This document shows positions 1 through 64,000 of a DNA stretch of 64,000 nt, in pieces (position 1 is the stretch's first letter; each line of letters opens with the position of its first letter). This DNA is from Tsukamurella conjunctivitidis (GTDB lineage Bacteria; Actinomycetota; Actinomycetes; Mycobacteriales; Mycobacteriaceae). Under the pieces are notes generated by a model. That model was not told where the DNA came from. It worked only from the letters and a program-made list of their open reading frames with translations, and did no database searches. The position numbers and the translations under genes are program-made. The DNA lies in assembly GCF_007858475.1 (NCBI RefSeq), contig NZ_VIGX01000004.1:1-64000 (forward strand). The letters run 5' to 3'.

Positions 1-174
1 GTCGGCGCAACCACACTGCGCACCCGCGGCCGCCCATCCACACCCCGGACTCTAGCGGCTCAGGGCCCCACTCAGGTGGGGCCGAATGAAACCGCCCTAC
101 CGGGGCCAGATCAACTTGACATAGCCATGGCACAGGCGAGGACGTGCGGCCCGATGGCACGAAGGAGGAGTGCG
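1..174. other. Leader region before the MerR gene
   Basis: No gene is supported here. The segment ends in a strong Shine-Dalgarno run (AAGGAGGAG, 161-169) that fixes the start of the following MerR gene at 175. I see no clear promoter hexamers, and the upstream gene lies outside the window. Confidence 0.5.
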
Positions 175-477
175 ATGACGGAGTCACATCGCGTGCGCTC
201 CGACCTCGGCGTGTACAGCATCTCCGTCGCGTCCGAGCTGTCGCAGGTCGGTCTGCAGACGCTGCGGCTCTACGAGCGGCGGCACCTGATCCGGCCACAG
301 CGCACGGCGGGCGGGACCCGCCGCTACAGCGAGGACGACATCACGCGCATCCGCCGGATCACCGAACTCGTCGCGACGGGCGTCAATCTCCCCGGCGTCG
401 AGCGCATTCTGACTCTCGAGGACGAATGCGCCGACCTGCGCACGCAGCTGGACGTCTGCCGCGCCGGTGCCGAATAG
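175..477 (+). CDS. MerR-family regulator, HspR-like
   Basis: This is a 100-residue DNA-binding protein with a MerR-type winged helix-turn-helix in the first 70 residues. The text ISVASELSQVGLQTLRLYER followed by GGTRRYSEDD is the family signature. The later GVNLPGVERILTLE and a short C-terminal coiled coil resemble HspR, the actinobacterial repressor of chaperone operons. The ATG at 175 is chosen because AAGGAGGAG lies just upstream; an in-frame start at 76 has no such site. No chaperone genes are visible nearby, so an HspR role is only suggested by sequence and the target is unknown. Confidence 0.8.
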   Translation: MTESHRVRSDLGVYSISVASELSQVGLQTLRLYERRHLIRPQRTAGGTRRYSEDDITRIRRITELVATGVNLPGVERILTLEDECADLRTQLDVCRAGAE

Positions 478-505
478 CCGTTGCCGCGTCGGTGCCGAAT
501 AGCCG

Positions 506-1234
506 TCAGGGCTGCACGTTCACCGAGTACGCGGCGGCCGCATCGCGAACGTCCAGGACGTACTTGCGGGACTGGTTGTAGACCATGACCGCCTTCTCCC
601 AGCCCTTCGCCGTCGTCAGGTCCTTGCCCGACACGCAGAGGTACCGCGCCGCCGTCATCGCGGCGTCGTCGATGTTGTCCGGATCGGCCTTGCCGTCACC
701 GTTGGCGTCCACGCCGAAGCGCTGCCACGTCTCGGGGATGAACTGGAACGGGCCCATCGCGGCGTCGAACTTGGCGTTCGGCCGGTGCGGATCGGTGCCG
801 GTCGCCAGAATCTCCTGATTACCGTTCGTCCCGTCCAACGGCACGCCGCGGATCGGCGGCGAGACCTTGCCGTTCGGGGCGACCGTCGCGCCGTGGTAGG
901 TGCCGTGCTTGCTCTCGATGAACGCGATGCCCGCAAGGGTGGTCCAGGCGATGCCGCACTCCGGCGTGCGCTGGCGCAGGGCCTCGGCCGCATTGCCGTA
1001 CGCCTCCAACGAGATCACGGGGATGCCGGTGGCCACGCTGATCGGCGTGGCCCAGTCGCGCAGCAGCTCGGACGTCCGGCCCGGCCCGTTGACGTCGATC
1101 AACGGCACCGGCGCTCCCGCGCCGGGCGGGATGCCCTGCGGGATCTCGGGGCGCGGTTCGAGCGCGCCGCACCCGGCGAGCACCGTCGACGCGACGCCGA
1201 CGACGACCGCAGTGCGCAGGCGGGAACTGACCAT
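506..1234 (-). CDS. lpqU: LpqU-like lipoprotein, lytic transglycosylase fold
   Basis: This is an exported lipoprotein of 242 residues that probably cleaves peptidoglycan glycan strands at the outer face of the membrane. The N-terminus has a hydrophobic signal ending in the lipobox LAGC near residue 21. The catalytic domain carries FIESKHG, whose Glu near residue 107 is the likely catalytic acid, and GPFQFIPETWQRFG, typical of SLT/MltB-type transglycosylases. DANGDGKADP looks like a calcium loop. It lies downstream of mazG and mfd on the same strand, the order of M. tuberculosis Rv1020-Rv1022. There lpqU is followed directly by eno, but here eno is 27 kb away. Confidence 0.85.
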   Translation of the reverse strand: MVSSRLRTAVVVGVASTVLAGCGALEPRPEIPQGIPPGAGAPVPLIDVNGPGRTSELLRDWATPISVATGIPVISLEAYGNAAEALRQRTPECGIAWTTLAGIAFIESKHGTYHGATVAPNGKVSPPIRGVPLDGTNGNQEILATGTDPHRPNAKFDAAMGPFQFIPETWQRFGVDANGDGKADPDNIDDAAMTAARYLCVSGKDLTTAKGWEKAVMVYNQSRKYVLDVRDAAAAYSVNVQP

Positions 1235-1277
1235 GACCGTGCCGTGAACTCTCTCGCGGGAAATGGGGGACGCGATC

Positions 1278-2261
1278 TCAACGTCCGGGCTGTGCCTCGG
1301 GGTTCCCGGCGTGCCGGTCGCCCCAGGCGGTGACCCATGATTCTACCCCGCCGTCGGCCATCACGGCCTCGGCCTCGCGCACCCGGTCCATGAAGGCGAG
1401 GACCCGCCGTCGGTAGTCCAGCTCGTACGCGGCGTCGGGCAGCGTCGGGTCGACGGTGACGGTGCGCACGTCGTCCGGGACCAGCTCGGCCGGGAAGCCG
1501 ACGCTGCGCAAGCGCTCGAAGACCTTCGCCACCAGCGCCAACGCCGGCTGGCCGAGGGAGATCGAGTCCAGGACCGAGGCGCGGTCGCCGCGTTCGAGAC
1601 GCTTCTGCCGCTCCCAGTTCTCGGCCTGCGTCGCCACGTCGACCTCGGCACCGTCGGCGAGATGCGGCGTGCGGCGGCGCACCTTGGCGGAGAGCGTGCG
1701 GGCCACGTCATCGACATCGAAGGGATAGGGGCCGTCCTCGGCGATCCGGGCGTGGAAGACGACCTGCAGCAGCAGGTCGCCGAGCTCGCTCCGCAGCTCG
1801 GCGGCGGCCGCGGCGCCGGCGTCGGCGGCCTCGAGCGCTCCCACCGCGTCCGCGACCTCGTAGGTCTCCTCCACCAGGTACCGCAGGAGGCTCGCGTGCG
1901 TCTGCTCCGATTCCCACGGACCCTCGCGCCGCAGCCGGTCGATCAGGGCGACGGTGTCGAGCACGGCCAGCCCGGCGGGCCGGGGCGCCGCGATCACGTC
2001 GGCGCCGGCCGCCCGCAGTGCGACCGCCGCGGGGTGCGCCTCGTCGGAGGTGAGCAGCGTCGCGCCCGCGGGGGCCTCGGTGCCGAGCACGGCGTGCCCG
2101 TCGGGGAGGTGCCACGCGAGCCGTACCGGCAGTTCCTCGGTGTAGAAGACGGGGCCGGTGAGCCGTTCGAGCGCCGCCACGGGGAGCAGCGTGGGCAGCG
2201 CGGGGTTGAGCACGACGACGGTGCCCCGCGCCCGCGCGGCGGAGCCGCTCGTCTCGGTCAC
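1278..2261 (-). CDS. mazG: Nucleoside triphosphate pyrophosphohydrolase MazG
   Basis: MazG hydrolyses NTPs and dNTPs to monophosphates and pyrophosphate, removing damaged or excess nucleotides. The protein has 327 residues. The C-terminal half holds the all-alpha NTP-PPase fold: [12 protein letters not shown] gives the metal-binding EExxE, and [13 protein letters not shown] gives the second ExxD motif. The first 110 residues are an actinobacterial-type N-terminal region of unclear role. The GTG start at 2261 overlaps the mfd stop by 4 bp, so translation is probably coupled to mfd. Confidence 0.93.
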
Positions 2262-5200
2262 GGTGCCTCCGTCGCCGCGACGGCACGAGGCGGCTGATCG
2301 AGCCGCCAGTACCCCGCGCCCTTGCCGTCCATCGCGGCGAGGAAGTCGGCGACGGCCTGCAGCACCTCGATGTCGCGGACGCGCTCGCTGCCCACGCCAC
2401 CGCCGCCGACCCGCGGGAGCGGGAAGGTGATCGTGCGGGTGGCGGCGCGGTACGAGCCGCCGGGGTAGAGCCGCTTGAGCCGCATCTGCTGGGAGTCGAG
2501 CAGTTCCATCGGAGCGATCCGCAGGTTGGTACCGGTCACGGTGATCTCGGTGACGCCGGCGTTCCGTGCCAGCGAGCGGAGCCGTGCGATCGCCGCGAGC
2601 CGCTCCACCTCCACCGGCGGTGGGCCGTAGCGGTCGGTGAGCTCGGTGAGGACTTCGGCGACGGCCGAGTCGTCATGCGCCGCTGCCAGTTTGCGGTACG
2701 CCTCCAGTCGCAGCCGATCGCTGGTCACGTAGTCGGGCGGGATGTGCGCGTCCACGGGCAGGTCGATGCGCACCTCCTTCTGCTCCTCGGGCACGGTGAT
2801 GGGCTTGCCGTCGGCGGCGGCCCGGTAGGCCTCCACTGCCTCGCCGACGAGCCGCACGTACAGGTCGAAGCCGACGCCCGCGACGTGGCCGGACTGCTCG
2901 GCGCCGAGGACATTGCCGGCGCCGCGGATCTCGAGATCCTTCATCGCGACGGCCATGCCGGCGCCGAGGTCGTTGTTCTGGGCGATCGTCGCCAACCGGT
3001 CGTAGGCCGTCTCGGTGAGCGGCTTCTCCGACGGGTACAGGAAGTAGGCGTAGCCGCGCTCACGGGAGCGGCCCACGCGCCCGCGGAGCTGGTGCAGCTG
3101 GGACAGGCCGAGGTTCTCGGCCCGCTCGACGATGAGGGTGTTCGCGTTCGAGATGTCCAGGCCCGTCTCAACGATCGTGGTGCACACGAGGACGTCGAAC
3201 TCACGGTTCCAGAAGCCCTGCACGGTGCTCTCCAGCGCCTCCTCACCCATCTGGCCGTGCGCGACCACCACGCGCGCCTCGGGCACCATGTCGCGGATGT
3301 GCTTGGCGGCCCGGTCGATCGAGCTGACCCGGTTGTGCACGTAGAAGACCTGGCCGTCGCGCAGCAGCTCGCGGCGGATGGCGGCCGCCACCTGTTTGTC
3401 GTCGTAGGCGCCCACATAGGTGAGTACGGGGTGGCGCTCCTCGGGCGGAGTCAGGATGGTGGACATCTCGCGGATGCCCGCCATGCTCATCTCGAGCGTG
3501 CGGGGGATCGGGGTCGCGCTCATGGTCAACACGTCCACGTTGGTGCGCAGCGCCTTGATGTGCTCCTTGTGCTCGACGCCGAAACGCTGTTCCTCGTCGA
3601 CGACGACCAGTCCGAGGTCCTTCCACCGCACGCCGGTCTGCAGCAGGCGGTGCGTACCCACGACCACGTCGACGCTGCCGTCGGCGAGTCCCTCGAGCAC
3701 GGCCTGCGTCTCGAACTTGTCGGTGAACCGGGAGAGCCCCTTGACCGTGACGGGGAAGCCCTGCATCCGCTCCTCGAAGGTCTTCAGATGCTGTTGCGCG
3801 AGCAGCGTGGTGGGCACGAGCACGGCGACCTGCTTGCCGTCCTGCACCGCCTTGAACGCTGCGCGGACCGCGATCTCCGTCTTGCCGTAGCCCACGTCGC
3901 CGATGACGACGCGGTCCATCGGGACGGCCTTCTCCATGTCGGCCTTCACGTCGCCGATCACCGTCATCTGGTCGACGGTCTCGGTGAACGGGAAGGCGTC
4001 CTCCATCTCGCGCTGCCAGGGGGAGTCGGGCGCGAAGGCGTGGCCCGGCGCGGCGTTGCGCGCCGCGTACAGCTGCACCAGTTCGCCGGCGATCTCACGG
4101 ACGGCCTTGCGCGCCTTGCGCTTGGTGTTCTGCCAGTCGCTGCCGCCCATCTTCGACAGGGCGGGCATCTCGCCGCCGACGTAGCGGGAGAGCTGGTCGA
4201 GGGATTCCATCGGCACGAAGAGCTTGTCGCCCGGCTGGCCGCGCTTGCCCGGTGCGTACTCGATGACCAGGTACTCGCGGCGGGCGCCCGCCACGGTGCG
4301 CTCGATCATCTCCACGAACTTGCCGATGCCGTGCTCGTCGTGCACCACCAGATCGCCGGCGGTCAGCGCGAGCGGGTCGACCTGGTTGCGGCGCTTGGCC
4401 GGAAGGCGACGCCCGTCGCCGACGCCCGCGACGCGGTTGCCGGTGAGGTCCGGCTCGGCGAGCAGCACGAGCTTCTCCGCGGGCACCGTCAGGCCGGTCT
4501 GCAGGCTGCCGCGCAGGACGCCGACGGTGCCCGTCCTGGGTGCGGCGCCCGCGTCCAGTTCGCTGGCGGGGACCTCCGCGTCGCGCAGCCGCTCGAGGAT
4601 GCGGGCGCGGGTTCCCTGTCCGGCGACCACGATCACGCCGGTGCCGCCGGATGCGACGTGTGCGCGGAGGGTGGCGAAGAGCTTTTCCGCCTCGGCCTCG
4701 GAACCCCGTGGCGCCGGCGCGTGTTCGGCGCGGACGGTGAGGTGGTCCGGGCCCTCGTCGGGCCCCGTCGCGAGCGGGGAGACGGTCCACCACGGCCGGC
4801 CGTGGTCGACGACGGAGGCTCGTACGTCCTCGAGCGCACGATAAGCGCTGGCGCCCAAGTTCATTCCCGAGGGGTCCAGCGGTGCGGCCGAGCCGAGGGC
4901 TGCCGCGGTCCACGACGCTTCGAGGAACTCCTGCCCGGTGCGCCCGAGATCCGCTGCGCGGGTGCGGATCTTCTCGGGGTCGAGGAGCAGGGTGTGCGCA
5001 CCGGCGGGCAGCACGTCGGTGAGCAGCTGCAGCTCGCCCGGGATGAGCGCCGGGATCAGCGCTTCCATGCCCTCGACGGGGATGCCCTGGGAGAGCTTCT
5101 CCAGCATCTCGACCAGGGCGGCGTCGGACTCGTGCTCGACCTTCAGTGCCGCCGCGCGCTCGCGGACCTCCGCCGTGAGCAGCAGCTCGCGGCAGGGGTA

Positions 5201-5911
5201 GACGTGCACCGTTGCGACCTCGACCTCGGGCTGCGAGCGCTGGTCGGCGACCGAGAAGGCGCGGAGGTCGGTGATCTCGTCACCCCAGAACTCCACGCGC
5301 ACGGGCAGATCGGTCGTGGTGGGGAAGACGTCGAGGATGCCGCCGCGCACGGCGAACTCGCCGCGCTTGCCCACCATGTCGACGCGGGTGTAGGCGAGCT
5401 CCACGAGGGTCTCGATGAGGTGGTCGAAGTCGTGCTCCACGCCCTCGCGCAGTGTGATCGACGGGGCGTCGCCGAGCCCGGGGGCCATGGGCTGGACCAG
5501 GGACCGGACCGTGGCCACGACGGCGCGGAGCGGCTCGCCGTACTGCGCGTCCTCGGGGCGCGCGAGGCGGCGCAGCACCTGCAGGCGCCGGCCGACGGTA
5601 TCGGCGCCGGGGGAGAGCCTCTCGTGCGGGAGCGTCTCCCAGCTGGGGAACTGGGCGACGGCACCGTCGCCCAGCATCTCCCGGAGCTCGGAGGTCAGGT
5701 CGTCCGCCTCGCGTCCGGTGGCGGTGACGACGAGGACGGGCGCGCGGTCGGCGAGCGCTGAGACGAGGAAGGGACGCGCACCGTCGACCGCGGTGACCGT
5801 GAGCTCGGGCCTGCCCGCCGCCTCGGCGAAGGTCGCGACATCGGGATCGGCGGCGACCGCCCTGGTCAGTCCGGAGAGGGCGGGGACGGATACGGGGGCG
5901 GCGTCAGGCAC
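2258..5911 (-). CDS. mfd: Transcription-repair coupling factor Mfd
   Basis: Mfd removes RNA polymerase stalled at DNA lesions and recruits UvrA for nucleotide excision repair. At 1217 residues it is full length. In order it shows a UvrB-like N-terminal region, an RNA-polymerase-interacting domain (around residues 515-580, near [13 protein letters not shown]), a RecA-like ATPase with Walker [10 protein letters not shown] near residue 673 and the DEEQ box near residue 770, a second helicase lobe (around QLRGRVGRS), and a C-terminal TRCF domain. The start is GTG at 5911. It heads the mfd-mazG-lpqU cluster. Confidence 0.97.
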
Positions 5912-5963
5912 CGATCCAGTGTATTGGCGCGGTCCGACACGTGCCGACGGGCCCGAGCGCCGC

Positions 5964-6623
5964 TCAGGAGCCGGAGCTCGACGGCGCGTAGCGGGCCAGG
6001 AAGGTCGCCACCGCCTCGTCGGCGACGGCGTCGGATTCCTCCTGCGTACAGCCCGTCCGGCCGCCCGTCAGAGTGAGCCGGTTGAGCGGCGCGGCGAGCG
6101 CGAGCCACGTGAACTGCTCGGCCGCGGTGGCAGGGCTGTCGAGGTCGAGCAGGCCCCGGTCGGCGAGATGGGCGAGCGCGTCGGCGAGGAGGGCCTGGTT
6201 GCGGTCCCAGCTGCGTCGTACGTAGTCGTCGGCCACGTCGGGGAAGCGGTGCGCCTCGGCGGCGACGAGGGTACGCATCCGCAGGACCGGGGCGCTGAGT
6301 ACGCCGGCCTGCAGCGTGCGGGCGAGTGCGCGCAGCCCGCGCCCGGCGTCGTCCGCGGCCATGAGCGCGTCGAGGTGCGGGCGCATCGCGTCGCGACCGC
6401 GGTCCACCCAGTCCCGGACCACCGCCGCGTACAGCTCGTCCTTCGACGGGTACTGCCGGTAGAGCGTCTGCTTCGAGGTCCGGGCGGCGGCGGCCACCGC
6501 GTCCATCGTGGTGCCGGCGAAGCCCCGGTCGAGGAACAGGTCGCGGGCCAGGGCGAGCAGGTCGGCGCCGCTGCTGCCGCCGGGCCGGCCGCGGGGTCGG
6601 GGTGCCTCTGACGCGCTGTCCAT
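5964..6623 (-). CDS. TetR-family repressor
   Basis: This is a TetR-type repressor of 219 residues. The N-terminal HTH (about residues 15-60) reads [18 protein letters not shown] then [20 protein letters not shown], a standard TetR pattern. The C-terminal ligand domain is not assignable. The ATG at 6623 is preferred over an upstream in-frame start because the upstream option would begin inside the operator repeats. The gene is divergent from a DUF1761 membrane gene, and the 68-bp gap contains four AGTACT boxes. Autoregulation and control of the neighbour are therefore likely. Confidence 0.88.
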
Positions 6624-6631
6624 ACCGAAAT

Positions 6632-6678
6632 AGTACTGGACAGTACTTGAAGGTGATCGTAGAGTACTCATTAGTACT
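6632..6678. promoter_or_regulatory. Double palindromic operator, AGTACT x4
   Basis: AGTACT occurs at 6632, 6642, 6663 and 6673. The boxes form two dyads, AGTACTGGACAGTACT and AGTACTCATTAGTACT. Boxes within a dyad are 10 bp apart and the dyads are 31 bp apart, so all four lie on the same face of the helix. The second dyad sits directly before the AAAGGAGG ribosome site of the DUF1761 gene. The likely ligand is the adjacent TetR protein. Confidence 0.8.
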
Positions 6679-6691
6679 AAAGGAGGACGCC

Positions 6692-7078
6692 ATGATCGTC
6701 GTAGGTATCGTCGTCGCCGCCGTCGCGGCTTTCGTGCTCAGCTCGACCTATTACGTGGCTCTCGCCCCGGTGGAGCAGCGGGCGCTGGGTGACCGCGCAC
6801 TCGACCGCGGGCGGCCGGGGCCGGCGAAGGTCGTCGCCGAGCTCGTCCGCACGGCCGTGGTCGCGGCGGGATTCGCCTGGATCGCGGACCGATCCGGAAC
6901 GCTCTCGCTGCCCGGCTCCCTCGCGCTCGCCCTCGTGCTGTGGGTCGCGTTCCCCGTGGTCCTGCTGACCGGATCGATCATCTGGGAGCGCGTTCCGTGG
7001 CAGACCGCCGCGATCCACGCCGGTGATTGGCTCCTCAAGCTCGTGCTCGTCGCCGTCGTGCTGGGCCTGCTGCACTGA
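6692..7078 (+). CDS. DUF1761-like membrane protein
   Basis: This is a 128-residue inner-membrane protein with about four hydrophobic segments (residues 1-20, 45-65, 72-98 and 110-128). The pattern near GSIIWERVPW and IHAGDWLLKL resembles DUF1761 proteins, which have no known function. The ATG at 6692 follows AAAGGAGG at 6679-6686, so it is preferred to an upstream in-frame start. Its promoter lies in the AGTACT operator shared with the divergent TetR gene, which suggests a ligand-inducible pair. Confidence 0.75.
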   Translation: MIVVGIVVAAVAAFVLSSTYYVALAPVEQRALGDRALDRGRPGPAKVVAELVRTAVVAAGFAWIADRSGTLSLPGSLALALVLWVAFPVVLLTGSIIWERVPWQTAAIHAGDWLLKLVLVAVVLGLLH

Positions 7079-7099
7079 GCGCCCGCCTGTCGGCGACCC

Positions 7100-7182
7100 T
7101 CCCTAGCGGGGCGTGCGGCGCCGTGGCGCGCCGTGCATTCCCCAGGTCCATGGACCTGGGGAGGCGGGCGCCCCGCTAGGGA
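7100..7182. repeat. Nested inverted repeat, 83 bp
   Basis: Outer arms of 14 bp (7100-7113 and 7169-7182) are perfect inverted copies. At 7139-7162 lies a separate perfect 24-bp palindrome centred on CCATGG. There is no T-tract. It could end transcription of the DUF1761 gene, or be a small repetitive element. It lies between two genes read in the same direction. Confidence 0.8.
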
Positions 7183-7233
7183 AGTCTGTGGCGGGGCGCG
7201 GTCGACGGCGCCGTGACCCGCGCCTTCGAGGTC

Positions 7234-7262
7234 TTGACAGGTGACGGAGGTCACCTTAAGTT
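7234..7262 (+). promoter_or_regulatory. Lipase promoter with dyad in spacer
   Basis: TTGACA (7234-7239) is followed after 17 bp by TAAGTT (7257-7262), a plausible sigma-70-type promoter. The spacer is nearly filled by a 7-bp dyad, AGGTGAC then GTCACCT (7239-7256). A transcript would start near 7269, only about 2 nt before the ATG at 7271, so the mRNA may be leaderless. Confidence 0.55.
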
Positions 7263-7270
7263 CCTTGCTT

Positions 7271-8701
7271 ATGGTGAATGAAACATCAGCGTTCCGGATG
7301 GGATCGCGCACCCTCGCGGCGCTGATCGGCGCGATCGTCGTGATCGCGACGGGGATGGTCACGGCCCCGAGTGCGCAGGCGCTCCCGCCCATCGTCGAGC
7401 CCTCCCCGCCCGCGGACTCCTTCTACGACCGGCCGGCCGACCTCGCCTCGAAGAAGCCGGGTGAGATCGTGCGCACCCGGACGACGTCGATCCGGTCGCT
7501 GCAGTTCATGCCGATGAACGTCGACGCCTGGCAGCTCGCCTACCGGACCACCGGGATGAACGGCGAGCCGGACCTGAGCGTGACCACGGTGATGGTGCCG
7601 CGCGGCAAGAAGCCCACCAAGTTGCTGTCCTACCAGGCGGCCGCCGACTCGACCCTGCGGATCTGCCAGTCCTCCTACGCCACCACGAAGGGCGGACCGA
7701 TCGACCTCACCGCGAAGGAGGGGCCGCTCACCTTCGGCATGCCCGGCGCCGAGCTGCTCTTCGCCGGGCTCGGCCTGCAGGAGGGTTGGGCCGTCGCGAT
7801 GCCCGACCACGGCGGCGGCGAGGACCGCTTCCTCACGCCCCGGCAGCCCGGCTGGGCCGTGCTCGACGGCATCCGCGCGGTGGAGAACTTCTCCCGCCTC
7901 GGGCTGAACACGAAGACGCCCGTCACGCTGTGGGGCTATTCGGGCGGCGCGATCGCCAGCAGCTGGACCATCGAGGAGCAGCCGACCTATGCGCCCGAGT
8001 TGAACATCCGCGGGGCGGCCTTCGGCGCCCCGGAGCGCGACCTCGAGGCCTCGCTGAAGTCGGTGAACACCTCGCTCCTCGCCGGCCTGATCCCCCTCGC
8101 GCTGTCCGCGCTCGGCAAGGACTCCGAGGAGTTCCGCGTCGCGCTCGACAAGGTGCTCACGCCCGAGGGGCGCGCCCGTGTCAACGAGACGCGACGGCAC
8201 TGCATGCCGCAGAACGTCGTGGCGAACCTGTGGTTCGACTACAACCGGCTGCTGTCCAAGCCCGTCGACGAGGTGCTGCGGATCCCCGTGATCGCCAAGA
8301 CCATCCGGGAGCGCGGCGTGAGCGGCCGGGTTCCCACGGTGCCCGCGTACGTGTACAACGGCATCACCGAGGAGGTCGCGCCGATCACGGGCACCGACAA
8401 GCTGGTGAATTCGTACTGCAAGGGCGGCGCCTCGGTGACGTACCGCCGCGAGGAGTTCCCGCCGAACCCGGTGCCGCAGGTGATGACGACGCACGGCACC
8501 GTCGTCGTGACCGGGGCGGGCGCCGCGTTCAACTGGCTCAAGGACCGGATGAACTCCACGGGCCCGGCGCCGTCCGGCTGCGACATCCGCAACGTCTTCA
8601 GCAGCGGCCTCGAGCCCGCGGCGATCGGCACCTTCGGCCAGGCGATCGGCACCATCCTCGCCTCGCTCGTGGGGGCGCCGCTCGGAGCGGGCCCCCGCTA
8701 G
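7271..8701 (+). CDS. Secreted LIP-family lipase
   Basis: This is a secreted alpha/beta-hydrolase of 476 residues resembling the secretory lipase (LIP/CAL-A) family common in Mycobacteriales and Candida. A signal peptide runs to about residue 38, with PSAQA as the likely cleavage site before LPPIV. The nucleophile elbow is GYSGG near residue 224. Acid and histidine candidates lie later, for example near TTHGTVVVTGAGAAF. Triglyceride or wax-ester breakdown outside the cell is the likely role. The ATG at 7271 fits a leaderless transcript; the ATG at 7298 would also retain the signal peptide. Confidence 0.85.
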   Translation: MVNETSAFRMGSRTLAALIGAIVVIATGMVTAPSAQALPPIVEPSPPADSFYDRPADLASKKPGEIVRTRTTSIRSLQFMPMNVDAWQLAYRTTGMNGEPDLSVTTVMVPRGKKPTKLLSYQAAADSTLRICQSSYATTKGGPIDLTAKEGPLTFGMPGAELLFAGLGLQEGWAVAMPDHGGGEDRFLTPRQPGWAVLDGIRAVENFSRLGLNTKTPVTLWGYSGGAIASSWTIEEQPTYAPELNIRGAAFGAPERDLEASLKSVNTSLLAGLIPLALSALGKDSEEFRVALDKVLTPEGRARVNETRRHCMPQNVVANLWFDYNRLLSKPVDEVLRIPVIAKTIRERGVSGRVPTVPAYVYNGITEEVAPITGTDKLVNSYCKGGASVTYRREEFPPNPVPQVMTTHGTVVVTGAGAAFNWLKDRMNSTGPAPSGCDIRNVFSSGLEPAAIGTFGQAIGTILASLVGAPLGAGPR

Positions 8702-9016
8702 TCAGGGGACGCCGGCGAGGCGGAGCAGCGCGGTGGCGCCGCCGGCGGCGACGATCACCAGCGGCAGAGAGCATCGTCGCCACGCCAGGAGCCCGGCGAC
8801 GGCGACTCCGGTGATGCGGGCTAGCCCGCCGAACTCCCGTCCGTCGGCGATGGCGGTCGTCGCCATCACGCCCGCCAGCAGAGCGAGGGCGCACAGGTCG
8901 ACGGTCCGCCGCGCCCTGTCGGACAGGTCGAATCGACCGGCGAACACGGGTCCGGCCGCCCGCATGGCGAACGTGGCCACCGCGAGGGCGATGCCGGCCC
9001 ACACCACGGCGGTCAC
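8702..9016 (-). CDS. azlD: AzlD, branched-chain amino acid exporter small subunit
   Basis: This is a 104-residue membrane protein with about four hydrophobic segments and no soluble domain, the size and pattern of AzlD. AzlD works with AzlC to export branched-chain amino acids or analogues. Its GTG start at 9016 overlaps the azlC stop by 4 bp, so the two are co-translated. Its stop abuts the convergent lipase gene with no spare DNA between them. Confidence 0.85.
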   Translation of the reverse strand: MTAVVWAGIALAVATFAMRAAGPVFAGRFDLSDRARRTVDLCALALLAGVMATTAIADGREFGGLARITGVAVAGLLAWRRCSLPLVIVAAGGATALLRLAGVP

Positions 9017-9687
9017 GGCCGAACCCCGAACAGGCGTAGGGCCGGCACGGCCAGCAGGGCGAGGATCGGGGCCAAGCCTGCGGGTGCCCACGGCACGGCG
9101 ACAAGTGCGAACAGGATCGCGAGGAGGAGCATCGTCCGGGTGGACTTCTCGCGCAACGCGGGGACGAGCAGCGCGAGGAGGACCGCCGGGAACACCGCGT
9201 CGAGGCCCAGCGCCGCCGGGGCGATGACGGACCCGACGGCCGCGCCCGCGGCGGCACCCAGCGGCCACGCGAGCATGATGCCCGCGCCGGCGTATGTCAT
9301 TCCGCGCCTGCCTGATTCGACGTCGGGTTGGGCGAGAGCCAGGGCGATCGATTCGTCGTTGACGAGATGGATCCGGAGCAGTCGCGCGGCGCCGGAGCCG
9401 ACGTAGGGCGCCGCTGCCAGGCCGTACGCCAGGTGTCGCGCGTTGACCAGTGCGGCGGCCGCGAATGCCACGACCGGCGTGCCACCGGCGGCGATCAGAC
9501 CGACGAAGAGCATCTCGGCGGATCCGGCCAGGACGAGGGTGCCGAGCAGCGGCGCGAACCACCATGGCAGGCCGCCGGCCACCGTCTGTGCCCCGTACGC
9601 GATACCGATGCACCCGACCGCGACGGCGAGGAGGGCCGCAGGTCGGAGCAGCGGATCAGCCCGCTTCGTTCGCCACTCCGTACGCAT
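9013..9687 (-). CDS. azlC: AzlC, branched-chain amino acid exporter large subunit
   Basis: This is a polytopic permease of 224 residues in the AzlC family. The conserved N-terminal half contains LAGSAEMLFVGLIAAGG and the NARHLAYGLA motif typical of AzlC. The ATG at 9687 is chosen; a TTG two codons upstream is less likely. It is the first gene of azlCD and lies opposite an XRE-cupin regulator, a common arrangement in which the regulator controls the exporter. Confidence 0.9.
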   Translation of the reverse strand: MRTEWRTKRADPLLRPAALLAVAVGCIGIAYGAQTVAGGLPWWFAPLLGTLVLAGSAEMLFVGLIAAGGTPVVAFAAAALVNARHLAYGLAAAPYVGSGAARLLRIHLVNDESIALALAQPDVESGRRGMTYAGAGIMLAWPLGAAAGAAVGSVIAPAALGLDAVFPAVLLALLVPALREKSTRTMLLLAILFALVAVPWAPAGLAPILALLAVPALRLFGVRP

Positions 9688-9714
9688 GTCCAATAGAATG
9701 AACGAAGACGAAGG

Positions 9715-9732
9715 CGTTCGTCAAGACGAACG
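9715..9732. promoter_or_regulatory. Operator between azlC and its regulator
   Basis: A perfect dyad (CGTTCGTC, AA, GACGAACG) sits in the 64-bp gap between the divergent azlC and XRE-cupin genes. A related partial copy, GAACGAAGACGAA, lies at 9700-9712. These are likely binding sites for the XRE-cupin protein, controlling both directions. Confidence 0.65.
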
Positions 9733-9751
9733 ATAGGAGTGTGTAGCGAAC

Positions 9752-10303
9752 ATGTCGAGTGTCCCGATCATGGCCATCGCGTCCGGGATCCAGCGCGAGC
9801 GGGCGAGCGCGGGCTGGAGCATGGCCGAACTCGCCCGTCGAGCGGGGATAGCCAAATCGACGCTGTCACAGCTCGAAGCGGGGACCGGGAACCCCAGCGT
9901 GGAGACGTTGTGGGCGCTGGCCACCGCCCTGGGTGTCCCGTTCGCCCGGCTGCTCGGCGGCGGGGAGGTCGAGGTCACGGTGGTCCGGTCCGACGAGGGT
10001 GCGACGGTCCCTTCGGATTCCGCGGACTACGCGGCGACGCTGCTCACCGCATCGCCCCCGTCCGTACGGCGGGACGTCTACCGCATCGACGCAGCTCCGG
10101 GGTCGCGCCGCGATTCGGCGGCGCACGTCACCGGCACTGTCGAGCACGTGCTGCTGTGCAGCGGCGAGGCGCTGGTGGGCCCCGCCGATCGCCCCGTGAC
10201 GCTGGCGCCCGGAGACTTCATCACCTACCCGGGAGACGCGCCCCACGTCTTCGAGGCGCTCGTCGCCGGTACACGCGCGGTGCTGATCAGCGAGCAGCGC
10301 TGA
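9752..10303 (+). CDS. XRE-family regulator with cupin domain
   Basis: This is a 183-residue regulator. Residues about 10-65 form an XRE helix-turn-helix (MAELARRAGIAKSTLSQLEA, then NPSVETLWALATAL). The C-terminal half is a small cupin barrel, visible as HVLLCSGEALVG and APGDFITYPGDAPHVFEAL, which would sense a small ligand. The start is ATG at 9752 after TAGGAG. Being divergent from azlCD, it most likely regulates that exporter. Confidence 0.9.
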   Translation: MSSVPIMAIASGIQRERASAGWSMAELARRAGIAKSTLSQLEAGTGNPSVETLWALATALGVPFARLLGGGEVEVTVVRSDEGATVPSDSADYAATLLTASPPSVRRDVYRIDAAPGSRRDSAAHVTGTVEHVLLCSGEALVGPADRPVTLAPGDFITYPGDAPHVFEALVAGTRAVLISEQR

Positions 10304-10340
10304 CACCTCTGTGACGCCGGGCCCGTGGGAGCGCGGTGGA

Positions 10341-11009
10341 CTACTCCTCGTCGGGCTCGCCCAATTGGCTCGGCTCGATGGCGACGGGGTTCTCCTTGAG
10401 ACCGATGAGGCCGTACCAGGAGAGGTTCACGATGTGGGCGGCCACGGCCTCCTTGGGCGGGTCGCGCACTTCGAGCCACCACTGCGCGGTCATGGCGACC
10501 ATGCCGACCAGGGCCTGGGCGTAGAGCGGGGCCAGACCGGGGTCGAGGTTCTTGGTGGAGAACTCGCCCTCCAGATGGCTCTCGACCTGCCCGACGAGGT
10601 CGTTGAGCAGCGTCGAGTAGCCCCCGGAGTGCTCGACGGAGCTGTTCCGGGTGAGGATCCGGAAGCCGTCGGCCCGTTCCTCGACGTAGGTGAGCAGCGC
10701 CAGTGCGATCTGCTCGATGCGGGTCTTCGACCGGTCCTCGAGCATGGCGCGGGAGAAGACCTCGAGCACCATCTCCATCTCGCGGTCCACGACCACCGCG
10801 TACAGCCCCTCCTTGCCGCCGAAGTGCTCGTAGACCACGGGTTTGGAGACACCGGCCTTCGCCGCGACCTCCTCGATGGTCGCCGCCTCGTAGCCGCGAT
10901 CGGCGAAGACCGACCGGGCGGTGTTCACCAGCTGATTGCGGCGCTCGGCGGCCGTCATCCGCTTGCGGACCGGCGTGCCCTCCCGCCGCGGCTTGGACGA
11001 CGTGGTCAC
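10341..11009 (-). CDS. TetR-family regulator
   Basis: This is a TetR-type regulator of 222 residues with the HTH at about residues 20-65 (RSVFADRGYEAATIEEVAAK, then SKPVVYEHFGGKEGLYAVVV). The C-terminal domain is helical and has no obvious ligand signature. The gene overlaps the end of the 107-residue membrane gene upstream by 4 bp, so they form a small operon. That operon follows nuoN on the same strand after a 15-bp gap, and readthrough from nuo is possible. Confidence 0.88.
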   Translation of the reverse strand: MTTSSKPRREGTPVRKRMTAAERRNQLVNTARSVFADRGYEAATIEEVAAKAGVSKPVVYEHFGGKEGLYAVVVDREMEMVLEVFSRAMLEDRSKTRIEQIALALLTYVEERADGFRILTRNSSVEHSGGYSTLLNDLVGQVESHLEGEFSTKNLDPGLAPLYAQALVGMVAMTAQWWLEVRDPPKEAVAAHIVNLSWYGLIGLKENPVAIEPSQLGEPDEE

Positions 11010-11329
11010 GGCGTGTCCGTCGGGTCGGGCGCGGCACCGTCGCCCCCGGCGGGTTCCGCGGGCTTGCGGGAGGCCTCGGCCTGGGCGGCCACCTGAGCCC
11101 GGTACGCGGCCTCGGCCTTGTCGTGCTGGTTCTTGATGAACCGGCTGGCGAAGACGAGCCCGACGAAGAACAGCAGCTCGAAGACGATGGCGGCGACGTA
11201 CAGCACGCGCGCCGTGGTCGTCGTCGCGTCGGTGAGCCGCCAGATCAGCACGCCGAGCACCAGCAGCAGGACTGCGCCCATCGACTTCAACTGCAGGCCG
11301 TTGCTGAACGGAAGCGGCTTGTCACTCAT
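11006..11329 (-). CDS. Small two-TM membrane protein, unknown function
   Basis: This is a 107-residue protein I do not recognise beyond being an actinobacterial membrane protein. Two hydrophobic helices (about residues 15-33 and 43-63) are followed by a charged, Ala/Pro-rich cytoplasmic tail (NQHDKAEAAYRAQVAAQAEA). It begins with ATG just below nuoN and overlaps the TetR gene by 4 bp. The pairing suggests a membrane partner controlled by, or co-expressed with, the TetR protein. Confidence 0.6.
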   Translation of the reverse strand: MSDKPLPFSNGLQLKSMGAVLLLVLGVLIWRLTDATTTTARVLYVAAIVFELLFFVGLVFASRFIKNQHDKAEAAYRAQVAAQAEASRKPAEPAGGDGAAPDPTDTP

Positions 11330-11344
11330 GGGTGACGATTCTAC

Positions 11345-12826
11345 TTACCTGCCGGTGAACACCGTGAGATCGGCGAACAGGTCCAGCAGCGGCTGCGGGA
11401 AGACGCCCAGCGCGACCACCGCCACCACGCCCAGCGCGATGGCGAAACCGGTGAGCGGATCCACCCGCGGCACGTCGGGCGCGAACTCGTGCGCCGGCGC
11501 GAAGTACATGGTCATCAGCACGCGGATGTAGAAGACGGCGGCGAGTGCGCTGGCGAGGACGCCCACCGCGACGAGCCACCCGCCGCCACGCTGCGCCGCG
11601 GCCGCGAAGACCGCGAACTTGCCGGCGAACCCGCCGGTCAGCGGGATCCCGGCGAAGGACAACAGGAACAGGGCCATCGAACCCGCCAGCAGCGGCCGCG
11701 ACCGGCCGAGCCCGGCCCACCGCTCCAACTCGGGCACCTCCGCACTGGTCCCGTCCGGTCGCGCCTCCCGGACGGCGGACGCGACCGCGAACGCGCCGAC
11801 CGTGCTGATCCCGTAGACGGCCAGGTAGAAGCAGACCGCGCCGGTCCCGCGGACCGTTCCCGCGAAGACAGCGATGAGCAGGAAGCCGGTGTGCGCGATC
11901 GCGGAGTAGGCAAGGAGGCGCTTGACGTCGGACTGCGTGACCGCGATGACGGACCCGACGACGACGGTGACCACGGCGACGGCGGCGACGACCGGGCGCC
12001 AGGGCACGTCCCGGAACGCGACGAGCGTGAGCCGCACGATCACGCCGAAGGCCGCGATCTTGGTGGCCGCCGCCATGAACGCGGTGACCGGCGTCGGTGC
12101 GCCCTGGTAGACGTCGGGCACCCACGAGTGGAAGGGCACGGCGCCCACCTTGAACAGCAGGCCGACGCCGATCAACGCCGCGCCGACGGTGCCGAAGACC
12201 GCGTCCTGCGGGACCGCCGCGATCGATGTGGAGCCCGTCGCCGCGAAGCGCAGGGCGACGCCGAACAGGAGGATCGCCGAGCTGAACGCTCCCAGTAGGA
12301 AGTACTTCAGCGCCGCCTCGAGGGGCAGCAGCCCACGACGTTTGGCCAGCGCGCACAGCAGGTACAACGGCAGGGAGAAGACCTCGAGGGCGACGAACAG
12401 TGTCAGCCAGTCCTGCGCCGAGACGAAGGCCAGCATGCCGCCGAGCGCGAACAGCGTCAGCGGGACCGCCTCGGTGTGCGTCAGCGAGTCGTAGCGCGCG
12501 ACCATCAACGCCAAGGCCGGCAGCGTCGAGATCAGGAGCAGCCCCTGCAGCGCGAGGGAGGGCCCGTCGTCGGCGATCGACCCCGCGAGCACCGCGCGGG
12601 GGCGGGCCCCGGTGTCCGCGAGCACCGCCACCGCGACCAGGGCCGCGACGATCGCGCCGCCGCCCAGCACCGCGTGCACCTTCGCCCGGATCCCGGCGGG
12701 CGCGAAGGACTCCACCAGCACCCCGGCGATCGCCGCCGCGAAGACGATGATCGCGGGAGCGATCCGCGCGTACTCGATCGACGGCGCCGGGAGCGCAGCG
12801 AGCGGGCCGAGTGCCGACGGGGTCAT
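11345..12826 (-). CDS. nuoN: NADH dehydrogenase I subunit N
   Basis: NuoN is one of the three antiporter-like proton-pumping membrane subunits of complex I. The protein has 493 residues with about 14 TM helices. VGAVPFHSWVPDVYQGAPTP is the conserved central motif with the key helix break. The start is ATG at 12826, overlapping the nuoM stop by 4 bp. The first 15 residues look extended compared with mycobacterial NuoN, which begins near LPAP; the extra codons coincide with a copy of a dispersed 31-bp repeat (12783-12813). Confidence 0.96.
   Translation of the reverse strand: MTPSALGPLAALPAPSIEYARIAPAIIVFAAAIAGVLVESFAPAGIRAKVHAVLGGGAIVAALVAVAVLADTGARPRAVLAGSIADDGPSLALQGLLLISTLPALALMVARYDSLTHTEAVPLTLFALGGMLAFVSAQDWLTLFVALEVFSLPLYLLCALAKRRGLLPLEAALKYFLLGAFSSAILLFGVALRFAATGSTSIAAVPQDAVFGTVGAALIGVGLLFKVGAVPFHSWVPDVYQGAPTPVTAFMAAATKIAAFGVIVRLTLVAFRDVPWRPVVAAVAVVTVVVGSVIAVTQSDVKRLLAYSAIAHTGFLLIAVFAGTVRGTGAVCFYLAVYGISTVGAFAVASAVREARPDGTSAEVPELERWAGLGRSRPLLAGSMALFLLSFAGIPLTGGFAGKFAVFAAAAQRGGGWLVAVGVLASALAAVFYIRVLMTMYFAPAHEFAPDVPRVDPLTGFAIALGVVAVVALGVFPQPLLDLFADLTVFTGR
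12783..12813 (+). repeat. Dispersed 31-bp GC-rich repeat, copy A
   Basis: This 31-bp segment starts GGCGCCGGGAGCG and ends GGGCCGAGTG. It matches 30 of 31 bases of the copies inside ppx at 30513 and 30549. It lies at the 5' end of nuoN in antisense direction, where it encodes residues 5-15 of NuoN. Confidence 0.8.
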
Positions 12827-14337
12827 CGCGCGACCTCCGCGACCGTGGGGGAGACCGACGGATTGATCGCGTCCAGCGCGGGGCCCGGGAAGAAGCCGAG
12901 CACGAACAGGGCCACGACCAGCGGCACCAGCACGAGCAACTCGCGCGGCCGCGCATCGGCGGAATCACCGGGCCCGCTCCCTCCGCTCCCGGCGCCGAAG
13001 GTGCGCTCCACACCGTCCGGCACCGGGCCGGTGAACATCCGCTGGTAGGTCCACAGCACGTACATCGCGGACAGCACGAGCGCCACCACGGAGACGATCG
13101 CCGCGATCGCCCACCGCGGGTAGGTACCGACCACCACCAGCAACTCCGAGACGAAGGGGCCGAGGCCGGGCAGCGACAGGGTCGCGAGCCCGGCGATGAG
13201 GAACACCGCGCCCAGCTTCGGGGCCCGCGACCAGACGCCGCCGAAGTCGCCGATCCTGCGGCTCCCGCGGCGCGCTACCAGGACTCCGGCGACGAGGAAC
13301 AGCGCGGCCGTCGCCACGCCGTGATTGACCATGTACAGCACGGATCCGGCCTGCGAATCGCCCGTGCGGGCGAAGACGCCCAGGATGATGAAGCCGAAGT
13401 GGCTGATCGACGTGTACGCGATGAGCGACATCACGTCGGACTGCCCGATCGCGAGGATCGCGCCGTAGACGATCCCGATCACGGCCAGCGCCGCGACCCA
13501 CGGTGCGAACCTGGCGGCCGCGTCCGGGAACAGGGTCAAGCAGTAGCGCAGCATCGCGAACGTGCCCACCTTGTCGACGATCGCCATCATCAGCACGGCC
13601 GTCGGCGGATTCGTCTGCACCGCAGCGCCGGGCAGCCAGGTGTGCAGCGGCCACAGCGGGGCCTTCACCGCGAAGGCGAACAGGAAGCCCAGGAACATCA
13701 GGTCCTGCGCGACCCCGGGGCCGGGCCGCGCGCCGTCGAGCAGGGCGCGCAGGTCGAAGGTGCCGGAGGCGGCGTACAGCGCGACCACGGCCGCGAGCAT
13801 CACGAGCCCGCCGGCGAGGTTGTACAGCAGGAACTTCACCGCCGCGTGCGCGCGGACCGTCGATTCGCTGCCGGTGCCGCCGAACCCTGCCAGCAGGAAG
13901 TACAGCGGGATCAGCATGGCCTCGAAGACGAGGTAGAACAGCAGGACGTCGGTGGCGACGAAGCTGACCAGCACCATCGCCTCGACCGCCAGCGTGAGAG
14001 CGACGTACGTACCCGCCCGTTCACTGTCGGGCGAGGTCTCGCGCCACGCGGCGAGCAGCAGGACCGGCAGCAGCGCCGCGGTGAGCAGCACCAGCACGAG
14101 CCCCGTGCCGTCGAGCCCCAGGCGGTAACCCGCCCCGAACGACGGTATCCACGAATGCGATTCGACGAACTGGAAGCCGCCCGCGGGGTCGAAGGCGCAC
14201 GCCAGCCCGATGCCGATCACCAACGCGACGAACGAGGCCGCCAGTCCGATCCACCGCGCCGCGCGCGGCGCCGCGGCCGCCGCGACGGCACCCACCGCGG
14301 GCGCCGCCCACAGCAGCGTCAGCCAGGGCCCGCTCAT
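12823..14337 (-). CDS. nuoM: NADH dehydrogenase I subunit M
   Basis: NuoM is a proton-pumping antiporter-like subunit of complex I, here 504 residues and about 14 TM helices. The conserved membrane glutamate region is in [13 protein letters not shown], and the central lysine helix in [15 protein letters not shown]. The ATG at 14337 overlaps the nuoL stop by 4 bp. A glycine/serine-rich linker near residues 447-457 is encoded by a copy of the dispersed 31-bp repeat (12966-12996). Confidence 0.96.
12966..12996 (-). repeat. Dispersed 31-bp GC-rich repeat, copy D
   Basis: Read on the minus strand, this segment matches 28 of 31 bases of the ppx copies (start GGCGCCGGGAGCGGAG). It is in frame in nuoM and encodes the loop [10 protein letters not shown] near the C-terminus, where an insertion should be tolerated. 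Confidence 0.7.
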
Positions 14338-16220
14338 GAGAGCCACACCGCCGCGGCGCCGATGAGCACCGCCGTCCCGGCCAGCATGGTCAGTGCGTAG
14401 CTGCGGGCGTACCCGGTCTGCGAGCGCCGCAACAGGAGCGAACCGAGGTGCACGCCCGCGGGGATCGCGTCGATCGCCCCGTCGATGCCCGTGCGCTCGG
14501 CCACGAGCAACGCCTCGGTGGCGGCCTGCCCGGGGCGCATGAAGACGGCCTCGTTGAGGGCGTCGCCGTACAGGTCCTTCCGGGCCGCACGGGTCAGCGC
14601 GCTCACCGCCGACGGTGCCTCCACGGGCACCGTCCGCGTGGTGCGGACCGCCACCGCCACGCCGATCGCCACGGCCCCCAGGACCAGGATCGTGACCGCC
14701 CAGGCGGGGATCGCGTGGTGCGCCTCGGGCGCGGATCCGACGGCGGGGGCCAGGAAGTCGGACAGCGTGCCGCCGATCACCAGGAGCGCGCCCGCGCCGA
14801 CGCTGCCCAGCGCCAGCACGATCATGGGCGCCGTCATCACCCGCGGCGACTCGTGCGGATGCGTGCCCTCGCGCCAGCGGGGCGCGCCGAAGAACGTCAG
14901 CACCATCACCCTCGTCATGTAGAAGCCGGTGATCCCCGCGCCGAGGATCGCGGCGCCGCCCAGCACGACGCCCCAGAATCCGCCGCGCCCGAGCGCCGTC
15001 TCGATGATCCCGTCCTTGGTGAAGAAGCCCGATAGCGGTGGGACGCCGATGATCGCGAGGTACCCGAGGCCGAAGGTGACTGCGGTGACCGGCATGAGTT
15101 TCGCCAGGCCGCCGTACCGGCGCATGTCGGTCTCGTCGTTCATCCCGTGCATCACCGAGCCCGCGCCGAGGAACAGGCCGGCCTTGAAGCAGCCGTGCGC
15201 CAGCAGGTGCGCGATCGCCAGCGCGTAGCCGGCGGGACCGAGGCCCGCGGCGAGCACCATGTAGCCGATCTGGCTCATCGTCGACGCGGCGAGGGCCTTC
15301 TTGATGTCGTCCTTCGCGCAACCGATCACGGCGCCGAAGAGCAGCGTCACCGCGCCGACGGCGAGCACGAAGCCCTGTGCCACCGGCGCCGCTTCGAAGA
15401 CCGGGCCGGTGCGCACGATGAGGTAGACGCCCGCGGTGACCATCGTCGCGGCGTGGATGAGGGCCGAGACCGGGGTGGGTCCCTCCATCGCGTCGCCCAG
15501 CCAGCTCTGGAGTGGGACCTGTGCGGATTTCGCGCAGGCGGCGAGGAGTAGGAGCAGGCCCAGCCAGGTGAGCACGCCCTCGCCGGCCTCGCCGGCGCGC
15601 GGCAGGAACTCGCCGAACGTGGTGGTGCCGAACGTCGTCAGGGTGACCGCGACGGCGAGGGCCAGCCCCATGTCGCCGACCCGGTTGACGATGAACGCCT
15701 TCCGTGCAGCCGTCGCGGCCGAGGGCTTGTGCTGCCAGAAGCCGATGAGCAGGTAGGAAGCGAGCCCCACGCCCTCCCAACCGAGGTAGAGCACCACCAG
15801 ATCGTCGGCCAGCACCAGTACCAACATCGCGCCGAGGAACAGATTGAGGTAGCCGAAGAACCGCCGGCGGGCTGGGTCCGCCGCCATGTAGCCGATCGAG
15901 TAGACGTGGATCAGCGTGCCCACGCCCGTGATGAGCAGCGCGAAGCACACCGAGAGCTGGTCCAGCCGGAACGCCAGGTCCACCGAGAGGTCGCCGCCCG
16001 AGAACCAGTGGTAGAGCACGGTACCCACCGACCGGTCCGCCGGATCACGGGCCAGCAGCAGCCCGAAGGCGACCGCCGCGACCACGAAGGAGAGCGCCGC
16101 GACCGCGGTCCCGAACAGGTGTCCCCAGTGGTTCGTGCGGCGGCCGCCGAGCAGCAGCACGGCCGCTCCGGCGAGGGGGATCAGCGGCAGTGCCGCGAGG
16201 AGTCCGGTCACTTCGCTCAC
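14334..16220 (-). CDS. nuoL: NADH dehydrogenase I subunit L
   Basis: NuoL is the distal antiporter-like proton-pumping subunit of complex I, here 628 residues. It ends in the long amphipathic helix plus last TM helix typical of NuoL. Conserved text includes [18 protein letters not shown] with the essential glutamate, and [20 protein letters not shown]. The GTG at 16220 gives a 4-bp overlap with the nuoK stop; the in-frame GTG at 16211 is an alternative. Confidence 0.96.
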
Positions 16221-16522
16221 CGCCTCAGCAGGTGCGGCTCGTCGACGGAGACGGACCGCCGGACCCGGAAGATCGCGATGATGATCGCCAGGCCCACCAC
16301 CACCTCGGCGGCGGCCACGACCATCGTGAAGAAGGCGAGCACCTGCCCGTGCGGCACGGCGTGCATCCGTCCCGCGGTGACCAGCGCCAGGTTGGCGGCG
16401 TTGAGCATCAACTCGACGCACATGAAGACGACGATCGCGTTGCGGCGCAGCAGCACCCCGGCGGAGCCGATCGCGAACAGCAACGCTGCGAGGTACAGGT
16501 ACAGGTACAGGTGCGGGTTCAC
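16217..16522 (-). CDS. nuoK: NADH dehydrogenase I subunit K
   Basis: NuoK is a 101-residue three-helix membrane subunit of the complex I proton channel region. [16 protein letters not shown] holds the conserved glutamate of helix 2, and [13 protein letters not shown] the second. The GTG start at 16522 overlaps the nuoJ stop by 4 bp. A YLYLYLY run near the N-terminus comes from a short tandem GTACAG repeat in the DNA (16492-16510). Confidence 0.95.
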
Positions 16523-17310
16523 GGCGAGACCTCCTCGTCGCGGAGCGCGTGCGGCACATCGTCGTCGAGCGACGGTGCGCGGTCGGGCAGGGCGCGGCGT
16601 TCCCCGGGCGCACGCGGCGTGAGCGTGTGGTTCACGGAGTCGAGAGCCGGCGTCCCGTCGGGCAGGCGGGCGGGCAGGTCGACGGCGTTGCCGAGGGCGT
16701 ACACCCCGGGGTTGGGCAGCGGCGTGGCGCGGCGGCCCTCGCGGAACCGCCGGATCGACTGCTCGCGCTGGCTGAGGGCGGTCGCCAGCTTCTCCCGGTG
16801 CGCCAGGATCATCGCGCCCAGCGTGGCGGTGATGAGGAGCGCGGCGGTGAGCTCGAAGGCCCACAGGTACCGCACGAAGACGGTGTCGGCCAGCGCCTCG
16901 ACGGAGTTGGGCGGGTACTCGCCGGCGGGCGTCCCTTGTCCCGCTCCCGTGCGCTGCGCCGGCAGGGACGCGCGGGCGACGAGGCCGATGAGCAGCATCC
17001 CGAAGGCGAGCCCCGCGACGGCGGCCGCGACCCGGTGGCCCCGCAGCGTCTCCACGAGCGAATCCGAGGAGTCGACGCCCACGAGCATGACCACGAACAG
17101 GAACAGCATCATCACCGCGCCCGTGTAGACCACGATCTGGACCACGCCGAGGAAGGTCGCCCCCTGCGCGATGTACGCGATCGCCAGCAGGATCATGGTC
17201 GCGGCCAGGCACAACGCCGAGTACACGGCCTTGGACGCGAGGACCACCCCGAGTGCGAAGAGCACGGCCGGGACGGCCACGATCCAGAACGCCCACTCCT
17301 CTCCGATCAC
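16519..17310 (-). CDS. nuoJ: NADH dehydrogenase I subunit J
   Basis: NuoJ is a five-helix membrane subunit linking the quinone site to the antiporters. At 263 residues it is longer than E. coli NuoJ (about 184), with a C-terminal soluble tail after residue 185 typical of actinobacteria. Conserved text includes [20 protein letters not shown], the helix with the pi-bulge. The GTG at 17310 overlaps the nuoI stop by 4 bp. Confidence 0.95.
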
Positions 17311-17810
17311 GAATCCACCTCGCCCCGGTAGTAGTCGGCGGCGGTCAGCCCCTCGCGCATCGCGTGCGGCGGCGGCTGCTCGCCCTGGTGCAGCGGGGCC
17401 AGCAGGTCGTCCTTGTCGTAGATCAGCGCGCCGCGGTCGCGGTCGGCCATCTCGTAGTCGTTCGTCATCGTCAGCGCGCGCGTCGGGCAGGCCTCCACGC
17501 ACAGGCCGCAGCCGATGCAGCGCAGGTAGTTGATCTGGTAGGTCCGGCCGTAGCGCTCACCGGGGGAGTACCGCTCCTCCTCGGTGTTGTCGGCGCCCTC
17601 CACGTAGATCGCGTCCGCCGGGCAGCTCCACGCGCAGAGCTCGCAGCCGATGCATTTCTCGAGGCCGTCGGCGTACCGGTTGAGCTGGTGCCGCCCGTGG
17701 TAGCGGCCGGCGGTGGGCGAGCGCTCCTCCGGGTAGTTCTCGGTGACCGGCTTGGTGAACATCGTCCGCAGGGTCACGCCGAATCCGGCGAGTCCGAGGG
17801 GATCAGCCAT
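17307..17810 (-). CDS. nuoI: NADH dehydrogenase I subunit I, 2x[4Fe-4S]
   Basis: NuoI carries clusters N6a and N6b, which pass electrons toward NuoB. The 167-residue protein contains two ferredoxin motifs, [12 protein letters not shown] near residue 53 and [12 protein letters not shown] near residue 97. All eight cysteines are present. The ATG at 17810 lies inside the nuoH 3' end, an 8-bp overlap rather than the 4-bp overlap used at most other joints. Confidence 0.97.
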
Positions 17811-19119
17811 GGGACGCCTCCTTCGCTTCGGCCTCGCTCGGCAGGGCTCGTCGGGCGGGCTCGGACAGGTACTGGCCCGGCAGGGGCGGCACCGGGAAAC
17901 CCCCGGCCATCGGGTCGAACGGCAGCGAGAACGTCTCCGGGTCCGGCCCGGGCTCGGGCGCCTTCTGCCGACGGTGCCGCACCACGAGAACGGCGAGCAC
18001 GGCGAGCGTGAAGAGCACCGAGACCACGGGGGCGAGCACCGTCGTCGAACGCCCGGAGAGCGCCCAGGCCTGCACCGCCCCGGCCACGAGCACCCACGCG
18101 AGGGCCGTGGGGATCAGCAGCTGCCAGCCGAACCGCATGAACTGGTCGTAGCGCAGGCGCGGCAGCGTGGTGCGCAGCCAGATGAAGGCGAACATGAAGC
18201 ACCACACCTTGACCACGAACCAGATCACCGGCCACCAACCGGAATTCGCGCCCTCCCACAGGTTCAGCGGCCACGGCGCGTGCCAGCCGCCGAGGAACAG
18301 GGTGGTGGCGAGCGCGGAGACCGTGGTCATGTTCACGTACTCGGCGAGCATGAACATCGCGAACTTCAGGGAGCTGTACTCGGTATGGAAGCCGCCCACC
18401 AGCTCGCCCTCGGCCTCCGGCAGATCGAACGGCGCGCGGTTGGTCTCGCCGACCATGGAGACCACGTAGACCACGAAGGACGGCAGCAGCAGGAAGACGT
18501 ACCAGGTGCCCTCCTGCCGGGCGACGATGCCGGACGTCGCCATGGTGCCCGCGTACAGGAAGACGGCGGCGAAGGACAGGCCCATCGCCACCTCGTAACT
18601 GATCACCTGGGCGGTGGACCGCAGGCCGCCCAGGAGCGGATACGTCGAGCCGGAGGACCAGCCGGCCAGCACGATGCCGTACACGCCGATGCTGGTGATC
18701 GCCAGGATGTACAACACGGCGACCGGAAGGTCGGTGAGCTGCAGCGGCGTCCACGTGCCGAACACTGAGACCTGTGGCCCGAACGGGATCACGGCGAACG
18801 CCATGAACGCGGGGATGGTGGCGATGATCGGCGCGAGCAGGTAGACGGGCTTGTCGACGCCCGCGGGGGTGATGCCCTCCTTGAGCGCCAGCTTGATGCC
18901 GTCCGCGAGCGACTGCAGGACGCCGAAGGGGCCCAACCGGTTCGGCCCGTACCGGTGCTGCATCCGGGCCATGACCTTGCGCTCGATGAGGATCGCCGCG
19001 AGGACGGTCAGCACCAGGAAGGCGAAGATCGCGACGGCCTTCGCCAGGATCAGCCACCACGGGTCGCGGCCGAAGGCGGAGAGGTCGACGGGGTCGTGCG
19101 GGCCGAGGGCGAGCGTCAT
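17803..19119 (-). CDS. nuoH: NADH dehydrogenase I subunit H
   Basis: NuoH forms the quinone-binding chamber at the membrane-arm junction. It has 438 residues and about eight TM helices. Conserved text includes [20 protein letters not shown] and [20 protein letters not shown], whose acidic loop lines the quinone cavity. It has an actinobacterial C-terminal extension after residue 385. The ATG at 19119 overlaps the nuoG stop by 4 bp. Confidence 0.97.
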
Positions 19120-21454
19120 CGCGCCACCCCGATCCCGACCACGGCGCCCCAGCCGACGCCCAGTGTCGTGGCGACGGTGCTGCCGGGCGAGTTCCGCGGC
19201 ACCCACACCACTCCGTCGGGCATGTCGGTGACCTCGAGTGGCAGGGTGATCGAACCGCGATCGGTCGAGACGGAGACCGCCGCCCCGTCCGCGGCGAGGA
19301 TCCGGGCGGCGGTGGCGGCCGACATCCGCGCCAGCGGCCTGCGCGCCGTCGCCGCGAGGTCGGGTTCCCCGTCCTGCCCGCGGCCCAGGTCGAGCAGTTG
19401 CCGCCACGTCGCGAGCAGGGCCTCGCCGTCGCCGGGGACGCCGACGGTGCCGGGGCGCCCGGTGACGGGGCGGCGCGGCGGCCGGACCGAGCCCAGCGAG
19501 CGGAGGGCCGCGGCGGCGCCGTCGGTGTCGGTGAAGCCGAGGTCCGCGCGCATCGCCTGCGCGAGCACGGCGAGCACCCGCGCGTCCGCGAGCGCGCCGG
19601 GCGAGGGGAGCGCGGCGGCGAAGGAGCGATCGCGGCCCTCCCAGTTCCGGAATGTTCCCGCGCGCTGCGTCACGGTCGCGACGGGGAGCACCACGTCGGC
19701 CCGTGCAGTGACCTCGGAGGCGCGCTGTTCCAGGCTCACGACGAAGGCGGTGTCGAGGGCGAGCCGCGCGGCCTCGGGGTCGGGCAGGTCGCCGACGTCG
19801 ACCGCGCCGCAGACCAGGGCGGGCAGGTCGCCCGCTGCGGCGGCGGCGAGGATGCCGGCGGTGTCGCGACCGGGACCCTCGGGCAGCGTGACGCCCCAGA
19901 GCTTCTCGAGTTCCATGCGGTGGCTGTGGTTCGCGGCGAGGCGGCCGCCGGGCAGCAAGCCGGCCAGCGCACCCGCTTCGACGGCGCCGGGCTCGCCCGC
20001 GCGGCGCGGGATCCACGCGAGCCGGGCGCCGGTGGTGCCCGCGAGGGCGGCGGCGGCGGCGAGCGCCCCGGGGATCTCGGCGAGCCGCTCGCCGGCGAGG
20101 ATCACGGCGCCGGGCTCCGACATCCGCTCCGTGAGTCCGGGGTCGGCGAGGGCGGCGGGCTCGCCGCCCGGCGCGCACGCGAGCAGGGTGCCGTCGAGCC
20201 GCCCCAGGCCGCGGGAGGCGAAGGGCGCGATCGAGAGCACCCGGGTGCCGCCGGCGCGCACGGACTTCCGCAGCCGCAGGTGCACGATCGGCGACTCCTC
20301 CTCGGGCTCGAAGCCCGCGAGCAGCACGACCGGCGCCGTCTCGAGGTCGGCGTAGGTGACCCCGCCCACCGCGCCGGAGGCGAGGAAGGCTGCCTCCTCC
20401 GCACTGTGCGGCCGGATCCGGAAGTCGATGTCGTTGGTGTGCAGCGCGATGCGCGCGAAGGCGGAGTAGGCGTAGAGGTCCTCGACGGTGCCGCGCCCGC
20501 CGGCGAGCACGCCCGCCGCGCGGCCGGTCAGCCCCTGCGCAGCGGCCGCGATCGCCTCGGGCCACGAGGCGGGGGCGAGCGCGCCGTCGGCCCCGCGGAT
20601 CAGCGGCGTGGTCAGCCGGTCCGGGGCCGAGGCGTAAGCGAAGGCCCACCGGCCCTTGTCGCAGCTCCACTCCTCGTTGACCTCGGGATCGTCGCCGGCG
20701 AGGCGGCGCAGGACCTCGCCGCGGCGGTGATCGACGCGCAGGCCGCAGCCGCTGGCGCAGTGCTCGCAGGCCGACGGGGTGGAGGTCAGGTCGAAGGGGC
20801 GGGCGCGGAACCGGTAGGAGGTGTTGGTGAGCGCGCCGACGGGGCAGATCTGCACCGTGTTGCCGGAGAAGTAGGAGTCCAGCGGCTGATCGCCCGCGAC
20901 GCCCACCTGTTGCAGCGCACCGCGATCCATGAGCTCGATGAAGTCATCGCCGGCGATCTCATCGGAGAAACGGGTGCACCGGGCGCACAGCACGCAGCGC
21001 TCGCGGTCGAGAACGATCTCCGCGGAGAGCGGGATCGGCTTGGGGTAGGTGCGCTTGTCGGCGGCGGGGAAGCGCGAGGTGGCGCGGCCGGCGGACATGG
21101 CCTGGTTCTGCAGCGGGCACTCGCCGCCCTTGTCGCACACGGGGCAGTCGAGGGGGTGATTCACCAGCAGCAGCTCCATCACGCTGCGCTGGGCGCCGGC
21201 GGCGGCCGCGGAGGTGGCCTGCGTACGCACGATCATGCCGTCGGTCACCGTCGTCGTGCAGGAGGCGAGCGGCTTGCGCTGGCCCTCCACGTCCACCAGG
21301 CACTGCCGACACGCGCCCGCCGGGGCGAGCAGCGGGTGATCGCAGAACCGCGGGATGGCGATACCCAGCTCCTCCGCGGCGCGGATCACGAGAGTGCCCG
21401 GCGGTACCTCGATCTCGATGCCGTCGATGGTGGCCCTGACGGGCTCGGGGGTGG

Positions 21455-21458
<4 letters not shown>
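19116..21458 (-). CDS. nuoG: NADH dehydrogenase I subunit G
   Basis: NuoG is the large iron-sulfur subunit of the peripheral arm (780 residues). The N-terminus holds a [2Fe-2S] domain ([13 protein letters not shown]), then [17 protein letters not shown] and [10 protein letters not shown] for [4Fe-4S] clusters. A molybdopterin-oxidoreductase-like domain starts near [12 protein letters not shown], whose cysteines could bind the extra cluster N7. The ATG at 21458 overlaps nuoH's neighbourhood by the usual 4-bp coupling at its 3' end and nuoF's stop at its 5' end. Confidence 0.96.
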
Positions 21459-22791
<1,333 letters not shown>

Positions 22792-22795
<4 letters not shown>

Positions 22796-23514
22796 GACTC
22801 GGCCTCCCGGACGGCCTGCAGCCCGGCCATCGTCGGCCCGCCGCCCGCCCCGGAGGCGGAGACGGCGCCGGGCCGGGGATCGTCGAAACCGGCCAGCAGC
22901 CGGGCGGTCTCGCGGAAGGTGCCGAGCGGTGCGCCGCGGGTCGGGGCCGGCGGTCGGCCGGACCGGAGCGCGTCGACCAGCTCGCGCGCGCTCGCCACCG
23001 TCTGATCGTCGAAGAACTCCCAGTTGACCATCACGACGGGCGCGTAGTCGCACGCCGCGTTGCACTCGATCCGCTCGACGGTGACCTTCCCGTCCGGGGT
23101 GGTGCCGCCGGGGGCGATCCCGAGGTGCTCGCACAGCGAGGAGAGGATCGCGTCGCCGCCGAGGACCGCGCACAGCGTGGTGGTGCAGACGCCGACCAGG
23201 TAGTCGCCGGTGGGGCCGCGCCGGTACATCGAGTAGAAGGTGGCGACGGAGACCACCTCGGCGGCGGTGAGGTCCAGTGCGGCCGCACAGAACTCGATGC
23301 CGGCCGGGGTGATGAAGCCGTCCTCGGACTGGACCAGGTGCAGCAGCGGCAGCAGCGCCGACCGCTTCTCGGGGTACCGGGCGATGAGCTGCGCGGCGTC
23401 CGCCGCGAGGCGCTCCGCGACGGGGGCGGGGTACGCGGTCGGCGCGCCCGGCCGGTACAGCTGCACGGCCTCCTGCGGCCGCGCGCCGAACTCGAGGAAG
23501 ACGGGTTCGCTCAT
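22792..23514 (-). CDS. nuoE: NADH dehydrogenase I subunit E, [2Fe-2S]
   Basis: NuoE carries cluster N1a next to NuoF. The 240-residue protein is a thioredoxin-like fold with the motif VCTTTLC, then [10 protein letters not shown] about 35 residues later, which gives the four cluster cysteines. A C-terminal tail of about 55 residues beyond the fold is rich in Gly, Ala and Pro. The ATG at 23514 overlaps the nuoD stop by 4 bp. Confidence 0.96.
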
Positions 23515-24800
23515 CGGTCCACACCTCCCATCACGGGGTCGATGCTGGCGACGGCGGCGATGACGTCGGAGACCATGCCGCCCTCGCACATCGCCGCGAC
23601 CGCCTGCAGATTCGTGAACGAGGGGTCGCGGAAGTGCACCCGGTACGGGCGGGTGCCGCCGTCGCTGACGGCGTGCACCAGCAGTTCGCCGCGGGGCGCC
23701 TCGACCGAGGCGGCGACCTGCCCCGCGGGCACCGCGAAGCCCTCGGTGACCAGCTTGAAATGGTGGATCAGCGACTCCATCGACTCGCCCATGATCTCTG
23801 CGATGTGCGCGCGCGAGTTGCCGAGCCCGTCACTCCCGACCGTGAGATCGGCCGGCCACCCGAGCCCGGCGTCGTCGATCATCACCGGTCCGGGCCGCAG
23901 CTTGTCGAGGCACTGCTCCACGATGCGCAGCGACTGATCCATCTCCAGCACCCGGATCAGGTACCGGCCGTAGCAGTCGCATCCACTGTCGGTGATCACG
24001 TCGAACTCGTAACCCTCGTAGCCGCAGTAGGGTTCGCTGCGCCGGAGGTCGTGCGGAAGCCCGGTCGAGCGCAGCACCGGGCCGGTGATGCCGAGCGCCA
24101 TGCAGCCGGTGAGATCCAGGTAGCCGATGTTCTTGGTGCGTGCGATCCAGATCGGGTTCTCGGTGAGCATCGACGCCATGGAAGCCAGCTGCTTCGGCAG
24201 CGTCCGCAGCAGTTCGCGGATCTGGGGGACGGCCTCGTCGGGCAGGTCGGCCGCCACGCCTCCCGGGCGGATGTACGCGTGATTCATGCGCAGCCCGGTG
24301 ATGGTCTCGAAGACGTCGAGGATCTGCTCGCGGATCTCGAAGCCGCGCAGCATGGGCGAGACCGCGCCCAGCTCCATGCCGCCGGTGGCCAGCGCGACGA
24401 GGTGGCTGGTGATCCGGTTGAGCTCCATCAGCAGGACGCGGATGACGGTCGCGCGCTCGGGGATCTCCTCGGTGATCCCCAGCAGCTTCTCGACGGCCAG
24501 GCAGTAGGCGGTCTCGTTGAACAACGGCGCCAGGTAGTCCATGCGCGTGACGAAGGTGGTGCCCTGCGTCCAGGTGCGGAACTCGAGGTTCTTCTCGATG
24601 CCGGTGTGCAGGAATCCGATCCCGCAGCGGGCCTCGGTCACCGTCTCCCCGTCGAGTTCGAGGATCAGGCGCAGCACGCCGTGGGTGGAGGGGTGCTGCG
24701 GGCCCATGTTCACCACGATCCGTTCCTGGCCGATCGCCTCGGCGGCGATGTCGTCCCAGTCGGAGCCCATGGCGGTGAACTCGCTGTAGTCGGTGGTCAC
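23511..24800 (-). CDS. nuoD: NADH dehydrogenase I subunit D, quinone site
   Basis: NuoD is the 49-kDa-type subunit that shapes the quinone pocket together with NuoB. It has 429 residues. [15 protein letters not shown] is the conserved quinone-binding loop with key His residues, and the protein ends in DPVMGGVDR as expected. The GTG at 24800 overlaps the nuoC stop by 4 bp. Nothing is missing compared with actinobacterial homologues. Confidence 0.97.
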
Positions 24801-25519
24801 GAGTACGACCTCCGGGTGTCGGGTGCGGAGACCTCGGCGCCGTGGAACTCGACGCCGATCCCGCCCAGCGGGTAGTCCTTGCGCTGCGGGTGCCCCTCCC
24901 AGTCGTCCGGCATCTCGATGCGGGTCAGCGAGGGGTGCCCGTCGAAGACGATGCCGAAGAAGTCGTAGGTCTCCCGCTCGTGCCAGTCCGTCGTGGGGTA
25001 GACGGAGAACAGCGAGGGGATGTGCGGATCGGCGTCAGGACAGGAGGTTTCGAGGCGGAGGCGCCGACCGTGCGTGATCGACTGCAGATGCGTGACCGCG
25101 CGCAGCTCGGCACCCGCGTCCTCGGGGAAGTGCACGCCCGAAGTCCCCAGGCACATTTCGAACCGCAGGGACGGGTCGTCGCGCAGGAGCCGGGCGACCG
25201 CCCGCACGTGCTCGCGCCGCACCCGCAGCGTCACCTCGCCGCGGTACACCACGACCGCACGGACCGCCTCGGCGAAGGGCGCGTCGTCGGACCGGTCCAG
25301 CGCGTCCCGCAGGACCGCGATCACCCCGTCGTACCCCGCGGGCAGGGGCTCCTCGCCCGGCCCGGGCATGGCGACCGGTCGGCTGATCCGCCCGTAGCCC
25401 GACGTGTCGCCCGTGCCGCCACTGAACATGCCGGTGCGGGTGCGCACGACGTCGGGCTGCGACGGGGCGCCGGACGCGTCGGTGCCCCCGGGGTCGGGCA
25501 CCGCGGGGGAGTCGGTCAT
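24797..25519 (-). CDS. nuoC: NADH dehydrogenase I subunit C
   Basis: NuoC is the 30-kDa-type structural subunit of the peripheral arm (240 residues). The conserved core is [20 protein letters not shown] followed by [15 protein letters not shown]. The first 60 residues are a low-complexity N-terminal extension. The ATG at 25519 overlaps the nuoB stop by 4 bp. NuoC and NuoD are separate proteins here, not fused as in E. coli. Confidence 0.96.
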
Positions 25520-26070
25520 CGCAGCAGGCCCTTGAACTCGATGGTGGGGCGCGAGGCGAGTGCGGCCTCCTCCGCGGCGCGACGCGCGGCCTCGCGGTTC
25601 ACGCCCATCGGCGTCTCCGCGACCTTCTCGTGCAGGGCCAGGAGGGCGTTGAGCAGCATCTCGGGGCGGGGCGGGCAGCCGGGGAGGTAGATGTCCACGG
25701 GCACCACGTGATCGACGCCCTGCACGACGGCGTAATTGTTGAACATGCCACCCGAGCTGGCGCAGACTCCCATGGCCAGGACCCATTTCGGCTCCGCCAT
25801 CTGGTCGTACACCTGGCGGAGCACCGGCGCCATCTTCTGGCTGACCCGGCCCGCCACGATCATCAGGTCCGCCTGGCGGGGCGAGGCGCGGAAGGCCTCC
25901 ATGCCGAACCGGGCGATGTCGAAGCGGGGGCCGGTGGTCGCCATCATCTCGATGGCGCAGCAGGCCAGGCCGAACGTGGCCGGCCACAGTGATCCCTTCC
26001 GCGCGTAGCCCGCCACCACCTCGAGCGTCGACAGCAGGAAACCGCCCGGAACCTTGTCCTCTATTCCCAC
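25516..26070 (-). CDS. nuoB: NADH dehydrogenase I subunit B, cluster N2
   Basis: NuoB carries cluster N2, the last electron donor to quinone. The 184-residue protein has the tandem cysteines in [10 protein letters not shown] (residues 37-38), VCASSGGMF and LPGCPPRPE, which complete the [4Fe-4S] site. The ATG at 26070 lies 55 bp below the nuoA stop, the only sizeable gap in the operon. Confidence 0.97.
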
Positions 26071-26125
26071 GCCCCCACCTCGCTCCCGACGAGTCGGTCA
26101 CCGCGGCCCGGGACGGTCGCCGCCG

Positions 26126-26488
26126 TCAGTCCCACGACAGTCCACCTCTCCGCCATTCGTAGGCGTAGGCGACGGTGACGTTCACCAGGAACAGGGCCAT
26201 CGCGAGCAGGCCGTACGTGCCGAGCACGTCGAAGTGCACCGCCCAGGGATAGAGGAAGACGATCTCGATGTCGAAGATGATGAACAGCATGGCCGTCAGG
26301 TAGAACTTCACCGGGAACCGGCCACCGCCCGATGCCGGCGTGGGAGACGGGTCGATGCCGCACTCGTAGGCCTCGAGCTTCGCGCGGTTGATCCTGCGGG
26401 GCCCGACGAACCGGGCGACGCCCACTGAGAACACCGCGAAGGCGGCCGCGATCGCCCCGAGCACCAGGATGGGCACGTACAGGTTCAC
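26126..26488 (-). CDS. nuoA: NADH dehydrogenase I subunit A
   Basis: NuoA is a three-helix membrane subunit (120 residues) at the junction of the two arms. YECGIDPS is the conserved loop, and LFIIFDIEIVFLYPWAV the second helix with its acidic residues. The GTG at 26488 is preferred because AAGGGAG lies just upstream; a longer in-frame start 12 codons earlier has no ribosome site. It is the first gene of nuoA-N. Confidence 0.95.
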   Translation of the reverse strand: MNLYVPILVLGAIAAAFAVFSVGVARFVGPRRINRAKLEAYECGIDPSPTPASGGGRFPVKFYLTAMLFIIFDIEIVFLYPWAVHFDVLGTYGLLAMALFLVNVTVAYAYEWRRGGLSWD

Positions 26489-26555
26489 GGCGATGCTCCC
26501 TTCGCGGTGTATGCGAAATCCCATTCAGCAGAACCGGTTAGGCTCCCCTGAGTGG

Positions 26556-26577
26556 AGTTGTGAGCTACACCACAACT
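26556..26577. promoter_or_regulatory. CRP/FNR-type site upstream of nuoA
   Basis: A perfect dyad, AGTTGTG (26556-26562) with CACAACT (26571-26577), encloses a TGTGA-N6-CCACA core (26559-26574). That differs by one base from the CRP consensus. It lies about 70-90 bp before nuoA, where an activator or repressor of the operon would bind. Confidence 0.6.
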
Positions 26578-26629
26578 ATATGTCCATCGTCTGATCGGGG
26601 TGGGCTTTTGGGGCGAGCGTGTCTGATTC

Positions 26630-27025
26630 TCAGAGGGTCGCGGTGGCGAGCAACCGCCCGGCCGCACCCGCCAGCTCGAACGGATCGAGGGGATGGCTCA
26701 CCCAGTCGTCGGCCTGGGACCACCGTGCCAACCATCCGTCGGCGCGGCGCGCCGTGATCACCAGGAGCGGCGGGCACGGCTCGATCTCGTCGCGCACCTG
26801 GCGAGCCAGGCCCATCCCGCCCGCGGGGGCCGCTTCGCCGTCGAGCACCACCAGTGCGACCCCGCCCTCGTCGAGTCGGGCGATGACGGCCGGGGCGGTC
26901 GCGGCCTCGAGGACGGTGATCGGCGGCCTGTCCGGGGCGGGGCGGGTGCCCAGGGCGGCGGTGATCTCCGCGCGGTGCCGCGCGTTGGAGCTGTAGACGA
27001 GGACGAGCGGGGCAGCGCCGGTCAT
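26630..27025 (-). CDS. Receiver-like response regulator beside nuo
   Basis: This is a 131-residue protein with the fold of a response-regulator receiver domain and no output domain. LVLVYSSNAR fits strand 1, VALVVLDGEAA the strand-3 phosphoacceptor position (Asp), and PLLVITARR strand 4. The acidic pair normally found after strand 1 is missing, so phosphorylation may be lost. It sits just upstream of nuoA on the same strand, like M. tuberculosis Rv3143. The ATG at 27025 is used; a GTG at 27034 is possible. Confidence 0.7.
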   Translation of the reverse strand: MTGAAPLVLVYSSNARHRAEITAALGTRPAPDRPPITVLEAATAPAVIARLDEGGVALVVLDGEAAPAGGMGLARQVRDEIEPCPPLLVITARRADGWLARWSQADDWVSHPLDPFELAGAAGRLLATATL

Positions 27026-27053
27026 GGTCCCCACGATAGGGACGCAGGCCGGG

Positions 27054-28028
27054 TTACGAAGCGGTTTGCGGGTAGTGCCGTGCCGCCACGTCCGGGTGCG
27101 CCCGCAGGCGGCTCTTCCACGCGTTCTCGCCGTAGGTGTCGAAGATCGGATTGGACGGGTCGACGGTGACGCCCGCGCGCGACCCCGCGGGGAGCGGGAG
27201 GTGCGGCATGTGCGCCGTGACCGACGGATTGAAGAAGTACGGCACCGAGATCCGGTCGGCGCCGGTGCTGCGGTTCACCACGCGGTGCTCGGTGGCGTGC
27301 AGGTAGCCGTCCGTCCCGACCTCCAGCATCTCCCCGATGTTCACGATGAAGGCGCCCGGCAGTGGAGGCACGTCGACCCATTCGTCGGCACCGGGTGGCA
27401 GTACCTGCAGGCCCTGCGACGCGGGGTCCACCAGGAGCAGGGTCAGTACGCCCGAGTCCTTGTGCGCTCCCACGCCCTGATCGGAGGCCGTTCCGGCGGG
27501 GTAGCGGACGATCTTGATCAGCGTCGCCGGCTGCTCGGCGAAGGCCTCGTCGAAGACGTGCGGATCGGCGCCGAGCGATCGCGCCCACGCTCGCAGCAGC
27601 GCGAGCGAGATCCGCGAGAGGTCCGCGTCCCATCGCTCCATCACCTCGCGCAGCGCCGGCAGGGACGCCGGCCATTGGTTCGGGCCGAGCAGGTTCCGGT
27701 AGTCCGGCCCGGGGCCCGACGGTGCCGGGTCCTCGCGCCCGAGGTCGATCTGCTCGCGCCAGTCGACCTCGCCGCGGGTGAGCTCGCCGCCGAGCCGGGT
27801 GTAGCCGCGGAAGTGCGGCGAGTTCGTCATCGCAACGGCGTCCTTGTCCGCCTGCGGCAGCGCGAAGAAGGCGCGGGCGACGGTCAGGACCTCATCGATG
27901 CGCTCAGGAGGCAGGCCGTGTCCCGTGAGGTAGAAGAAGCCCACGTCGTGCGCGGCGGCGCGGACGGCATCGTCGAACCGCGCGGGGTCGGTGTCGAGGA
28001 GGGCGAGGTCGAGCACCGGGACGGACAT
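27054..28028 (-). CDS. 2-oxoglutarate/Fe(II) oxygenase, isopenicillin-N-synthase type
   Basis: This is a 324-residue non-haem iron oxygenase. The DIOX_N-like N-terminus (VGFFYLTGHGLPPE) is followed by the jelly-roll core. Iron ligands are the HxD in GAHKDSG (near residue 187) and the His in ATEHRVVN (near residue 245). RISVPYFFNP supplies the RxS that binds 2-oxoglutarate. The substrate is unknown; relatives act on amino acids, hormones or antibiotics. The ATG at 28028 is divergent from eno. The neighbours do not suggest a pathway. Confidence 0.88.
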   Translation of the reverse strand: MSVPVLDLALLDTDPARFDDAVRAAAHDVGFFYLTGHGLPPERIDEVLTVARAFFALPQADKDAVAMTNSPHFRGYTRLGGELTRGEVDWREQIDLGREDPAPSGPGPDYRNLLGPNQWPASLPALREVMERWDADLSRISLALLRAWARSLGADPHVFDEAFAEQPATLIKIVRYPAGTASDQGVGAHKDSGVLTLLLVDPASQGLQVLPPGADEWVDVPPLPGAFIVNIGEMLEVGTDGYLHATEHRVVNRSTGADRISVPYFFNPSVTAHMPHLPLPAGSRAGVTVDPSNPIFDTYGENAWKSRLRAHPDVAARHYPQTAS

Positions 28029-28170
28029 GACCGCAGGGTAACGCCGAGCGCGCCGGGTATGAGCGGATCCGATCAGTGTGATCGGGACTTCGAGCGCGCC
28101 GGGCTTCGTGTCGCGGGTGCCGGGCACTAGGCTGGCTGCTGAGTTGCCCCCGAGCTCGGCCAGTGCATAA

Positions 28171-29463
<1,293 letters not shown>

Positions 29464-29500
29464 TACGTAGTACATCGAGAGTCGAAGGAGCACAGCCGAA

Positions 29501-29920
29501 GTGAGCAGCAGGTCCCGCCTCGTGCGCAGCCCGTCGGGCGGCGAGGCCCGTGCGGACGGACGGAGCGCGGGGCGGACCTTCGTGCTGTTCCTCGTGCTGT
29601 GCGTCCTCGCCCTCACCCTCGCGGTGCCGGTGCGGACCTACATGTCCGAACAGGCCCGCGAGGAGAAGGTCGCGGCCGAGCACGCCCAGTTGCTCGCCGA
29701 CATCGCCCGGCTCGAGGAGCAGAAGCGTCTCCAGGACGATCCGGAGTACATCAAGGCGCAGGCCCGGATCCGGCTGCAGTACGTGATGCCCGGGGAGACT
29801 CCGTACCGCGTGCAGGTGCCGGGCGCCCCGAAGCCGACGCCCGAGCAGGTGGAGGCCGAACAGGCCAAGCAGAACCCCTGGTACACCAATGTGTGGCGCA
29901 CGATCGCGGTGCCGCACTGA
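29501..29920 (+). CDS. FtsB/DivIC-family septum formation protein
   Basis: This is a 139-residue bitopic division protein. A basic N-terminal tail precedes one TM helix (about residues 27-45), then a coiled coil (EEKVAAEHAQLLADIARLEE) and the DPEYIKAQARIRLQYVMPGE motif typical of FtsB/DivIC. It would act in the division complex with FtsL and FtsQ. The start is GTG at 29501 after GAAGGAG. Its stop overlaps the next gene by one base. Confidence 0.88.
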   Translation: MSSRSRLVRSPSGGEARADGRSAGRTFVLFLVLCVLALTLAVPVRTYMSEQAREEKVAAEHAQLLADIARLEEQKRLQDDPEYIKAQARIRLQYVMPGETPYRVQVPGAPKPTPEQVEAEQAKQNPWYTNVWRTIAVPH

Positions 29921-30444
29921 TGAGTGACGCAGTCCCCCAGGAGGATCTGGACCGGGTCGCCGCGCAGCTCGGGCGCGTGCCCCGCGGCGTGCTCGCCATC
30001 GCCTACCGCACACCCGACGGCGAGCCCGCCGTCGTGAAGACGGCGCCACGGCTGCCCGACGGTACGCCCTTCCCGACGCTGTACTACCTGACGGACCCCC
30101 GGCTGACCGCCGAGGCGAGCCGGCAGGAGAGTGCGGGCGTGATGCGGGAGATGGAGGCGCTGCTCGCCTCCGACGAGTCGATCGCCGAGAACTACCGGGC
30201 GGCGCACCGGCACTACCTCGAATCCCGCAACGCCCTGGAGGATCTGGGCACTGATTTCACCGGCGGCGGTATGCCCGACCGGGTGAAGTGCCTGCACGTG
30301 CTCATCGCGTACGCCCTCGCCGAGGGACCCGGGGTGGTCCGGTTGGGCGACGAGGCCGTCGCCCTCGCCGCCGCGGCGGGCCTGCGCGGCAGCGCGATCC
30401 CGGCGGACTGGCCGGAGCCGCAGTTCCCCTGGGGTGGTGAGTGA
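29920..30444 (+). CDS. DUF501 protein
   Basis: This is a 174-residue cytosolic protein of the DUF501 family, conserved across actinobacteria next to eno and ppx, with unknown biochemistry. Visible conserved text includes VVKTAPRLPDGTPFPTLYYL and MPDRVKCLHVLIAYALAEG. The ATG at 29920 shares a base with the ftsB-like stop (TGATG), and its own stop overlaps the ppx start by 4 bp, so the three are co-translated. Confidence 0.88.
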   Translation: MSDAVPQEDLDRVAAQLGRVPRGVLAIAYRTPDGEPAVVKTAPRLPDGTPFPTLYYLTDPRLTAEASRQESAGVMREMEALLASDESIAENYRAAHRHYLESRNALEDLGTDFTGGGMPDRVKCLHVLIAYALAEGPGVVRLGDEAVALAAAAGLRGSAIPADWPEPQFPWGGE

Positions 30445-31469
30445 ATCCCCTGGTCGTCGCGGCCATCGACTGCGGTACCAATAGCATCCGCCTGTACGTG
30501 GCGCGGTCCACCGGCGCCGGGAGCGGAGCGAGCGGGCCGAGTGTTGTCGGCGCCGGGAGCGGAGCGAGCGGGCCGAGTGTTGCCGGCGGCGCGGGCCTGG
30601 AGGAGCTGCACCGTGAGATGACGATCGTCCGGCTGGGCCAGGGTGTGGACGCCACCGGCGAGTTCGCCGCCGAGGCGCTGGAGCGGGTCCGCGCGGCGCT
30701 GGACGAGTACGTCACCACGGCGCTGGACCTGGGCGCCACGCGGGTGCGCATGGTCGCGACCTCCGCGGCCCGGGACGTCTCGAACCGGGACGCCTTCCTC
30801 GATCTGACCGCGGCTGCGTTGGGCCGGATCACGCCCGGCGCCCGTGCCGAGGTGATCGCGGGGACCGAGGAGGCGGAGCTGTCCTACCGCGGTGCGACCG
30901 CGGGCCTCGACGCCGCCGATCCGGCGCTCGTCGTCGACCTCGGGGGCGGTTCGACGGAGTTGGTCGTCGGCTCCGGTGGCACCGTGGCGCACGCCTATTC
31001 GGCCGACATCGGCTGCGTGCGGATCACCGAGCGCGCGCTGCCCTCCGATCCGCCCACCGCCGCCGAGGTGGCCGAGGCGACCTTCCACATCGACGCCGCC
31101 CTGGATGAGGCGACCGCCGTCGTGCCGTTGGACGGCGTCCGCACCTGGACCGGCGTCGCCGGGACCTTCACCACCCTCGCCGCGCTGGCGCACGGACTGA
31201 CGGAGTACGACCCGGCCCTGATCCACGGCTCGCGCGTCCCGCTCGGCGACCTCGTCGCGCTGTGCCGCCGACTGGTGCGCATGAGCTCCGCGGAGCGCCT
31301 GGCGCTCGGCCCGATGCACCCCGGTCGCGCCGACGTGATCGGCGGCGGCGCGCTCGTGGCGATGCGGCTCGCCGAGCGGCTGGCCGCGGTCGGCGTGACC
31401 GAGCTCACCGTTTCCGAGCACGACATCCTCGACGGCGTGGCCATGGGGCTCGCCGCCCCCGGGATTTAA
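30441..31469 (+). CDS. Ppx/GppA-type exopolyphosphatase
   Basis: This is a 342-residue member of the Ppx/GppA phosphatase family, which releases phosphate from polyphosphate or converts pppGpp. AAIDCGTNSIRLYVA is the first phosphate loop, and VVDLGGGSTELVVG the second. It corresponds to Rv1026. Residues 25-48 hold two copies of a 12-residue glycine/serine block (GAGSGASGPSV), encoded by a tandem 36-bp DNA duplication that interrupts the usual N-terminal lobe. Both ATPase-fold motifs are intact, so the protein should still fold. Confidence 0.9.
   Translation: MNPLVVAAIDCGTNSIRLYVARSTGAGSGASGPSVVGAGSGASGPSVAGGAGLEELHREMTIVRLGQGVDATGEFAAEALERVRAALDEYVTTALDLGATRVRMVATSAARDVSNRDAFLDLTAAALGRITPGARAEVIAGTEEAELSYRGATAGLDAADPALVVDLGGGSTELVVGSGGTVAHAYSADIGCVRITERALPSDPPTAAEVAEATFHIDAALDEATAVVPLDGVRTWTGVAGTFTTLAALAHGLTEYDPALIHGSRVPLGDLVALCRRLVRMSSAERLALGPMHPGRADVIGGGALVAMRLAERLAAVGVTELTVSEHDILDGVAMGLAAPGI
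30512..30583 (+). repeat. Tandem 36-bp repeat inside ppx, copies B and C
   Basis: Two directly adjacent 36-bp units (30512-30547 and 30548-30583) are identical except for the last base. Each begins CGGCGCCGGGAGCGGAGCG and encodes 12 residues in frame. The 31-bp core recurs at nuoN (12783) and, less well, in nuoM (12966), so this is a dispersed repeat that has also been locally duplicated. Confidence 0.9.
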
Positions 31470-31559
31470 CGCACTGTTGACGAACTCACAGCTTCCCGGC
31501 AGCGCACGAAGCGGTTTGGCAGCCTAACGTCTTCTTCGAACGGCGAAAGGGAGTCGAAG

Positions 31560-31838
31560 ATGACGAAGGCAACCGAATGCGTGATCGTGGTGCTCGACGG
31601 CACCGACGCGACAGCACGACTGGTCGGTGACCTCTCCGCGGCGGGAAACCGGGTGACGGCGGTGGGCTCGAACTTCCGCGATGTGGTGTCGGTCCTGTCC
31701 GGCGACGTCTACGCGCTCGTCGCGGACCTCGCCGATCCCGAGCAGTGGGCGACGGCCGTGTGCCGCGCCGAGGCGCGGCACGGCGCGGTCGACACGATCG
31801 TCGACCCGGCCGGCCGGCTGGCGGCGCGCGCGGCCTGA
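31560..31838 (+). CDS. Short Rossmann-like protein, SDR-like N-terminus only
   Basis: This is a 92-residue protein. VIVVLDGTDATARLVGDLSAAGNRVTAVGSN looks like the first beta-alpha-beta unit of a short-chain dehydrogenase, and YALVADLADPEQW like the following acidic strand. The usual GxxxGxG loop is degraded and the catalytic YxxxK region is absent. It is either a small independent protein or a remnant. The ATG at 31560 has GAAAGGGAG upstream. Confidence 0.55.
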   Translation: MTKATECVIVVLDGTDATARLVGDLSAAGNRVTAVGSNFRDVVSVLSGDVYALVADLADPEQWATAVCRAEARHGAVDTIVDPAGRLAARAA

Positions 31839-31853
31839 TCCCGCACCGTCCGT

Positions 31854-31890
31854 CCCTGGAAACAGGGGCGGATATCCGGGCTTTCCCGGA
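31854..31890. terminator. Two adjacent tetraloop hairpins
   Basis: CCCTG-GAAA-CAGGG (31854-31867) and TCCGGG-CTTT-CCCGGA (31875-31890) are two short perfect hairpins 7 bp apart, in the 86-bp gap after the SDR-like gene. There is no T-run. They may end its transcript or act in the leader of the DUF418 gene. Confidence 0.4.
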
Positions 31891-31924
31891 GGCGACCGCC
31901 CCGCGCTGGTCCTAGCTTTGCCGC

Positions 31925-33073
31925 ATGACGATGACCGACCCGTCGGTGCCGCGGATCGCGGCGCTCGACGCCCTGCGCGGCTTCGCGCTCGGCGGGATCT
32001 TCGCGGTGAACATCGCGATCATGGCGGATCCGGCGGGATTCGCGGAGGGACCGGTGCGGGCCTTCGAGGAGATGTTCCTGCACAACCGCTTCTACGTGCT
32101 GTTCTCCTTCCTGTTCGGGTACTCGCTCACCTTGCAGTTCCGCTCCGCGGAGCGTGACGGCGCGAGTGCCACGGCCCGGACGGTGCGCCGGTTGCTGGCG
32201 CTGGTCGCGATCGGCACGCTGCACACGGTCCTCCTCTTCACGGGGGACGTCCTGTTCGGCTACGGCGTGATCGGCTTCGCCCTGCTCGCGCTCCGCGGTC
32301 TGCGTCCGCGGTCCGCGTTGCGACTCGCCGGCGTCCTGTACGCCGCGTGCCTCGTGCTGTTCGTGGCGCTCTCCGTGGCGCGGATCGTCCAGTCGCCGCC
32401 CGACGCCGCGCAGACGGCCGCCGAGAACGCGGCGGCGCTCGACGCGGTGCGCGCGGGCTGGGGCGAGGCTGCGGCGTACCGGTGGGCGGACGGGGTCGAC
32501 CGTCTCGCGCCCACCGTCGTGTTCGGGTTGCTCAACGTGCTGCCGCTGTTCCTCGTCGGGTTGGCTGCCGGGAAGGTGCGCCTGCTCGAGGACCCGGCGC
32601 GCTACCTTCCCCACCTCCCGCGGGTGCAGGCGATCGGATTCGGCCTGGGGGTCCCGCTCTCGGTGCTCCCGGTCCTGCTGCACGTCCCGCACACCGAGGC
32701 GCTGGGCTACGTCTCCGGGCCGCTGCTCGCCGCCGGGTACGCCGCCACCTTCCTGCGACTCCTCCACGCGTGGCCCGCCCTGTCCGGGGTCTTCGCACCG
32801 GCGGGCCGCATCAGCGCCACGGTGTACCTCGCGCAGTCGCTGATCGCGGCGATCGCCTTCACGGGTTACGGTTTCGCGCAGGCGGGACGATGGCCCGACG
32901 GGGCCGTTCTCGCCTTCGCGGCGATCGTCTTCGTGCTCCAGCTGGCAGCCGCGCGGTGGTACACGCGTCGGTTCCGGTACGGCCCCGTCGAATGGGTGCT
33001 GCGGGTGGCGACCTACGGCGGGGCGAGCCGCGTGCGGGAGCACGCCCGCACGACGGTCAGTGGGCCAGCTTGA
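31925..33073 (+). CDS. DUF418-family membrane protein
   Basis: This is a 382-residue polytopic membrane protein. ALDALRGFALGGIFAVNI at the N-terminus and FHTV-like segments (LHTVLLFTGDVLFGYGVIG) are typical of DUF418/YeiB proteins, which are related to acyltransferase-type membrane proteins. The C-terminal DUF418 part contains LAQSLIAAIAFTGYGF and ends near FRYGPVEWVLR. Function is unknown. Its last 17 bp overlap the convergent SMR exporter gene. Confidence 0.85.
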   Translation: MTMTDPSVPRIAALDALRGFALGGIFAVNIAIMADPAGFAEGPVRAFEEMFLHNRFYVLFSFLFGYSLTLQFRSAERDGASATARTVRRLLALVAIGTLHTVLLFTGDVLFGYGVIGFALLALRGLRPRSALRLAGVLYAACLVLFVALSVARIVQSPPDAAQTAAENAAALDAVRAGWGEAAAYRWADGVDRLAPTVVFGLLNVLPLFLVGLAAGKVRLLEDPARYLPHLPRVQAIGFGLGVPLSVLPVLLHVPHTEALGYVSGPLLAAGYAATFLRLLHAWPALSGVFAPAGRISATVYLAQSLIAAIAFTGYGFAQAGRWPDGAVLAFAAIVFVLQLAAARWYTRRFRYGPVEWVLRVATYGGASRVREHARTTVSGPA

Positions 33074-33371
33074 GCCCGACGACGCCGCCGACGATCGCGA
33101 TGATGCAGACGATCTTGACCAGGGACGCGGATTCGGTGCCGGTGGCCATCGCGTAGACGACCGTGAGGGTGGCGCCGATGCCGACCCAGACCGCGTAGGC
33201 GGTGCCGGTCGGCAGGTCGCGCATCGCGTACGCGAGTCCGGCCATGCTGGCGATCAGCGCGACGCCGAAGACGATCGACGGGGTGAGCTTGGAGAAGCCT
33301 TCGGACTTGCCGAGCGCTGTGGCCCAGACGGCCTCGAGAACGCCGGAAACGATCAGAACGATCCATGCCAT
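33057..33371 (-). CDS. gdx: SMR guanidinium exporter (Gdx/SugE type)
   Basis: This is a 104-residue, four-helix small multidrug resistance protein that works as a dimer. GVLEAVWATALG with the essential Glu, LTPSIVF and LPTGTAYAVWVGIGA match the Gdx (SugE) subgroup, which exports guanidinium with proton exchange, rather than the quaternary-ammonium exporters. The ATG at 33371 lies directly below a guanidine-III riboswitch, which strongly supports guanidinium as the substrate. Confidence 0.92.
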   Translation of the reverse strand: MAWIVLIVSGVLEAVWATALGKSEGFSKLTPSIVFGVALIASMAGLAYAMRDLPTGTAYAVWVGIGATLTVVYAMATGTESASLVKIVCIIAIVGGVVGLKLAH

Positions 33372-33374
33372 GAT

Positions 33375-33434
33375 GCGAACCTCCTCGGGTTCGCACCGTC
33401 TTTTCGCTGGCCGGGTACGGTGCGCCTCGTCCGG
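33375..33434 (-). promoter_or_regulatory. Guanidine-III riboswitch (ykkC-III)
   Basis: On the minus strand, the segment from 33434 to 33393 begins CCGGACGAGG, has CACCGTACCCGG in the middle and ends AAGACGGTGC. From memory this matches the guanidine-III aptamer of Thermobifida fusca almost base for base. Immediately downstream GCGAACC and GGTTCGC (33375-33394) form a 7-bp hairpin with the Shine-Dalgarno GAGGAGG in its loop and stem. The aptamer's last two bases are the hairpin's first two, so ligand binding should free the ribosome site and turn translation on. Confidence 0.93.
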
Positions 33435-33455
33435 ATGTCTTTCGCGACGTCGCCC

Positions 33456-33461
33456 AGATTA
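33456..33461 (-). promoter_or_regulatory. Possible -10 element for gdx
   Basis: TAATCT on the minus strand ends about 21 nt before the aptamer begins, which would place the transcript start near 33449. No clear -35 is visible. Confidence 0.3.
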
Positions 33462-33524
33462 CTCGACCGTGTGCACTGGGCAAGTGGCGGTGACGAACCT
33501 GACCCGCGCACTACTGTGAGCGGA

Positions 33525-34106
33525 ATGACGCGCGAACTGGTGTACACGGGATTCGTCACGCTCGACGGGGTGGCGGATTCGCCCGGCGGGACCGTCGAGG
33601 GGCATCGCAGCGGCGGCTGGGTGGCACGGCACGACTTCCTCCCCGAGGCATTCTCACTCAAGGGTGAGGAACTGGGGGAGACCACGGCCCTGCTGTTCGG
33701 GCGTCGCAGCTACGAGGCCTTCGGTGCGGTGTGGCCGCAGTCCGAGGACCACGCCGCCTACCGCGACCTGCCGAAGTACGTCGCCTCCACCACGATCGGC
33801 GAGGACGATCTCGTCGACGGGTGGGGCGGCACGACGATCCTGCGGTCCGCGGAGGACGTCGCCGCGCTCAAGGAGACCGACGGCGGATCGATCTTCATCC
33901 ACGGCAGCTGCGAGCTCGCCCGGACTCTCGGCGACGCCGGCCTGATCGACCGGTACAACCTCCTGGTCTTCCCGTACCTCCTCGGCGCGGGCAAGAGCAT
34001 CTTCGGCCGTGCGGACCGTGACGCCACGGCGCTGCGCCTTCGGGAGTCGCAGGCATACCCCAATGGCGTGCTCAAGGTGATCTACGACGTGGTTCACCAA
34101 CACTGA
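33525..34106 (+). CDS. RibD C-terminal / DHFR-like protein
   Basis: This is a 193-residue protein with the dihydrofolate-reductase-like fold of the RibD C-terminal domain family. MTRELVYTGFVTLDGVADSPG is the first strand and substrate loop, LLFGRRSYEAF the NADPH contact, and IFIHGSCELARTL the second nucleotide segment. The real substrate of these stand-alone proteins is mostly unknown. The ATG at 33525 is followed in frame by the family start motif; upstream codons are unrelated to it. A second family member lies at 35198. Confidence 0.82.
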   Translation: MTRELVYTGFVTLDGVADSPGGTVEGHRSGGWVARHDFLPEAFSLKGEELGETTALLFGRRSYEAFGAVWPQSEDHAAYRDLPKYVASTTIGEDDLVDGWGGTTILRSAEDVAALKETDGGSIFIHGSCELARTLGDAGLIDRYNLLVFPYLLGAGKSIFGRADRDATALRLRESQAYPNGVLKVIYDVVHQH

Positions 34107-34166
34107 TGCGGCCAGCCCCCGTTGACGGAACTTGCGTCATGGGGACGCGTCCGTACCGTCGGGGGC

Positions 34167-35141
34167 ATGTCCGATCTAGCCTTCCAGCTCAACGAGAACG
34201 GACGACAGTGGCTGATCCACACGCCCCTTGAGATCGGCCTGTACGTCGTCCTGGCCGTCGTCGTCCGCTACCTGTTGCACCGCGGCATCGACCGGCTCGT
34301 CCGCGGCAATCGGCGCGACGGCGAATCGGCCCCACGACGATTCGGGCTCGGGAAGCTGGGTGGCAGGCTCGGCGGCGGGAGGCTGCCCGCCGTGCGGCGG
34401 CGAGCCGTCGACGACCCGGCCAAGGCGCAGCGCGACCGGGAGGCCCGGGCCCGCCGGGCGCAGCGGGCCGAGACCATCGGCTCGGTGCTCAAGTCCGCCG
34501 TCTCCTTCCTCGTGCTGATCTGGGTCGTGATCCAGTCGCTGGCGATCCTCGGGGTCAACGTGGCCCCGCTCATCGCGTCCGCCGGCGTGGTGGGCGTGGC
34601 GCTGGGCTTCGGCGCGCAGAATCTGGTACGGGACTTCATCTCCGGCATCTTCATGCTGATCGAGGACCAGTACGGCGTGGGCGACGTCGTGGACCTCGGG
34701 GAGGTCACCGGCACCGTCGAGACCGTGGGCATGCGGATCACGACGGTGCGCGACGTGCAGGGCACCCTCTGGTACGTGCGCAACGGCGAGATCATGCGGG
34801 TCGCCAACTTCAGCCAGGACTACGCGGTGGCCTTCCTCCAGTTGCCGATCTCGTACTCCGCCGACGTGGATCTCGCGTGCCGCGTCGCACTCGAGGCGGC
34901 GTCGAAGGCCGTGGGCGAGGCACCGCTGTCGGACGATGTTCTGGGCGCGCCCGACATGCTGGGTGTGGACGGCGCCACCGCAGACCGGGTGAGCATCCGG
35001 CTCACCGTCCGCGTCCGCGCGAACCGGCAGTGGGCGGTGGAGCGCGAACTGCGCCGCCGGATCCTGCGTGCGTTCGACGAGAACGACATCGCCCCGCCCT
35101 ACCGCAGCGGGCTGCCGGTGGCGGCGGGGGTGCAGGACTGA
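34167..35141 (+). CDS. MscS-type mechanosensitive channel
   Basis: This is a 324-residue small-conductance channel protein. Two or three TM helices are followed by the pore helix SAGVVGVALGFGAQNLVRDF, the hallmark of MscS. The beta domain contains QYGVGDVVDLGEVTGTVE, and a C-terminal alpha/beta domain follows. It would release solutes on osmotic downshock. A basic insert of about 60 residues (residues 45-105) between helices is rich in Arg and typical of actinobacterial versions. The start is ATG at 34167. Confidence 0.92.
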   Translation: MSDLAFQLNENGRQWLIHTPLEIGLYVVLAVVVRYLLHRGIDRLVRGNRRDGESAPRRFGLGKLGGRLGGGRLPAVRRRAVDDPAKAQRDREARARRAQRAETIGSVLKSAVSFLVLIWVVIQSLAILGVNVAPLIASAGVVGVALGFGAQNLVRDFISGIFMLIEDQYGVGDVVDLGEVTGTVETVGMRITTVRDVQGTLWYVRNGEIMRVANFSQDYAVAFLQLPISYSADVDLACRVALEAASKAVGEAPLSDDVLGAPDMLGVDGATADRVSIRLTVRVRANRQWAVERELRRRILRAFDENDIAPPYRSGLPVAAGVQD

Positions 35142-35197
35142 CCTGGGCGTCTCGCGGGAGTGCCGCGGGGGTCCGGCGATTCGGTCATCATGGACGG

Positions 35198-35764
35198 ATG
35201 CGCAGTGTCACCTACTCCCTGAGCACGTCGGCGGACGGGTACATCGTGGGGCCGGACGGAGCCTTCGACTGGTCGCAACCCGACGAGGAGGTGTTCCGCT
35301 TCGCCACAGATGAGGTACGCGGGCTGGACGTGCACCTGATGGGGCGGCGGCTCTACGAGACGATGCTCTACTGGGACACCGCCGCGGAGACGCAGCCGCT
35401 GGACGCTGACGAGCGCGTCTTCGCGGCGCTGTGGAAGGACCTGCCGAAGATCGTCTTCTCCACGACGCTCACCGAGGTGCGGGGCGCGAACACGCGCCTC
35501 GCAGTCGGCGATCTCGCGGAGGAGATCACCCGCCTGCGAAGCGAGCCCGGTGCGGGGAACATCGGCGTCGGCGGGGCGGCCCTGGCCGCGGAGGCCGCGC
35601 GGCTGGGTCTGCTCGACGAGTACCGGGTGCGCGTCTACCCCGTCCTCGTCGGCGGCGGCATCCCGTACTTCCCGCAACAGGGGACCGCCACCGCTCTCGA
35701 GCGCGTCGGTGGCCGGTCATTCGCCTGCGGAGTCGATTTCGTGCACTACCGGGTGCTGCGCTGA
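35198..35764 (+). CDS. RibD C-terminal / DHFR-like protein
   Basis: This is a 188-residue stand-alone DHFR-like oxidoreductase. YSLSTSADGYIVGPDGAFDW is the characteristic N-terminus, DVHLMGRRLYETM the cofactor loop, and NIGVGGAALAAEAARLGLLD the second nucleotide-binding segment. It is a paralogue of the protein at 33525, although the two are clearly diverged. It is the last chromosomal gene before the integrated elements; its stop lies 127 bp from the first attachment site. Confidence 0.85.
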   Translation: MRSVTYSLSTSADGYIVGPDGAFDWSQPDEEVFRFATDEVRGLDVHLMGRRLYETMLYWDTAAETQPLDADERVFAALWKDLPKIVFSTTLTEVRGANTRLAVGDLAEEITRLRSEPGAGNIGVGGAALAAEAARLGLLDEYRVRVYPVLVGGGIPYFPQQGTATALERVGGRSFACGVDFVHYRVLR

Positions 35765-35890
35765 CGCCATCGGCGCCCGACACGTCCACGGCGTTCGAGT
35801 TCCTGCCGATGCCCGGCACGGGGTCGGCTGTGACGCGGCCCCGTTCGTTCGGCGACCGGCGCTCTCGCGCGGCACGGTCAGTCGCGTGCG

Positions 35891-35934
35891 GTGCCCCCAG
35901 TCGGACTCGAACCGACACTCGGCGGATTTTAAGT
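35891..35934 (-). other. Attachment site 1, displaced tRNA 3' half
   Basis: This 44-bp segment reads on the minus strand as anticodon loop, variable loop, T arm and acceptor 3' strand of a tRNA. The T stem GTCGG/CCGAC is intact. It is the left boundary of element 1 and probably the original chromosomal 3' half, pushed away by integration. Confidence 0.85.
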
Positions 35935-36343
35935 ACTCCCGGTGTGCTGTTCTCCGAGATACGCCACCAGGCATGACGCCATTGTCGATCCCGCAGACTC
36001 GCAGGTGAGCGCCCATAACTGACCACCGTTTGACCACCAGCGGCTACCGCTGGCGCACCGCCAAGCTGGCGCCGGTGGGTAGCACGGGGGTGGCATGGCA
36101 CCGTCCGTTCAGCGATTCGCCTGGCTCCCCTGCGTGCGCTGGCCGCTGGTCGGACGGTGGGCGTACGGTGGCAGCAGCCAGCACGCCGCAACCGGGCAGT
36201 ACCCGCAGCGCCCGCGACCCGAGGTCGCAGCTGTCGCAGTTCAGGTTCACCGCGAACCGCGTAATTCTTCGCTTGGTCAGAGACCGGCGTCGTCGAGAAA
36301 GAGCCCCGACGAATCCAGTCCCTTCTACCGAACGGAGAAATCC
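35935..36343. other. Left end of element 1 with integrase arm-type repeats
   Basis: No gene is supported in this 409-bp stretch. At 36077 and 36088 lie GGGTAGC and GGGTGGC, 11 bp apart, within a 15-bp sequence (GGGTAGCACGGGGGT) repeated exactly at 48249 near the other end. These are good candidates for integrase arm sites. The last 20 bp contain the GGAG ribosome site of the capsid gene. Confidence 0.6.
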
Positions 36344-37519
36344 ATGAACGCCACCCTGACCCCGCCCGATCTCCGCGATCTTCGCGACGAACTGTTCGCC
36401 TTCGGCGGTGACGCAGCCACCGGCTATTCGACCGCGGGCGATGTGCTCGTGCACCAAACGGCCGACGGCGTCGATCTTTCGTCCCTCTGGTCCGACGCGC
36501 AGGCCGCGATGGCAATGTGGAATCAGAAGCGCTCCGCGCTGGCTTCGCTCATCTCGTACTCGACGGTGAACGTGGGCGACGCCATTCCGCAGAGTCTCGG
36601 CGGCGACCATTTCGAGGTCGCGTCGGAATTCGGCGAGCCGACCGGTCTCCGCGCAGAGCCGAACGCGCTTCTGCTCGGGTATGACTACGAGGACTACGAC
36701 ATCGCGTCGCGGTTCACCTGGAAGTTCTTGCGCGATGCGAACGCTGAGCAGGTCCGCAGCGTCGTCAACCGCGTGATGGAGGCCGACAATCGTCAGACGA
36801 CCGGCGCGATCCTCCGGCGGCTGTTCAGCCCCGAGCAGGGGGCCAACGAGTTCGGCACTCCGGTTTACGGCCTCTACAACGGCACCGACGGAATGATCCC
36901 GCCCGAGTACGCCGGTCAGGTGTTCCCACCCGAGACCAGTCACTACCTCGTGAGCGGGAACACCGATCTCGACCCCGGCGACCTGAAGGATGCAATCGAC
37001 CAGGTCCGCTCCAAGGGCTTCGGCGTCGACGGCAATTCTCGGCTGATCATCCTGGCGAACCCCGCGGACGGCGAGATCATCCAGACCTTCCGTGCAGGCA
37101 TCGCCACGAACGGCATCGAGAGCAAGTACGACTTCATCCCGTCGTCGTCCGCCCCGGCGTACCTCACCACCGAGAACGTCGTGGGCCAGATCGCCCCAGC
37201 AGAATTCGGAGGCCTGGAGGTCAGCGGCAGTTACGGCCCGGCATGGCTGATCGAGAGCCACTACCTGCCCGTCGGGTACGTCGCCGTTGTCGCGACCGGT
37301 GGACCGAATAGCTCGATGAACCCGGTCGCCTTCCGGCAGCACAATAACCCCAATTACCAAGGCCTGCGAATGATTCCGGGCCGGGACCAGAGGTACCCGC
37401 TGCAGGATTCGTTCTTCGCTCGCGGGTACGGGACGGGCGTCCGGTACCGGGGCGCGGCGTGCGTCGTCCAGGTCAAGTCGTCCGGTCCGTACTCCGAGCC
37501 CGAATGGTCGTGGCGCTGA
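36344..37519 (+). CDS. Putative major capsid protein, element 1
   Basis: This is a 391-residue protein resembling actinophage major capsid proteins. It has an N-terminal helical arm, a mixed alpha/beta core (SRFTWKFLRDANAEQVRSVV; ANPADGEIIQTFRAG) and a C-terminal segment with SFFARGYGTGVRYRGAACV. No protease site or scaffold is evident. The ATG at 36344 follows CGGAGAAA. It is the first gene of a three-gene run with overlapping stops. A capsid without other head genes fits a satellite that makes its own small head and borrows the rest. Confidence 0.7.
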   Translation: MNATLTPPDLRDLRDELFAFGGDAATGYSTAGDVLVHQTADGVDLSSLWSDAQAAMAMWNQKRSALASLISYSTVNVGDAIPQSLGGDHFEVASEFGEPTGLRAEPNALLLGYDYEDYDIASRFTWKFLRDANAEQVRSVVNRVMEADNRQTTGAILRRLFSPEQGANEFGTPVYGLYNGTDGMIPPEYAGQVFPPETSHYLVSGNTDLDPGDLKDAIDQVRSKGFGVDGNSRLIILANPADGEIIQTFRAGIATNGIESKYDFIPSSSAPAYLTTENVVGQIAPAEFGGLEVSGSYGPAWLIESHYLPVGYVAVVATGGPNSSMNPVAFRQHNNPNYQGLRMIPGRDQRYPLQDSFFARGYGTGVRYRGAACVVQVKSSGPYSEPEWSWR

Positions 37520-37779
37520 TGCACGCGTCGCGACCGAGGACGACCGGTAGGCCGCTCGCTGGCAGTCACGAACACGACCTGCCCGAGCTGGAGCCGAGCG
37601 AATTCAGCTGGGGGCCGGGCCTCACGCCGCCCGAGCTCGCGGACGCTCCGCCCTCGCAGGGTGGGATGTATCGCGGGACGACGCCACCCATGCCTGAGTC
37701 CGAGGACTTGCGCGCCCTCACTGACGAGCTGGCCGAACGGCGCGCACGCCGCGAGCGTCTGCAGGGCGGTCGGCAATGA
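37519..37779 (+). CDS. Small protein after capsid, unknown
   Basis: This is an 86-residue acidic protein I do not recognise. It is rich in Pro and Glu (HDLPELEPSEFSWGPGLTPP) and ends in a charged helix (LRALTDELAERRARRERLQ). The ATG at 37519 overlaps the capsid stop by one base, and its own stop overlaps the next gene by 4 bp, so expression is coupled. An accessory head protein is possible from position only. Confidence 0.55.
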   Translation: MHASRPRTTGRPLAGSHEHDLPELEPSEFSWGPGLTPPELADAPPSQGGMYRGTTPPMPESEDLRALTDELAERRARRERLQGGRQ

Positions 37780-38162
37780 GCCGCCGCGTCCAGCGCAGGG
37801 ACCGGCTGGGCCGGTTCGCTGGGGCGGGCTCGAAGGTCGTCAGCTCCACGAAGGCGGCGACGGCGAACGCGGGCAAGAAGGTGTCCAAGTCGGTGAGCAA
37901 CGCCTACGTCCAGGGCAGCTTTGAGAAGCACCTGACCGTCGGTCAGGGCGGCGACTACAAGGGCGTGAAGATCGGTGCTGAGTTCCGTTCGCCCGCCGGT
38001 CGTGGAGTGGTCGCGAAGGGCATCGTCGGTTACCACGGCCGTCCTGATCGCCGGCTCGACGTCACGCCCTCGCTGGACAAGGCGCAGAAGAAGCTGACGG
38101 TCACCGCGCGGCCGAACCCCGCGAGCCGTAAGGCCACGGCAGGGACGAAGGTGCGGCGATGA
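37776..38162 (+). CDS. Basic protein after capsid, unknown
   Basis: This is a 128-residue strongly basic protein (MSRRVQRRDRLGRFAGAG at the start, TARPNPASRK near the end). The middle is rich in Lys, Ser and Gly and predicts beta strands. It could bind DNA or serve as a minor head protein, but there is no family match. ATGA overlap with the gene before places it in the capsid run. Confidence 0.5.
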   Translation: MSRRVQRRDRLGRFAGAGSKVVSSTKAATANAGKKVSKSVSNAYVQGSFEKHLTVGQGGDYKGVKIGAEFRSPAGRGVVAKGIVGYHGRPDRRLDVTPSLDKAQKKLTVTARPNPASRKATAGTKVRR

Positions 38163-38531
38163 TCGCCGGCGATCTGCCCCAGATCGGACCTACGCCGTTG
38201 ACGCAGCACCGGGCACGCCCTGTGGGCCACCCACCCCGCGCAGGGAGCCACCGCGACAGCCTGTGGCCCGCGATAGGCGGTTGAGCGGCCACGTTGCAGC
38301 CGCCCCACCACCACAACTACACAGCGAGCCGGGCACCGCCCGGCCACAGACTCGGTGAGTTCCCCGCTCACCGACGGCAGGTCGACTTGTCCCTGCCGCG
38401 CGTCGTCGACTTGTCCGACGCGGTGCGGGAGGAGAGCCAGGCTCGGCCCTCTTCCCGCAAACACCGAACCCCCGCCGAGGACGACTCGATCGCAATCATC
38501 GCCTCGGCGGGGTTTCGGCTGTTCGACGTAG
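38163..38531. other. Gene-free gap between capsid run and lipoprotein
   Basis: There is no gene in 369 bp. GTCGACTTGTCC occurs twice, at 38381 and 38404, 23 bp apart. A strong hairpin at 38464-38518 closes the gap. The repeats could be protein-binding or packaging sites; nothing distinguishes these options. Confidence 0.45.
38464..38518. terminator. Bidirectional terminator hairpin
   Basis: Arms of 17 bp (38464-38480 and 38502-38518) pair with one mismatch around a 21-nt loop. The hairpin lies between the convergent capsid run and lipoprotein gene and would stop both. The GGTTT at its right arm gives a weak T-tract. Confidence 0.7.
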
Positions 38532-39035
38532 CTACTTGAACGACGCCGACTTGAAGAACTGCACCTCGCCGCCGAGCACGCCAGAGACCGCGCTGCACGC
38601 TGCCTGTTGCTTAGCTTGGACCAGTCCGTCGCACGAGACGAACCAGTTCGACCCCTGAACCAGGTATAGGGCCAGTGCGGCACTGTTAGTCGTGACCATA
38701 GACGTCTCCAGGTACAGCCGCTTCTGGAAGACGGAGGGGTCCGCCGAGTAGTAGATGGAGAGACTCTTCATCGCGTCGCCATCCACATTGCACCGCTGAG
38801 ACTGAGCGCCAGGGGCTGCAATCATGTCCTGAACGCAGTTGACGCCTCCTGCTTGCAGCGCGACCAAAATCGCCTGCGACCCGCTGAACGTCTGCGCGCT
38901 TACCTTGGCCGCCGTAGCAGTCGCCTCAGTCGTCGTCGACGTGCTGCCGGTCGTCGCCTTCTCGCCCCCGCCGCATCCTGTCAGGACCATCGATCCCACT
39001 GCCAAGCCGACCCCGGCCCGCTTCCATCCATGCAT
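38532..39035 (-). CDS. Element-encoded lipoprotein
   Basis: This is a 167-residue lipoprotein with signal peptide and lipobox LTGC (Cys near residue 21), then a Thr-rich linker (STSTTTEATATAA) and a globular domain with four cysteines. I do not recognise the domain. A lipoprotein on the repressor side of a prophage is often a superinfection-exclusion factor, as with Ltp-type proteins of other phages, but that is inference from position. It is divergent from the XRE gene. Confidence 0.7.
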   Translation of the reverse strand: MHGWKRAGVGLAVGSMVLTGCGGGEKATTGSTSTTTEATATAAKVSAQTFSGSQAILVALQAGGVNCVQDMIAAPGAQSQRCNVDGDAMKSLSIYYSADPSVFQKRLYLETSMVTTNSAALALYLVQGSNWFVSCDGLVQAKQQAACSAVSGVLGGEVQFFKSASFK

Positions 39036-39171
39036 CTGTGCCTCCTTCTAGACCAGGCAGATCATGCCCGACTTGCCGGACAATCCGGCTGGAATCGAAT
39101 ACTAAACCGTTTGGCCGTGGACCGATTGGCTCTGGTCCGTCTGGCCGCAACCCGCTGTAGTGGATGCCGCT
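39036..39171. promoter_or_regulatory. Divergent control region, lipoprotein/XRE
   Basis: GGACC and GGTCC (39119-39138 region) form an inverted pair flanked by TGGCCG and CTGGCC copies, giving a probable operator for the XRE protein at 39172. No hexamers are convincing enough to call as promoters. Confidence 0.35.
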
Positions 39172-39435
39172 ATGAGTCCAGCTGCCGAACCGACGCCGCC
39201 CACGCCCGCCGTGGTGGAGTTCGGCCGACGGTTGCGCGCTCGACGCGAGGAACTCGGACTCTCGCAGGAAGCCGCCGCCGCGAAGGCGGGGGTGCACTGG
39301 AGCTACTACGCCCGCGCCGAGCGCGGGCAGCGGAGTAGCCGCATCGACTCCATCCTCAAGCTCGCGCACGGCCTTGACACATCGCCGGGAGCGTTACTTG
39401 ACGGGCTTCCTCTCGAAACCAGGGAGCTACCGTAG
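39172..39435 (+). CDS. XRE-family regulator, element 1
   Basis: This is an 87-residue HTH protein. FGRRLRARREELGLSQEAAA followed by WSYYARAERGQRSSRIDSIL is a classic XRE/Cro helix-turn-helix. There is no second domain. It is probably the switch regulator of element 1, acting at the divergent gap with the lipoprotein gene. The ATG at 39172 is used; a GTG four codons upstream is possible. Confidence 0.85.
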   Translation: MSPAAEPTPPTPAVVEFGRRLRARREELGLSQEAAAAKAGVHWSYYARAERGQRSSRIDSILKLAHGLDTSPGALLDGLPLETRELP

Positions 39436-39488
39436 CTCCACAATTTGGGCCCGTACTCCACGGCGGCACAGTCGCTTCGGTGAGGGCG

Positions 39489-40037
39489 TCACTTGCGTGC
39501 GTTCTTTCGTGAGCGGTAGTCCCGTTGTCGGCACGCCGATGAGCAGTATCGCCGGTCTGATCGACCTTCCATAGGCGACCCGCAACCGCGACAACAACTC
39601 GCAGCGGAGGGCGTGGGCCGGTCTCGGTTGCGGTAGTAGGACCAACGACACGTCGATGAACAGGTCGCGACCTTGAGGAACGAGTCTTCGCCGGCCAGAA
39701 ACTGCCGCGCACATGTCACGCACTCGTGAAGCGTGAGCGCTCCGGGTGACACGGGCGTCGCCACGGTGCGCCCGCTCGGCGACTCGATCCCAATCTCACC
39801 TGAGCCCTCGAGGCTGCCCAATGTCGCACACGATCGACACACCAGCTCCCAGCGTCTCGACATCACGTCGAGCCGCCTGCGCGACCGGTACACCACGACG
39901 TGGGTCCGGACCCCTGGCGGCTCGATCGGGCCGCGGCAGACCGGGCAGGAGAATATTTTTTCGGCACCCACAGGCTCGACGTTACACCTAGCGCACACGT
40001 CGGTTGACTTCTCCGGCGCGCACCCCTGCACGCACAC
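39489..40037 (-). CDS. Cysteine-rich zinc-ribbon protein
   Basis: This is a 182-residue protein with at least six CxxC-type knuckles (CARC, CPVC, CRSC, CVTC, CRGC, and paired CSSxC near the C-terminus), so it should bind several zinc ions. The C-terminus is strongly basic (RQRDYRSRKNARK). It probably binds nucleic acid, but I recognise no family. The GTG at 40037 has no ribosome site, so the start is uncertain. It is opposite to the replication genes. Confidence 0.55.
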   Translation of the reverse strand: MCVQGCAPEKSTDVCARCNVEPVGAEKIFSCPVCRGPIEPPGVRTHVVVYRSRRRLDVMSRRWELVCRSCATLGSLEGSGEIGIESPSGRTVATPVSPGALTLHECVTCARQFLAGEDSFLKVATCSSTCRWSYYRNRDRPTPSAASCCRGCGSPMEGRSDRRYCSSACRQRDYRSRKNARK

Positions 40038-40132
40038 AGAAAGAAAATCGGGCAGCGGGGCTATTGGCGGGCGGCAATTACCCCCTAGTGTGGTCGAAAT
40101 AAATCGGACAAAGCAATCATGGATGAAACCTG

Positions 40133-40282
40133 TTGCGCTGGACTATCTCTGCGCAAATTGGTGGTTGCGCGCCGGGCTGCAGCTGTGCTTATAGTGGGCC
40201 AGCGCAACGCAAACAATGGGGCAACGGCAGTACGCCAGTCCATTTGTTTCAAGACGCGAATGGCAAAACAAACGCTGCGCAA
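40133..40282. promoter_or_regulatory. Cluster of TTGCGC/GCGCAA boxes
   Basis: TTGCGC or its complement GCGCAA occurs at 40133, 40151, 40165, 40202 and 40277, in an AT-richer stretch before the excisionase-like gene. They may be operators or replication iterons. TTGCGCAA is also the operator core in element 2 (57004, 57033). Confidence 0.6.
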
Positions 40283-40306
40283 TATCCAATTCGAGAGGTT
40301 ACTGAC

Positions 40307-40585
40307 ATGAGTAAGGCGACCGCCACCCCTGCTCGTCCGACCGAGACGGTCGGCCCCATCACCCTGAACGAGATGCCGACGATCCGCGGACGCGACGGCG
40401 CGGTCGAGTTCATCAACGACGTGTTCAACGTCCCGGTGACGAAGACCCGCATGAGGTCCGCGATCGAGGGGCGCGAGCTCCCGGTGTTCAAGATCAGCGG
40501 CTGCAACTACTTCAGCGAGCGCGACCTGTACCTGTGGGTCAAGAGCCTGGCTCGCCCCGCCGTTCAGCGCGGGGGTGCCGCATGA
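40307..40585 (+). CDS. Excisionase-like HTH protein, element 1
   Basis: This is a 92-residue protein with a MerR-like/Xis winged helix: VFNVPVTKTRMRSAIEGREL reads as the recognition part and NYFSERDLYLWVKSLA as the wing and following helix. It would bend DNA at the attachment site and set integrase direction, or act as a regulator. The ATG at 40307 has GAGAGG upstream. It overlaps the next gene by 4 bp (ATGA). Confidence 0.65.
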   Translation: MSKATATPARPTETVGPITLNEMPTIRGRDGAVEFINDVFNVPVTKTRMRSAIEGRELPVFKISGCNYFSERDLYLWVKSLARPAVQRGGAA

Positions 40586-41394
40586 GCGGGCCGATCCCCG
40601 ATCCGGGCTGGAAGCCCGAGTTTGAGCAGTTCCCGGCGCTGTCCGACCGTGAGTACACCGACCCGTCATTGCGCGCGACCTCGAACTCCACGTGCGACCA
40701 GTACCTGACGGTCATGGAGCACAGCGAGAGCCCGCTGAGGGACAAGAGCCGTGACGTTCGGTACTCGCAGGGCGCTACGCGCTACCTCCGGTCGGTCGCG
40801 AGGGCGGTCGAGCGTGCCCGTGCTGGCGAGCTTCACTCCGAAGGGATGCCGTGGGGCTACCTCGAGACGAACTGCGGGCGGGAACGGATGCCGATGCACG
40901 GCGGATACGTACCGACCGAGGAGGAGAAGCGCAGGGTCACGCTTCGTAACGCCGCCGACCGCGGCGAGCGCGAAAAGGTAGTCCGCGACGCCGAGACCTA
41001 TCCCACTGCGGTCGCGGTCGCAGAGCACGGCGGTAGCCCGGTACCGACGGTGATTCTCGCGGGCGGTCACGAGGGCAACTATGAGTTCCTGGTCGTCCCC
41101 GGATACTGGACCGCCTACCGCCTCTGCCAGTACATCGCGAAGCACGTCACGGTCCGCGAGTGCGCGTTCTGTCGGGTGACGCGGTGCGGGTCGCGCGGAC
41201 TGGACGACTTCATGATCGTCGATTCGGGCGGGACGACCTACCTGTTGCCGAGCTGCCAGTCATGCCACTGGTCGGTCTACAGCGAGGCGCAGGCTATGGC
41301 CGACCAAGGCGTGCCAGTTCGCACGGACTGGATCGCCGGCCGATCCGACACCTGGCCCGCGTCCGTCGGTTGGCCTGATCAGGGGTTCTGGTGA
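40582..41394 (+). CDS. Element 1 protein with zinc-binding pairs, unknown
   Basis: This is a 270-residue protein with no recognised family. An N-terminal acidic segment precedes a basic helix (SVARAVERARAGE). Late cysteines (ECAFCRVTRC and SCQSCHW) could bind one zinc. It is co-translated with the excisionase-like gene before it and the small TM gene after it, upstream of the primase-helicase. A role in replication or its control is possible. Confidence 0.55.
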   Translation: MSGPIPDPGWKPEFEQFPALSDREYTDPSLRATSNSTCDQYLTVMEHSESPLRDKSRDVRYSQGATRYLRSVARAVERARAGELHSEGMPWGYLETNCGRERMPMHGGYVPTEEEKRRVTLRNAADRGEREKVVRDAETYPTAVAVAEHGGSPVPTVILAGGHEGNYEFLVVPGYWTAYRLCQYIAKHVTVRECAFCRVTRCGSRGLDDFMIVDSGGTTYLLPSCQSCHWSVYSEAQAMADQGVPVRTDWIAGRSDTWPASVGWPDQGFW

Positions 41395-41669
41395 TGAGCG
41401 CCGTCGAGATCGCCACCCTGGCCTGGCTGGCCGGATGGGCGGTGTACGCGGCCGTCAAGGTTGATGCCGCGCTGCGGCCTGGCGTCGTCCGGGTCGGATG
41501 CAACGGTGCGGCTGGCAGTAGCGGGCGCACGGTGTGCATCTCAACGCTGGGCGTCGGCCTGGAGGCGCTGTGCGTCTGCTCGAAACGAACGGACGACCCC
41601 GAGAACGCTGTCCTCGAGGCCGTCCCGACCGATTTCCACACGGCGAGCAAGAGCTCTCGGGTCAGCTGA
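41394..41669 (+). CDS. Small membrane-anchored protein, unknown
   Basis: This is a 91-residue protein with one N-terminal hydrophobic helix (IATLAWLAGWAVYAAVKV) and a Cys/Ser-rich remainder (VCISTLGVGLEALCVCSK). The ATG at 41394 shares a base with the stop before it; a GTG one codon earlier is possible. Function is unknown. Confidence 0.45.
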   Translation: MSAVEIATLAWLAGWAVYAAVKVDAALRPGVVRVGCNGAAGSSGRTVCISTLGVGLEALCVCSKRTDDPENAVLEAVPTDFHTASKSSRVS

Positions 41670-41725
41670 GCTGACCCTCCATATCCGTTGTAGGGCAACG
41701 GATACCACAACCTGAAGGCTGCATC

Positions 41726-44038
41726 TTGAAGCATACAAGCAACTCCGATCTGGACGGTATTCCGTTGCCGTCATACAGATGCGGCGACAACTCTGTCGGT
41801 CTCTACGAAGTGCTGCTCGTGCTCGGGCACGAGGACGACGCCGTGGTCAGCGTCTGCACCCAGGAGCCAGACCACACGACGCCCTTTCGAGGACGGACGA
41901 TGCGTGTCGAGCTCCTGGGACAAGGGTGGTCGCCGCCCGACGACGTCAACGTGTGGTTCTCGCCCAACCCGCTGACCCTGGAGCCTGGCATCTCACGCAA
42001 GGGTGGCGAGGCGGACGTCTCGCGGGGGCTCGCCCTGTACGTGGACCTGGACGTCGTAATCCCCGGCGTGAAGGACAAGGGGTTGGCGTCGCTGGCGGAG
42101 TGCGAGCAGGTGATCGAAAAGCTCGCCGCGGCGCTCGGCTGTGCGCCTGCCGTGGTGATCGAGAGCGGGCATGGCCTGCAACCGATATGGCGCGTCCGAG
42201 ATGCGCCGACCATCACCGACGGAGCGGTGGCCTGGAAGACGATCAGTGCGCGATGGGCAGCCCTGGTGCGGCAGGTCGCCGCAGAGATCAACCCCGACGG
42301 GCACGTGGACTCGGTGTTCAACATCGACCGCGTGCTCCGGTGCCCTGGGTCGACCAACTGGAAGGTCCCTGACGAGCCGGTGCCTGCGCGGTGCTCGGTG
42401 AATGCAGAGGCCGGGTGGCTCGAAGTCGCGGAACTCGGAGCCATCCTGCCGGAAGCGCCCGTAGCGTCTCCCGTCCATGCGAAGGGCACCCCTGCGGAGG
42501 GCTGCGCGGTACTCGACGGCTTCCGTAGCGGCGCGATGAGCGCGACGGTCGCCGCGAAGGTCCGCGAGGTGGAGGCCGCGATCGAGGACGGCGCTGACCG
42601 CCACTCAACCATGAACTCCGCGACGCTCGGCCTTGTCCGGCTCGGCGCGAAGGGCGAACCCGGCGTGCGCACCGCGCTGATCACCGTGGAAGCGCTATTC
42701 GAAGCGGTGGGTGACTCCCCAGGGCACGATTCCGGCGAGTTCCAACGGTCTCTGACCAGCGCGCTGCGCGTCGTCGCCGGCGATCCCGACTACGTCGCGT
42801 TGGACTTCTACAGCGGCGGTGCGTTCGAGCTAGACGGTATCTGGGGGCCGAGGTCGGGGTGGGTCGCCAACGAGGACGGCACCCGGTCCCGGGCTGTGTT
42901 GAAGCCGAACACCGACGGCTCGGCCGGGGATGCCGGTCGGCGCTTCACTGAGTCGCTGGCCGATGTGACGCCGAAGAAGGTGGACTGGCTGTGGTGGCCC
43001 TGGATTCCGCGCGGCAAGTTGACGATGTTCGAGGGCGAGCCGGACGTGGGCAAATCGACGATGACCCTCACGTGGGCGGCGCTGGTCACTCGCGGCGGTC
43101 CGTGGCCGACGACGATGGTCGGTGAGCGTGAAACCCGCAACGAGAAGGGGTTGAACGAACCGGCGTCGGTGGTGTTGGTCGGCGTGGAAGACGACCTGGC
43201 TGACACCGTCGTGCCGCGGTTGCTCGCCGCCGGTGCCGACATGCAGCGGGTGGCGACGCTCGCACGCCCGCGCGACGAAAACGGACGGCCCGTCCCCTTC
43301 CTGATCCCGGACGATGTTGACCGCTTGAAGAAGGCGATCGAAGAGGTCGATGCGGCGCTGGTCATTGTTGATCCGATCACCGCGTTCATGTCGGATGCCG
43401 TGAGGCCGGGAAGCGACACGGCAAACCGTAAGGCGCTGATGGAGATCGCCGATGTAGCCGAGCAGACCGGCACAGCGGTGGTGCTGGTGCGGCACCTGAA
43501 CAAGGCCACCGGCATGAGCGCTAAGCATCGTGGCGGGGGCTCCATCGCGTTTACGGCTCTGGCGCGGTCGTCGCTGTTGGCGGCGAAGCTCCCACCCAGC
43601 GACGAACGTCAGAACACGGATGCCACTCACGGGCTGGCGTCAATCAAGGGGAACTTGTCGCGGACACCCTCGGCCCTTGGGTATCGCCTGACATCCAGTC
43701 CTCACGACGCCGACTCGCCGGTCGTGGCATGGGCCGGGGTGCTCGACGAGGACGCCGATCAGCTGGTCGGTGCCGACGGCGCCAAGCCGGACGCACGTAA
43801 GGCGGCACCGTCAAGAGACGAGGCCGCACGAATGTTGAAGGAACTCCTCGCTGGTGGGCCGATGGACGCGAAGGAGGTTCGCCGGATGGTCAGCGCGGAG
43901 ACCGGATGCAGCGAGAAGACGGTGGCGAACGCCGCGAGCAAGCTACTGATCGTCAAGACGCCGATCCGTGGCGAAAGCGGCAAGGTCGACCGATGGACGT
44001 GGGGACTGCCGCCGAACACGTTCAAGGCACGGGGGTAG
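41726..44038 (+). CDS. Primase-helicase replication protein, element 1
   Basis: This 770-residue protein combines an archaeo-eukaryotic-type primase region (YVDLDVVIPG with two metal aspartates, ESGHGLQPIW, DRVLRCPGSTNWK) with a RecA-like RepA helicase (Walker A FEGEPDVGKSTMTL near residue 440, Walker B ALVIVDPITAF, and VLVRHLNKATG). The last 100 residues look like a winged helix. It should start replication of the excised element. The likely start is TTG at 41726, after GAAGG; an ATG at 41900 is a shorter alternative. Confidence 0.85.
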   Translation: MKHTSNSDLDGIPLPSYRCGDNSVGLYEVLLVLGHEDDAVVSVCTQEPDHTTPFRGRTMRVELLGQGWSPPDDVNVWFSPNPLTLEPGISRKGGEADVSRGLALYVDLDVVIPGVKDKGLASLAECEQVIEKLAAALGCAPAVVIESGHGLQPIWRVRDAPTITDGAVAWKTISARWAALVRQVAAEINPDGHVDSVFNIDRVLRCPGSTNWKVPDEPVPARCSVNAEAGWLEVAELGAILPEAPVASPVHAKGTPAEGCAVLDGFRSGAMSATVAAKVREVEAAIEDGADRHSTMNSATLGLVRLGAKGEPGVRTALITVEALFEAVGDSPGHDSGEFQRSLTSALRVVAGDPDYVALDFYSGGAFELDGIWGPRSGWVANEDGTRSRAVLKPNTDGSAGDAGRRFTESLADVTPKKVDWLWWPWIPRGKLTMFEGEPDVGKSTMTLTWAALVTRGGPWPTTMVGERETRNEKGLNEPASVVLVGVEDDLADTVVPRLLAAGADMQRVATLARPRDENGRPVPFLIPDDVDRLKKAIEEVDAALVIVDPITAFMSDAVRPGSDTANRKALMEIADVAEQTGTAVVLVRHLNKATGMSAKHRGGGSIAFTALARSSLLAAKLPPSDERQNTDATHGLASIKGNLSRTPSALGYRLTSSPHDADSPVVAWAGVLDEDADQLVGADGAKPDARKAAPSRDEAARMLKELLAGGPMDAKEVRRMVSAETGCSEKTVANAASKLLIVKTPIRGESGKVDRWTWGLPPNTFKARG

Positions 44039-44073
44039 CCACATGCCCCGCGTTTGTACCTGTGGCAACCGGT

Positions 44074-44119
44074 GGCTTCTGGGGGCATCTGGGCACCTGG
44101 CTACCTGGCACCAGAAGCC
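44074..44119. other. Hairpin and G/C runs after the primase gene
   Basis: GGCTTCTGG (44074-44082) pairs with CCAGAAGCC (44111-44119) around 28 nt that include G-runs and C-runs. It lies in the 202-bp gap after the primase-helicase gene and may be a terminator. Direction cannot be told. Confidence 0.4.
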
Positions 44120-44240
44120 CCCAGATACCCCCATAACCCCCTAGAAGCAAAGGTGGGTATTTCCCCGCGCGCAATAGGGGTATGTGGCGCTACCAGCTCG
44201 GAATAGCCCACACAGAAACAGAATTCAGTTGAAAGGACAG

Positions 44241-44966
44241 ATGATGACCGAGAACAACTACGACGATGTCGAACGCGAGGCGGTCGACGATCAGGACGCG
44301 GGTGGCCTGGAGCCATCGAAGGTGGCAGACCTGGAAGACGTATTCGACACCGCATGGCAGGACGGCCGACGACCAGAACGGCAGTGCACCGCGCATCGCA
44401 CCAACGGCGACCCGTGCCGCAGAGCCGCTATCAACGGCGGAACCGTGTGCGCCACGCACGGAGGCCGCTCGCCGCAGGTGAAGGCGAAGGCCCGCGTCCG
44501 CCTGGAGATGGCCGCCGACCGCATGGCGAAGGAGCTCCTGAAGATCGCTGTCAGCGACGACGCCCCGGACAACGTGAAGCTGGCCGCGATCAAGGACGCG
44601 CTCGACCGCGCTGGCCTCAGCCCGAAGACCGCCGTGGAGGTCTCCGTGGACCCGAAGCCGTTCGAGCAGTTGCTATCTGGCATGGCAACGCTCACGGGCG
44701 GTAGCCGTGCGGCCTCCCGCGGGGAGCGTGGCGTGGCCGAGGACCAGGACGCCGACACCGCGTGGATCACGGAAGAGCTCGCAGCGTCCAACGTGATCGA
44801 CGTCGAGGTCGAGGACCCCGAGCCACGTCCGCGGCCCAGCGAGGAGCCGGCGACACCGAAGCCGCGCGACACGGGACTGATGGACATGGAGACGGCCCTC
44901 GCGCAGCTCCGTGCCACCACGCCGCCGCCCGCGCCCACCGGCAAGCGCCGGGGCCGCACCGGGTAG
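44241..44966 (+). CDS. Phage protein with zinc motif, terminase-small-like
   Basis: This is a 241-residue protein. CTAHRTNGDPCRRAAINGG then CATHGG is a Cys/His pattern common in actinophage proteins encoded near terminases, ahead of a helical region with basic residues. It may bind DNA ends as a small terminase subunit. That is inference, since no large subunit is nearby. The C-terminal 80 residues are acidic and proline-rich. The ATG at 44241 follows AAAGGA. Confidence 0.55.
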   Translation: MMTENNYDDVEREAVDDQDAGGLEPSKVADLEDVFDTAWQDGRRPERQCTAHRTNGDPCRRAAINGGTVCATHGGRSPQVKAKARVRLEMAADRMAKELLKIAVSDDAPDNVKLAAIKDALDRAGLSPKTAVEVSVDPKPFEQLLSGMATLTGGSRAASRGERGVAEDQDADTAWITEELAASNVIDVEVEDPEPRPRPSEEPATPKPRDTGLMDMETALAQLRATTPPPAPTGKRRGRTG

Positions 44967-45118
44967 CGGCAAGGGGCTATCGCGGTGGCCTGGCTGCCTC
45001 GCTGCCAGCTTGGCGGGGCGGCCTGGCCCGCGGGTGTGGGGCGCGTGGCGTCAGCGCTTACAACGACGTTGAGCGATACGCGAATCAATCGACAGCACAC
45101 AGATATTCGTCAATAGTG

Positions 45119-45151
45119 ATGCACCTCACAGTGCGGTAACGTGGGGTGCAT
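45119..45151. promoter_or_regulatory. Dyad in front of the recombinase operon
   Basis: ATGCACC (45119-45125) and GGTGCAT (45145-45151) form an inverted pair, and GGGGTGCA is repeated directly at 45144 and 45153, in the 237-bp gap before the serine recombinase gene. A likely operator for the recombinase-integrase pair. Confidence 0.4.
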
Positions 45152-45203
45152 GGGGTGCAGGCAGGGCCGCGCCCCCTGAACCACACAGCAAGGGAGACAA
45201 CGG

Positions 45204-45833
45204 ATGAGAGTCATCGGATACGTCAGGGTCAGTACGCAGAATCAAGGGGTCAGCGGTCTCGGTCTTGAAGCGCAGCGCGATTCACTCGCACAGTGGTGTG
45301 CGGCTCGCGGTCACGAACTACTCACGGTCACGACGGACGTGGTCAGCGGCGCGAAGAACGACGCGATGTTCGGCCGTGAGGTCGCCGTCGCCGCAGTGGA
45401 AAGCGGAGTGGCGCAAGGGCTACTCGTCCGCGCCCTGGACCGTGTCACCCGCGACCAGCTGGACGCCGCGAAGATCATGAAGCGAGCCAACGACTACGGA
45501 TGGCGACTCCTGGACTGCGAGGGCGCCGACAGCGGCGACCCGAGCCAGCGTCTCGTAGCGGATGTGCGCCTGGCTGTGGCCGCAGAGGAACGCCGCAAGA
45601 TCGGCACCCGTACCCGCGAAGCCCTGGACCAGAAGCGCAGCAAGGGCGACCCCGGCCTGATCAGCGTCTCGGCTCAGCGGCGCATCCAGGTGCTCGCCGC
45701 GCAGGGCCTCGGCGCTAAGGCCATCGCCAGCACGCTCACCAACGAGGGAATCCCCACCGCCAAGGGCGGCAGCGAATGGAGCTACAGCTCGGTCAGGCGA
45801 GCCCTGGCCCGCATCGAACGAAAGGCAGCCTGA
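45204..45833 (+). CDS. Small serine recombinase (resolvase type)
   Basis: This is a 209-residue serine recombinase. GYVRVSTQNQ carries the catalytic serine (residue 10), LLVRALDRVTRD the conserved Arg/Asp part, and RRKIGTRTREAL the E-helix. The C-terminal 55 residues form the resolvase HTH. Large serine integrases have 300 more residues, so this is not one. It precedes the tyrosine integrase by one base pair. Cointegrate resolution, DNA inversion, or a helper role in integration are all possible. Confidence 0.88.
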   Translation: MRVIGYVRVSTQNQGVSGLGLEAQRDSLAQWCAARGHELLTVTTDVVSGAKNDAMFGREVAVAAVESGVAQGLLVRALDRVTRDQLDAAKIMKRANDYGWRLLDCEGADSGDPSQRLVADVRLAVAAEERRKIGTRTREALDQKRSKGDPGLISVSAQRRIQVLAAQGLGAKAIASTLTNEGIPTAKGGSEWSYSSVRRALARIERKAA

Positions 45834-45834
45834 C

Positions 45835-47313
45835 GTGGCTTGGATCAAGACGCGGGATACCGCCACGCGACATCGCGGCAAGCCCGTGAAGGCGTACGTC
45901 GTCATCTGGAAGGAGACCGAGCGAGACGACTACGGCCTGCCGATCCCGGTGGACCCCGCGAAGCCGAACGGTCGCAAGAAGACGGCCAACCGGCAGGAGA
46001 CGTTCCCGACGAGAGAGCTGGCCGAGGCTCGTCGTGACGAGCTGAACGCCGCCCGCCACACCAACGGCACCTCCGCGCTCGCGGATCAGAAGGTCGCCGG
46101 CGATCTACCGTTCGGGCACTACGCCCAGGCGTGGATCGAGAGTCAGGCGCTGAAGGTGGCGCAGGGCCGACTGAAGCAGCGCACCCTCGACGACTACGAG
46201 AAGGTGCTGCGGCGCTACGCGCTGGATCACTTCGGAGGCAGGGCGGTCGCGAGCATCACGCCGCGAGACTGCGAGCTTTTCCTCGCGGGTCTGGTTGGGC
46301 AGCAGTCGCGGCAGAATGGGGGAGAGCCGATCAAGCCCGCGACCGTGAAGCACGCGTGGGGCACGTTCCGTCGAGTGATGCGGTACGCACTCCAGCAAGG
46401 CGCGCTGACGGCGAACCCATGCGACCGGGTGGACTTTGCGACCAATCGCGCCACGGGCGACCACGACAAGTTCGAGCATCACCCGCTGACGGCGGCGCAG
46501 GTCGCCAAGCTGAGCGCGGCCGTCGGAGGAGAGTTGGACGGTAAGCCGTCGGCGGAGCTTCCGGCGTACCCGGTGTATGCGCTGATGGTGGACTTCCTCG
46601 CGTACAGCGGTCTCCGCAGCGCCGAGAACGCCGGTCTAGAGGTGGGGGATCTCCTGTTCACTACCCGCCCTGGCAGCGACTCCACACCGACGGTTCAGTG
46701 CGCGGTCCGGGTGCAGCGGACCAAGGAGCGTAAGGGCGGCGCGTGGACCACCAGCACCCCCAAGAGCCGGAAGTCTCGCCGCTCGGTGCCGCTGCCAGGC
46801 TGGCTCGCAGAGCGGATGCACGCCTACCTACGGAACGTTCATCCTCGCGCTGACGAGCCGACTGCGCCGTTGTGGCCGAGCCGGAAGAACGGCGGAGGGC
46901 ATCGTGCGGCGGGGGAGCGGTACGCGGTGCCGTTGGACTGGTCTCAGCCATTGGCGATGGGCACCTTCTACGACACGATCCTTAAGCCCGCGCTGCTCGC
47001 GGTAGGACTGCCAGCGAGCCAGCCCGCTAAGCCCGCGACGAAAACCCGGCCCGCTGAACCAGCGCACCAAGGAGTCCGTCTGCACGATCTGCGCCACACC
47101 TTCGCCACCATGCAGCTGATGGCCGGGGTGCACTTCATGCAGGTGTCCAAGTGGCTAGGTCACGGCACGTTCACCTTGACCCTGGACACCTACGGCGACT
47201 GGATCCCCGAAGAAGACGGCGGCGCGCTCAACAACCTGCCCGCGCCGGTTTCGATAGCCCAATTGGCAGAGGCAGCGGACCTCGCCCCGGTTATTCAACT
47301 ATTCGGCCCTTAG
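45835..47313 (+). CDS. Tyrosine integrase, element 1
   Basis: This is a 492-residue phage-type integrase with an N-terminal arm-binding domain (to about residue 65), a SAM-like core-binding domain, and a catalytic domain. The active site includes FLAYSGLRSAE (first Arg), LHDLRHTFATM (His-x-x-Arg), KWLGHGTFTLTLDTYG with nucleophile Tyr 453. The last 30 residues are encoded by DNA in which 27 bp match the tRNA 5' half exactly (47254-47280). The start is GTG at 45835. It converges on the DUF4062 gene with a 4-bp overlap. Confidence 0.93.
   Translation: MAWIKTRDTATRHRGKPVKAYVVIWKETERDDYGLPIPVDPAKPNGRKKTANRQETFPTRELAEARRDELNAARHTNGTSALADQKVAGDLPFGHYAQAWIESQALKVAQGRLKQRTLDDYEKVLRRYALDHFGGRAVASITPRDCELFLAGLVGQQSRQNGGEPIKPATVKHAWGTFRRVMRYALQQGALTANPCDRVDFATNRATGDHDKFEHHPLTAAQVAKLSAAVGGELDGKPSAELPAYPVYALMVDFLAYSGLRSAENAGLEVGDLLFTTRPGSDSTPTVQCAVRVQRTKERKGGAWTTSTPKSRKSRRSVPLPGWLAERMHAYLRNVHPRADEPTAPLWPSRKNGGGHRAAGERYAVPLDWSQPLAMGTFYDTILKPALLAVGLPASQPAKPATKTRPAEPAHQGVRLHDLRHTFATMQLMAGVHFMQVSKWLGHGTFTLTLDTYGDWIPEEDGGALNNLPAPVSIAQLAEAADLAPVIQLFGP
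47254..47280 (+). other. tRNA 5'-half identity inside integrase gene
   Basis: These 27 bp are identical to positions 7-33 of the tRNA gene at 58906-58979, which is on the opposite strand. Identity stops at the first base of the anticodon loop, where the 44-bp attachment repeats begin. In frame they encode the tail SIAQLAEAAD of the integrase. Confidence 0.8.
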
Positions 47314-48176
47314 ATTGTGAGGGGCTGATCGAATGAATGTTCGTTGCCGTCCTCTGTCCAGCGGAAGGTGACCGTCAACTGAGGAGGGATGTCGCCGACA
47401 AGTAGGGCAACCCATTCAAGGGGAGAGTCGGGTGGTAGGTCGAAAGGCTCCGTAGTTGGGCGCCTGACCCACGATTCCAACTCGCCGAGGTCCACTGTAA
47501 GTCCCTCAGCGGTCACGGTGTCGGATAGATTTTCTAGCACGAGGCGATTTCTGGTTTTAAATTTTGCAGCGCCGGATCGTCTGTCGATTCCGTCCTGTTC
47601 GCGCCACGACCGGATCTTGGCGCGAGGCTTCGCGTGTTCACCTTTTCGTTTGACCGACGGTGTTCCGAGTCCCATTTTGGAGATGTCGGATTCCACTGCG
47701 TCGCGCACCTTGTAGGCGAGGTCGTTCAGGTCGGCGTAGACGCCGAGCAGCCCCTTGTCCTCCAACTCGTCTCGGAACTTCTTCAGGCGCCCCAACTCTT
47801 TGAGGTCCGTGTGTCGGTCGATCGGCTCGTCCGAAAACCAAACATGAACGGGCTTGCCCGCACCGTCCGCCCGCTCAATCTCTTCCGCGGTCCCCGATAC
47901 TGCGGTGTCGGTGGCTTGGCCGAGCCGAGAATCAAACAACACAATGACGATGTCTGCATCGTCGAGGAGTTGCGAATTGATGACGCTCTGACCTCCGGAA
48001 CTACTGAGCGTTGGCACCGCGTCAGTCTTCCAGAAGCGGGGTAGTAGAACCGTTTCGGCGTTCTCGGACCGCGACCCGTTCCAGCCGTACAGTGCGTCCT
48101 TGACGGCCTGAACCTCGTCTGTGGTGTCGCCTGGCGACGAGATCATCACTTTGAGTACGTGTGCGTCGAATCCCAT
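47310..48176 (-). CDS. DUF4062/TIR-like cargo protein, candidate defence effector
   Basis: This is a 288-residue two-domain protein. The N-terminal 165 residues resemble DUF4062, a Rossmann-like domain related to TIR and deoxyribosyltransferase folds: KVMISSPGDTTDEV is the first strand, LLDDADIVIVLFDSRLG the central one, and SGTAEEIERA holds a Glu where TIR-type NADases keep their catalytic Glu. The last 90 residues (from RNRLVLENLSD) look like a beta-sandwich. The gene lies alone between integrase and attachment site, opposite to the integrase, a common site for anti-phage cargo. NAD breakdown is inferred, not shown. Confidence 0.6.
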   Translation of the reverse strand: MGFDAHVLKVMISSPGDTTDEVQAVKDALYGWNGSRSENAETVLLPRFWKTDAVPTLSSSGGQSVINSQLLDDADIVIVLFDSRLGQATDTAVSGTAEEIERADGAGKPVHVWFSDEPIDRHTDLKELGRLKKFRDELEDKGLLGVYADLNDLAYKVRDAVESDISKMGLGTPSVKRKGEHAKPRAKIRSWREQDGIDRRSGAAKFKTRNRLVLENLSDTVTAEGLTVDLGELESWVRRPTTEPFDLPPDSPLEWVALLVGDIPPQLTVTFRWTEDGNEHSFDQPLTI

Positions 48177-48225
48177 GCGCAGATCGTCGCATGCGGCACC
48201 GACAAGCTCGATCCTTTTTGCGAGA

Positions 48226-48281
48226 TACCACCCCGGCTCACGCATGTTGGGTAGCACGGGGGTAGCGCGGCCGGGGTGGTA
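48226..48281. repeat. Inverted repeat enclosing right-end arm sites, element 1
   Basis: TACCACCCCGG (48226-48236) and CCGGGGTGGTA (48271-48281) are perfect 11-bp arms. The loop holds two GGGTAGC copies (48249 and 48260, 11 bp apart), matching those at 36077. This is likely the right arm of the integrase binding region. Confidence 0.65.
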
Positions 48282-48326
48282 GTACCTAGGTGAGCCGGGA
48301 AAACCTGGCCTGCCTGCGGTGATGCA

Positions 48327-48370
48327 GTGCCCCCAGTCGGACTCGAACCGACACTGTGCGGATTTTAAGT
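48327..48370 (-). other. Attachment site 2, junction of elements 1 and 2
   Basis: This 44-bp tRNA 3'-half copy is 42/44 identical to site 1 and separates the two elements. It was probably brought in by element 1 to rebuild the tRNA, then displaced when element 2 inserted into the same gene. Confidence 0.85.
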
Positions 48371-48505
48371 CAGCTAGTACGGGTGTCGTCGCATCCGTCG
48401 AAATTCGCCGTGGTGCTCCGACCTGCGCGGATCGTCCGGTGCGGTCCATGTGAATCCGTGTCGGTTGTACCGAATTGAGGCACCGATGAGGCACCGAGGG
48501 GCACG
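48371..48505. other. Left end of element 2 with arm-type repeats
   Basis: No gene is seen in the 329-bp stretch from 48177 to 48505. TGAGGCA occurs at 48476 and 48487, 11 bp apart, each followed by CCGA. The same heptamer is paired at 58849 and 58859 near the other end. These are candidate arm sites of the element 2 integrase. Confidence 0.6.
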
Positions 48506-48661
48506 TCAGTCAGGGTGGACCGAGCACCCGGGCATCTGGCAGGTGATTCGGCACTCCTCGATGACGGTTCGGCCGGCGGCGTTCTTCTGGCTGAGGTGCA
48601 CCTCGTAGACCGGTTGGCCGGTCTCGGGGCAGATCGCGCCGGTGGGACGTTCGGTGTGCAT
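48506..48661 (-). CDS. Small Cys-containing protein, element 2
   Basis: This is a 51-residue protein. MHTERPTGAICPETGQPVYE and CRITCQMPGC contain four cysteines that could form a zinc knuckle. The start at 48661 is supported by GAGGAGG just upstream. It is the last gene before attachment site 2. Function is unknown. Confidence 0.55.
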   Translation of the reverse strand: MHTERPTGAICPETGQPVYEVHLSQKNAAGRTVIEECRITCQMPGCSVHPD

Positions 48662-48768
48662 GGGGCCTCCTCGTCGGAGAGCGGCGCCCGGCCCACAGCC
48701 AGCGGCAGTGCGTTCAGGATAGGGCCGGTGGAGTACTCGGCCGCGAGCGACACGGGGGTCGCGCACGT

Positions 48769-48999
48769 CTACAGCAGGTCTCGCAACGCCTGCTCAGCAG
48801 CGGCTAGGGCTTCCTTCGCATCGGCGAGCTGGGCGTCGGCGGCGCCAAGAGCGGCGAGGCTCCCGATCTGTCGCTCGATCTGATCTTTCGCGCGCTGAAC
48901 GATATCGGGACGACCTGCAGCGGCAGCACGGGTGATCGTCGACCGCAGTTCGCTGATCAGGTCGGCCACGTCTTCTCGGGTCACGTCTGAATTGGACAT
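48769..48999 (-). CDS. Small coiled-coil protein, element 2
   Basis: This is a 76-residue, mostly helical protein. Heptads run from ISELRSTITRAAAAG to the end (DAKEALAAAEQALRDLL), so a coiled coil is likely. No family is recognised. It lies between the HNH and Cys-rich small genes. Confidence 0.45.
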   Translation of the reverse strand: MSNSDVTREDVADLISELRSTITRAAAAGRPDIVQRAKDQIERQIGSLAALGAADAQLADAKEALAAAEQALRDLL

Positions 49000-49177
49000 A
49001 GCGCCGCACTCTACGCGCTGGGATTCGGGCCGCGAGCGCGAGCCGACAACCGCGGTGCCGAACGCCGTGGTTGGTCGGCTACGAACCGCGATTTTCGTCC
49101 GTGAATCGCCAGTTCAGGGCGTGTTTTCGGTTCCCCTGAGCCCCGGCTGTAAAAAAATCCCTGGCTACCGGGGGCAG

Positions 49178-50068
49178 TCAGGGCTGGGGGCCCCTCGAAG
49201 ATTCCCGGCGGGGGTGGTCGGTTCGGATCCGGCGCCCCAGCCGTCGCCGGGTCGGGTGCTCCTGCTCCCACGTACTCGACCGCTGCCTCCTGGCCTGTTC
49301 GTGGCAGGCCCGGCAGCGCTTCGCCAGCGGCCCTGTCCGGGCGTTCACGAACTCGATGCCGCACTCCTGGCACACGCTGATCCGCGTCGGTCGTAGGCCG
49401 GCGACCGCGGCCGCTGTGGTCCGGCGTGCTTCGGCCGGCGTGGGCTGCGGCCGCGGCCCTGTGGCGTGTGGACGGCGCGCGGGCATCGCCGGTGCCGGCG
49501 CCCCCGACCGTTTCGCCCGCGACTTCGCGGCTGCGGCGGCGTTCGCGCAGGGTCGGCAGCGGACGACTCGTCGGGAGTCGACCGGCGCGCCGCAGTCCTG
49601 GCACGTCGCCGGCCGCTGCGTCCGGGTCTTCGACCGCCGGTTCGCTTCTCGCTTGCACGTCGGGCACACGCGTTCTCCCCACGATCCGAGCCACGTATCG
49701 GCGAGCGGGTGACCGAGCGCGCACGTCGCCGGCCCCTCGCGGGCGGCGCGGTCGGCGTAGTCCTGTGCGACTTCCGCGGGCGTTCCCCACGCGAGGTTGT
49801 CGAGCGTGTCGTTGCTCGGGTTCCCGTCGAGGTGTCGAAGGTCTTGGCCTTCGGGTCGTGGGCCGAGCCAGGTTGCGGCGACGAGGTCTCCGACTCGGAC
49901 GCACACCCGGTTGCCGTCGGAGTTGACGACCCCGATCGTGCGGTAGCCGCACGGGCCGACCGTGTACGCGAGGCTGCGGGGTGTGCGTCGCCGCAGCGAG
50001 ATGACCTCACCGGTGGGCGTGGCTACATACCCCGGGAGTCCGGGAATGGGGCGTGTGGTCGGTGTCAT
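49178..50068 (-). CDS. HNH endonuclease with NUMOD4 and zinc knuckles
   Basis: This is a 296-residue HNH nuclease. The N-terminal PIPGLPGYVATPTGEVIS is a NUMOD4 DNA-binding motif, and RHLDGNPSNDTLDNLAWGT is the HNH_3 active site. Then come several CxxC pairs (CPTCK, CQDCG, CRPCA, CQECG, CRACH) and a basic tail. It may cut DNA for packaging, as HNH proteins do beside many terminases, or be a homing nuclease. The ATG at 50068 is clear. Confidence 0.85.
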   Translation of the reverse strand: MTPTTRPIPGLPGYVATPTGEVISLRRRTPRSLAYTVGPCGYRTIGVVNSDGNRVCVRVGDLVAATWLGPRPEGQDLRHLDGNPSNDTLDNLAWGTPAEVAQDYADRAAREGPATCALGHPLADTWLGSWGERVCPTCKREANRRSKTRTQRPATCQDCGAPVDSRRVVRCRPCANAAAAAKSRAKRSGAPAPAMPARRPHATGPRPQPTPAEARRTTAAAVAGLRPTRISVCQECGIEFVNARTGPLAKRCRACHEQARRQRSSTWEQEHPTRRRLGRRIRTDHPRRESSRGPQP

Positions 50069-50098
50069 CGGGGCTTGTCCTCTCGCCCGGGGGGGTGT

Positions 50099-50146
50099 GA
50101 AGCCCCCGACTGCTGGCCTGGGAGGGGTTCAGCGGTCGGGGGCTTC
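50099..50146. terminator. Strong hairpin between scaffold and HNH genes
   Basis: GAAGCCCCCGAC (50099-50110) pairs perfectly with GTCGGGGGCTTC (50135-50146) around 24 nt. It lies in the 222-bp gap after the capsid-scaffold run and would reduce readthrough into HNH. No T-tract is present. Confidence 0.7.
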
Positions 50147-50290
50147 GGTGGTCACGGGCTGCGCTGGTGAGCTGCCTGGCGAGTCGGAAAGGACCGTCTC
50201 TCGCTCTACCATCGGTCCGCGTTCCTGCCGTTGTGCGACCAGTGGCAGGTGCGGTGGCGTTGACGCGGGCCCGTGAGGCTCAGGCCAGGC

Positions 50291-50836
50291 CTACCGGAAC
50301 CAGGTGGAGCCGTCGCCGTCGCCGTCGACGTCCACGCTGTGGCCGCGCTCGGTGACGGGGAACGCGGTCTCGCGCGGGATCGAGGCGAGGACCTGTTCCA
50401 TGCCCGGATCGTGCTCGATGAGGGTGCGCCAGTGGCCGGCGCGGGCGCGGGTGATCTTCCCGGCCTTGATCGCGTCGTTGACGACCTGTTCGCGACGCTG
50501 GGCGGCTGCTGCGGCCTTGATCTGCGCGCCTTCGGCGGCCGCGGCTCGCAGTGCGGTCGCCGTGTCGGTGTCCATCACCTCGAGGCCGGCGCGGCCTGCT
50601 GCTGCAGCGATCGCCGACGGTGCGCCGTCGGCGGCCGCCTCCTTGTCGACGAGGCCCTGCACGGCGGCGAGCACGTCGTCGGCGGTGACGGTGGCGTCGA
50701 GGCCGAGGGCGTCGAGCAGGGTCGCCCAGACGGTGGGGTCGATGTCGGGCGGGTCGACAGGTTCCAGCTCGACGGCCTCGTCCTTGGGGGTGTCGGCGGC
50801 CGCGTTGGTGCGGCCGCGGGTGCGGGGCTTGGGCAT
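50291..50836 (-). CDS. Putative scaffold-like protein, element 2
   Basis: This is a 181-residue acidic protein. The segment VVNDAIKAGKITRARAGHWR followed by a helix resembles the scaffold domain at the C-terminus of Mu-type protease-scaffold fusions. It ends in an Asp/Gly-rich tail (VDVDGDGDGS). It lies directly after the capsid gene, while the protease is encoded separately upstream. A scaffolding role is inferred from both. The ATG at 50836 is used. Confidence 0.55.
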   Translation of the reverse strand: MPKPRTRGRTNAAADTPKDEAVELEPVDPPDIDPTVWATLLDALGLDATVTADDVLAAVQGLVDKEAAADGAPSAIAAAAGRAGLEVMDTDTATALRAAAAEGAQIKAAAAAQRREQVVNDAIKAGKITRARAGHWRTLIEHDPGMEQVLASIPRETAFPVTERGHSVDVDGDGDGSTWFR

Positions 50837-50847
50837 GGCGGTGCTCC

Positions 50848-51735
50848 TTACTGGCAGCCGGTGATGCGCCGGGCGGCGCGCGGGTGGTTGGGCACGTACG
50901 CGGGCACGCAGAAGGTCTGCACGGTGACGGTGCGGTTCTTCTCGTTGGGGATGACCCGGGTGGTGAGGGGCTGCTCGAAGGCGACGACGCCGCATTCGCC
51001 GGCCTGCACGACCAGGGCGGTGCCGGCGGTGGCGCGCGGGTTCGACACCATCGTGAGGCCGAGGCTGTCGAGCATGGCCTGCAGGTTCTCGCCGTATAGC
51101 GCGCGCAGGTTGAACGCCTCGTCGGGGTGGCAGATGAGGGTGTCGCCGACGACGCCGAGCTCGTCGAGCTCGAAGGCGCGCAGGGCGGCGCCGATCGCGG
51201 CGGACGGCCGAGACAGGGCCGGGGACGGGCTGGCTCCGTCGAGCGTGACCGTGTCCCACCCGGCCGGCGCGAGGAGGTTCAGCGCGGGGTCCATCTCGTC
51301 GTCGAGGGCGGCGAAGGCGCGGCGGTCGAGCTTCATCGTGATGCTGTTGGCGAGCTGGATCGTCGCGAGGTCGAGCTTGGCGAGGTCGTTGCGCCGGATG
51401 TCCTCCTCGGTGAGGGTGATCGTCGCGCCGTAGTCCTCGACCTGGCTCAGTCGCGGCTCGGGCAGCACGGGCTGCAGTTCGCTGTACTCGGAGCCCGGCG
51501 AGCGGGGGCCGACGTCGCCGGCGGCGAGCAGCTCGTCCTTGGACTGGATGGAGGCCCAGAGGACGCCGCCGCCTTCGACGGGCTGGCCGAGCGTGTGGTA
51601 GAGGTGCTGGGCGATGAGCTGGTGGTCGGCGAGCTTGGCGACCTGCTCGGTGATGCGCATCGGGTTCTTGAGGAACGCGTCGACGGTGACGTTGCGGCCG
51701 TTGAGGGTCGGCAGCAGCATGGGTGCGCTGGGCAT
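50848..51735 (-). CDS. Putative major capsid protein, element 2
   Basis: This is a 295-residue capsid-like protein. It has a helical N-terminus, a mixed central domain (NSITMKLDRRAFAALDDEMD), and a late segment with VVQAGECGVVAFEQPLTTRV. It lies between a decoration-type gene and a scaffold-like gene, with a protease upstream, which is the order of head genes in phages. It is clearly different from the capsid protein of element 1. Confidence 0.7.
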   Translation of the reverse strand: MPSAPMLLPTLNGRNVTVDAFLKNPMRITEQVAKLADHQLIAQHLYHTLGQPVEGGGVLWASIQSKDELLAAGDVGPRSPGSEYSELQPVLPEPRLSQVEDYGATITLTEEDIRRNDLAKLDLATIQLANSITMKLDRRAFAALDDEMDPALNLLAPAGWDTVTLDGASPSPALSRPSAAIGAALRAFELDELGVVGDTLICHPDEAFNLRALYGENLQAMLDSLGLTMVSNPRATAGTALVVQAGECGVVAFEQPLTTRVIPNEKNRTVTVQTFCVPAYVPNHPRAARRITGCQ

Positions 51736-51746
51736 GGGGGTGCTCC

Positions 51747-52124
51747 TTACTTGAGCTTGACGTGGACGGAGCCGTCGGCGGCGCCGCTGGTGACGGCGTA
51801 GCCGATCGGCGGGTTGGCGCCGGCCGGGGCGACCTTGCCGTCCGCGGTGGCGGCGACGAGGGTGCCGGCAGTGACCGGGGCGGACGCGGTGAGGCGGACG
51901 ATGCCGGCGGTGGCGATCGCGACCTGCGAGCCGGTCGGGCAGTCGTTCCACGCGACGCCGAGGACGGCGGGCGCTGCGGCGGCGGCGTGCTGGCCGGTGA
52001 GGTTGCCCTCGGCGCTGGTGGAGCCGACGGCGACCAGGCGACCGGCGAGGATCGGCGCGGTGGCGGTGACGGTGACGTCCGCGCCGACCACGTAGGCGCG
52101 GGGGCTGTACTGGGTGATACCCAT
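51747..52124 (-). CDS. Decoration-type capsid protein (DUF2190-like)
   Basis: This is a 125-residue, nearly all-beta protein (PILAGRLVAVGSTSAEG; GIVRLTASAPVTAGTLVAA) with many Ala, Gly, Thr and Val. The repeating strand pattern resembles DUF2190/lambda gpD-like capsid decoration proteins. It precedes the capsid gene by 11 bp. The ATG at 52124 follows GGAG. Confidence 0.65.
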   Translation of the reverse strand: MGITQYSPRAYVVGADVTVTATAPILAGRLVAVGSTSAEGNLTGQHAAAAAPAVLGVAWNDCPTGSQVAIATAGIVRLTASAPVTAGTLVAATADGKVAPAGANPPIGYAVTSGAADGSVHVKLK

Positions 52125-52143
52125 GTGCGTGATACTCCTTGTG

Positions 52144-52860
52144 TTAGTTGCTGTTTCGTGCTCGACGGACGCGGCGGGCACGCGCGGCCGCGAGGAGCGG
52201 CGAACGGTCGGTGGTGACGGCGCTGTGGCCGCGGGACGATGCGGCGACGAAGTCCCTGAGCTCCTTGAGGTTGCCGATCGCGGGCTCGGTGGCGCCGAGG
52301 AGCGCAAGGCCGGTCAGGACGAGCGGCCAGACGGTGCCGTCGGCGTCCTCGTAGCCGAACACCGCCTCGAGGGAACGGTTCGGGAAGTGCGAGGGCGCGG
52401 CGTCGGCGACCCACCGCGGTACGCCGGCGAGGTCGCCGACGAGGACCCGGCCGCCTTCGCTGACGCGCAGGCTCTCGATCCAGCCGATCGACGGTTCGCC
52501 GTCGAATCTCGGGTCGTGGTGGCCGACCTTGAGTACCGGCTTCGGCGTGATGCCGGCGTTGAAGGCTGCGACGGCGTCGGCGAAGTCCTCGGGCGTGAAC
52601 GTGACCCCGCCGGCCTCGTCGCGTCGATCGCCGTCCCCGCCGCCGGGGAAGAACCGCCCGACGCGGGCGATCTCGACGCCGGGGATGCGGACCCGCTTAG
52701 GCGGCGCGGCGTTCTGCTCGTCGGACGACGTCGGCAGCGGCGAAGAGCCACCGTCCGCCGACTCGGTAGCCCGTGAGGGTGCCTCGACGACCGAGCTGCC
52801 GAACGCCAGCGGCGCCGATACCGAGGATCGCCGCGGCTTCGGCAGTGGTGAGGAGGTCAT
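52144..52860 (-). CDS. Putative Mu-type prohead protease
   Basis: This is up to 238 residues. After residue 57 it resembles the Mu gpI-type prohead protease: a start near RVRIPGVEIARVG, GGVTFTPEDFADAVAAFN, PVLKVGHHDP and SIGWIESLRV. The His and Ser residues needed for catalysis are plausible but not certain. The ATG at 52860 gives a 164-bp overlap with the HTH gene in another frame; no ATG/GTG start is found nearer the protease core. The start therefore needs checking. Confidence 0.6.
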   Translation of the reverse strand: MTSSPLPKPRRSSVSAPLAFGSSVVEAPSRATESADGGSSPLPTSSDEQNAAPPKRVRIPGVEIARVGRFFPGGGDGDRRDEAGGVTFTPEDFADAVAAFNAGITPKPVLKVGHHDPRFDGEPSIGWIESLRVSEGGRVLVGDLAGVPRWVADAAPSHFPNRSLEAVFGYEDADGTVWPLVLTGLALLGATEPAIGNLKELRDFVAASSRGHSAVTTDRSPLLAAARARRVRRARNSN

Positions 52861-53089
52861 GGGGCAACGCTGACCCATCGGCGGTGGCCGCCGCATCTTC
52901 CGTTACGTCGGCGGAACGTTTCTGTTCCCCGAACCGGTCTGCGGCGGAACGGATCTGCTCGATGAAGGTGGAGGCCTGCGCCGAAGCGGTCACTCCGTTG
53001 CGGGCGAGCCGCTGCCGCATCGATTCCAGCAGGGTGGCGAGGAATTGCACGTCTGCCGGGTCGAGGTGCAGCCCGTCAGCGCGCCGCAC
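52697..53089 (-). CDS. HTH DNA-binding protein, element 2
   Basis: This is a 130-residue protein. The C-terminal third is an excisionase/MerR-type HTH (TTAEAAAILGIGAAGVRQLG, then GYRVGGRWLFAAADV). The N-terminal part is helical with LDPADVQFLATLLESMRQRL. The start is GTG at 53089. Its 3' end overlaps the protease gene, and its 5' end overlaps the small basic gene by 14 bp. It may control head gene expression. Confidence 0.65.
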   Translation of the reverse strand: MRRADGLHLDPADVQFLATLLESMRQRLARNGVTASAQASTFIEQIRSAADRFGEQKRSADVTEDAAATADGSALPHDLLTTAEAAAILGIGAAGVRQLGRRGTLTGYRVGGRWLFAAADVVRRAERRAA

Positions 53090-53231
53090 CGTCCGGCCCC
53101 TTGCCTTCGGTCCGGGGGCGCCGTCGAGTCGTCGGCGTGGTCCGGCGCTGGGCGCGGATCATGGCGCGGTGGCGGGCGTTCCTGCCACGGGCGCGGGCCT
53201 TGTGCGTGGGCCAGGTGTTCTGGATCTTCAT
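53076..53231 (-). CDS. Small arginine-rich protein, element 2
   Basis: This is a 51-residue protein with 15 or so Arg/Lys (MKIQNTWPTHKARARGRNAR at the start). The ATG at 53231 overlaps the stop of the gene before it by 4 bp (ATGA), which supports real translation. It should bind nucleic acid, but no family is recognised. It is too short for most gene callers. Confidence 0.5.
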   Translation of the reverse strand: MKIQNTWPTHKARARGRNARHRAMIRAQRRTTPTTRRRPRTEGKGPDGAAR

Positions 53232-53512
53232 CGGTCGGTCTCCTCGGGTCGGCCGCGGTCCGCGGCGGGGTAGGTCGTCGCGAGCTGCTCGCGCAGGGTG
53301 TCGATGCCGGCGTTGTGGACCAGCGGTGTGCCGGCGCCGAGCACGTGCAGCGCTTCGACGAGTGCGGGCACCGCCTCGATGAACGTCAGATCGGGGTGCT
53401 CGCTGAAGATCTCGGCGAGCACGTCGCCCTCTCCGGCGCCCGGCTGGAACGCGGCGAGGGTGAACGCGGTCAGCAGGTGGCCGAGTCGGACGTCGACGGG
53501 GCGGTCGGTCAT
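53228..53512 (-). CDS. Small acidic protein, element 2
   Basis: This is a 94-residue acidic, helical protein (LGHLLTAFTLAAFQPGAGEG; LTFIEAVPALVEALHVLG) of unknown family. It overlaps its neighbours by 4 bp at both ends, as in the nuo operon style, within the WhiB to HTH run. Confidence 0.5.
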   Translation of the reverse strand: MTDRPVDVRLGHLLTAFTLAAFQPGAGEGDVLAEIFSEHPDLTFIEAVPALVEALHVLGAGTPLVHNAGIDTLREQLATTYPAADRGRPEETDR

Positions 53513-53817
53513 GCGGATGCCTTTCGGGGGCGCCCCGGGGCTCCGAGGCGGGGACGCTGGCCGGCGATCACGCCGCCGGGGCGTTGCGACTTGGTCAGGG
53601 TGTCCGCCCACCGCTCGCACTCGGCGAGCACGGGACACGCCCACCTGCAGAGCCGCACGGCTGCCTCGTGCCGGCGCGCGGCGGCGGTGGACGGCTCGTG
53701 CTCGGCGGGCGGGTCGAACAGTTCGGCGCTGTCGCGGCATGCGGCACCGGGTAGCGCCGGGGTGCCGGCGAGCGCCGCCGTCAGCAGCCGGACGGTGCCC
53801 TCGTGGTCGAAGCTCAT
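53509..53817 (-). CDS. WhiB-like protein, element 2
   Basis: This is a 102-residue WhiB-like protein, an iron-sulfur transcription factor type found only in actinobacteria and their phages. ACRDSAELFDPPAE supplies the first Cys, and LCRWACPVLAEC the next three. The usual spacing is C-x2-C-x5-C, but here it is C-x3-C-x5-C. GGVIAGQRPR replaces the usual GxWGG turn, and a basic tail follows. It may bind the host sigma factor. Cluster binding is uncertain because of the changed spacing. Confidence 0.78.
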   Translation of the reverse strand: MSFDHEGTVRLLTAALAGTPALPGAACRDSAELFDPPAEHEPSTAAARRHEAAVRLCRWACPVLAECERWADTLTKSQRPGGVIAGQRPRLGAPGRPRKASA

Positions 53818-54914
53818 GCCGGCTCCTTCGGTGTCGGTGGTGTCGGGCGTCGTTTCGGGGGCAGGAGCTTGTCGACCAGCTCGACGAAGGGCGCACCGGT
53901 GGGGCGGCCGGCCGACCACCACGCGCCGTCGAACTCGCCGACGACGAACCGGACGAACGTGTCGTTGTTCTGCTTGCGCCGCGACCTGGTGAACTGGTCG
54001 AGCAGGTGGTCCAGGTCTGCGTCCGTCAGGTACGAGAGCGCGCGCTCGGCGGGCTCGAAGCCGCCGATGAGGGCCGACCACGCGGCCGTCTGCTCGGGCG
54101 TGAGGCGGTCAGGATTCAGCTGCAGCCGGACCCCGCCGTTCGGATCGTCGAAGCGGCGGTGCGGCGGAAGGTCGGGCCGACCGTTCGGCACCGCGGCCAC
54201 ATCCGCCGGCCGGGACGAACCGCGACCCGCTGGGATGTGGTTCGCCGGATCGACCGCCTGCAGATGCCGACCGTGCGGTTCTTCGGTTTGCGAATCTTTT
54301 CGCCGCCGCTCGCCTCGCGTGCCCGCGTTGCTTACGTAAGACGAAGGATCTGATGGAAGCTGATCTGATGGTAGGAAGTGGGCTTCCGGTTGATAACGCG
54401 GATTTGCCGGTTGATAGCCACTGACGCCGGGTCTGGGATCGTCTACGACCGGCACTGCGCTTCCGGTTGAACGCGGTTTGACTCCGTCCGCACTGGGATC
54501 GTGTTCAACCGGCACCGTGATTCCGGTTGAACGAGATTCGACCGGCAACGTGCTTCCGGTCGAAGTCGGTCGGTGTGCTTCTACCGGAGCTGGGCGGCTA
54601 TCGACAGGCAGTGTGCTGCCGGTTGATAGCTGTCCGAGTGCATAAGTGGAGGCCCACCGCCTACCGTCGCGTGATCGGCCACCGCGAGAGGTTCGGATGA
54701 GGATCCCGCGGGCGACGAGGTCGCCGAGCGCCTGGCGCGCACCGCGGTCTGAGATGCCGGCAACATCGGATAGCGCCTCAGCGCTGAGCCGAGCGTTGCG
54801 GCCGGATGCGTCGGTGCGGCCGAACGCTTCGATGAGCGCGCACCACTGGGAGGCGGTCAGTCCGAGGCGGGGTGCGTCCTTGAGCCACTGCAGCTTCGAG
54901 AATGGCTCCGTCAC
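53814..54914 (-). CDS. Replication initiator-like protein with internal origin repeats
   Basis: This is a 366-residue protein. Residues 1-85 form a winged helix (LTASQWCALIEAFGRTD; ISDRGARQALGDLVARGILI). Residues 100-165 repeat STGSTLPVE-like blocks four times because the DNA carries CCGGTTGA repeats. The C-terminal domain is helical (LTPEQTAAWSALIGGFEPAE). A DNA-binding N-terminus, repeats inside the gene and a partner-binding C-terminus recall phage lambda O. The GTG at 54914 overlaps the wHTH gene by 4 bp. Confidence 0.6.
   Translation of the reverse strand: MTEPFSKLQWLKDAPRLGLTASQWCALIEAFGRTDASGRNARLSAEALSDVAGISDRGARQALGDLVARGILIRTSRGGRSRDGRRWASTYALGQLSTGSTLPVDSRPAPVEAHRPTSTGSTLPVESRSTGITVPVEHDPSADGVKPRSTGSAVPVVDDPRPGVSGYQPANPRYQPEAHFLPSDQLPSDPSSYVSNAGTRGERRRKDSQTEEPHGRHLQAVDPANHIPAGRGSSRPADVAAVPNGRPDLPPHRRFDDPNGGVRLQLNPDRLTPEQTAAWSALIGGFEPAERALSYLTDADLDHLLDQFTRSRRKQNNDTFVRFVVGEFDGAWWSAGRPTGAPFVELVDKLLPPKRRPTPPTPKEPA
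54386..54626. repeat. Iteron cluster inside initiator gene, putative origin
   Basis: CCGGTTGA occurs at 54386, 54407, 54463, 54523 and 54619, with a variant CCGGTCGA at 54556. One unit is a perfect dyad: GTTCAACCGG (54503-54512) and CCGGTTGAAC (54523-54532). The set spans 241 bp within the initiator gene and is the best origin candidate in element 2. Confidence 0.65.
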
Positions 54915-55195
54915 AGCGCCTCCCCGGCGTAGGCCATCCAGTAGGCGAGGCCGTCGCGTTGGAGTAGTCCGCGTTCGGTCAGGGTCCGCAGGGCGCGACT
55001 GGCGCGGGCCGCGCTGATCGGGATCTCGCTTCCCAGTCGTGGGCCGGTCAGCTCGACGCCGTCGTTCGTCTCGCCCACGCGGTTGAACACGGCGACGATG
55101 ACGCAGAACTCGGATGCGTTGAGCCCGCGGACGCTCACGACGACGCGGAGCCACTTCTCGCGCGGCTGCAGGGGTGGTGCGCCGGGTGCGCTCAC
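54911..55195 (-). CDS. Small winged-helix protein, element 2
   Basis: This is a 94-residue protein. ARASRALRTLTERGLLQRDG is a winged-helix recognition region, preceded by a helix pair (SEFCVIVAVFNRVGE). It is similar in outline to the N-terminus of the initiator protein encoded next, and may be its partner or paralogue. The GTG at 55195 is used. Confidence 0.6.
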   Translation of the reverse strand: MSAPGAPPLQPREKWLRVVVSVRGLNASEFCVIVAVFNRVGETNDGVELTGPRLGSEIPISAARASRALRTLTERGLLQRDGLAYWMAYAGEAL

Positions 55196-55245
55196 TTGGG
55201 TTCTACTCCTTCGGGTTCCGTGGGCGGCGCCCATCGCGGGCGCCG

Positions 55246-55327
55246 TGGTGCCCCGGCGCGGAGTCGAACCGCGCCTGCGACCATCGGGGCTGTCGTTCAT
55301 CGAGTGCACGCCCAGACGCGCTGGGGC
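55246..55327 (-). pseudogene. tRNA-like remnant ending in CCA
   Basis: On the minus strand the segment ends with a perfect T arm (CGCGG-TTCGACT-CCGCG), CCGGGGC and ACCA, like the 3' half of a tRNA gene with encoded CCA. GCCCC at 55323-55327 could pair with GGGGC. No proper anticodon stem with a 7-nt loop forms, so it is not a working tRNA. It overlaps the end of the 98-residue gene at 55297. Confidence 0.5.
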
Positions 55328-55593
55328 CGGCCCGGCCGACGGTGCGAGTCGGTCCATCCGACGAACCGGACGCGGCACTGGCGCACGACGTGCTGCATGT
55401 ACCCGCCGAGCACCTGCGGGTGCGCATCGAGCCACGCGCTCGTCTCGGCCGGCAGCCGCGCGTGCACGTGATCGGCGTCGAATACGTGGCCGGCGGCGAC
55501 GAGCTCGTCGATCGTGCGCCGGATCGCGGCGTGGTGCTGCAGCGTCAGCACCGTCGCCGACGCGGCCACCGCGGCGCCGGGGCCGTCACTCAC
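55297..55593 (-). CDS. Conserved phage-type protein, unknown
   Basis: This is a 98-residue protein with a helical N-terminus (AIRRTIDELVAAGHVFDADH) and a basic C-terminus (WTDSHRRPGRPQR). It looks like a small DNA-binding actinophage protein, but no family can be named. The GTG at 55593 overlaps the gene before it by 8 bp. Confidence 0.5.
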   Translation of the reverse strand: MSDGPGAAVAASATVLTLQHHAAIRRTIDELVAAGHVFDADHVHARLPAETSAWLDAHPQVLGGYMQHVVRQCRVRFVGWTDSHRRPGRPQRVWACTR

Positions 55594-56248
55594 CGCCGAC
55601 CTCCTCGCGGGCGACGTCGATGAGCAGCAGCAGTGCGCGAGCCAACGCCGCGGCCTCTTCGAGGCGGACGTCGAAGCTGCTGCGGCCGGCGCTGGACGTT
55701 CCGTCAGGGCGCCACCCCGTGTAGGCGAGGACAACGTGCGGCTCACGGTCGATCGGGCACTGAGCGAGGCGCGCGGTGAATCCGGCGAGTGCGAGGCCGC
55801 CGTCGGCGGTTGATGCGCTGGTGTGCCCCGTCAGCGGCACCGTCACGGGCACCGAGTGCCAGCGCGTCACCGTGGGCGCCGAGGCGTTCGCGTAGTCCTC
55901 GGCAGGGTCGGACCAGTGCGGCCGGTTTCGCTCGAGCCACGGCAGCGGGGCCCCGGACTCGTACCTCACCTGGGGGCCGAACTCAGCACGGAACGCGTCG
56001 AGCGCGCGGAGTCCGGGGCTCTCGGGTGCCTGCTGCCCTGCGACCTCCTGCGCGGCCACGTCGAGGATCGCGACGGTCTGCGTGCGCCGGTCCGCGTGCT
56101 TCTCGCGCGCCACCGCTGCGATGCGGGCCAGCTGCGGCGGCGTGAACGACGTCTCGGGCAGCAGATCGTCGAGGGCGAGCTCCACGTCGTGGATGGTGCG
56201 GAACTTCTGCGGCTCGTCGAGGGCGATGAAGGCGGTATCGTGGCTCAT
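55586..56248 (-). CDS. Element 2 protein, unknown
   Basis: This is a 220-residue protein of unknown family. An N-terminal helical region (RTIHDVELALDDLLPETSFT) precedes a mixed domain with WHSVPVTVPLTG and PHVVLAYTGWRPDG. The C-terminus is helical (LEEAAALARALLLLIDVARE). The ATG at 56248 overlaps the small TM gene by 4 bp. Confidence 0.5.
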   Translation of the reverse strand: MSHDTAFIALDEPQKFRTIHDVELALDDLLPETSFTPPQLARIAAVAREKHADRRTQTVAILDVAAQEVAGQQAPESPGLRALDAFRAEFGPQVRYESGAPLPWLERNRPHWSDPAEDYANASAPTVTRWHSVPVTVPLTGHTSASTADGGLALAGFTARLAQCPIDREPHVVLAYTGWRPDGTSSAGRSSFDVRLEEAAALARALLLLIDVAREEVGGE

Positions 56249-56544
56249 GATCGGTTCTCCTTGGTGGGGTGCTGGTCGGTAGCCCTGGGTGACTTCTTGG
56301 CGGGAGCGCCCGGGGCTTTCTGCTGCCGAGGGGTCGCATTCGAGATGCGACCCTGGGTCGCGTTTGAAACGCGGCCCTCGCGGTCGGTGGGGCGGGTGTA
56401 GCGGCGCGGGCCGGCGTACTCGTCGGCGCCGACGCCTTGGTCTGCGTGATCGGCGAGCTGTCGGTATCGGTCGATCTGCTCAGCCGCGAACGCCATGACG
56501 GCGAACACGGCGACGATCACGAGGGCGGCGAGGTAGTGCGTCAC
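56245..56544 (-). CDS. Small membrane-anchored protein, element 2
   Basis: This is a 99-residue protein with one N-terminal TM helix (YLAALVIVAVFAVMAF) and a basic hydrophilic tail that carries the pair RVSNATQGRISNAT, an 8-residue internal repeat. GTG start at 56544. Position is in the early operon behind the excisionase-like gene. Function is unknown. Confidence 0.5.
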   Translation of the reverse strand: MTHYLAALVIVAVFAVMAFAAEQIDRYRQLADHADQGVGADEYAGPRRYTRPTDREGRVSNATQGRISNATPRQQKAPGAPAKKSPRATDQHPTKENRS

Positions 56545-56759
56545 TTGTCCCCCTGTGGGGTACGGGTGAGCGCAGCGGGGTAGGACTCGACGAGACGTGC
56601 GCGGGCCTCGACCAGCGCGTCGAGGTCCTCCAGGTCGAGCAGCAGCATCGTCGGCCGCTCCGGATCGGTGCCGGCGATCGGCACGTACACGACCGGCTCA
56701 CGCGGATCGACCTCGACGGGGCCCACCACGGTGCCGTCGAGCGCGTTGAGCGCGCTCAC
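56541..56759 (-). CDS. Small acidic protein, element 2
   Basis: This is a 72-residue acidic protein (VVYVPIAGTDPERPTMLLLD; LEDLDALVEARARLVESYP) of unknown family. GTG start at 56759, overlapping the excisionase-like gene by 4 bp. Its fold may be a small beta-alpha unit. Confidence 0.45.
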   Translation of the reverse strand: MSALNALDGTVVGPVEVDPREPVVYVPIAGTDPERPTMLLLDLEDLDALVEARARLVESYPAALTRTPQGDK

Positions 56760-56959
56760 GCCGCGCCGGCTTCGAGTCGCGCGACGTACTCGGTGATCTG
56801 CCGGTCAGTGGAGAACCGGCGCTTGCCGATCTTCACCGAGCCGAGCTGGCCGGACTTCCAGAGCGCGAAGACGGTCGAGCGGCTGACCTTGAGCCGGGCG
56901 CTCACGTCGGCATGGTCATTCATGATCGCCACAGCGGGCGGGAGAGTTGAGTGGGTCAC
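56756..56959 (-). CDS. Excisionase-like HTH protein, element 2
   Basis: This is a 67-residue protein. VSARLKVSRSTVFALWKSGQ, then VKIGKRRFSTDRQITEYVAR, is the usual excisionase HTH. The GTG at 56959 follows AGGAGGTAGCT. It is the first gene of the long minus-strand operon and divergent from the XRE repressor. Excision control is the likely role, possibly with control of the operon. Confidence 0.78.
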   Translation of the reverse strand: MTHSTLPPAVAIMNDHADVSARLKVSRSTVFALWKSGQLGSVKIGKRRFSTDRQITEYVARLEAGAA

Positions 56960-57003
56960 AGCTACCTCCTGGATTGTGTAGATTCTGCGTAGACTCTCGG
57001 AGT

Positions 57004-57072
57004 CTTGCGCAAGATTAACGCGTCCATTGAAGTTTGCGCAAGAGGCCGGTAATTTGCGTTGATATGACGCAA
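57004..57072. promoter_or_regulatory. Three-part operator at the element 2 switch
   Basis: CTTGCGCAAG (57004-57013) is a perfect palindrome. TTTGCGCAAG (57033-57042) is a near copy 29 bp away. TTGCGT-N7-ACGCAA (57054-57072) overlaps the XRE start codon at 57064. This resembles a phage immunity operator with three sites. Confidence 0.75.
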
Positions 57073-57714
57073 CAGGAATGCCCGCCGGGCTGCACGGAGG
57101 ATCACATTCACACCGTCGGACTGCCGAAGCTCGACCGTCCGTGGTCGGAGGAGGTGAACCGGCGGATCGCACGAGGGATCGCGAAGATCCGTGGCGACAG
57201 GTCCGCGCAATGGCTCTCGGACTCGACAGCCGAGATCGGCCACAGGGTCAGTCGGGAGACGATCTCCAACTACGAGAACGGCCGGAAGAAGGTCCTCGAC
57301 GTCGCCGATCTCCTCGTGATAGCTCAGGCGCTGGATGTTGGGCTGATCGACCTGTTGTTGCCGGACCCCGGCGACTCGGACGTATGGGAGTCGCCGGTGC
57401 ACCAGGCGAGTGCGACCGAGGCGGCGCGGAACCTGCAGCGGACGAACCTGCACTGGCCGGCGTTCCGGCTGCAGTCGATGATCGACGGATTCGTGCAGGC
57501 CTCCCGGGCTGCTGACGATCACACTCTCCCGGCCGATGAGAGACGGCGCGCGGCCGCGACCGCGGTCACGTTCGGCGAGAGCGCGCTCGAGCGGTACGAC
57601 CGGATGAACCCGAAGGTGTGGCCGCAGGTTCTTGTTGACCGCGAATTCACGAAATCCGATCTTGCATACGAGCTTTCGATAATGCGTGCGTGGGCGGAGT
57701 TCGAAGATGAGTAG
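57064..57714 (+). CDS. XRE-family repressor, element 2
   Basis: This is a 216-residue repressor. Residues about 35-95 carry an XRE HTH (RVSRETISNYENGRKKVLDV, with DLLVIAQALDVG). The C-terminal part is helical and unassigned, with no LexA-type peptidase signature. The ATG at 57064 lies inside an operator dyad, so the transcript may be leaderless and self-repressed. It overlaps the integrase gene by 8 bp, tying integrase expression to the repressor. Confidence 0.8.
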   Translation: MTQQECPPGCTEDHIHTVGLPKLDRPWSEEVNRRIARGIAKIRGDRSAQWLSDSTAEIGHRVSRETISNYENGRKKVLDVADLLVIAQALDVGLIDLLLPDPGDSDVWESPVHQASATEAARNLQRTNLHWPAFRLQSMIDGFVQASRAADDHTLPADERRRAAATAVTFGESALERYDRMNPKVWPQVLVDREFTKSDLAYELSIMRAWAEFEDE

Positions 57715-58861
57715 GCAGCGGCTCCCGCGGGGCATCACCAAGACGACGGTGACGAACCGGCGCACGGGCAGGCCGGAGGATCGGTGGCGCGTGAAGCTCA
57801 ATCCCGTGGACGCGGCCGGGGCGCGCCACCAGGTGAACCGGTCGTTCGCCACGGAGAAGGAAGCTCGCGCATTCCACGCTGAGACGCTGGGCGCGGTCCA
57901 GAACGGCGCGTACGTGGCGGCGTCGAAGCGCACCGTCGAGCAGGCCTGCGCCGATTGGCTGACGTCGAAGCATCGGATCAAGGCGAGCACGGCTCGCGGG
58001 TACCGGGTGAGCCTGCAGCCGGTCCGCGATGAGCTGGGCAGTAGGCCGGTGCAGCGGCTCGAAAAGGCCGACGTCGATGGCCTCGTGCAACGGCTCCGGG
58101 CCGGCGAGGTGGAGGGCCGCCGGCAGTACACGCCGCGGTCGGTGAATCAGATGCTCGGGCTGCTGATGCAGGTGCTCGCGAGCGAGCAGGCGCAGGGCAA
58201 GGTCGTGCGCAACGTCGCTCAGCTCGTCGACCGCGTGCCGGCGGACCCGAAGAAGTACCGCACCCTGACGGAGAAGGAGATCTTGCGCGTCATCGACCAC
58301 GGCAGCCGAGACCGCGCCCTGTGGGCGCTCGCCCTGTACGGGCTGCGGCGCGGCGAGATCGCGGGCCTGCGTTGGGAGCACGTCGACCTCAAGGCCGGCA
58401 CCGTCGCGATCGTCGAGAACCGGGTCGCGGTCGGCAAGGAGTCGATCGTCGGCACGCCGAAGTCGAAGGCGTCCCGGCGCACGCTTCCGCTACCGGACGA
58501 CGCGCTGGCCGCGCTCAAGGCGGCACGGAAGCAGCAGCAGCGCGAACGACTGGCGCTCGGCGAGGCGTACGGCCCGGGGGAGTACGTCGCGTGCGACGAG
58601 GCCGGCCAGCCGCTGACGCCGGCCACGCTCACGTTCAGGTGGGGCCGGATGCTCGACGGGCTCAAGATCGAGCGCGTACGGCTCCACGACGCGCGGCACT
58701 CCTGCGCCACGTTGATGCACCTGCGGGGCGTCCCTATCGCGGTGATCGCGGCGTGGCTGGGTCACAGCTCGGCAGCCTTTACCATGGCGACCTACGCGCA
58801 CAGCCAGGACGAGGCGCTGAAGGCGGCCGGACAGAGTTTCCGACCAGTTGAGGCAATCTGA
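57707..58861 (+). CDS. Tyrosine integrase, element 2
   Basis: This is a 384-residue phage integrase with an N-terminal arm-binding domain, a core-binding domain (VEQACADWLTSKHRIKASTA) and a catalytic domain. Key residues lie in ALYGLRRGEIAGL (Arg), LHDARHSCATLM (HxxR) and AWLGHSSAAFTMATYAH with nucleophile Tyr 363. The ATG at 57707 is used. Arm-type TGAGGCA repeats overlap its final codons, and the tRNA gene starts 45 bp beyond its stop. Confidence 0.94.
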   Translation: MSRQRLPRGITKTTVTNRRTGRPEDRWRVKLNPVDAAGARHQVNRSFATEKEARAFHAETLGAVQNGAYVAASKRTVEQACADWLTSKHRIKASTARGYRVSLQPVRDELGSRPVQRLEKADVDGLVQRLRAGEVEGRRQYTPRSVNQMLGLLMQVLASEQAQGKVVRNVAQLVDRVPADPKKYRTLTEKEILRVIDHGSRDRALWALALYGLRRGEIAGLRWEHVDLKAGTVAIVENRVAVGKESIVGTPKSKASRRTLPLPDDALAALKAARKQQQRERLALGEAYGPGEYVACDEAGQPLTPATLTFRWGRMLDGLKIERVRLHDARHSCATLMHLRGVPIAVIAAWLGHSSAAFTMATYAHSQDEALKAAGQSFRPVEAI

Positions 58862-58865
58862 GGCA
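58849..58865. other. Right-end arm-type repeats, element 2
   Basis: TGAGGCA at 58849 and 58859 (10 bp apart) matches the pair at 48476 and 48487 on the same strand. One copy lies in the last codons of the integrase gene. These are likely integrase arm sites next to the tRNA core. Confidence 0.55.
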
Positions 58866-58905
58866 CGGAGCCCAAGAGGTGTATTGAGCAACATGGTCTG
58901 ACCAG

Positions 58906-58979
58906 TGCCCCCACAGGGATTCGAACCCTGACTTTGCGGATTTTAAGTCCGCTGCCTCTGCCAATTGGGCTATGGGGGC
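58906..58979 (-). tRNA. tRNA with UAA anticodon (Leu), hybrid gene
   Basis: This 74-nt tRNA on the minus strand has a 7-bp acceptor stem GCCCCCA/TGGGGGC, discriminator A, anticodon stem GCGGA/TCCGC with loop CTTAAAA (anticodon UAA), and T arm CAGGG-TTCGAAT-CCCTG. The variable loop is only 5 nt, while leucine tRNAs normally have a long one. The 3' half differs from attachment sites 1 and 2 but keeps all pairs, so it came with element 2. CCA is not encoded. Confidence 0.9.
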
Positions 58980-59015
58980 GCGAGGGAAGCGTAGCGCGCG
59001 GCGCACCGTCGAACT

Positions 59016-59061
59016 TGTCAACATGCGTTGACATCCGGGACTGCGTCAACGTAGATTGACG
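59016..59061. promoter_or_regulatory. Two palindromes before the HTH-Clp_N pair
   Basis: TGTCAACATGCGTTGACA (59016-59033) and CGTCAACGTAGATTGACG (59044-59061) are perfect palindromes whose centres are 28 bp apart. They end 4 bp before the HTH start codon, as expected for autoregulation. Confidence 0.75.
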
Positions 59062-59064
59062 AGC

Positions 59065-59271
59065 GTGAGCTCACCACCCACCCTCGTCGGATCGGCGGCA
59101 TCGGAGGACCCCGCGGAGGGGCTCCGCGCCGTCGTCGCACTGCGGAAGCTGGCCGACCAACTCGAGGCGGTCCAGGTGTCCAATGCCAGAAGCCTCGGCT
59201 GGTCCTGGCAGGACATCGCGGAACACCTCGCGGTCAGCCGCCAGGCGGTGCACAAGAAGTACGGCAAGTAG
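59065..59271 (+). CDS. Small HTH protein paired with Clp_N gene
   Basis: This is a 68-residue protein with an HTH in its second half (WSWQDIAEHLAVSRQAVHKK). The first part is helical (LRAVVALRKLADQLEAVQVS). The GTG at 59065 is used; a TTG three codons earlier is possible. It is 17 bp before the Clp N-domain gene, a pair seen in many actinobacteria. It probably binds the two palindromes just upstream. Confidence 0.78.
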   Translation: MSSPPTLVGSAASEDPAEGLRAVVALRKLADQLEAVQVSNARSLGWSWQDIAEHLAVSRQAVHKKYGK

Positions 59272-59288
59272 CCGGGAACAGGACTGCT

Positions 59289-59828
59289 GTGTTCGAACGG
59301 TTCACCAAGAGCGCCCGCGTCGCGGTCGTGCTCGCCCAGGAGGAGGCGCGCGACAGCGGCGCCGACAAGATCACCCCGACCCACCTGCTGCTCGGCGTGC
59401 TCGGCACCGTCGACGGTCCGCTGCAGAGCGAGCTGAGCGACGTGGGCCTCACGCCCGAGGCCGTGCGGGCCTCGGCCGCCGGCCGCGTGCTCACCGATAA
59501 GGATGCCGAGGCCCTGCGCGGCATCGGTATCGATGTGGGCGCCGTCGCGGACGCCGTCGAGCAACGCTTCGGCTTCGACATCCTGCGGCCGATCCGCAAG
59601 CGTTTCCGCGCCGGGCACATCCCGTTCGACCCCGCGTCGAAGAAGACGCTGCAACTCGCGGTGCGAGAGGCCGCGCACCGTAAGGACCGGAGCATCGAGA
59701 GCGCGCACATGCTGCTCGGCGTGCTCCGCAGCGACGACGACGATTCGCTGGCGGCCGTCGAATCCGTCGTGCCCCGCGACGAGCTGCGGCACCGGCTGTA
59801 CGACCTGCTGGATCGTCCCGCGGCATAA
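59289..59828 (+). CDS. Clp N-domain protein (ClpC2-like)
   Basis: This is a 179-residue protein made of two Clp_N repeats and nothing else, so it cannot hydrolyse ATP. FERFTKSARVAVVLAQEEAR starts the first repeat and SIESAHMLLGVLRSDDD the second. It resembles mycobacterial ClpC2, which binds substrates or antibiotics that target ClpC1 and so protects the ClpC-ClpP protease. The GTG at 59289 follows GGAAC. The upstream HTH gene suggests induction by protein stress. Confidence 0.85.
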   Translation: MFERFTKSARVAVVLAQEEARDSGADKITPTHLLLGVLGTVDGPLQSELSDVGLTPEAVRASAAGRVLTDKDAEALRGIGIDVGAVADAVEQRFGFDILRPIRKRFRAGHIPFDPASKKTLQLAVREAAHRKDRSIESAHMLLGVLRSDDDDSLAAVESVVPRDELRHRLYDLLDRPAA

Positions 59829-59956
59829 GCCACCTGCGCATCCGCCCCGACATGGTTAAGCTGTTCGTAAAGACGTCGCCGAAACCGGGAACTTCGGCAG
59901 CCGTCGCGAACGTTGAACAGTACGTACAGGTGCACGACCAGGGAAAGGACCCCACG

Positions 59957-60877
59957 GTGCGCGAAAGCAGCAACCCGATCTTCCGCGGGCTGACCAAGGA
60001 GACCCGCCAGCAGGCGCCCGCCGGCTATCAGCAGGGCTACCCGCAGCAGGGCTACGGTCAGCAGCAGGGATACCCGCAGGGCATGAACCTGGGGATGGGT
60101 GCCGCAGGCGCCGCCCAGGGCATGCAGTTCCAGCAGTACCAGCAGCCGCCGCAGGCCCCGTACCAGCAGGGCACGGGCTCCGGCACGATGACGATCGACG
60201 ACGTGGTCACGAAGACCGCGGCCACGCTCGGTGTGCTCATCGCCTTCGCCGTCGCGGCGTACGCACTCGTCGCCGGCGGCATCGTTTCCCCGATGCCGCT
60301 TCTGCTCGTCGGAGGCATCGGCGGCTTCATCCTGGTGATGGTCGCCAGCTTCGGCCGCAAGCAGGACAACCCGGCCATCGTGCTGTCGTACGCGGCGCTC
60401 GAGGGCCTGTTCGTCGGCTCGATCTCGTTCGTCTTCGCGAACTACATGGTCAGCGGTGTCAGTGCCGGTGCGCTGATCGGCCAGGCCGTGCTCGCCTCGA
60501 TCGGCGTCTTCATCGGCATGCTCGTGGTCTACAAGACCGGTGCCATCCGCGTGACCCCGCGCTTCACTCGCATGCTCTTCGCGGCGATGATCGGCGTCCT
60601 GGTGCTCGCGCTCGGCAACATGGTGATCGCACTGGTCACCGGTGGTGACTCGAACCCGCTGCGCGGCGGCGGCACCATCGCGATCATCTTCTCGCTGGTG
60701 TGCATCGCGATCGCGGCGTTCAGCTTCCTGCTGGACTTCGACCAGGCGGATCAGCTGATCCGCGCCGGCGCACCGTCGAAGGCGGCGTGGGGCGTGGCCC
60801 TGGGCCTGACCGTCACCCTGGTCTGGCTGTACGTCGAGATCCTGCGCCTGCTGAGCTACTTCTACAGCAGCGACTAG
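59957..60877 (+). CDS. Bax inhibitor-1/YccA family membrane protein
   Basis: This is a 306-residue protein. A Gln/Tyr/Gly-rich N-terminal segment (residues 20-85; YQQGYPQQGYGQQQGYPQG) precedes seven TM helices of the BI-1/YccA type, including ALEGLFVGSISFVFANYMV and LLDFDQADQLIRAGAP. The family includes calcium-leak channels and regulators of FtsH. The GTG at 59957 follows GGAAAGGA and matches the RESSNPIFRGL start seen in relatives; an upstream in-frame start at 59852 is less likely. Confidence 0.9.
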   Translation: MRESSNPIFRGLTKETRQQAPAGYQQGYPQQGYGQQQGYPQGMNLGMGAAGAAQGMQFQQYQQPPQAPYQQGTGSGTMTIDDVVTKTAATLGVLIAFAVAAYALVAGGIVSPMPLLLVGGIGGFILVMVASFGRKQDNPAIVLSYAALEGLFVGSISFVFANYMVSGVSAGALIGQAVLASIGVFIGMLVVYKTGAIRVTPRFTRMLFAAMIGVLVLALGNMVIALVTGGDSNPLRGGGTIAIIFSLVCIAIAAFSFLLDFDQADQLIRAGAPSKAAWGVALGLTVTLVWLYVEILRLLSYFYSSD

Positions 60878-60887
60878 CCGACACCTT

Positions 60888-60923
60888 CCGAACGCCCCGC
60901 AGCCCCGGCTGCGGGGCGTTCGG
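60888..60923. terminator. Terminator between BI-1 and kinase genes
   Basis: A 17-bp perfect stem (60888-60904 with 60907-60923, CCGAACGCCCCG on the left arm) lies between the convergent membrane-protein and kinase genes. It lacks a T-tract, as is common in GC-rich actinobacteria. Confidence 0.85.
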
Positions 60924-60930
60924 CGTCTGC

Positions 60931-62220
60931 TCAGGAGAAGTCGAGGCGGATCACGCCGTCGTAGCCGGCGGTATTCGGGGCCGGATCCTGCGTCGTGACC
61001 ACGCCGCCTTCCGCGGGGGCGGTGCCGTCGATCGTGAAGTCCACGCCAGACTCATCGGCACGCGCCGATACCTCGTTCAGGGTCAAACCGCGGAAATCGG
61101 GGACCGTCCGGGCCGATGTCGGCGTCGACTGCGCGGGCGCGGTCGCCGCGGTACCGCCGGTGGCCCGGTCTGTCCGTGACCCGTGGATGCTCGCGGTCAC
61201 GACCCCGGCGCCGAGGATCAGGGCGCAGACGACCGCTCCGCCGACGACGGCGATCCTGCGTCGGCGAATGCGGGCGCGAGGAGTCGGCACGCGGGCCGTA
61301 GGGGCGGGTGCCGGGGCCGGTGCGGGCGCCGGCCCGGGGGCCGTCACGGGCTTCGGTGGGGGAGGGGTGACTCCGGCACGGAACGCGCGCCCCAGCTCGT
61401 CCGCGAACACCGCGGCGAAGGGGTAACGGTCCGACGGTGCCGGGCTCAGGCCCCGCCGGAGCACCGTCTCGACCGCTGCGGGAAGCGGCGTGCCGCGCAC
61501 CGTCGGCGTGGCGAAGCGTCCGGTGAGCTGCGCGGACAGGACGGTGGACCGGTCGCCGCGAAAGACCTGCACTCCCGTCAGTAGCGCGGTCGCGGTCGCG
61601 GCGAGGCTGTAGAGATCGGACCGGTTGTCGCATCCCTCGCCGGTCAAGACCTCGGGGGCGGCGTAACCGAGGGTGCCGAGGGTCATTCCTGCGGCGGTGA
61701 TGCCCGCCGGGCGGTCCAGTGCCTTGGCGACCCCGAAGTCGGCGACCTTCACCCCGCGGACGCCGCCGGCCAGGGTGACGAGAATGTTGTCCGGTTTGAT
61801 GTCCCGATGCACCACGCGGTGCTCGGTCCAGGCGTAGTCCAGGGCGGAGGCCACTGCGCGGACGACGGCCACGACGTCGTCGGGAGGCAGTGGCCCGCGA
61901 CGCTGGAGTTCACCCGTCGTGGGGCCCGCGACGAACTCCATGGCGATCCACGGGCGACCTCCGATCCGGCCGCGGTCGTAGACCGCGACGATGTTCGGAT
62001 GGGTCAGCCGGGCCATGAGGCCGGCCTCCTGATCGAACCTGGCCAGCGCGTCGGGCGCCGACGGGGACGCTGCGGCGCGCAGCACCTTCACCGCGTCGAG
62101 CCGCGGCAGCCGGGGATGGCGGGCCAGGTAGACCTCGCCCATCCCGCCGGCTCCGAGGCGGCGGACGACGCTGTAGTCGCCGATCCGGTGGAGTGGGCTG
62201 GTCGGAAGCTGGGTACGCAC
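60931..62220 (-). CDS. Ser/Thr protein kinase with one PASTA domain
   Basis: This is a 429-residue membrane kinase of the PknB type. The glycine loop LGAGGMGEVYLA, Lys in AVKVLRAAA, HRDIKPDNILV and DFGVAKAL are intact. A proline/alanine linker (PAPAPAPAPAPTA) and one TM helix (about residues 318-340) lead to a single extracellular PASTA domain (VPDFRGLTLNEVSARADESG). PknB has four PASTA domains, so the ligand range probably differs. The start is GTG at 62220. Confidence 0.93.
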   Translation of the reverse strand: MRTQLPTSPLHRIGDYSVVRRLGAGGMGEVYLARHPRLPRLDAVKVLRAAASPSAPDALARFDQEAGLMARLTHPNIVAVYDRGRIGGRPWIAMEFVAGPTTGELQRRGPLPPDDVVAVVRAVASALDYAWTEHRVVHRDIKPDNILVTLAGGVRGVKVADFGVAKALDRPAGITAAGMTLGTLGYAAPEVLTGEGCDNRSDLYSLAATATALLTGVQVFRGDRSTVLSAQLTGRFATPTVRGTPLPAAVETVLRRGLSPAPSDRYPFAAVFADELGRAFRAGVTPPPPKPVTAPGPAPAPAPAPAPTARVPTPRARIRRRRIAVVGGAVVCALILGAGVVTASIHGSRTDRATGGTAATAPAQSTPTSARTVPDFRGLTLNEVSARADESGVDFTIDGTAPAEGGVVTTQDPAPNTAGYDGVIRLDFS

Positions 62221-62290
62221 TCGTCCGATGCTGCGGTGCCGCGATCGCGGCGGCGTCGTCGCCGTGTCGCAGGCGCGTCGCAGAGGCGCG

Positions 62291-63208
62291 TCAATCCCGC
62301 CGCAGGACGCGCGCCAGGCGCGCCGTCAGCCGGTTCGCGTCGGCGGCCTCGGAGACCTCCGGCGGCGAGGGAAGAGGGCCGTGCCACTCGCCGAGCACGG
62401 CGAGCACCTCGGGGAGCAGCAGTCGGGCCGCGAGCTCGTAGCCCGCGGCCGACGGGTGGAAGTTGTCGGGGGAGAACATGCGCTCGGGAGCTTCGAGGAA
62501 TTCCGGCGTCAGGGTGTCGGCGAAGGGCACCGGGTGTCCGCCCGCTGCCAGTACGTGCGCCCGCTGTCGCGCAGCGAGTTGCAGCCCGTACCTGCGGATC
62601 ACGGACCGCAACGGCTGCGGGATGGACTGCACCACGCCGATGTCCGGGCACGTGCCCACCACGACCTCAGCACCCGCGCCGCGCAGCTGTGCGACGGCCG
62701 CTCCGAGGCGCCGCGCGGAGGGTTCGATCGAATTGAGCGCGGTCACGTCGTTCGCGCCGACGATGATCACCGCCACGTCCGGGATCTGCTTCGCGATGAA
62801 TGCGGCCTCGATCTGCGCCGCGAGCCCCTTCGACGTCGCGCCGACGATCGCCTTCACCGCGAGCCGCACGGTCCGTCCAGTCTCGGCGACGACGCCGCGC
62901 GCGAGGAGCACCCCGGGCGTGTGCTCGGCATCGTCGACCCCGAGGCCCGCGGCGGTGGAATCCCCGAAGACCATCAGGCTCACGTCCGCCGGATGCCCGG
63001 GTCCGGGGCGTTCCACCTGCGTCGTGCCGGGGGCGTAGACCCCGTCCTTCGACGGTGCCTTGTCGGTGCGGTGGGGGATGACGGTGCGCGCCGTCCTGGC
63101 CTGCTTGGTGAGCAGGGCGTAGGCACCCCAGGTGGCTCCGGCGCCGCTGACGGCGGCGGCCGAGGTGTACAGCGCGTCACGGGCGAGCCGGTTTCGGGAG
63201 TACCCCAT
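62291..63208 (-). CDS. GDSL/SGNH hydrolase, exported
   Basis: This is a 305-residue esterase-type SGNH hydrolase with an N-terminal hydrophobic helix (about residues 12-33) that may anchor or export it. VFGDSTAAGLG gives the Ser block, IIVGANDVTALN the Asn block, and DNFHPSAAGYELA the Asp-His pair. All catalytic residues are present. It is divergent from cbs, as Rv1075c is in M. tuberculosis. Substrate is unknown; a lipid or cell-wall ester is possible. Confidence 0.9.
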   Translation of the reverse strand: MGYSRNRLARDALYTSAAAVSGAGATWGAYALLTKQARTARTVIPHRTDKAPSKDGVYAPGTTQVERPGPGHPADVSLMVFGDSTAAGLGVDDAEHTPGVLLARGVVAETGRTVRLAVKAIVGATSKGLAAQIEAAFIAKQIPDVAVIIVGANDVTALNSIEPSARRLGAAVAQLRGAGAEVVVGTCPDIGVVQSIPQPLRSVIRRYGLQLAARQRAHVLAAGGHPVPFADTLTPEFLEAPERMFSPDNFHPSAAGYELAARLLLPEVLAVLGEWHGPLPSPPEVSEAADANRLTARLARVLRRD

Positions 63209-63278
63209 GCACCCAATCTAGACGGGTGCGCACGGACCGGCCGTGAGGCGGCGCGGGCGGTTCTGGGACGATGGACGC

Positions 63279-64000
63279 ATGCGTATCGCAGGACACGTCA
63301 GCGAGTTGATCGGCGACACCCCACTGGTGCGACTCAACTCCGTGGTGAAGCCCGGATCCGGCCTGGTCGCGGCCAAGATCGAGTACCTCAACCCCGGCGG
63401 GTCCAGCAAGGACCGGATCGCGGTGAAGATGATCGACGCCGCGGAGCAGTCGGGCGAGCTCAAGCCCGGCGGCACCATCGTCGAGCCCACCTCCGGTAAC
63501 ACGGGCGTGGGCCTGGCGATCGTCGCGCAGCAGCGCGGCTACAAGTGCGTCTTCGTCTGCCCGGACAAGGTCAGCGAGGACAAGCGCAACGTGCTCAAGG
63601 CCTACGGCGCCGAGGTCGTCGTGTGCCCGACCGCCGTCGCGCCCGAGCATCCGGACTCGTACTACAACGTCTCCGACCGCCTGACTCGCGAGATCCCGGG
63701 CGCCTGGAAGCCGAACCAGTACTCCAACCCCAACGGCCCGGCCTCGCACTACGAGACCACCGGCCCGGAGATCTGGCGCGACACCGAGGGGAAGATCACC
63801 CACTTCGTCGCGGGCGTGGGCACCGGCGGCACCATCACCGGCACCGGCCGCTACCTCAAGGAGGTCTCGGGCGGGAAGGTCAAGGTCGTCGGCGCGGACC
63901 CCGAGGGCTCCGTCTACTCGGGCGGCACCGGCCGGCCGTACCTCGTCGAGGGCGTGGGTGAGGACTTCTGGCCCACCGCCTACGACCCGGACATCCCCGA
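63279..64000 (+). CDS. cbs: Cystathionine beta-synthase, 5' part
   Basis: The first 240 codons of cbs are present; the gene runs off the window. The PLP lysine lies in SSKDR (Lys 44), and TSGNTG (residues 71-76) is the substrate/phosphate loop; GTGGTITGTG holds the PLP phosphate. It makes cystathionine from homocysteine and serine (transsulfuration). The CBS regulatory domains expected near the C-terminus lie outside. The ATG at 63279 is used. It is divergent from the GDSL gene as in mycobacteria. Confidence 0.92.
   Translation, partial: MRIAGHVSELIGDTPLVRLNSVVKPGSGLVAAKIEYLNPGGSSKDRIAVKMIDAAEQSGELKPGGTIVEPTSGNTGVGLAIVAQQRGYKCVFVCPDKVSEDKRNVLKAYGAEVVVCPTAVAPEHPDSYYNVSDRLTREIPGAWKPNQYSNPNGPASHYETTGPEIWRDTEGKITHFVAGVGTGGTITGTGRYLKEVSGGKVKVVGADPEGSVYSGGTGRPYLVEGVGEDFWPTAYDPDIP

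Follow-up and report, generated by a model that had tools for sequence, protein, structure and literature searches.

Two candidate phage satellites with unrelated capsid genes stacked in a single tRNA-Leu gene of Tsukamurella conjunctivitidis

Candidate PICIs that combine an integrase with a major capsid protein (MCP) gene, phiRv1 and phiRv2 among them, have been described in Mycobacterium, where examples with tyrosine integrases occupy tRNA sites and some members carry helicase, terminase or scaffold genes (PMC10654092; from this and the other reports cited we draw on excerpts). Stricter features given for PICIs are phage-dependent induction, a site unused by the temperate prophages of the species, and specific packaging into phage-like particles (PMC6092414). 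SaPIbov5, through Ccm, and PmCI172 carry capsid-protein homologues tied to small heads, and some PICIs encode a small terminase (PMC6092414, PMC12409344). The cf-PICIs encode their own capsid protein, protease and HNH gene together with portal, connectors and both terminases (PMC10690885, PMC12409344). The Streptomyces satellites MulchRoom and MiniFlayer, as excerpted, carry capsid genes, terminases and a portal, with key replication genes missing (PMC10690885). Tandem PICIs at fis, where three att sites bound two satellites, and tandem P4-like elements have been described in other bacteria (PMC10111431, PMC8628076).

Elements of this kind are therefore already known, both as Mycobacterium candidate PICIs and as tandem satellites elsewhere; what distinguishes the locus described here is the stacking of two unrelated capsid-carrying families. 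This sets it apart from the excerpted tandem PICI and P4-like cases and, compared by description, from the Mycobacterium elements including phiRv1 and phiRv2, from which it also differs in genus and in the split protease-scaffold of its second element. The window, by which we mean the whole 64,000-nucleotide stretch analysed, contains 44-bp copies of a tRNA-Leu(TAA) 3' half at 35891, 48327 and 58905. A pattern scan bore out these three copies, reported in the initial annotation, and found no fourth in the window at three or fewer mismatches, while none of 100 shuffled controls gave three matches to the att pattern. The copies share one orientation and delimit two adjoining units, E1 (12.4 kb) and E2 (10.6 kb), at a common site in one tRNA gene. 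That gene (58905..58979, − strand; ARAGORN, 75 nt) has its 3' half from E2 and a CAGGG/CCCTG T-stem, whereas the two distal copies have GTCGG/CCGAC, the T-stem of 10 of the 12 listed genus tRNAs. The most distal copy (35891..35934, −) is the displaced native 3' half: positions 35889-35934 (46 bp) are 100% identical to the tRNA gene of an empty-site genome, G002, in which the left-flank gene match stops 2 bp short of the tRNA. The internal copy (48327..48370, −) was carried in by E1.

In a comparison of one genome per species of the genus, another species (G003) was found to carry E1 by itself, directly abutting the corresponding tRNA gene. There the internal copy is the 3' half that completes the gene, and the far end of E1 bears the same att copy as 35891..35934. 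The two E1 copies differ by 3 mismatches in 12,486 positions with no gaps (two internal, the third at the tRNA edge), compared with about 88-91% identity in the flanking genes, which indicates that the 23 kb comprises two units and that E1 moved recently. The locus thus offers a natural experiment, with one satellite near-unchanged between species at a single site, with and without its neighbour. Units of similar size recur elsewhere: E1-type units of ~12.2-13.4 kb in tRNA-Leu(CAA), -Arg, -Met and -Lys, and E2-type units of 9.4-10.2 kb in tRNA-Arg and -Ser. A second att copy was present in seven of nine relatives' loci tested and was not found in L085 (14-bp match only) or L091. Satellite stacking recurs as well, since the tRNA-Thr gene of G096 holds two nearly identical E2-type units in tandem, with 9,257-bp spacing and three 41-bp att copies. 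MCP1 relatives are present in Mycobacterium genomes. Because the units are att-bounded, E1 stands alone at the same tRNA elsewhere, and units of comparable size from both families sit in other tRNA genes, we consider it very probable that E1 and E2 are independent integrative phage satellites of two families, stacked in tRNA-Leu(TAA). The earlier proposal, in which two distinct satellite-like elements use a common attachment site, is upheld by the G003 locus and by the empty site in G002, which that proposal had named as a thing to seek. The position of E2 next to the tRNA suggests that it may have arrived second; insertion of E1 at the distal copy of E2 would leave this same set of three copies, so that either order of arrival would fit. 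The genome of the window also holds a third, E1-like element (contig C289, about 121-131 kb), for which no direct repeat of at least 16 bp was found between the flanks searched.

The E1 capsid gene, MCP1 (391 aa; 36344..37519, +; phrog_3990, 1.5e-105), encodes a protein 44.6% identical to the MCP of Gordonia phage LilyPad, and its profile (A2) matched the solved capsids 8saj (1.3e-113) and 8giu (1.1e-109). A 91-aa capsid partner (37504..37779, +) carries the motif SEFSWGPG..APPSQGG.YR, which lies directly 3' of MCP1 in the window, in L080/L132, L082 and L084, and in three Mycobacterium loci (L133, L137, L139). The motif gave no match in the remaining MCP1 loci scanned, in the read parts of LilyPad and Send513, or in 36 phage contigs (L143-L178). 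A 128-aa protein with no assigned function adjoins the capsid gene (37776..38162, +); it is 93-95% identical in L080 and in the genome's third element, with dN/dS of 0.04-0.21 (6 pairs). Downstream lie a 167-aa ORF with a lipoprotein-like start and weak matches only, possibly cargo (38532..39035, −), an XRE-type repressor (39160..39435, +; phrog_5823, 3.3e-11) and a 270-aa protein with no assigned function and no PHROG match (40582..41394, +; 44% in L080, 55% in L082). Replication is represented by a primase-polymerase/AAA helicase (41810..44038, +; PF13481, 1.7e-30; phrog_2478, 6e-32). The next gene encodes a small-terminase-like protein (44244..44966, +; phrog_10899, 6.9e-4; phrog_2538, 1.8e-3); the best two of four matches to its profile (A4) were the solved small terminases 7joq (0.0016) and 6w7t (0.0078), and its predicted model was too poor for use (pLDDT 56.6, pTM 0.26).

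A small serine recombinase (209 aa; 45204..45833, +; PF00239, 2.1e-27) precedes the tyrosine integrase of E1 (45835..47313, +; PF00589, 2.7e-6; phrog_1, 9.7e-49). The recombinase is 95-98% identical in L080, L081 and L082, where the tyrosine integrases are only 40-68% identical, and just 31% identical in the genome's third element. Within the integrase gene is an exact 27-bp copy of the 5' half of the target tRNA (47254..47280, +), and a 36-bp pattern containing it occurs, at three or fewer mismatches, in only G000 and G003 among 16 genus genomes. A DUF4062 protein (47310..48257, −; PF13271, 6.2e-5, just below cut-off; PADLOC PDC-S60, 7.4e-18) is candidate defence cargo. The initial annotation had given each element its own tyrosine integrase, XRE gene and excisionase-like gene. 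The first two are confirmed by family matches in both elements, and the third finds weak backing in E2 (56756..56959, −; phrog_7735, 9.5e-4) and none in E1, where a possible excisionase (40307..40585, +) is a conjecture based on its size and position, since its sole match is to a family of unknown function (phrog_27219) at 0.051.

By gene content, E2 belongs to a second family, in which protease, scaffold, cement and capsid genes are present and no portal or terminase was found. Its capsid protein, MCP2 (295 aa; 50848..51735, −; phrog_1650, 4.1e-44; PF25209, 2.7e-13), is 31% identical to that of Schnabeltier and belongs to a different family from MCP1, as the claim of unrelated capsid genes had it. 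Beside it are a cement/decoration or scaffold-type protein (51747..52124, −; phrog_673, scaffolding, 5.9e-17; phrog_122, decoration, 7.5e-8) that matches Schnabeltier gene 5, and a head-maturation protease domain (52144..52860, −; phrog_3894, 1e-45, positions 4-156) that shares the motifs GHxDPRFDG and RS with Schnabeltier gp4. At the opposite end of the capsid gene, a scaffold-like domain (50291..50836, −; phrog_2976, 1.1e-22, profile positions 228-378) corresponds to the C-terminal part of a phage protease-scaffold and aligns with the 3' part of Schnabeltier gene 4. E2 thus has the phage protease-scaffold gene in two pieces, one on each side of the capsid gene. This order, with both parts, was found in 4 of 12 E2 loci, L092-L103 (L092, L093, L094, L098); both parts were not found in L096, L097 and L099-L103, and in L097 and L101 the cement match lies on the opposite side of the capsid gene. 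Both parts occur in a single gene in Schnabeltier and prophiGD05-3, and other compared phage regions matched one part or none. E2 also encodes an HNH endonuclease (49178..50068, −; PF13392, 8.9e-7; phrog_1492, 9.8e-26), a WhiB-like regulator (53509..53817, −; phrog_9926, 1.8e-5), a replication-initiator-like ORF of uncertain start (53814..55154, −; phrog_26991, unknown, 1.4e-5; replication initiation O-like, 0.003), an XRE-type repressor (57064..57714, +; HTH_3, 2.1e-5), a tyrosine integrase (57707..58861, +; PF00589, 1.5e-22; phrog_1, 3.2e-65) and a 220-aa protein with no assigned function. The small-terminase-like gene of E1 and the protease domain, cement protein, scaffold domain and WhiB regulator of E2 go beyond the initial annotation.

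When all 32 called E1 and E2 genes were scanned singly against PHROGs, none matched a portal, large terminase, tail or lysis family, in agreement with the initial annotation; such profiles may miss divergent portals or terminases, and the 270-aa and 220-aa proteins remain without a family. Of the remote portal or terminase homology that annotation had proposed looking for, a small-terminase-like gene emerged in E1, and portal and large terminase did not. Pooled scans of 74 proteins covered the best 25 of 112 PHROG and best 25 of 36 Pfam families; among the Pfam and PHROG matches of both elements there was no conjugation family. No protease match was obtained in E1. A PF03354 search of the genome gave no TerL and so missed the one on contig C65, which tblastn and PHROG detected; a single Pfam model being insufficient, the elements were examined by several search types together. 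Outside phage contigs, 25 MCP1 records (24 distinct loci, window included) gave no match (E ≤1e-4) to the TerL, portal, tail, tape, protease or scaffold proteins of four phages, with ~3-4 kb read on the capsid-gene side away from the integrase in L080-L091, L138 and L140 short on one side, and L141, from a viral collection, labelled satellite from part of its contig. The same proteins gave at least one match in 27 of 27 phage contigs, mostly the best-ranked of 78 (L143-L220) rather than a random sample. The exact att-plus-E1-left-end pattern had no match in viral contigs, nor did a plasmid collection yield one.

Both elements combine integration and a major capsid gene in one phage-like region, as in the excerpted definition of candidate actinobacterial PICIs (PMC10654092). 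The portal, large terminase and tail genes of a complete temperate phage were found in neither. Among the marks of a cf-PICI, E1 has a small-terminase-like gene only and an own MCP with maturation protease is found in E2 only, so that E2 resembles cf-PICIs in capsid protein, protease and HNH gene, whereas portal, connectors and large terminase were not found in either element. E1, which retains replication genes, is the reverse of MulchRoom and MiniFlayer, actinobacterial satellites that likewise carry capsid genes. Since portal, large terminase and tail genes were not found, we infer that both elements depend on a helper.

The capsid genes themselves bear on whether the elements are ordinary prophages that lost their portal, terminase and tail genes. 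In the MCP1 tree one branch parts 20 satellite from 22 phage proteins (92/94), and in the MCP2 tree one branch parts 11 from 9 (91/91); the labels come from the gene-content test, so the trees test how labels cluster and not the labels themselves. The MCP1 tree omits L090, L091, L132, L138 and L140 of the 25 records and L149, L152, L153, L159, L160, L163 and L177 of the 27 contigs, with LilyPad and Send513 added. MCP1 dN/dS is 0.10-0.24 (6 pairs), and on these ratios the E1-lineage capsid proteins are under purifying selection; several members pair the capsid gene with the satellite-only partner and a small-terminase-like protein. For E2 genes, dN/dS against relatives is 0.51-1.00, which we read as probable saturation at high GC. 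Decay does occur: G014 has only 1.9 kb left of an E1-like element at the corresponding tRNA, and the small-terminase and primase genes of L080 are broken into pieces. Decay that struck many times independently should not, however, leave satellite MCPs on one side of a branch, and the E1 shared by two species with two internal SNPs, the similar-sized att-bounded units in several tRNAs and the low MCP1 dN/dS also argue against it; we set this very unlikely explanation aside. The findings suggest instead that the capsid-carrying satellites found in Tsukamurella, Mycobacterium and Rhodococcus are lineages in their own right.

A single composite 23-kb element with a relic internal att would account for the shared site and att orientation. 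E1 stands alone in G003, however, E2-type relatives stand alone in other tRNAs, and identity between the two integrases is only about 25%; no related strain was seen with an undivided 23 kb that lacks the internal junction. Given the G003 locus and the att-bounded relatives, this reading was set aside as barely credible. We also regard as improbable that the capsid genes are decoys poisoning incoming phages, with the islands serving defence and spreading by some other route. A dominant-negative effect is conceivable for an MCP that lacks a portal or scaffold of its own, and the DUF4062 protein matches a defence candidate, but in E2 the protease, cement, capsid and scaffold parts are kept and their order recurs in four relatives, E1 retains its small-terminase-like gene, and conjugation families were not among the matches.

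For two stacked satellites, we propose that integrase-mediated recombination in the tRNA-Leu(TAA) anticodon loop would have placed both elements. On infection by a helper phage or induction of one, a satellite would excise, replicate by its own initiator (the primase-helicase in E1) and then be packaged. The E1 capsid protein would likely enter helper head assembly, like Ccm of SaPIbov5, with the small-terminase-like protein likely directing packaging. That likeness to SaPIbov5 and PmCI172, which have other hosts, is by description. By a similar analogy, E2 would likely form its own shell on a helper portal, making it a testable case of shell building by an element that may supply neither portal nor terminase. 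For both elements, the helper would provide the portal, large terminase, tail and lysis genes. It is possible, if somewhat doubtful, that capsid autonomy is graded, from E1-type elements with capsid, partner and small terminase to E2-type elements with a whole shell kit, its protease and scaffold unfused and reordered, and a shell on the helper portal. If so, chimaeric virions would follow, and a class between size-switching PICIs and cf-PICIs; stacked pairs may in addition excise or travel jointly.

Three phages have integrases 48-49% like that of E2. The tRNA-Leu core was not found in the fetched regions of Dori and ThulaThula; only Rhodococcus phage REQ2 (48%) has it nearby, with the same tRNA-Leu 3' half directly behind its integrase gene. 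The same 3' half also bounds the M. abscessus prophage prophiGD02-2 (60.5 kb); REQ2 and this prophage both come from genera other than that of the window.

We found the 44-bp tRNA 3'-half pattern three times within the window (at 35891, 48327 and 58905), as the initial annotation had proposed, and three copies arose in 0 of 100 shuffles. The last copy belongs to a complete, 75-nt tRNA-Leu(TAA) gene (58905-58979, minus strand), and the copies delimit a 12.4-kb element (E1) and a 10.6-kb element (E2). Each element encodes a tyrosine integrase, an XRE protein and a major capsid protein, and the two capsids (MCP1, 36344-37519, plus strand; MCP2, 50848-51735, minus strand) are of different families; the excisionase-like gene also ascribed to each element found weak support in E2 and none in E1. 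The source assembly is 5.07 Mb in 343 contigs, with the window at G000:C289:1-64000. The earlier reading of the 23 kb as two elements held in a congener (G003) that carries E1 without E2. Its E1 aligned with that of the window over 12,486 bp with no gaps and 3 mismatches; the third is the fourth base from the alignment end, beyond which lie E2 in the window and the tRNA in G003, and therefore only 2 mismatches are internal. The chromosome flanking E1 is 88.0-90.8% identical between the two genomes. An empty site was present in a second relative, G002, where the left-flank match stops at 11218 of the fetched locus (L109) and the tRNA begins at 11221. The boundaries of the elements, their occurrence as single units, the recent sharing of E1 and the recurrence of their gene sets are shown by the sequences. 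GC content was ~0.64-0.68 in E1, ~0.67-0.73 in E2 and mostly 0.69-0.74 to the left of the elements.

The tRNA-Leu(TAA) gene was present in 15/15 fetched same-genus loci, and, among the matches listed, the core pattern was seen at 12 of the 15, with a T-stem of GTCGG/CCGAC in 10 and CAGGG/CCCTG in 2 (G015 and G006). The tRNA now present in the window has CAGGG/CCCTG, and therefore E2 integration probably exchanged the T-arm of its target with pairing preserved. Because the distal att copy matches the G002 tRNA 3' half at 100% identity across 46 bp, it is most simply read as the displaced native tRNA end. G015 has the E2-type T-stem on its tRNA-Leu (L107), yet the adjoining DNA had no E2 gene match; this tRNA is possibly the trace of a former integration. 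A long variable arm is usual in tRNA-Leu; both the tRNA-Leu(TAA) and the tRNA-Leu(CAA) (locus L002) are only 75 nt. An exact 27-bp copy of the target tRNA 5' half lies at the end of the E1 integrase gene (47254-47280, plus strand); among 16 genus genomes it occurs only in G000, the source genome, and G003, and related integrases have a different sequence at this position.

Phages of other genera lend the site independent support. The integrase of Rhodococcus phage REQ2 is 47.7% identical to that of E2 and is directly followed by the same tRNA-Leu 3' half, which was absent from the fetched regions of Dori and ThulaThula (integrases 48-49% like that of E2). In Mycobacterium abscessus, the 60.5-kb prophage prophiGD02-2 also terminates in this core; its integrase, a third one, shares 24.5% identity with that of E2 and has no match to that of E1 at E 1e-3. 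A single anticodon loop therefore serves unrelated integrases.

With the E1 capsid as query, matches came from 14 of 151 genomes, source genome included; in named genomes there were 9 loci, Mycobacterium and Rhodococcus among them, and one congener (G014) holds an MCP1 locus. A second att copy was found in E1-type relatives at tRNA-Leu(CAA) (L081, ~12.2 kb), tRNA-Arg (L080, 13.4 kb), tRNA-Lys (L088, 12.9 kb) and, imperfectly, tRNA-Met (L082, 12.8 kb); none worth the name was found in L085 or L091. Proteins of phages LilyPad, Send513, Schnabeltier and Rem711 (TerL, portal, tail, tape, protease, scaffold), used as queries, matched 0 of 25 MCP1 records outside phage contigs (L132 duplicating L080, and L141 and L142 being viral-collection contigs), and gave at least one match in each of 27/27 tested phage contigs. 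In the MCP1 tree a single branch separates 20 satellite from 22 phage proteins (92/94; 90% of 200 bootstrap trees), with 0 of 500 shuffles as low; MCP1 dN/dS was 0.096-0.244 (6 pairs). In the window, L080/L132, L082, L084 and Mycobacterium L133, L137 and L139, the capsid gene is followed by one for a small protein bearing SEFSWGPG..APPSQGG.YR; this motif had no match in the remaining scanned MCP1 loci, in 36 phage contigs (L143-L178) or in the LilyPad and Send513 regions examined.

Among the remaining genes of E1 is one for a primase-helicase, besides those for a small serine recombinase and for a DUF4062 protein that resembles a PADLOC candidate. The two best profile matches of the 44244-44966 protein are solved small terminases (0.0016 and 0.0078), its predicted model being poor. 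L080, L081 and L082 share the serine recombinase (45204-45833, 209 aa) at 95-98% conservation, and the adjoining tyrosine integrases are far more divergent. In the gap at 39.4-40.3 kb, an uncalled ORF (39489-40037, minus strand) weakly matches an HNH endonuclease (phrog_1271, 1.9e-4). A third, E1-like satellite with another integrase lies on the same contig (L079/L121, ~121-131 kb), its capsid module oriented opposite to its replication module; an att site was sought there and none resolved. Elsewhere in the source genome, an orphan tRNA 3' half (L123, G000:C278:301355-301398) adjoins a broken E1-like integrase remnant, with no tRNA gene around it in the 3-kb locus L003.

Searched with the E2 capsid, 16 of 151 genomes, source genome included, gave a match; two of the matches, L099 and L124, have a tail gene close by and look prophage-like. 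Second att copies were found in E2-type relatives at tRNA-Arg (L093, 10.2 kb) and tRNA-Ser (L096, 9.4 kb; L098, 10.1 kb), and ten L093 proteins besides the capsid kit had no match to packaging or tail families. E2 runs protease domain, cement, capsid, scaffold-like part, and this split order occurs in 4 of 12 E2 loci (L092, L093, L094, L098). In Schnabeltier, protease (locus 3182-3637) and scaffold (4121-4546) matches both fall within gene 4, upstream of cement and capsid, and in prophiGD05-3 both fall within gene 49; the motifs GHxDPRFDG and RS are common to the protease part of E2 and Schnabeltier gp4. A single branch separates 11 satellite from 9 phage proteins in the MCP2 tree (91/91; 88% of 200 bootstrap trees), which has several long branches and in which satellites L098 and L101 fall on the phage side as the root is drawn. 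E2 dN/dS against relatives was 0.51-1.00, values that are uninformative if saturated, and for MCP2 the pair L092-L093 gave 0.24.

Satellite stacking is recurrent. In G096, another genome of the comparison set, an E2-type element occurs twice in tandem (L234-L235, C2 ~95.9-114.5 kb); there are three 41-bp att copies, and a tRNA-Thr gene contains the last of them. The G096 copies are spaced by 9,257 bp and, over 9,298 aligned bp, have a single mismatch; the tandem may conceivably be an assembly artefact. Tandem satellites of other bacteria are described in PMC10111431 and PMC8628076, and Mycobacterium candidate PICIs with integrase and capsid in PMC10654092. Among the matches listed for actinobacterial satellites, tandem satellites and Tsukamurella, no title concerned this pair, subscription journals being mostly outside the scope. 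E1 resembles SaPIbov5 and PmCI172, PICIs with a capsid homologue (PMC6092414, PMC12409344), and E2 is intermediate between these and cf-PICIs, which also encode portal and terminases (PMC10690885). By analogy with known families, excision would proceed through integrase and excisionase, replication would depend on each element's own functions, and packaging would draw on a helper's portal, large terminase and tail. A possible helper lies on another contig of the source genome (C65), whose genes code for TerL, portal, protease, a phrog_10 capsid, tape measure and the major and minor tail proteins; this capsid lies outside both satellite capsid families.
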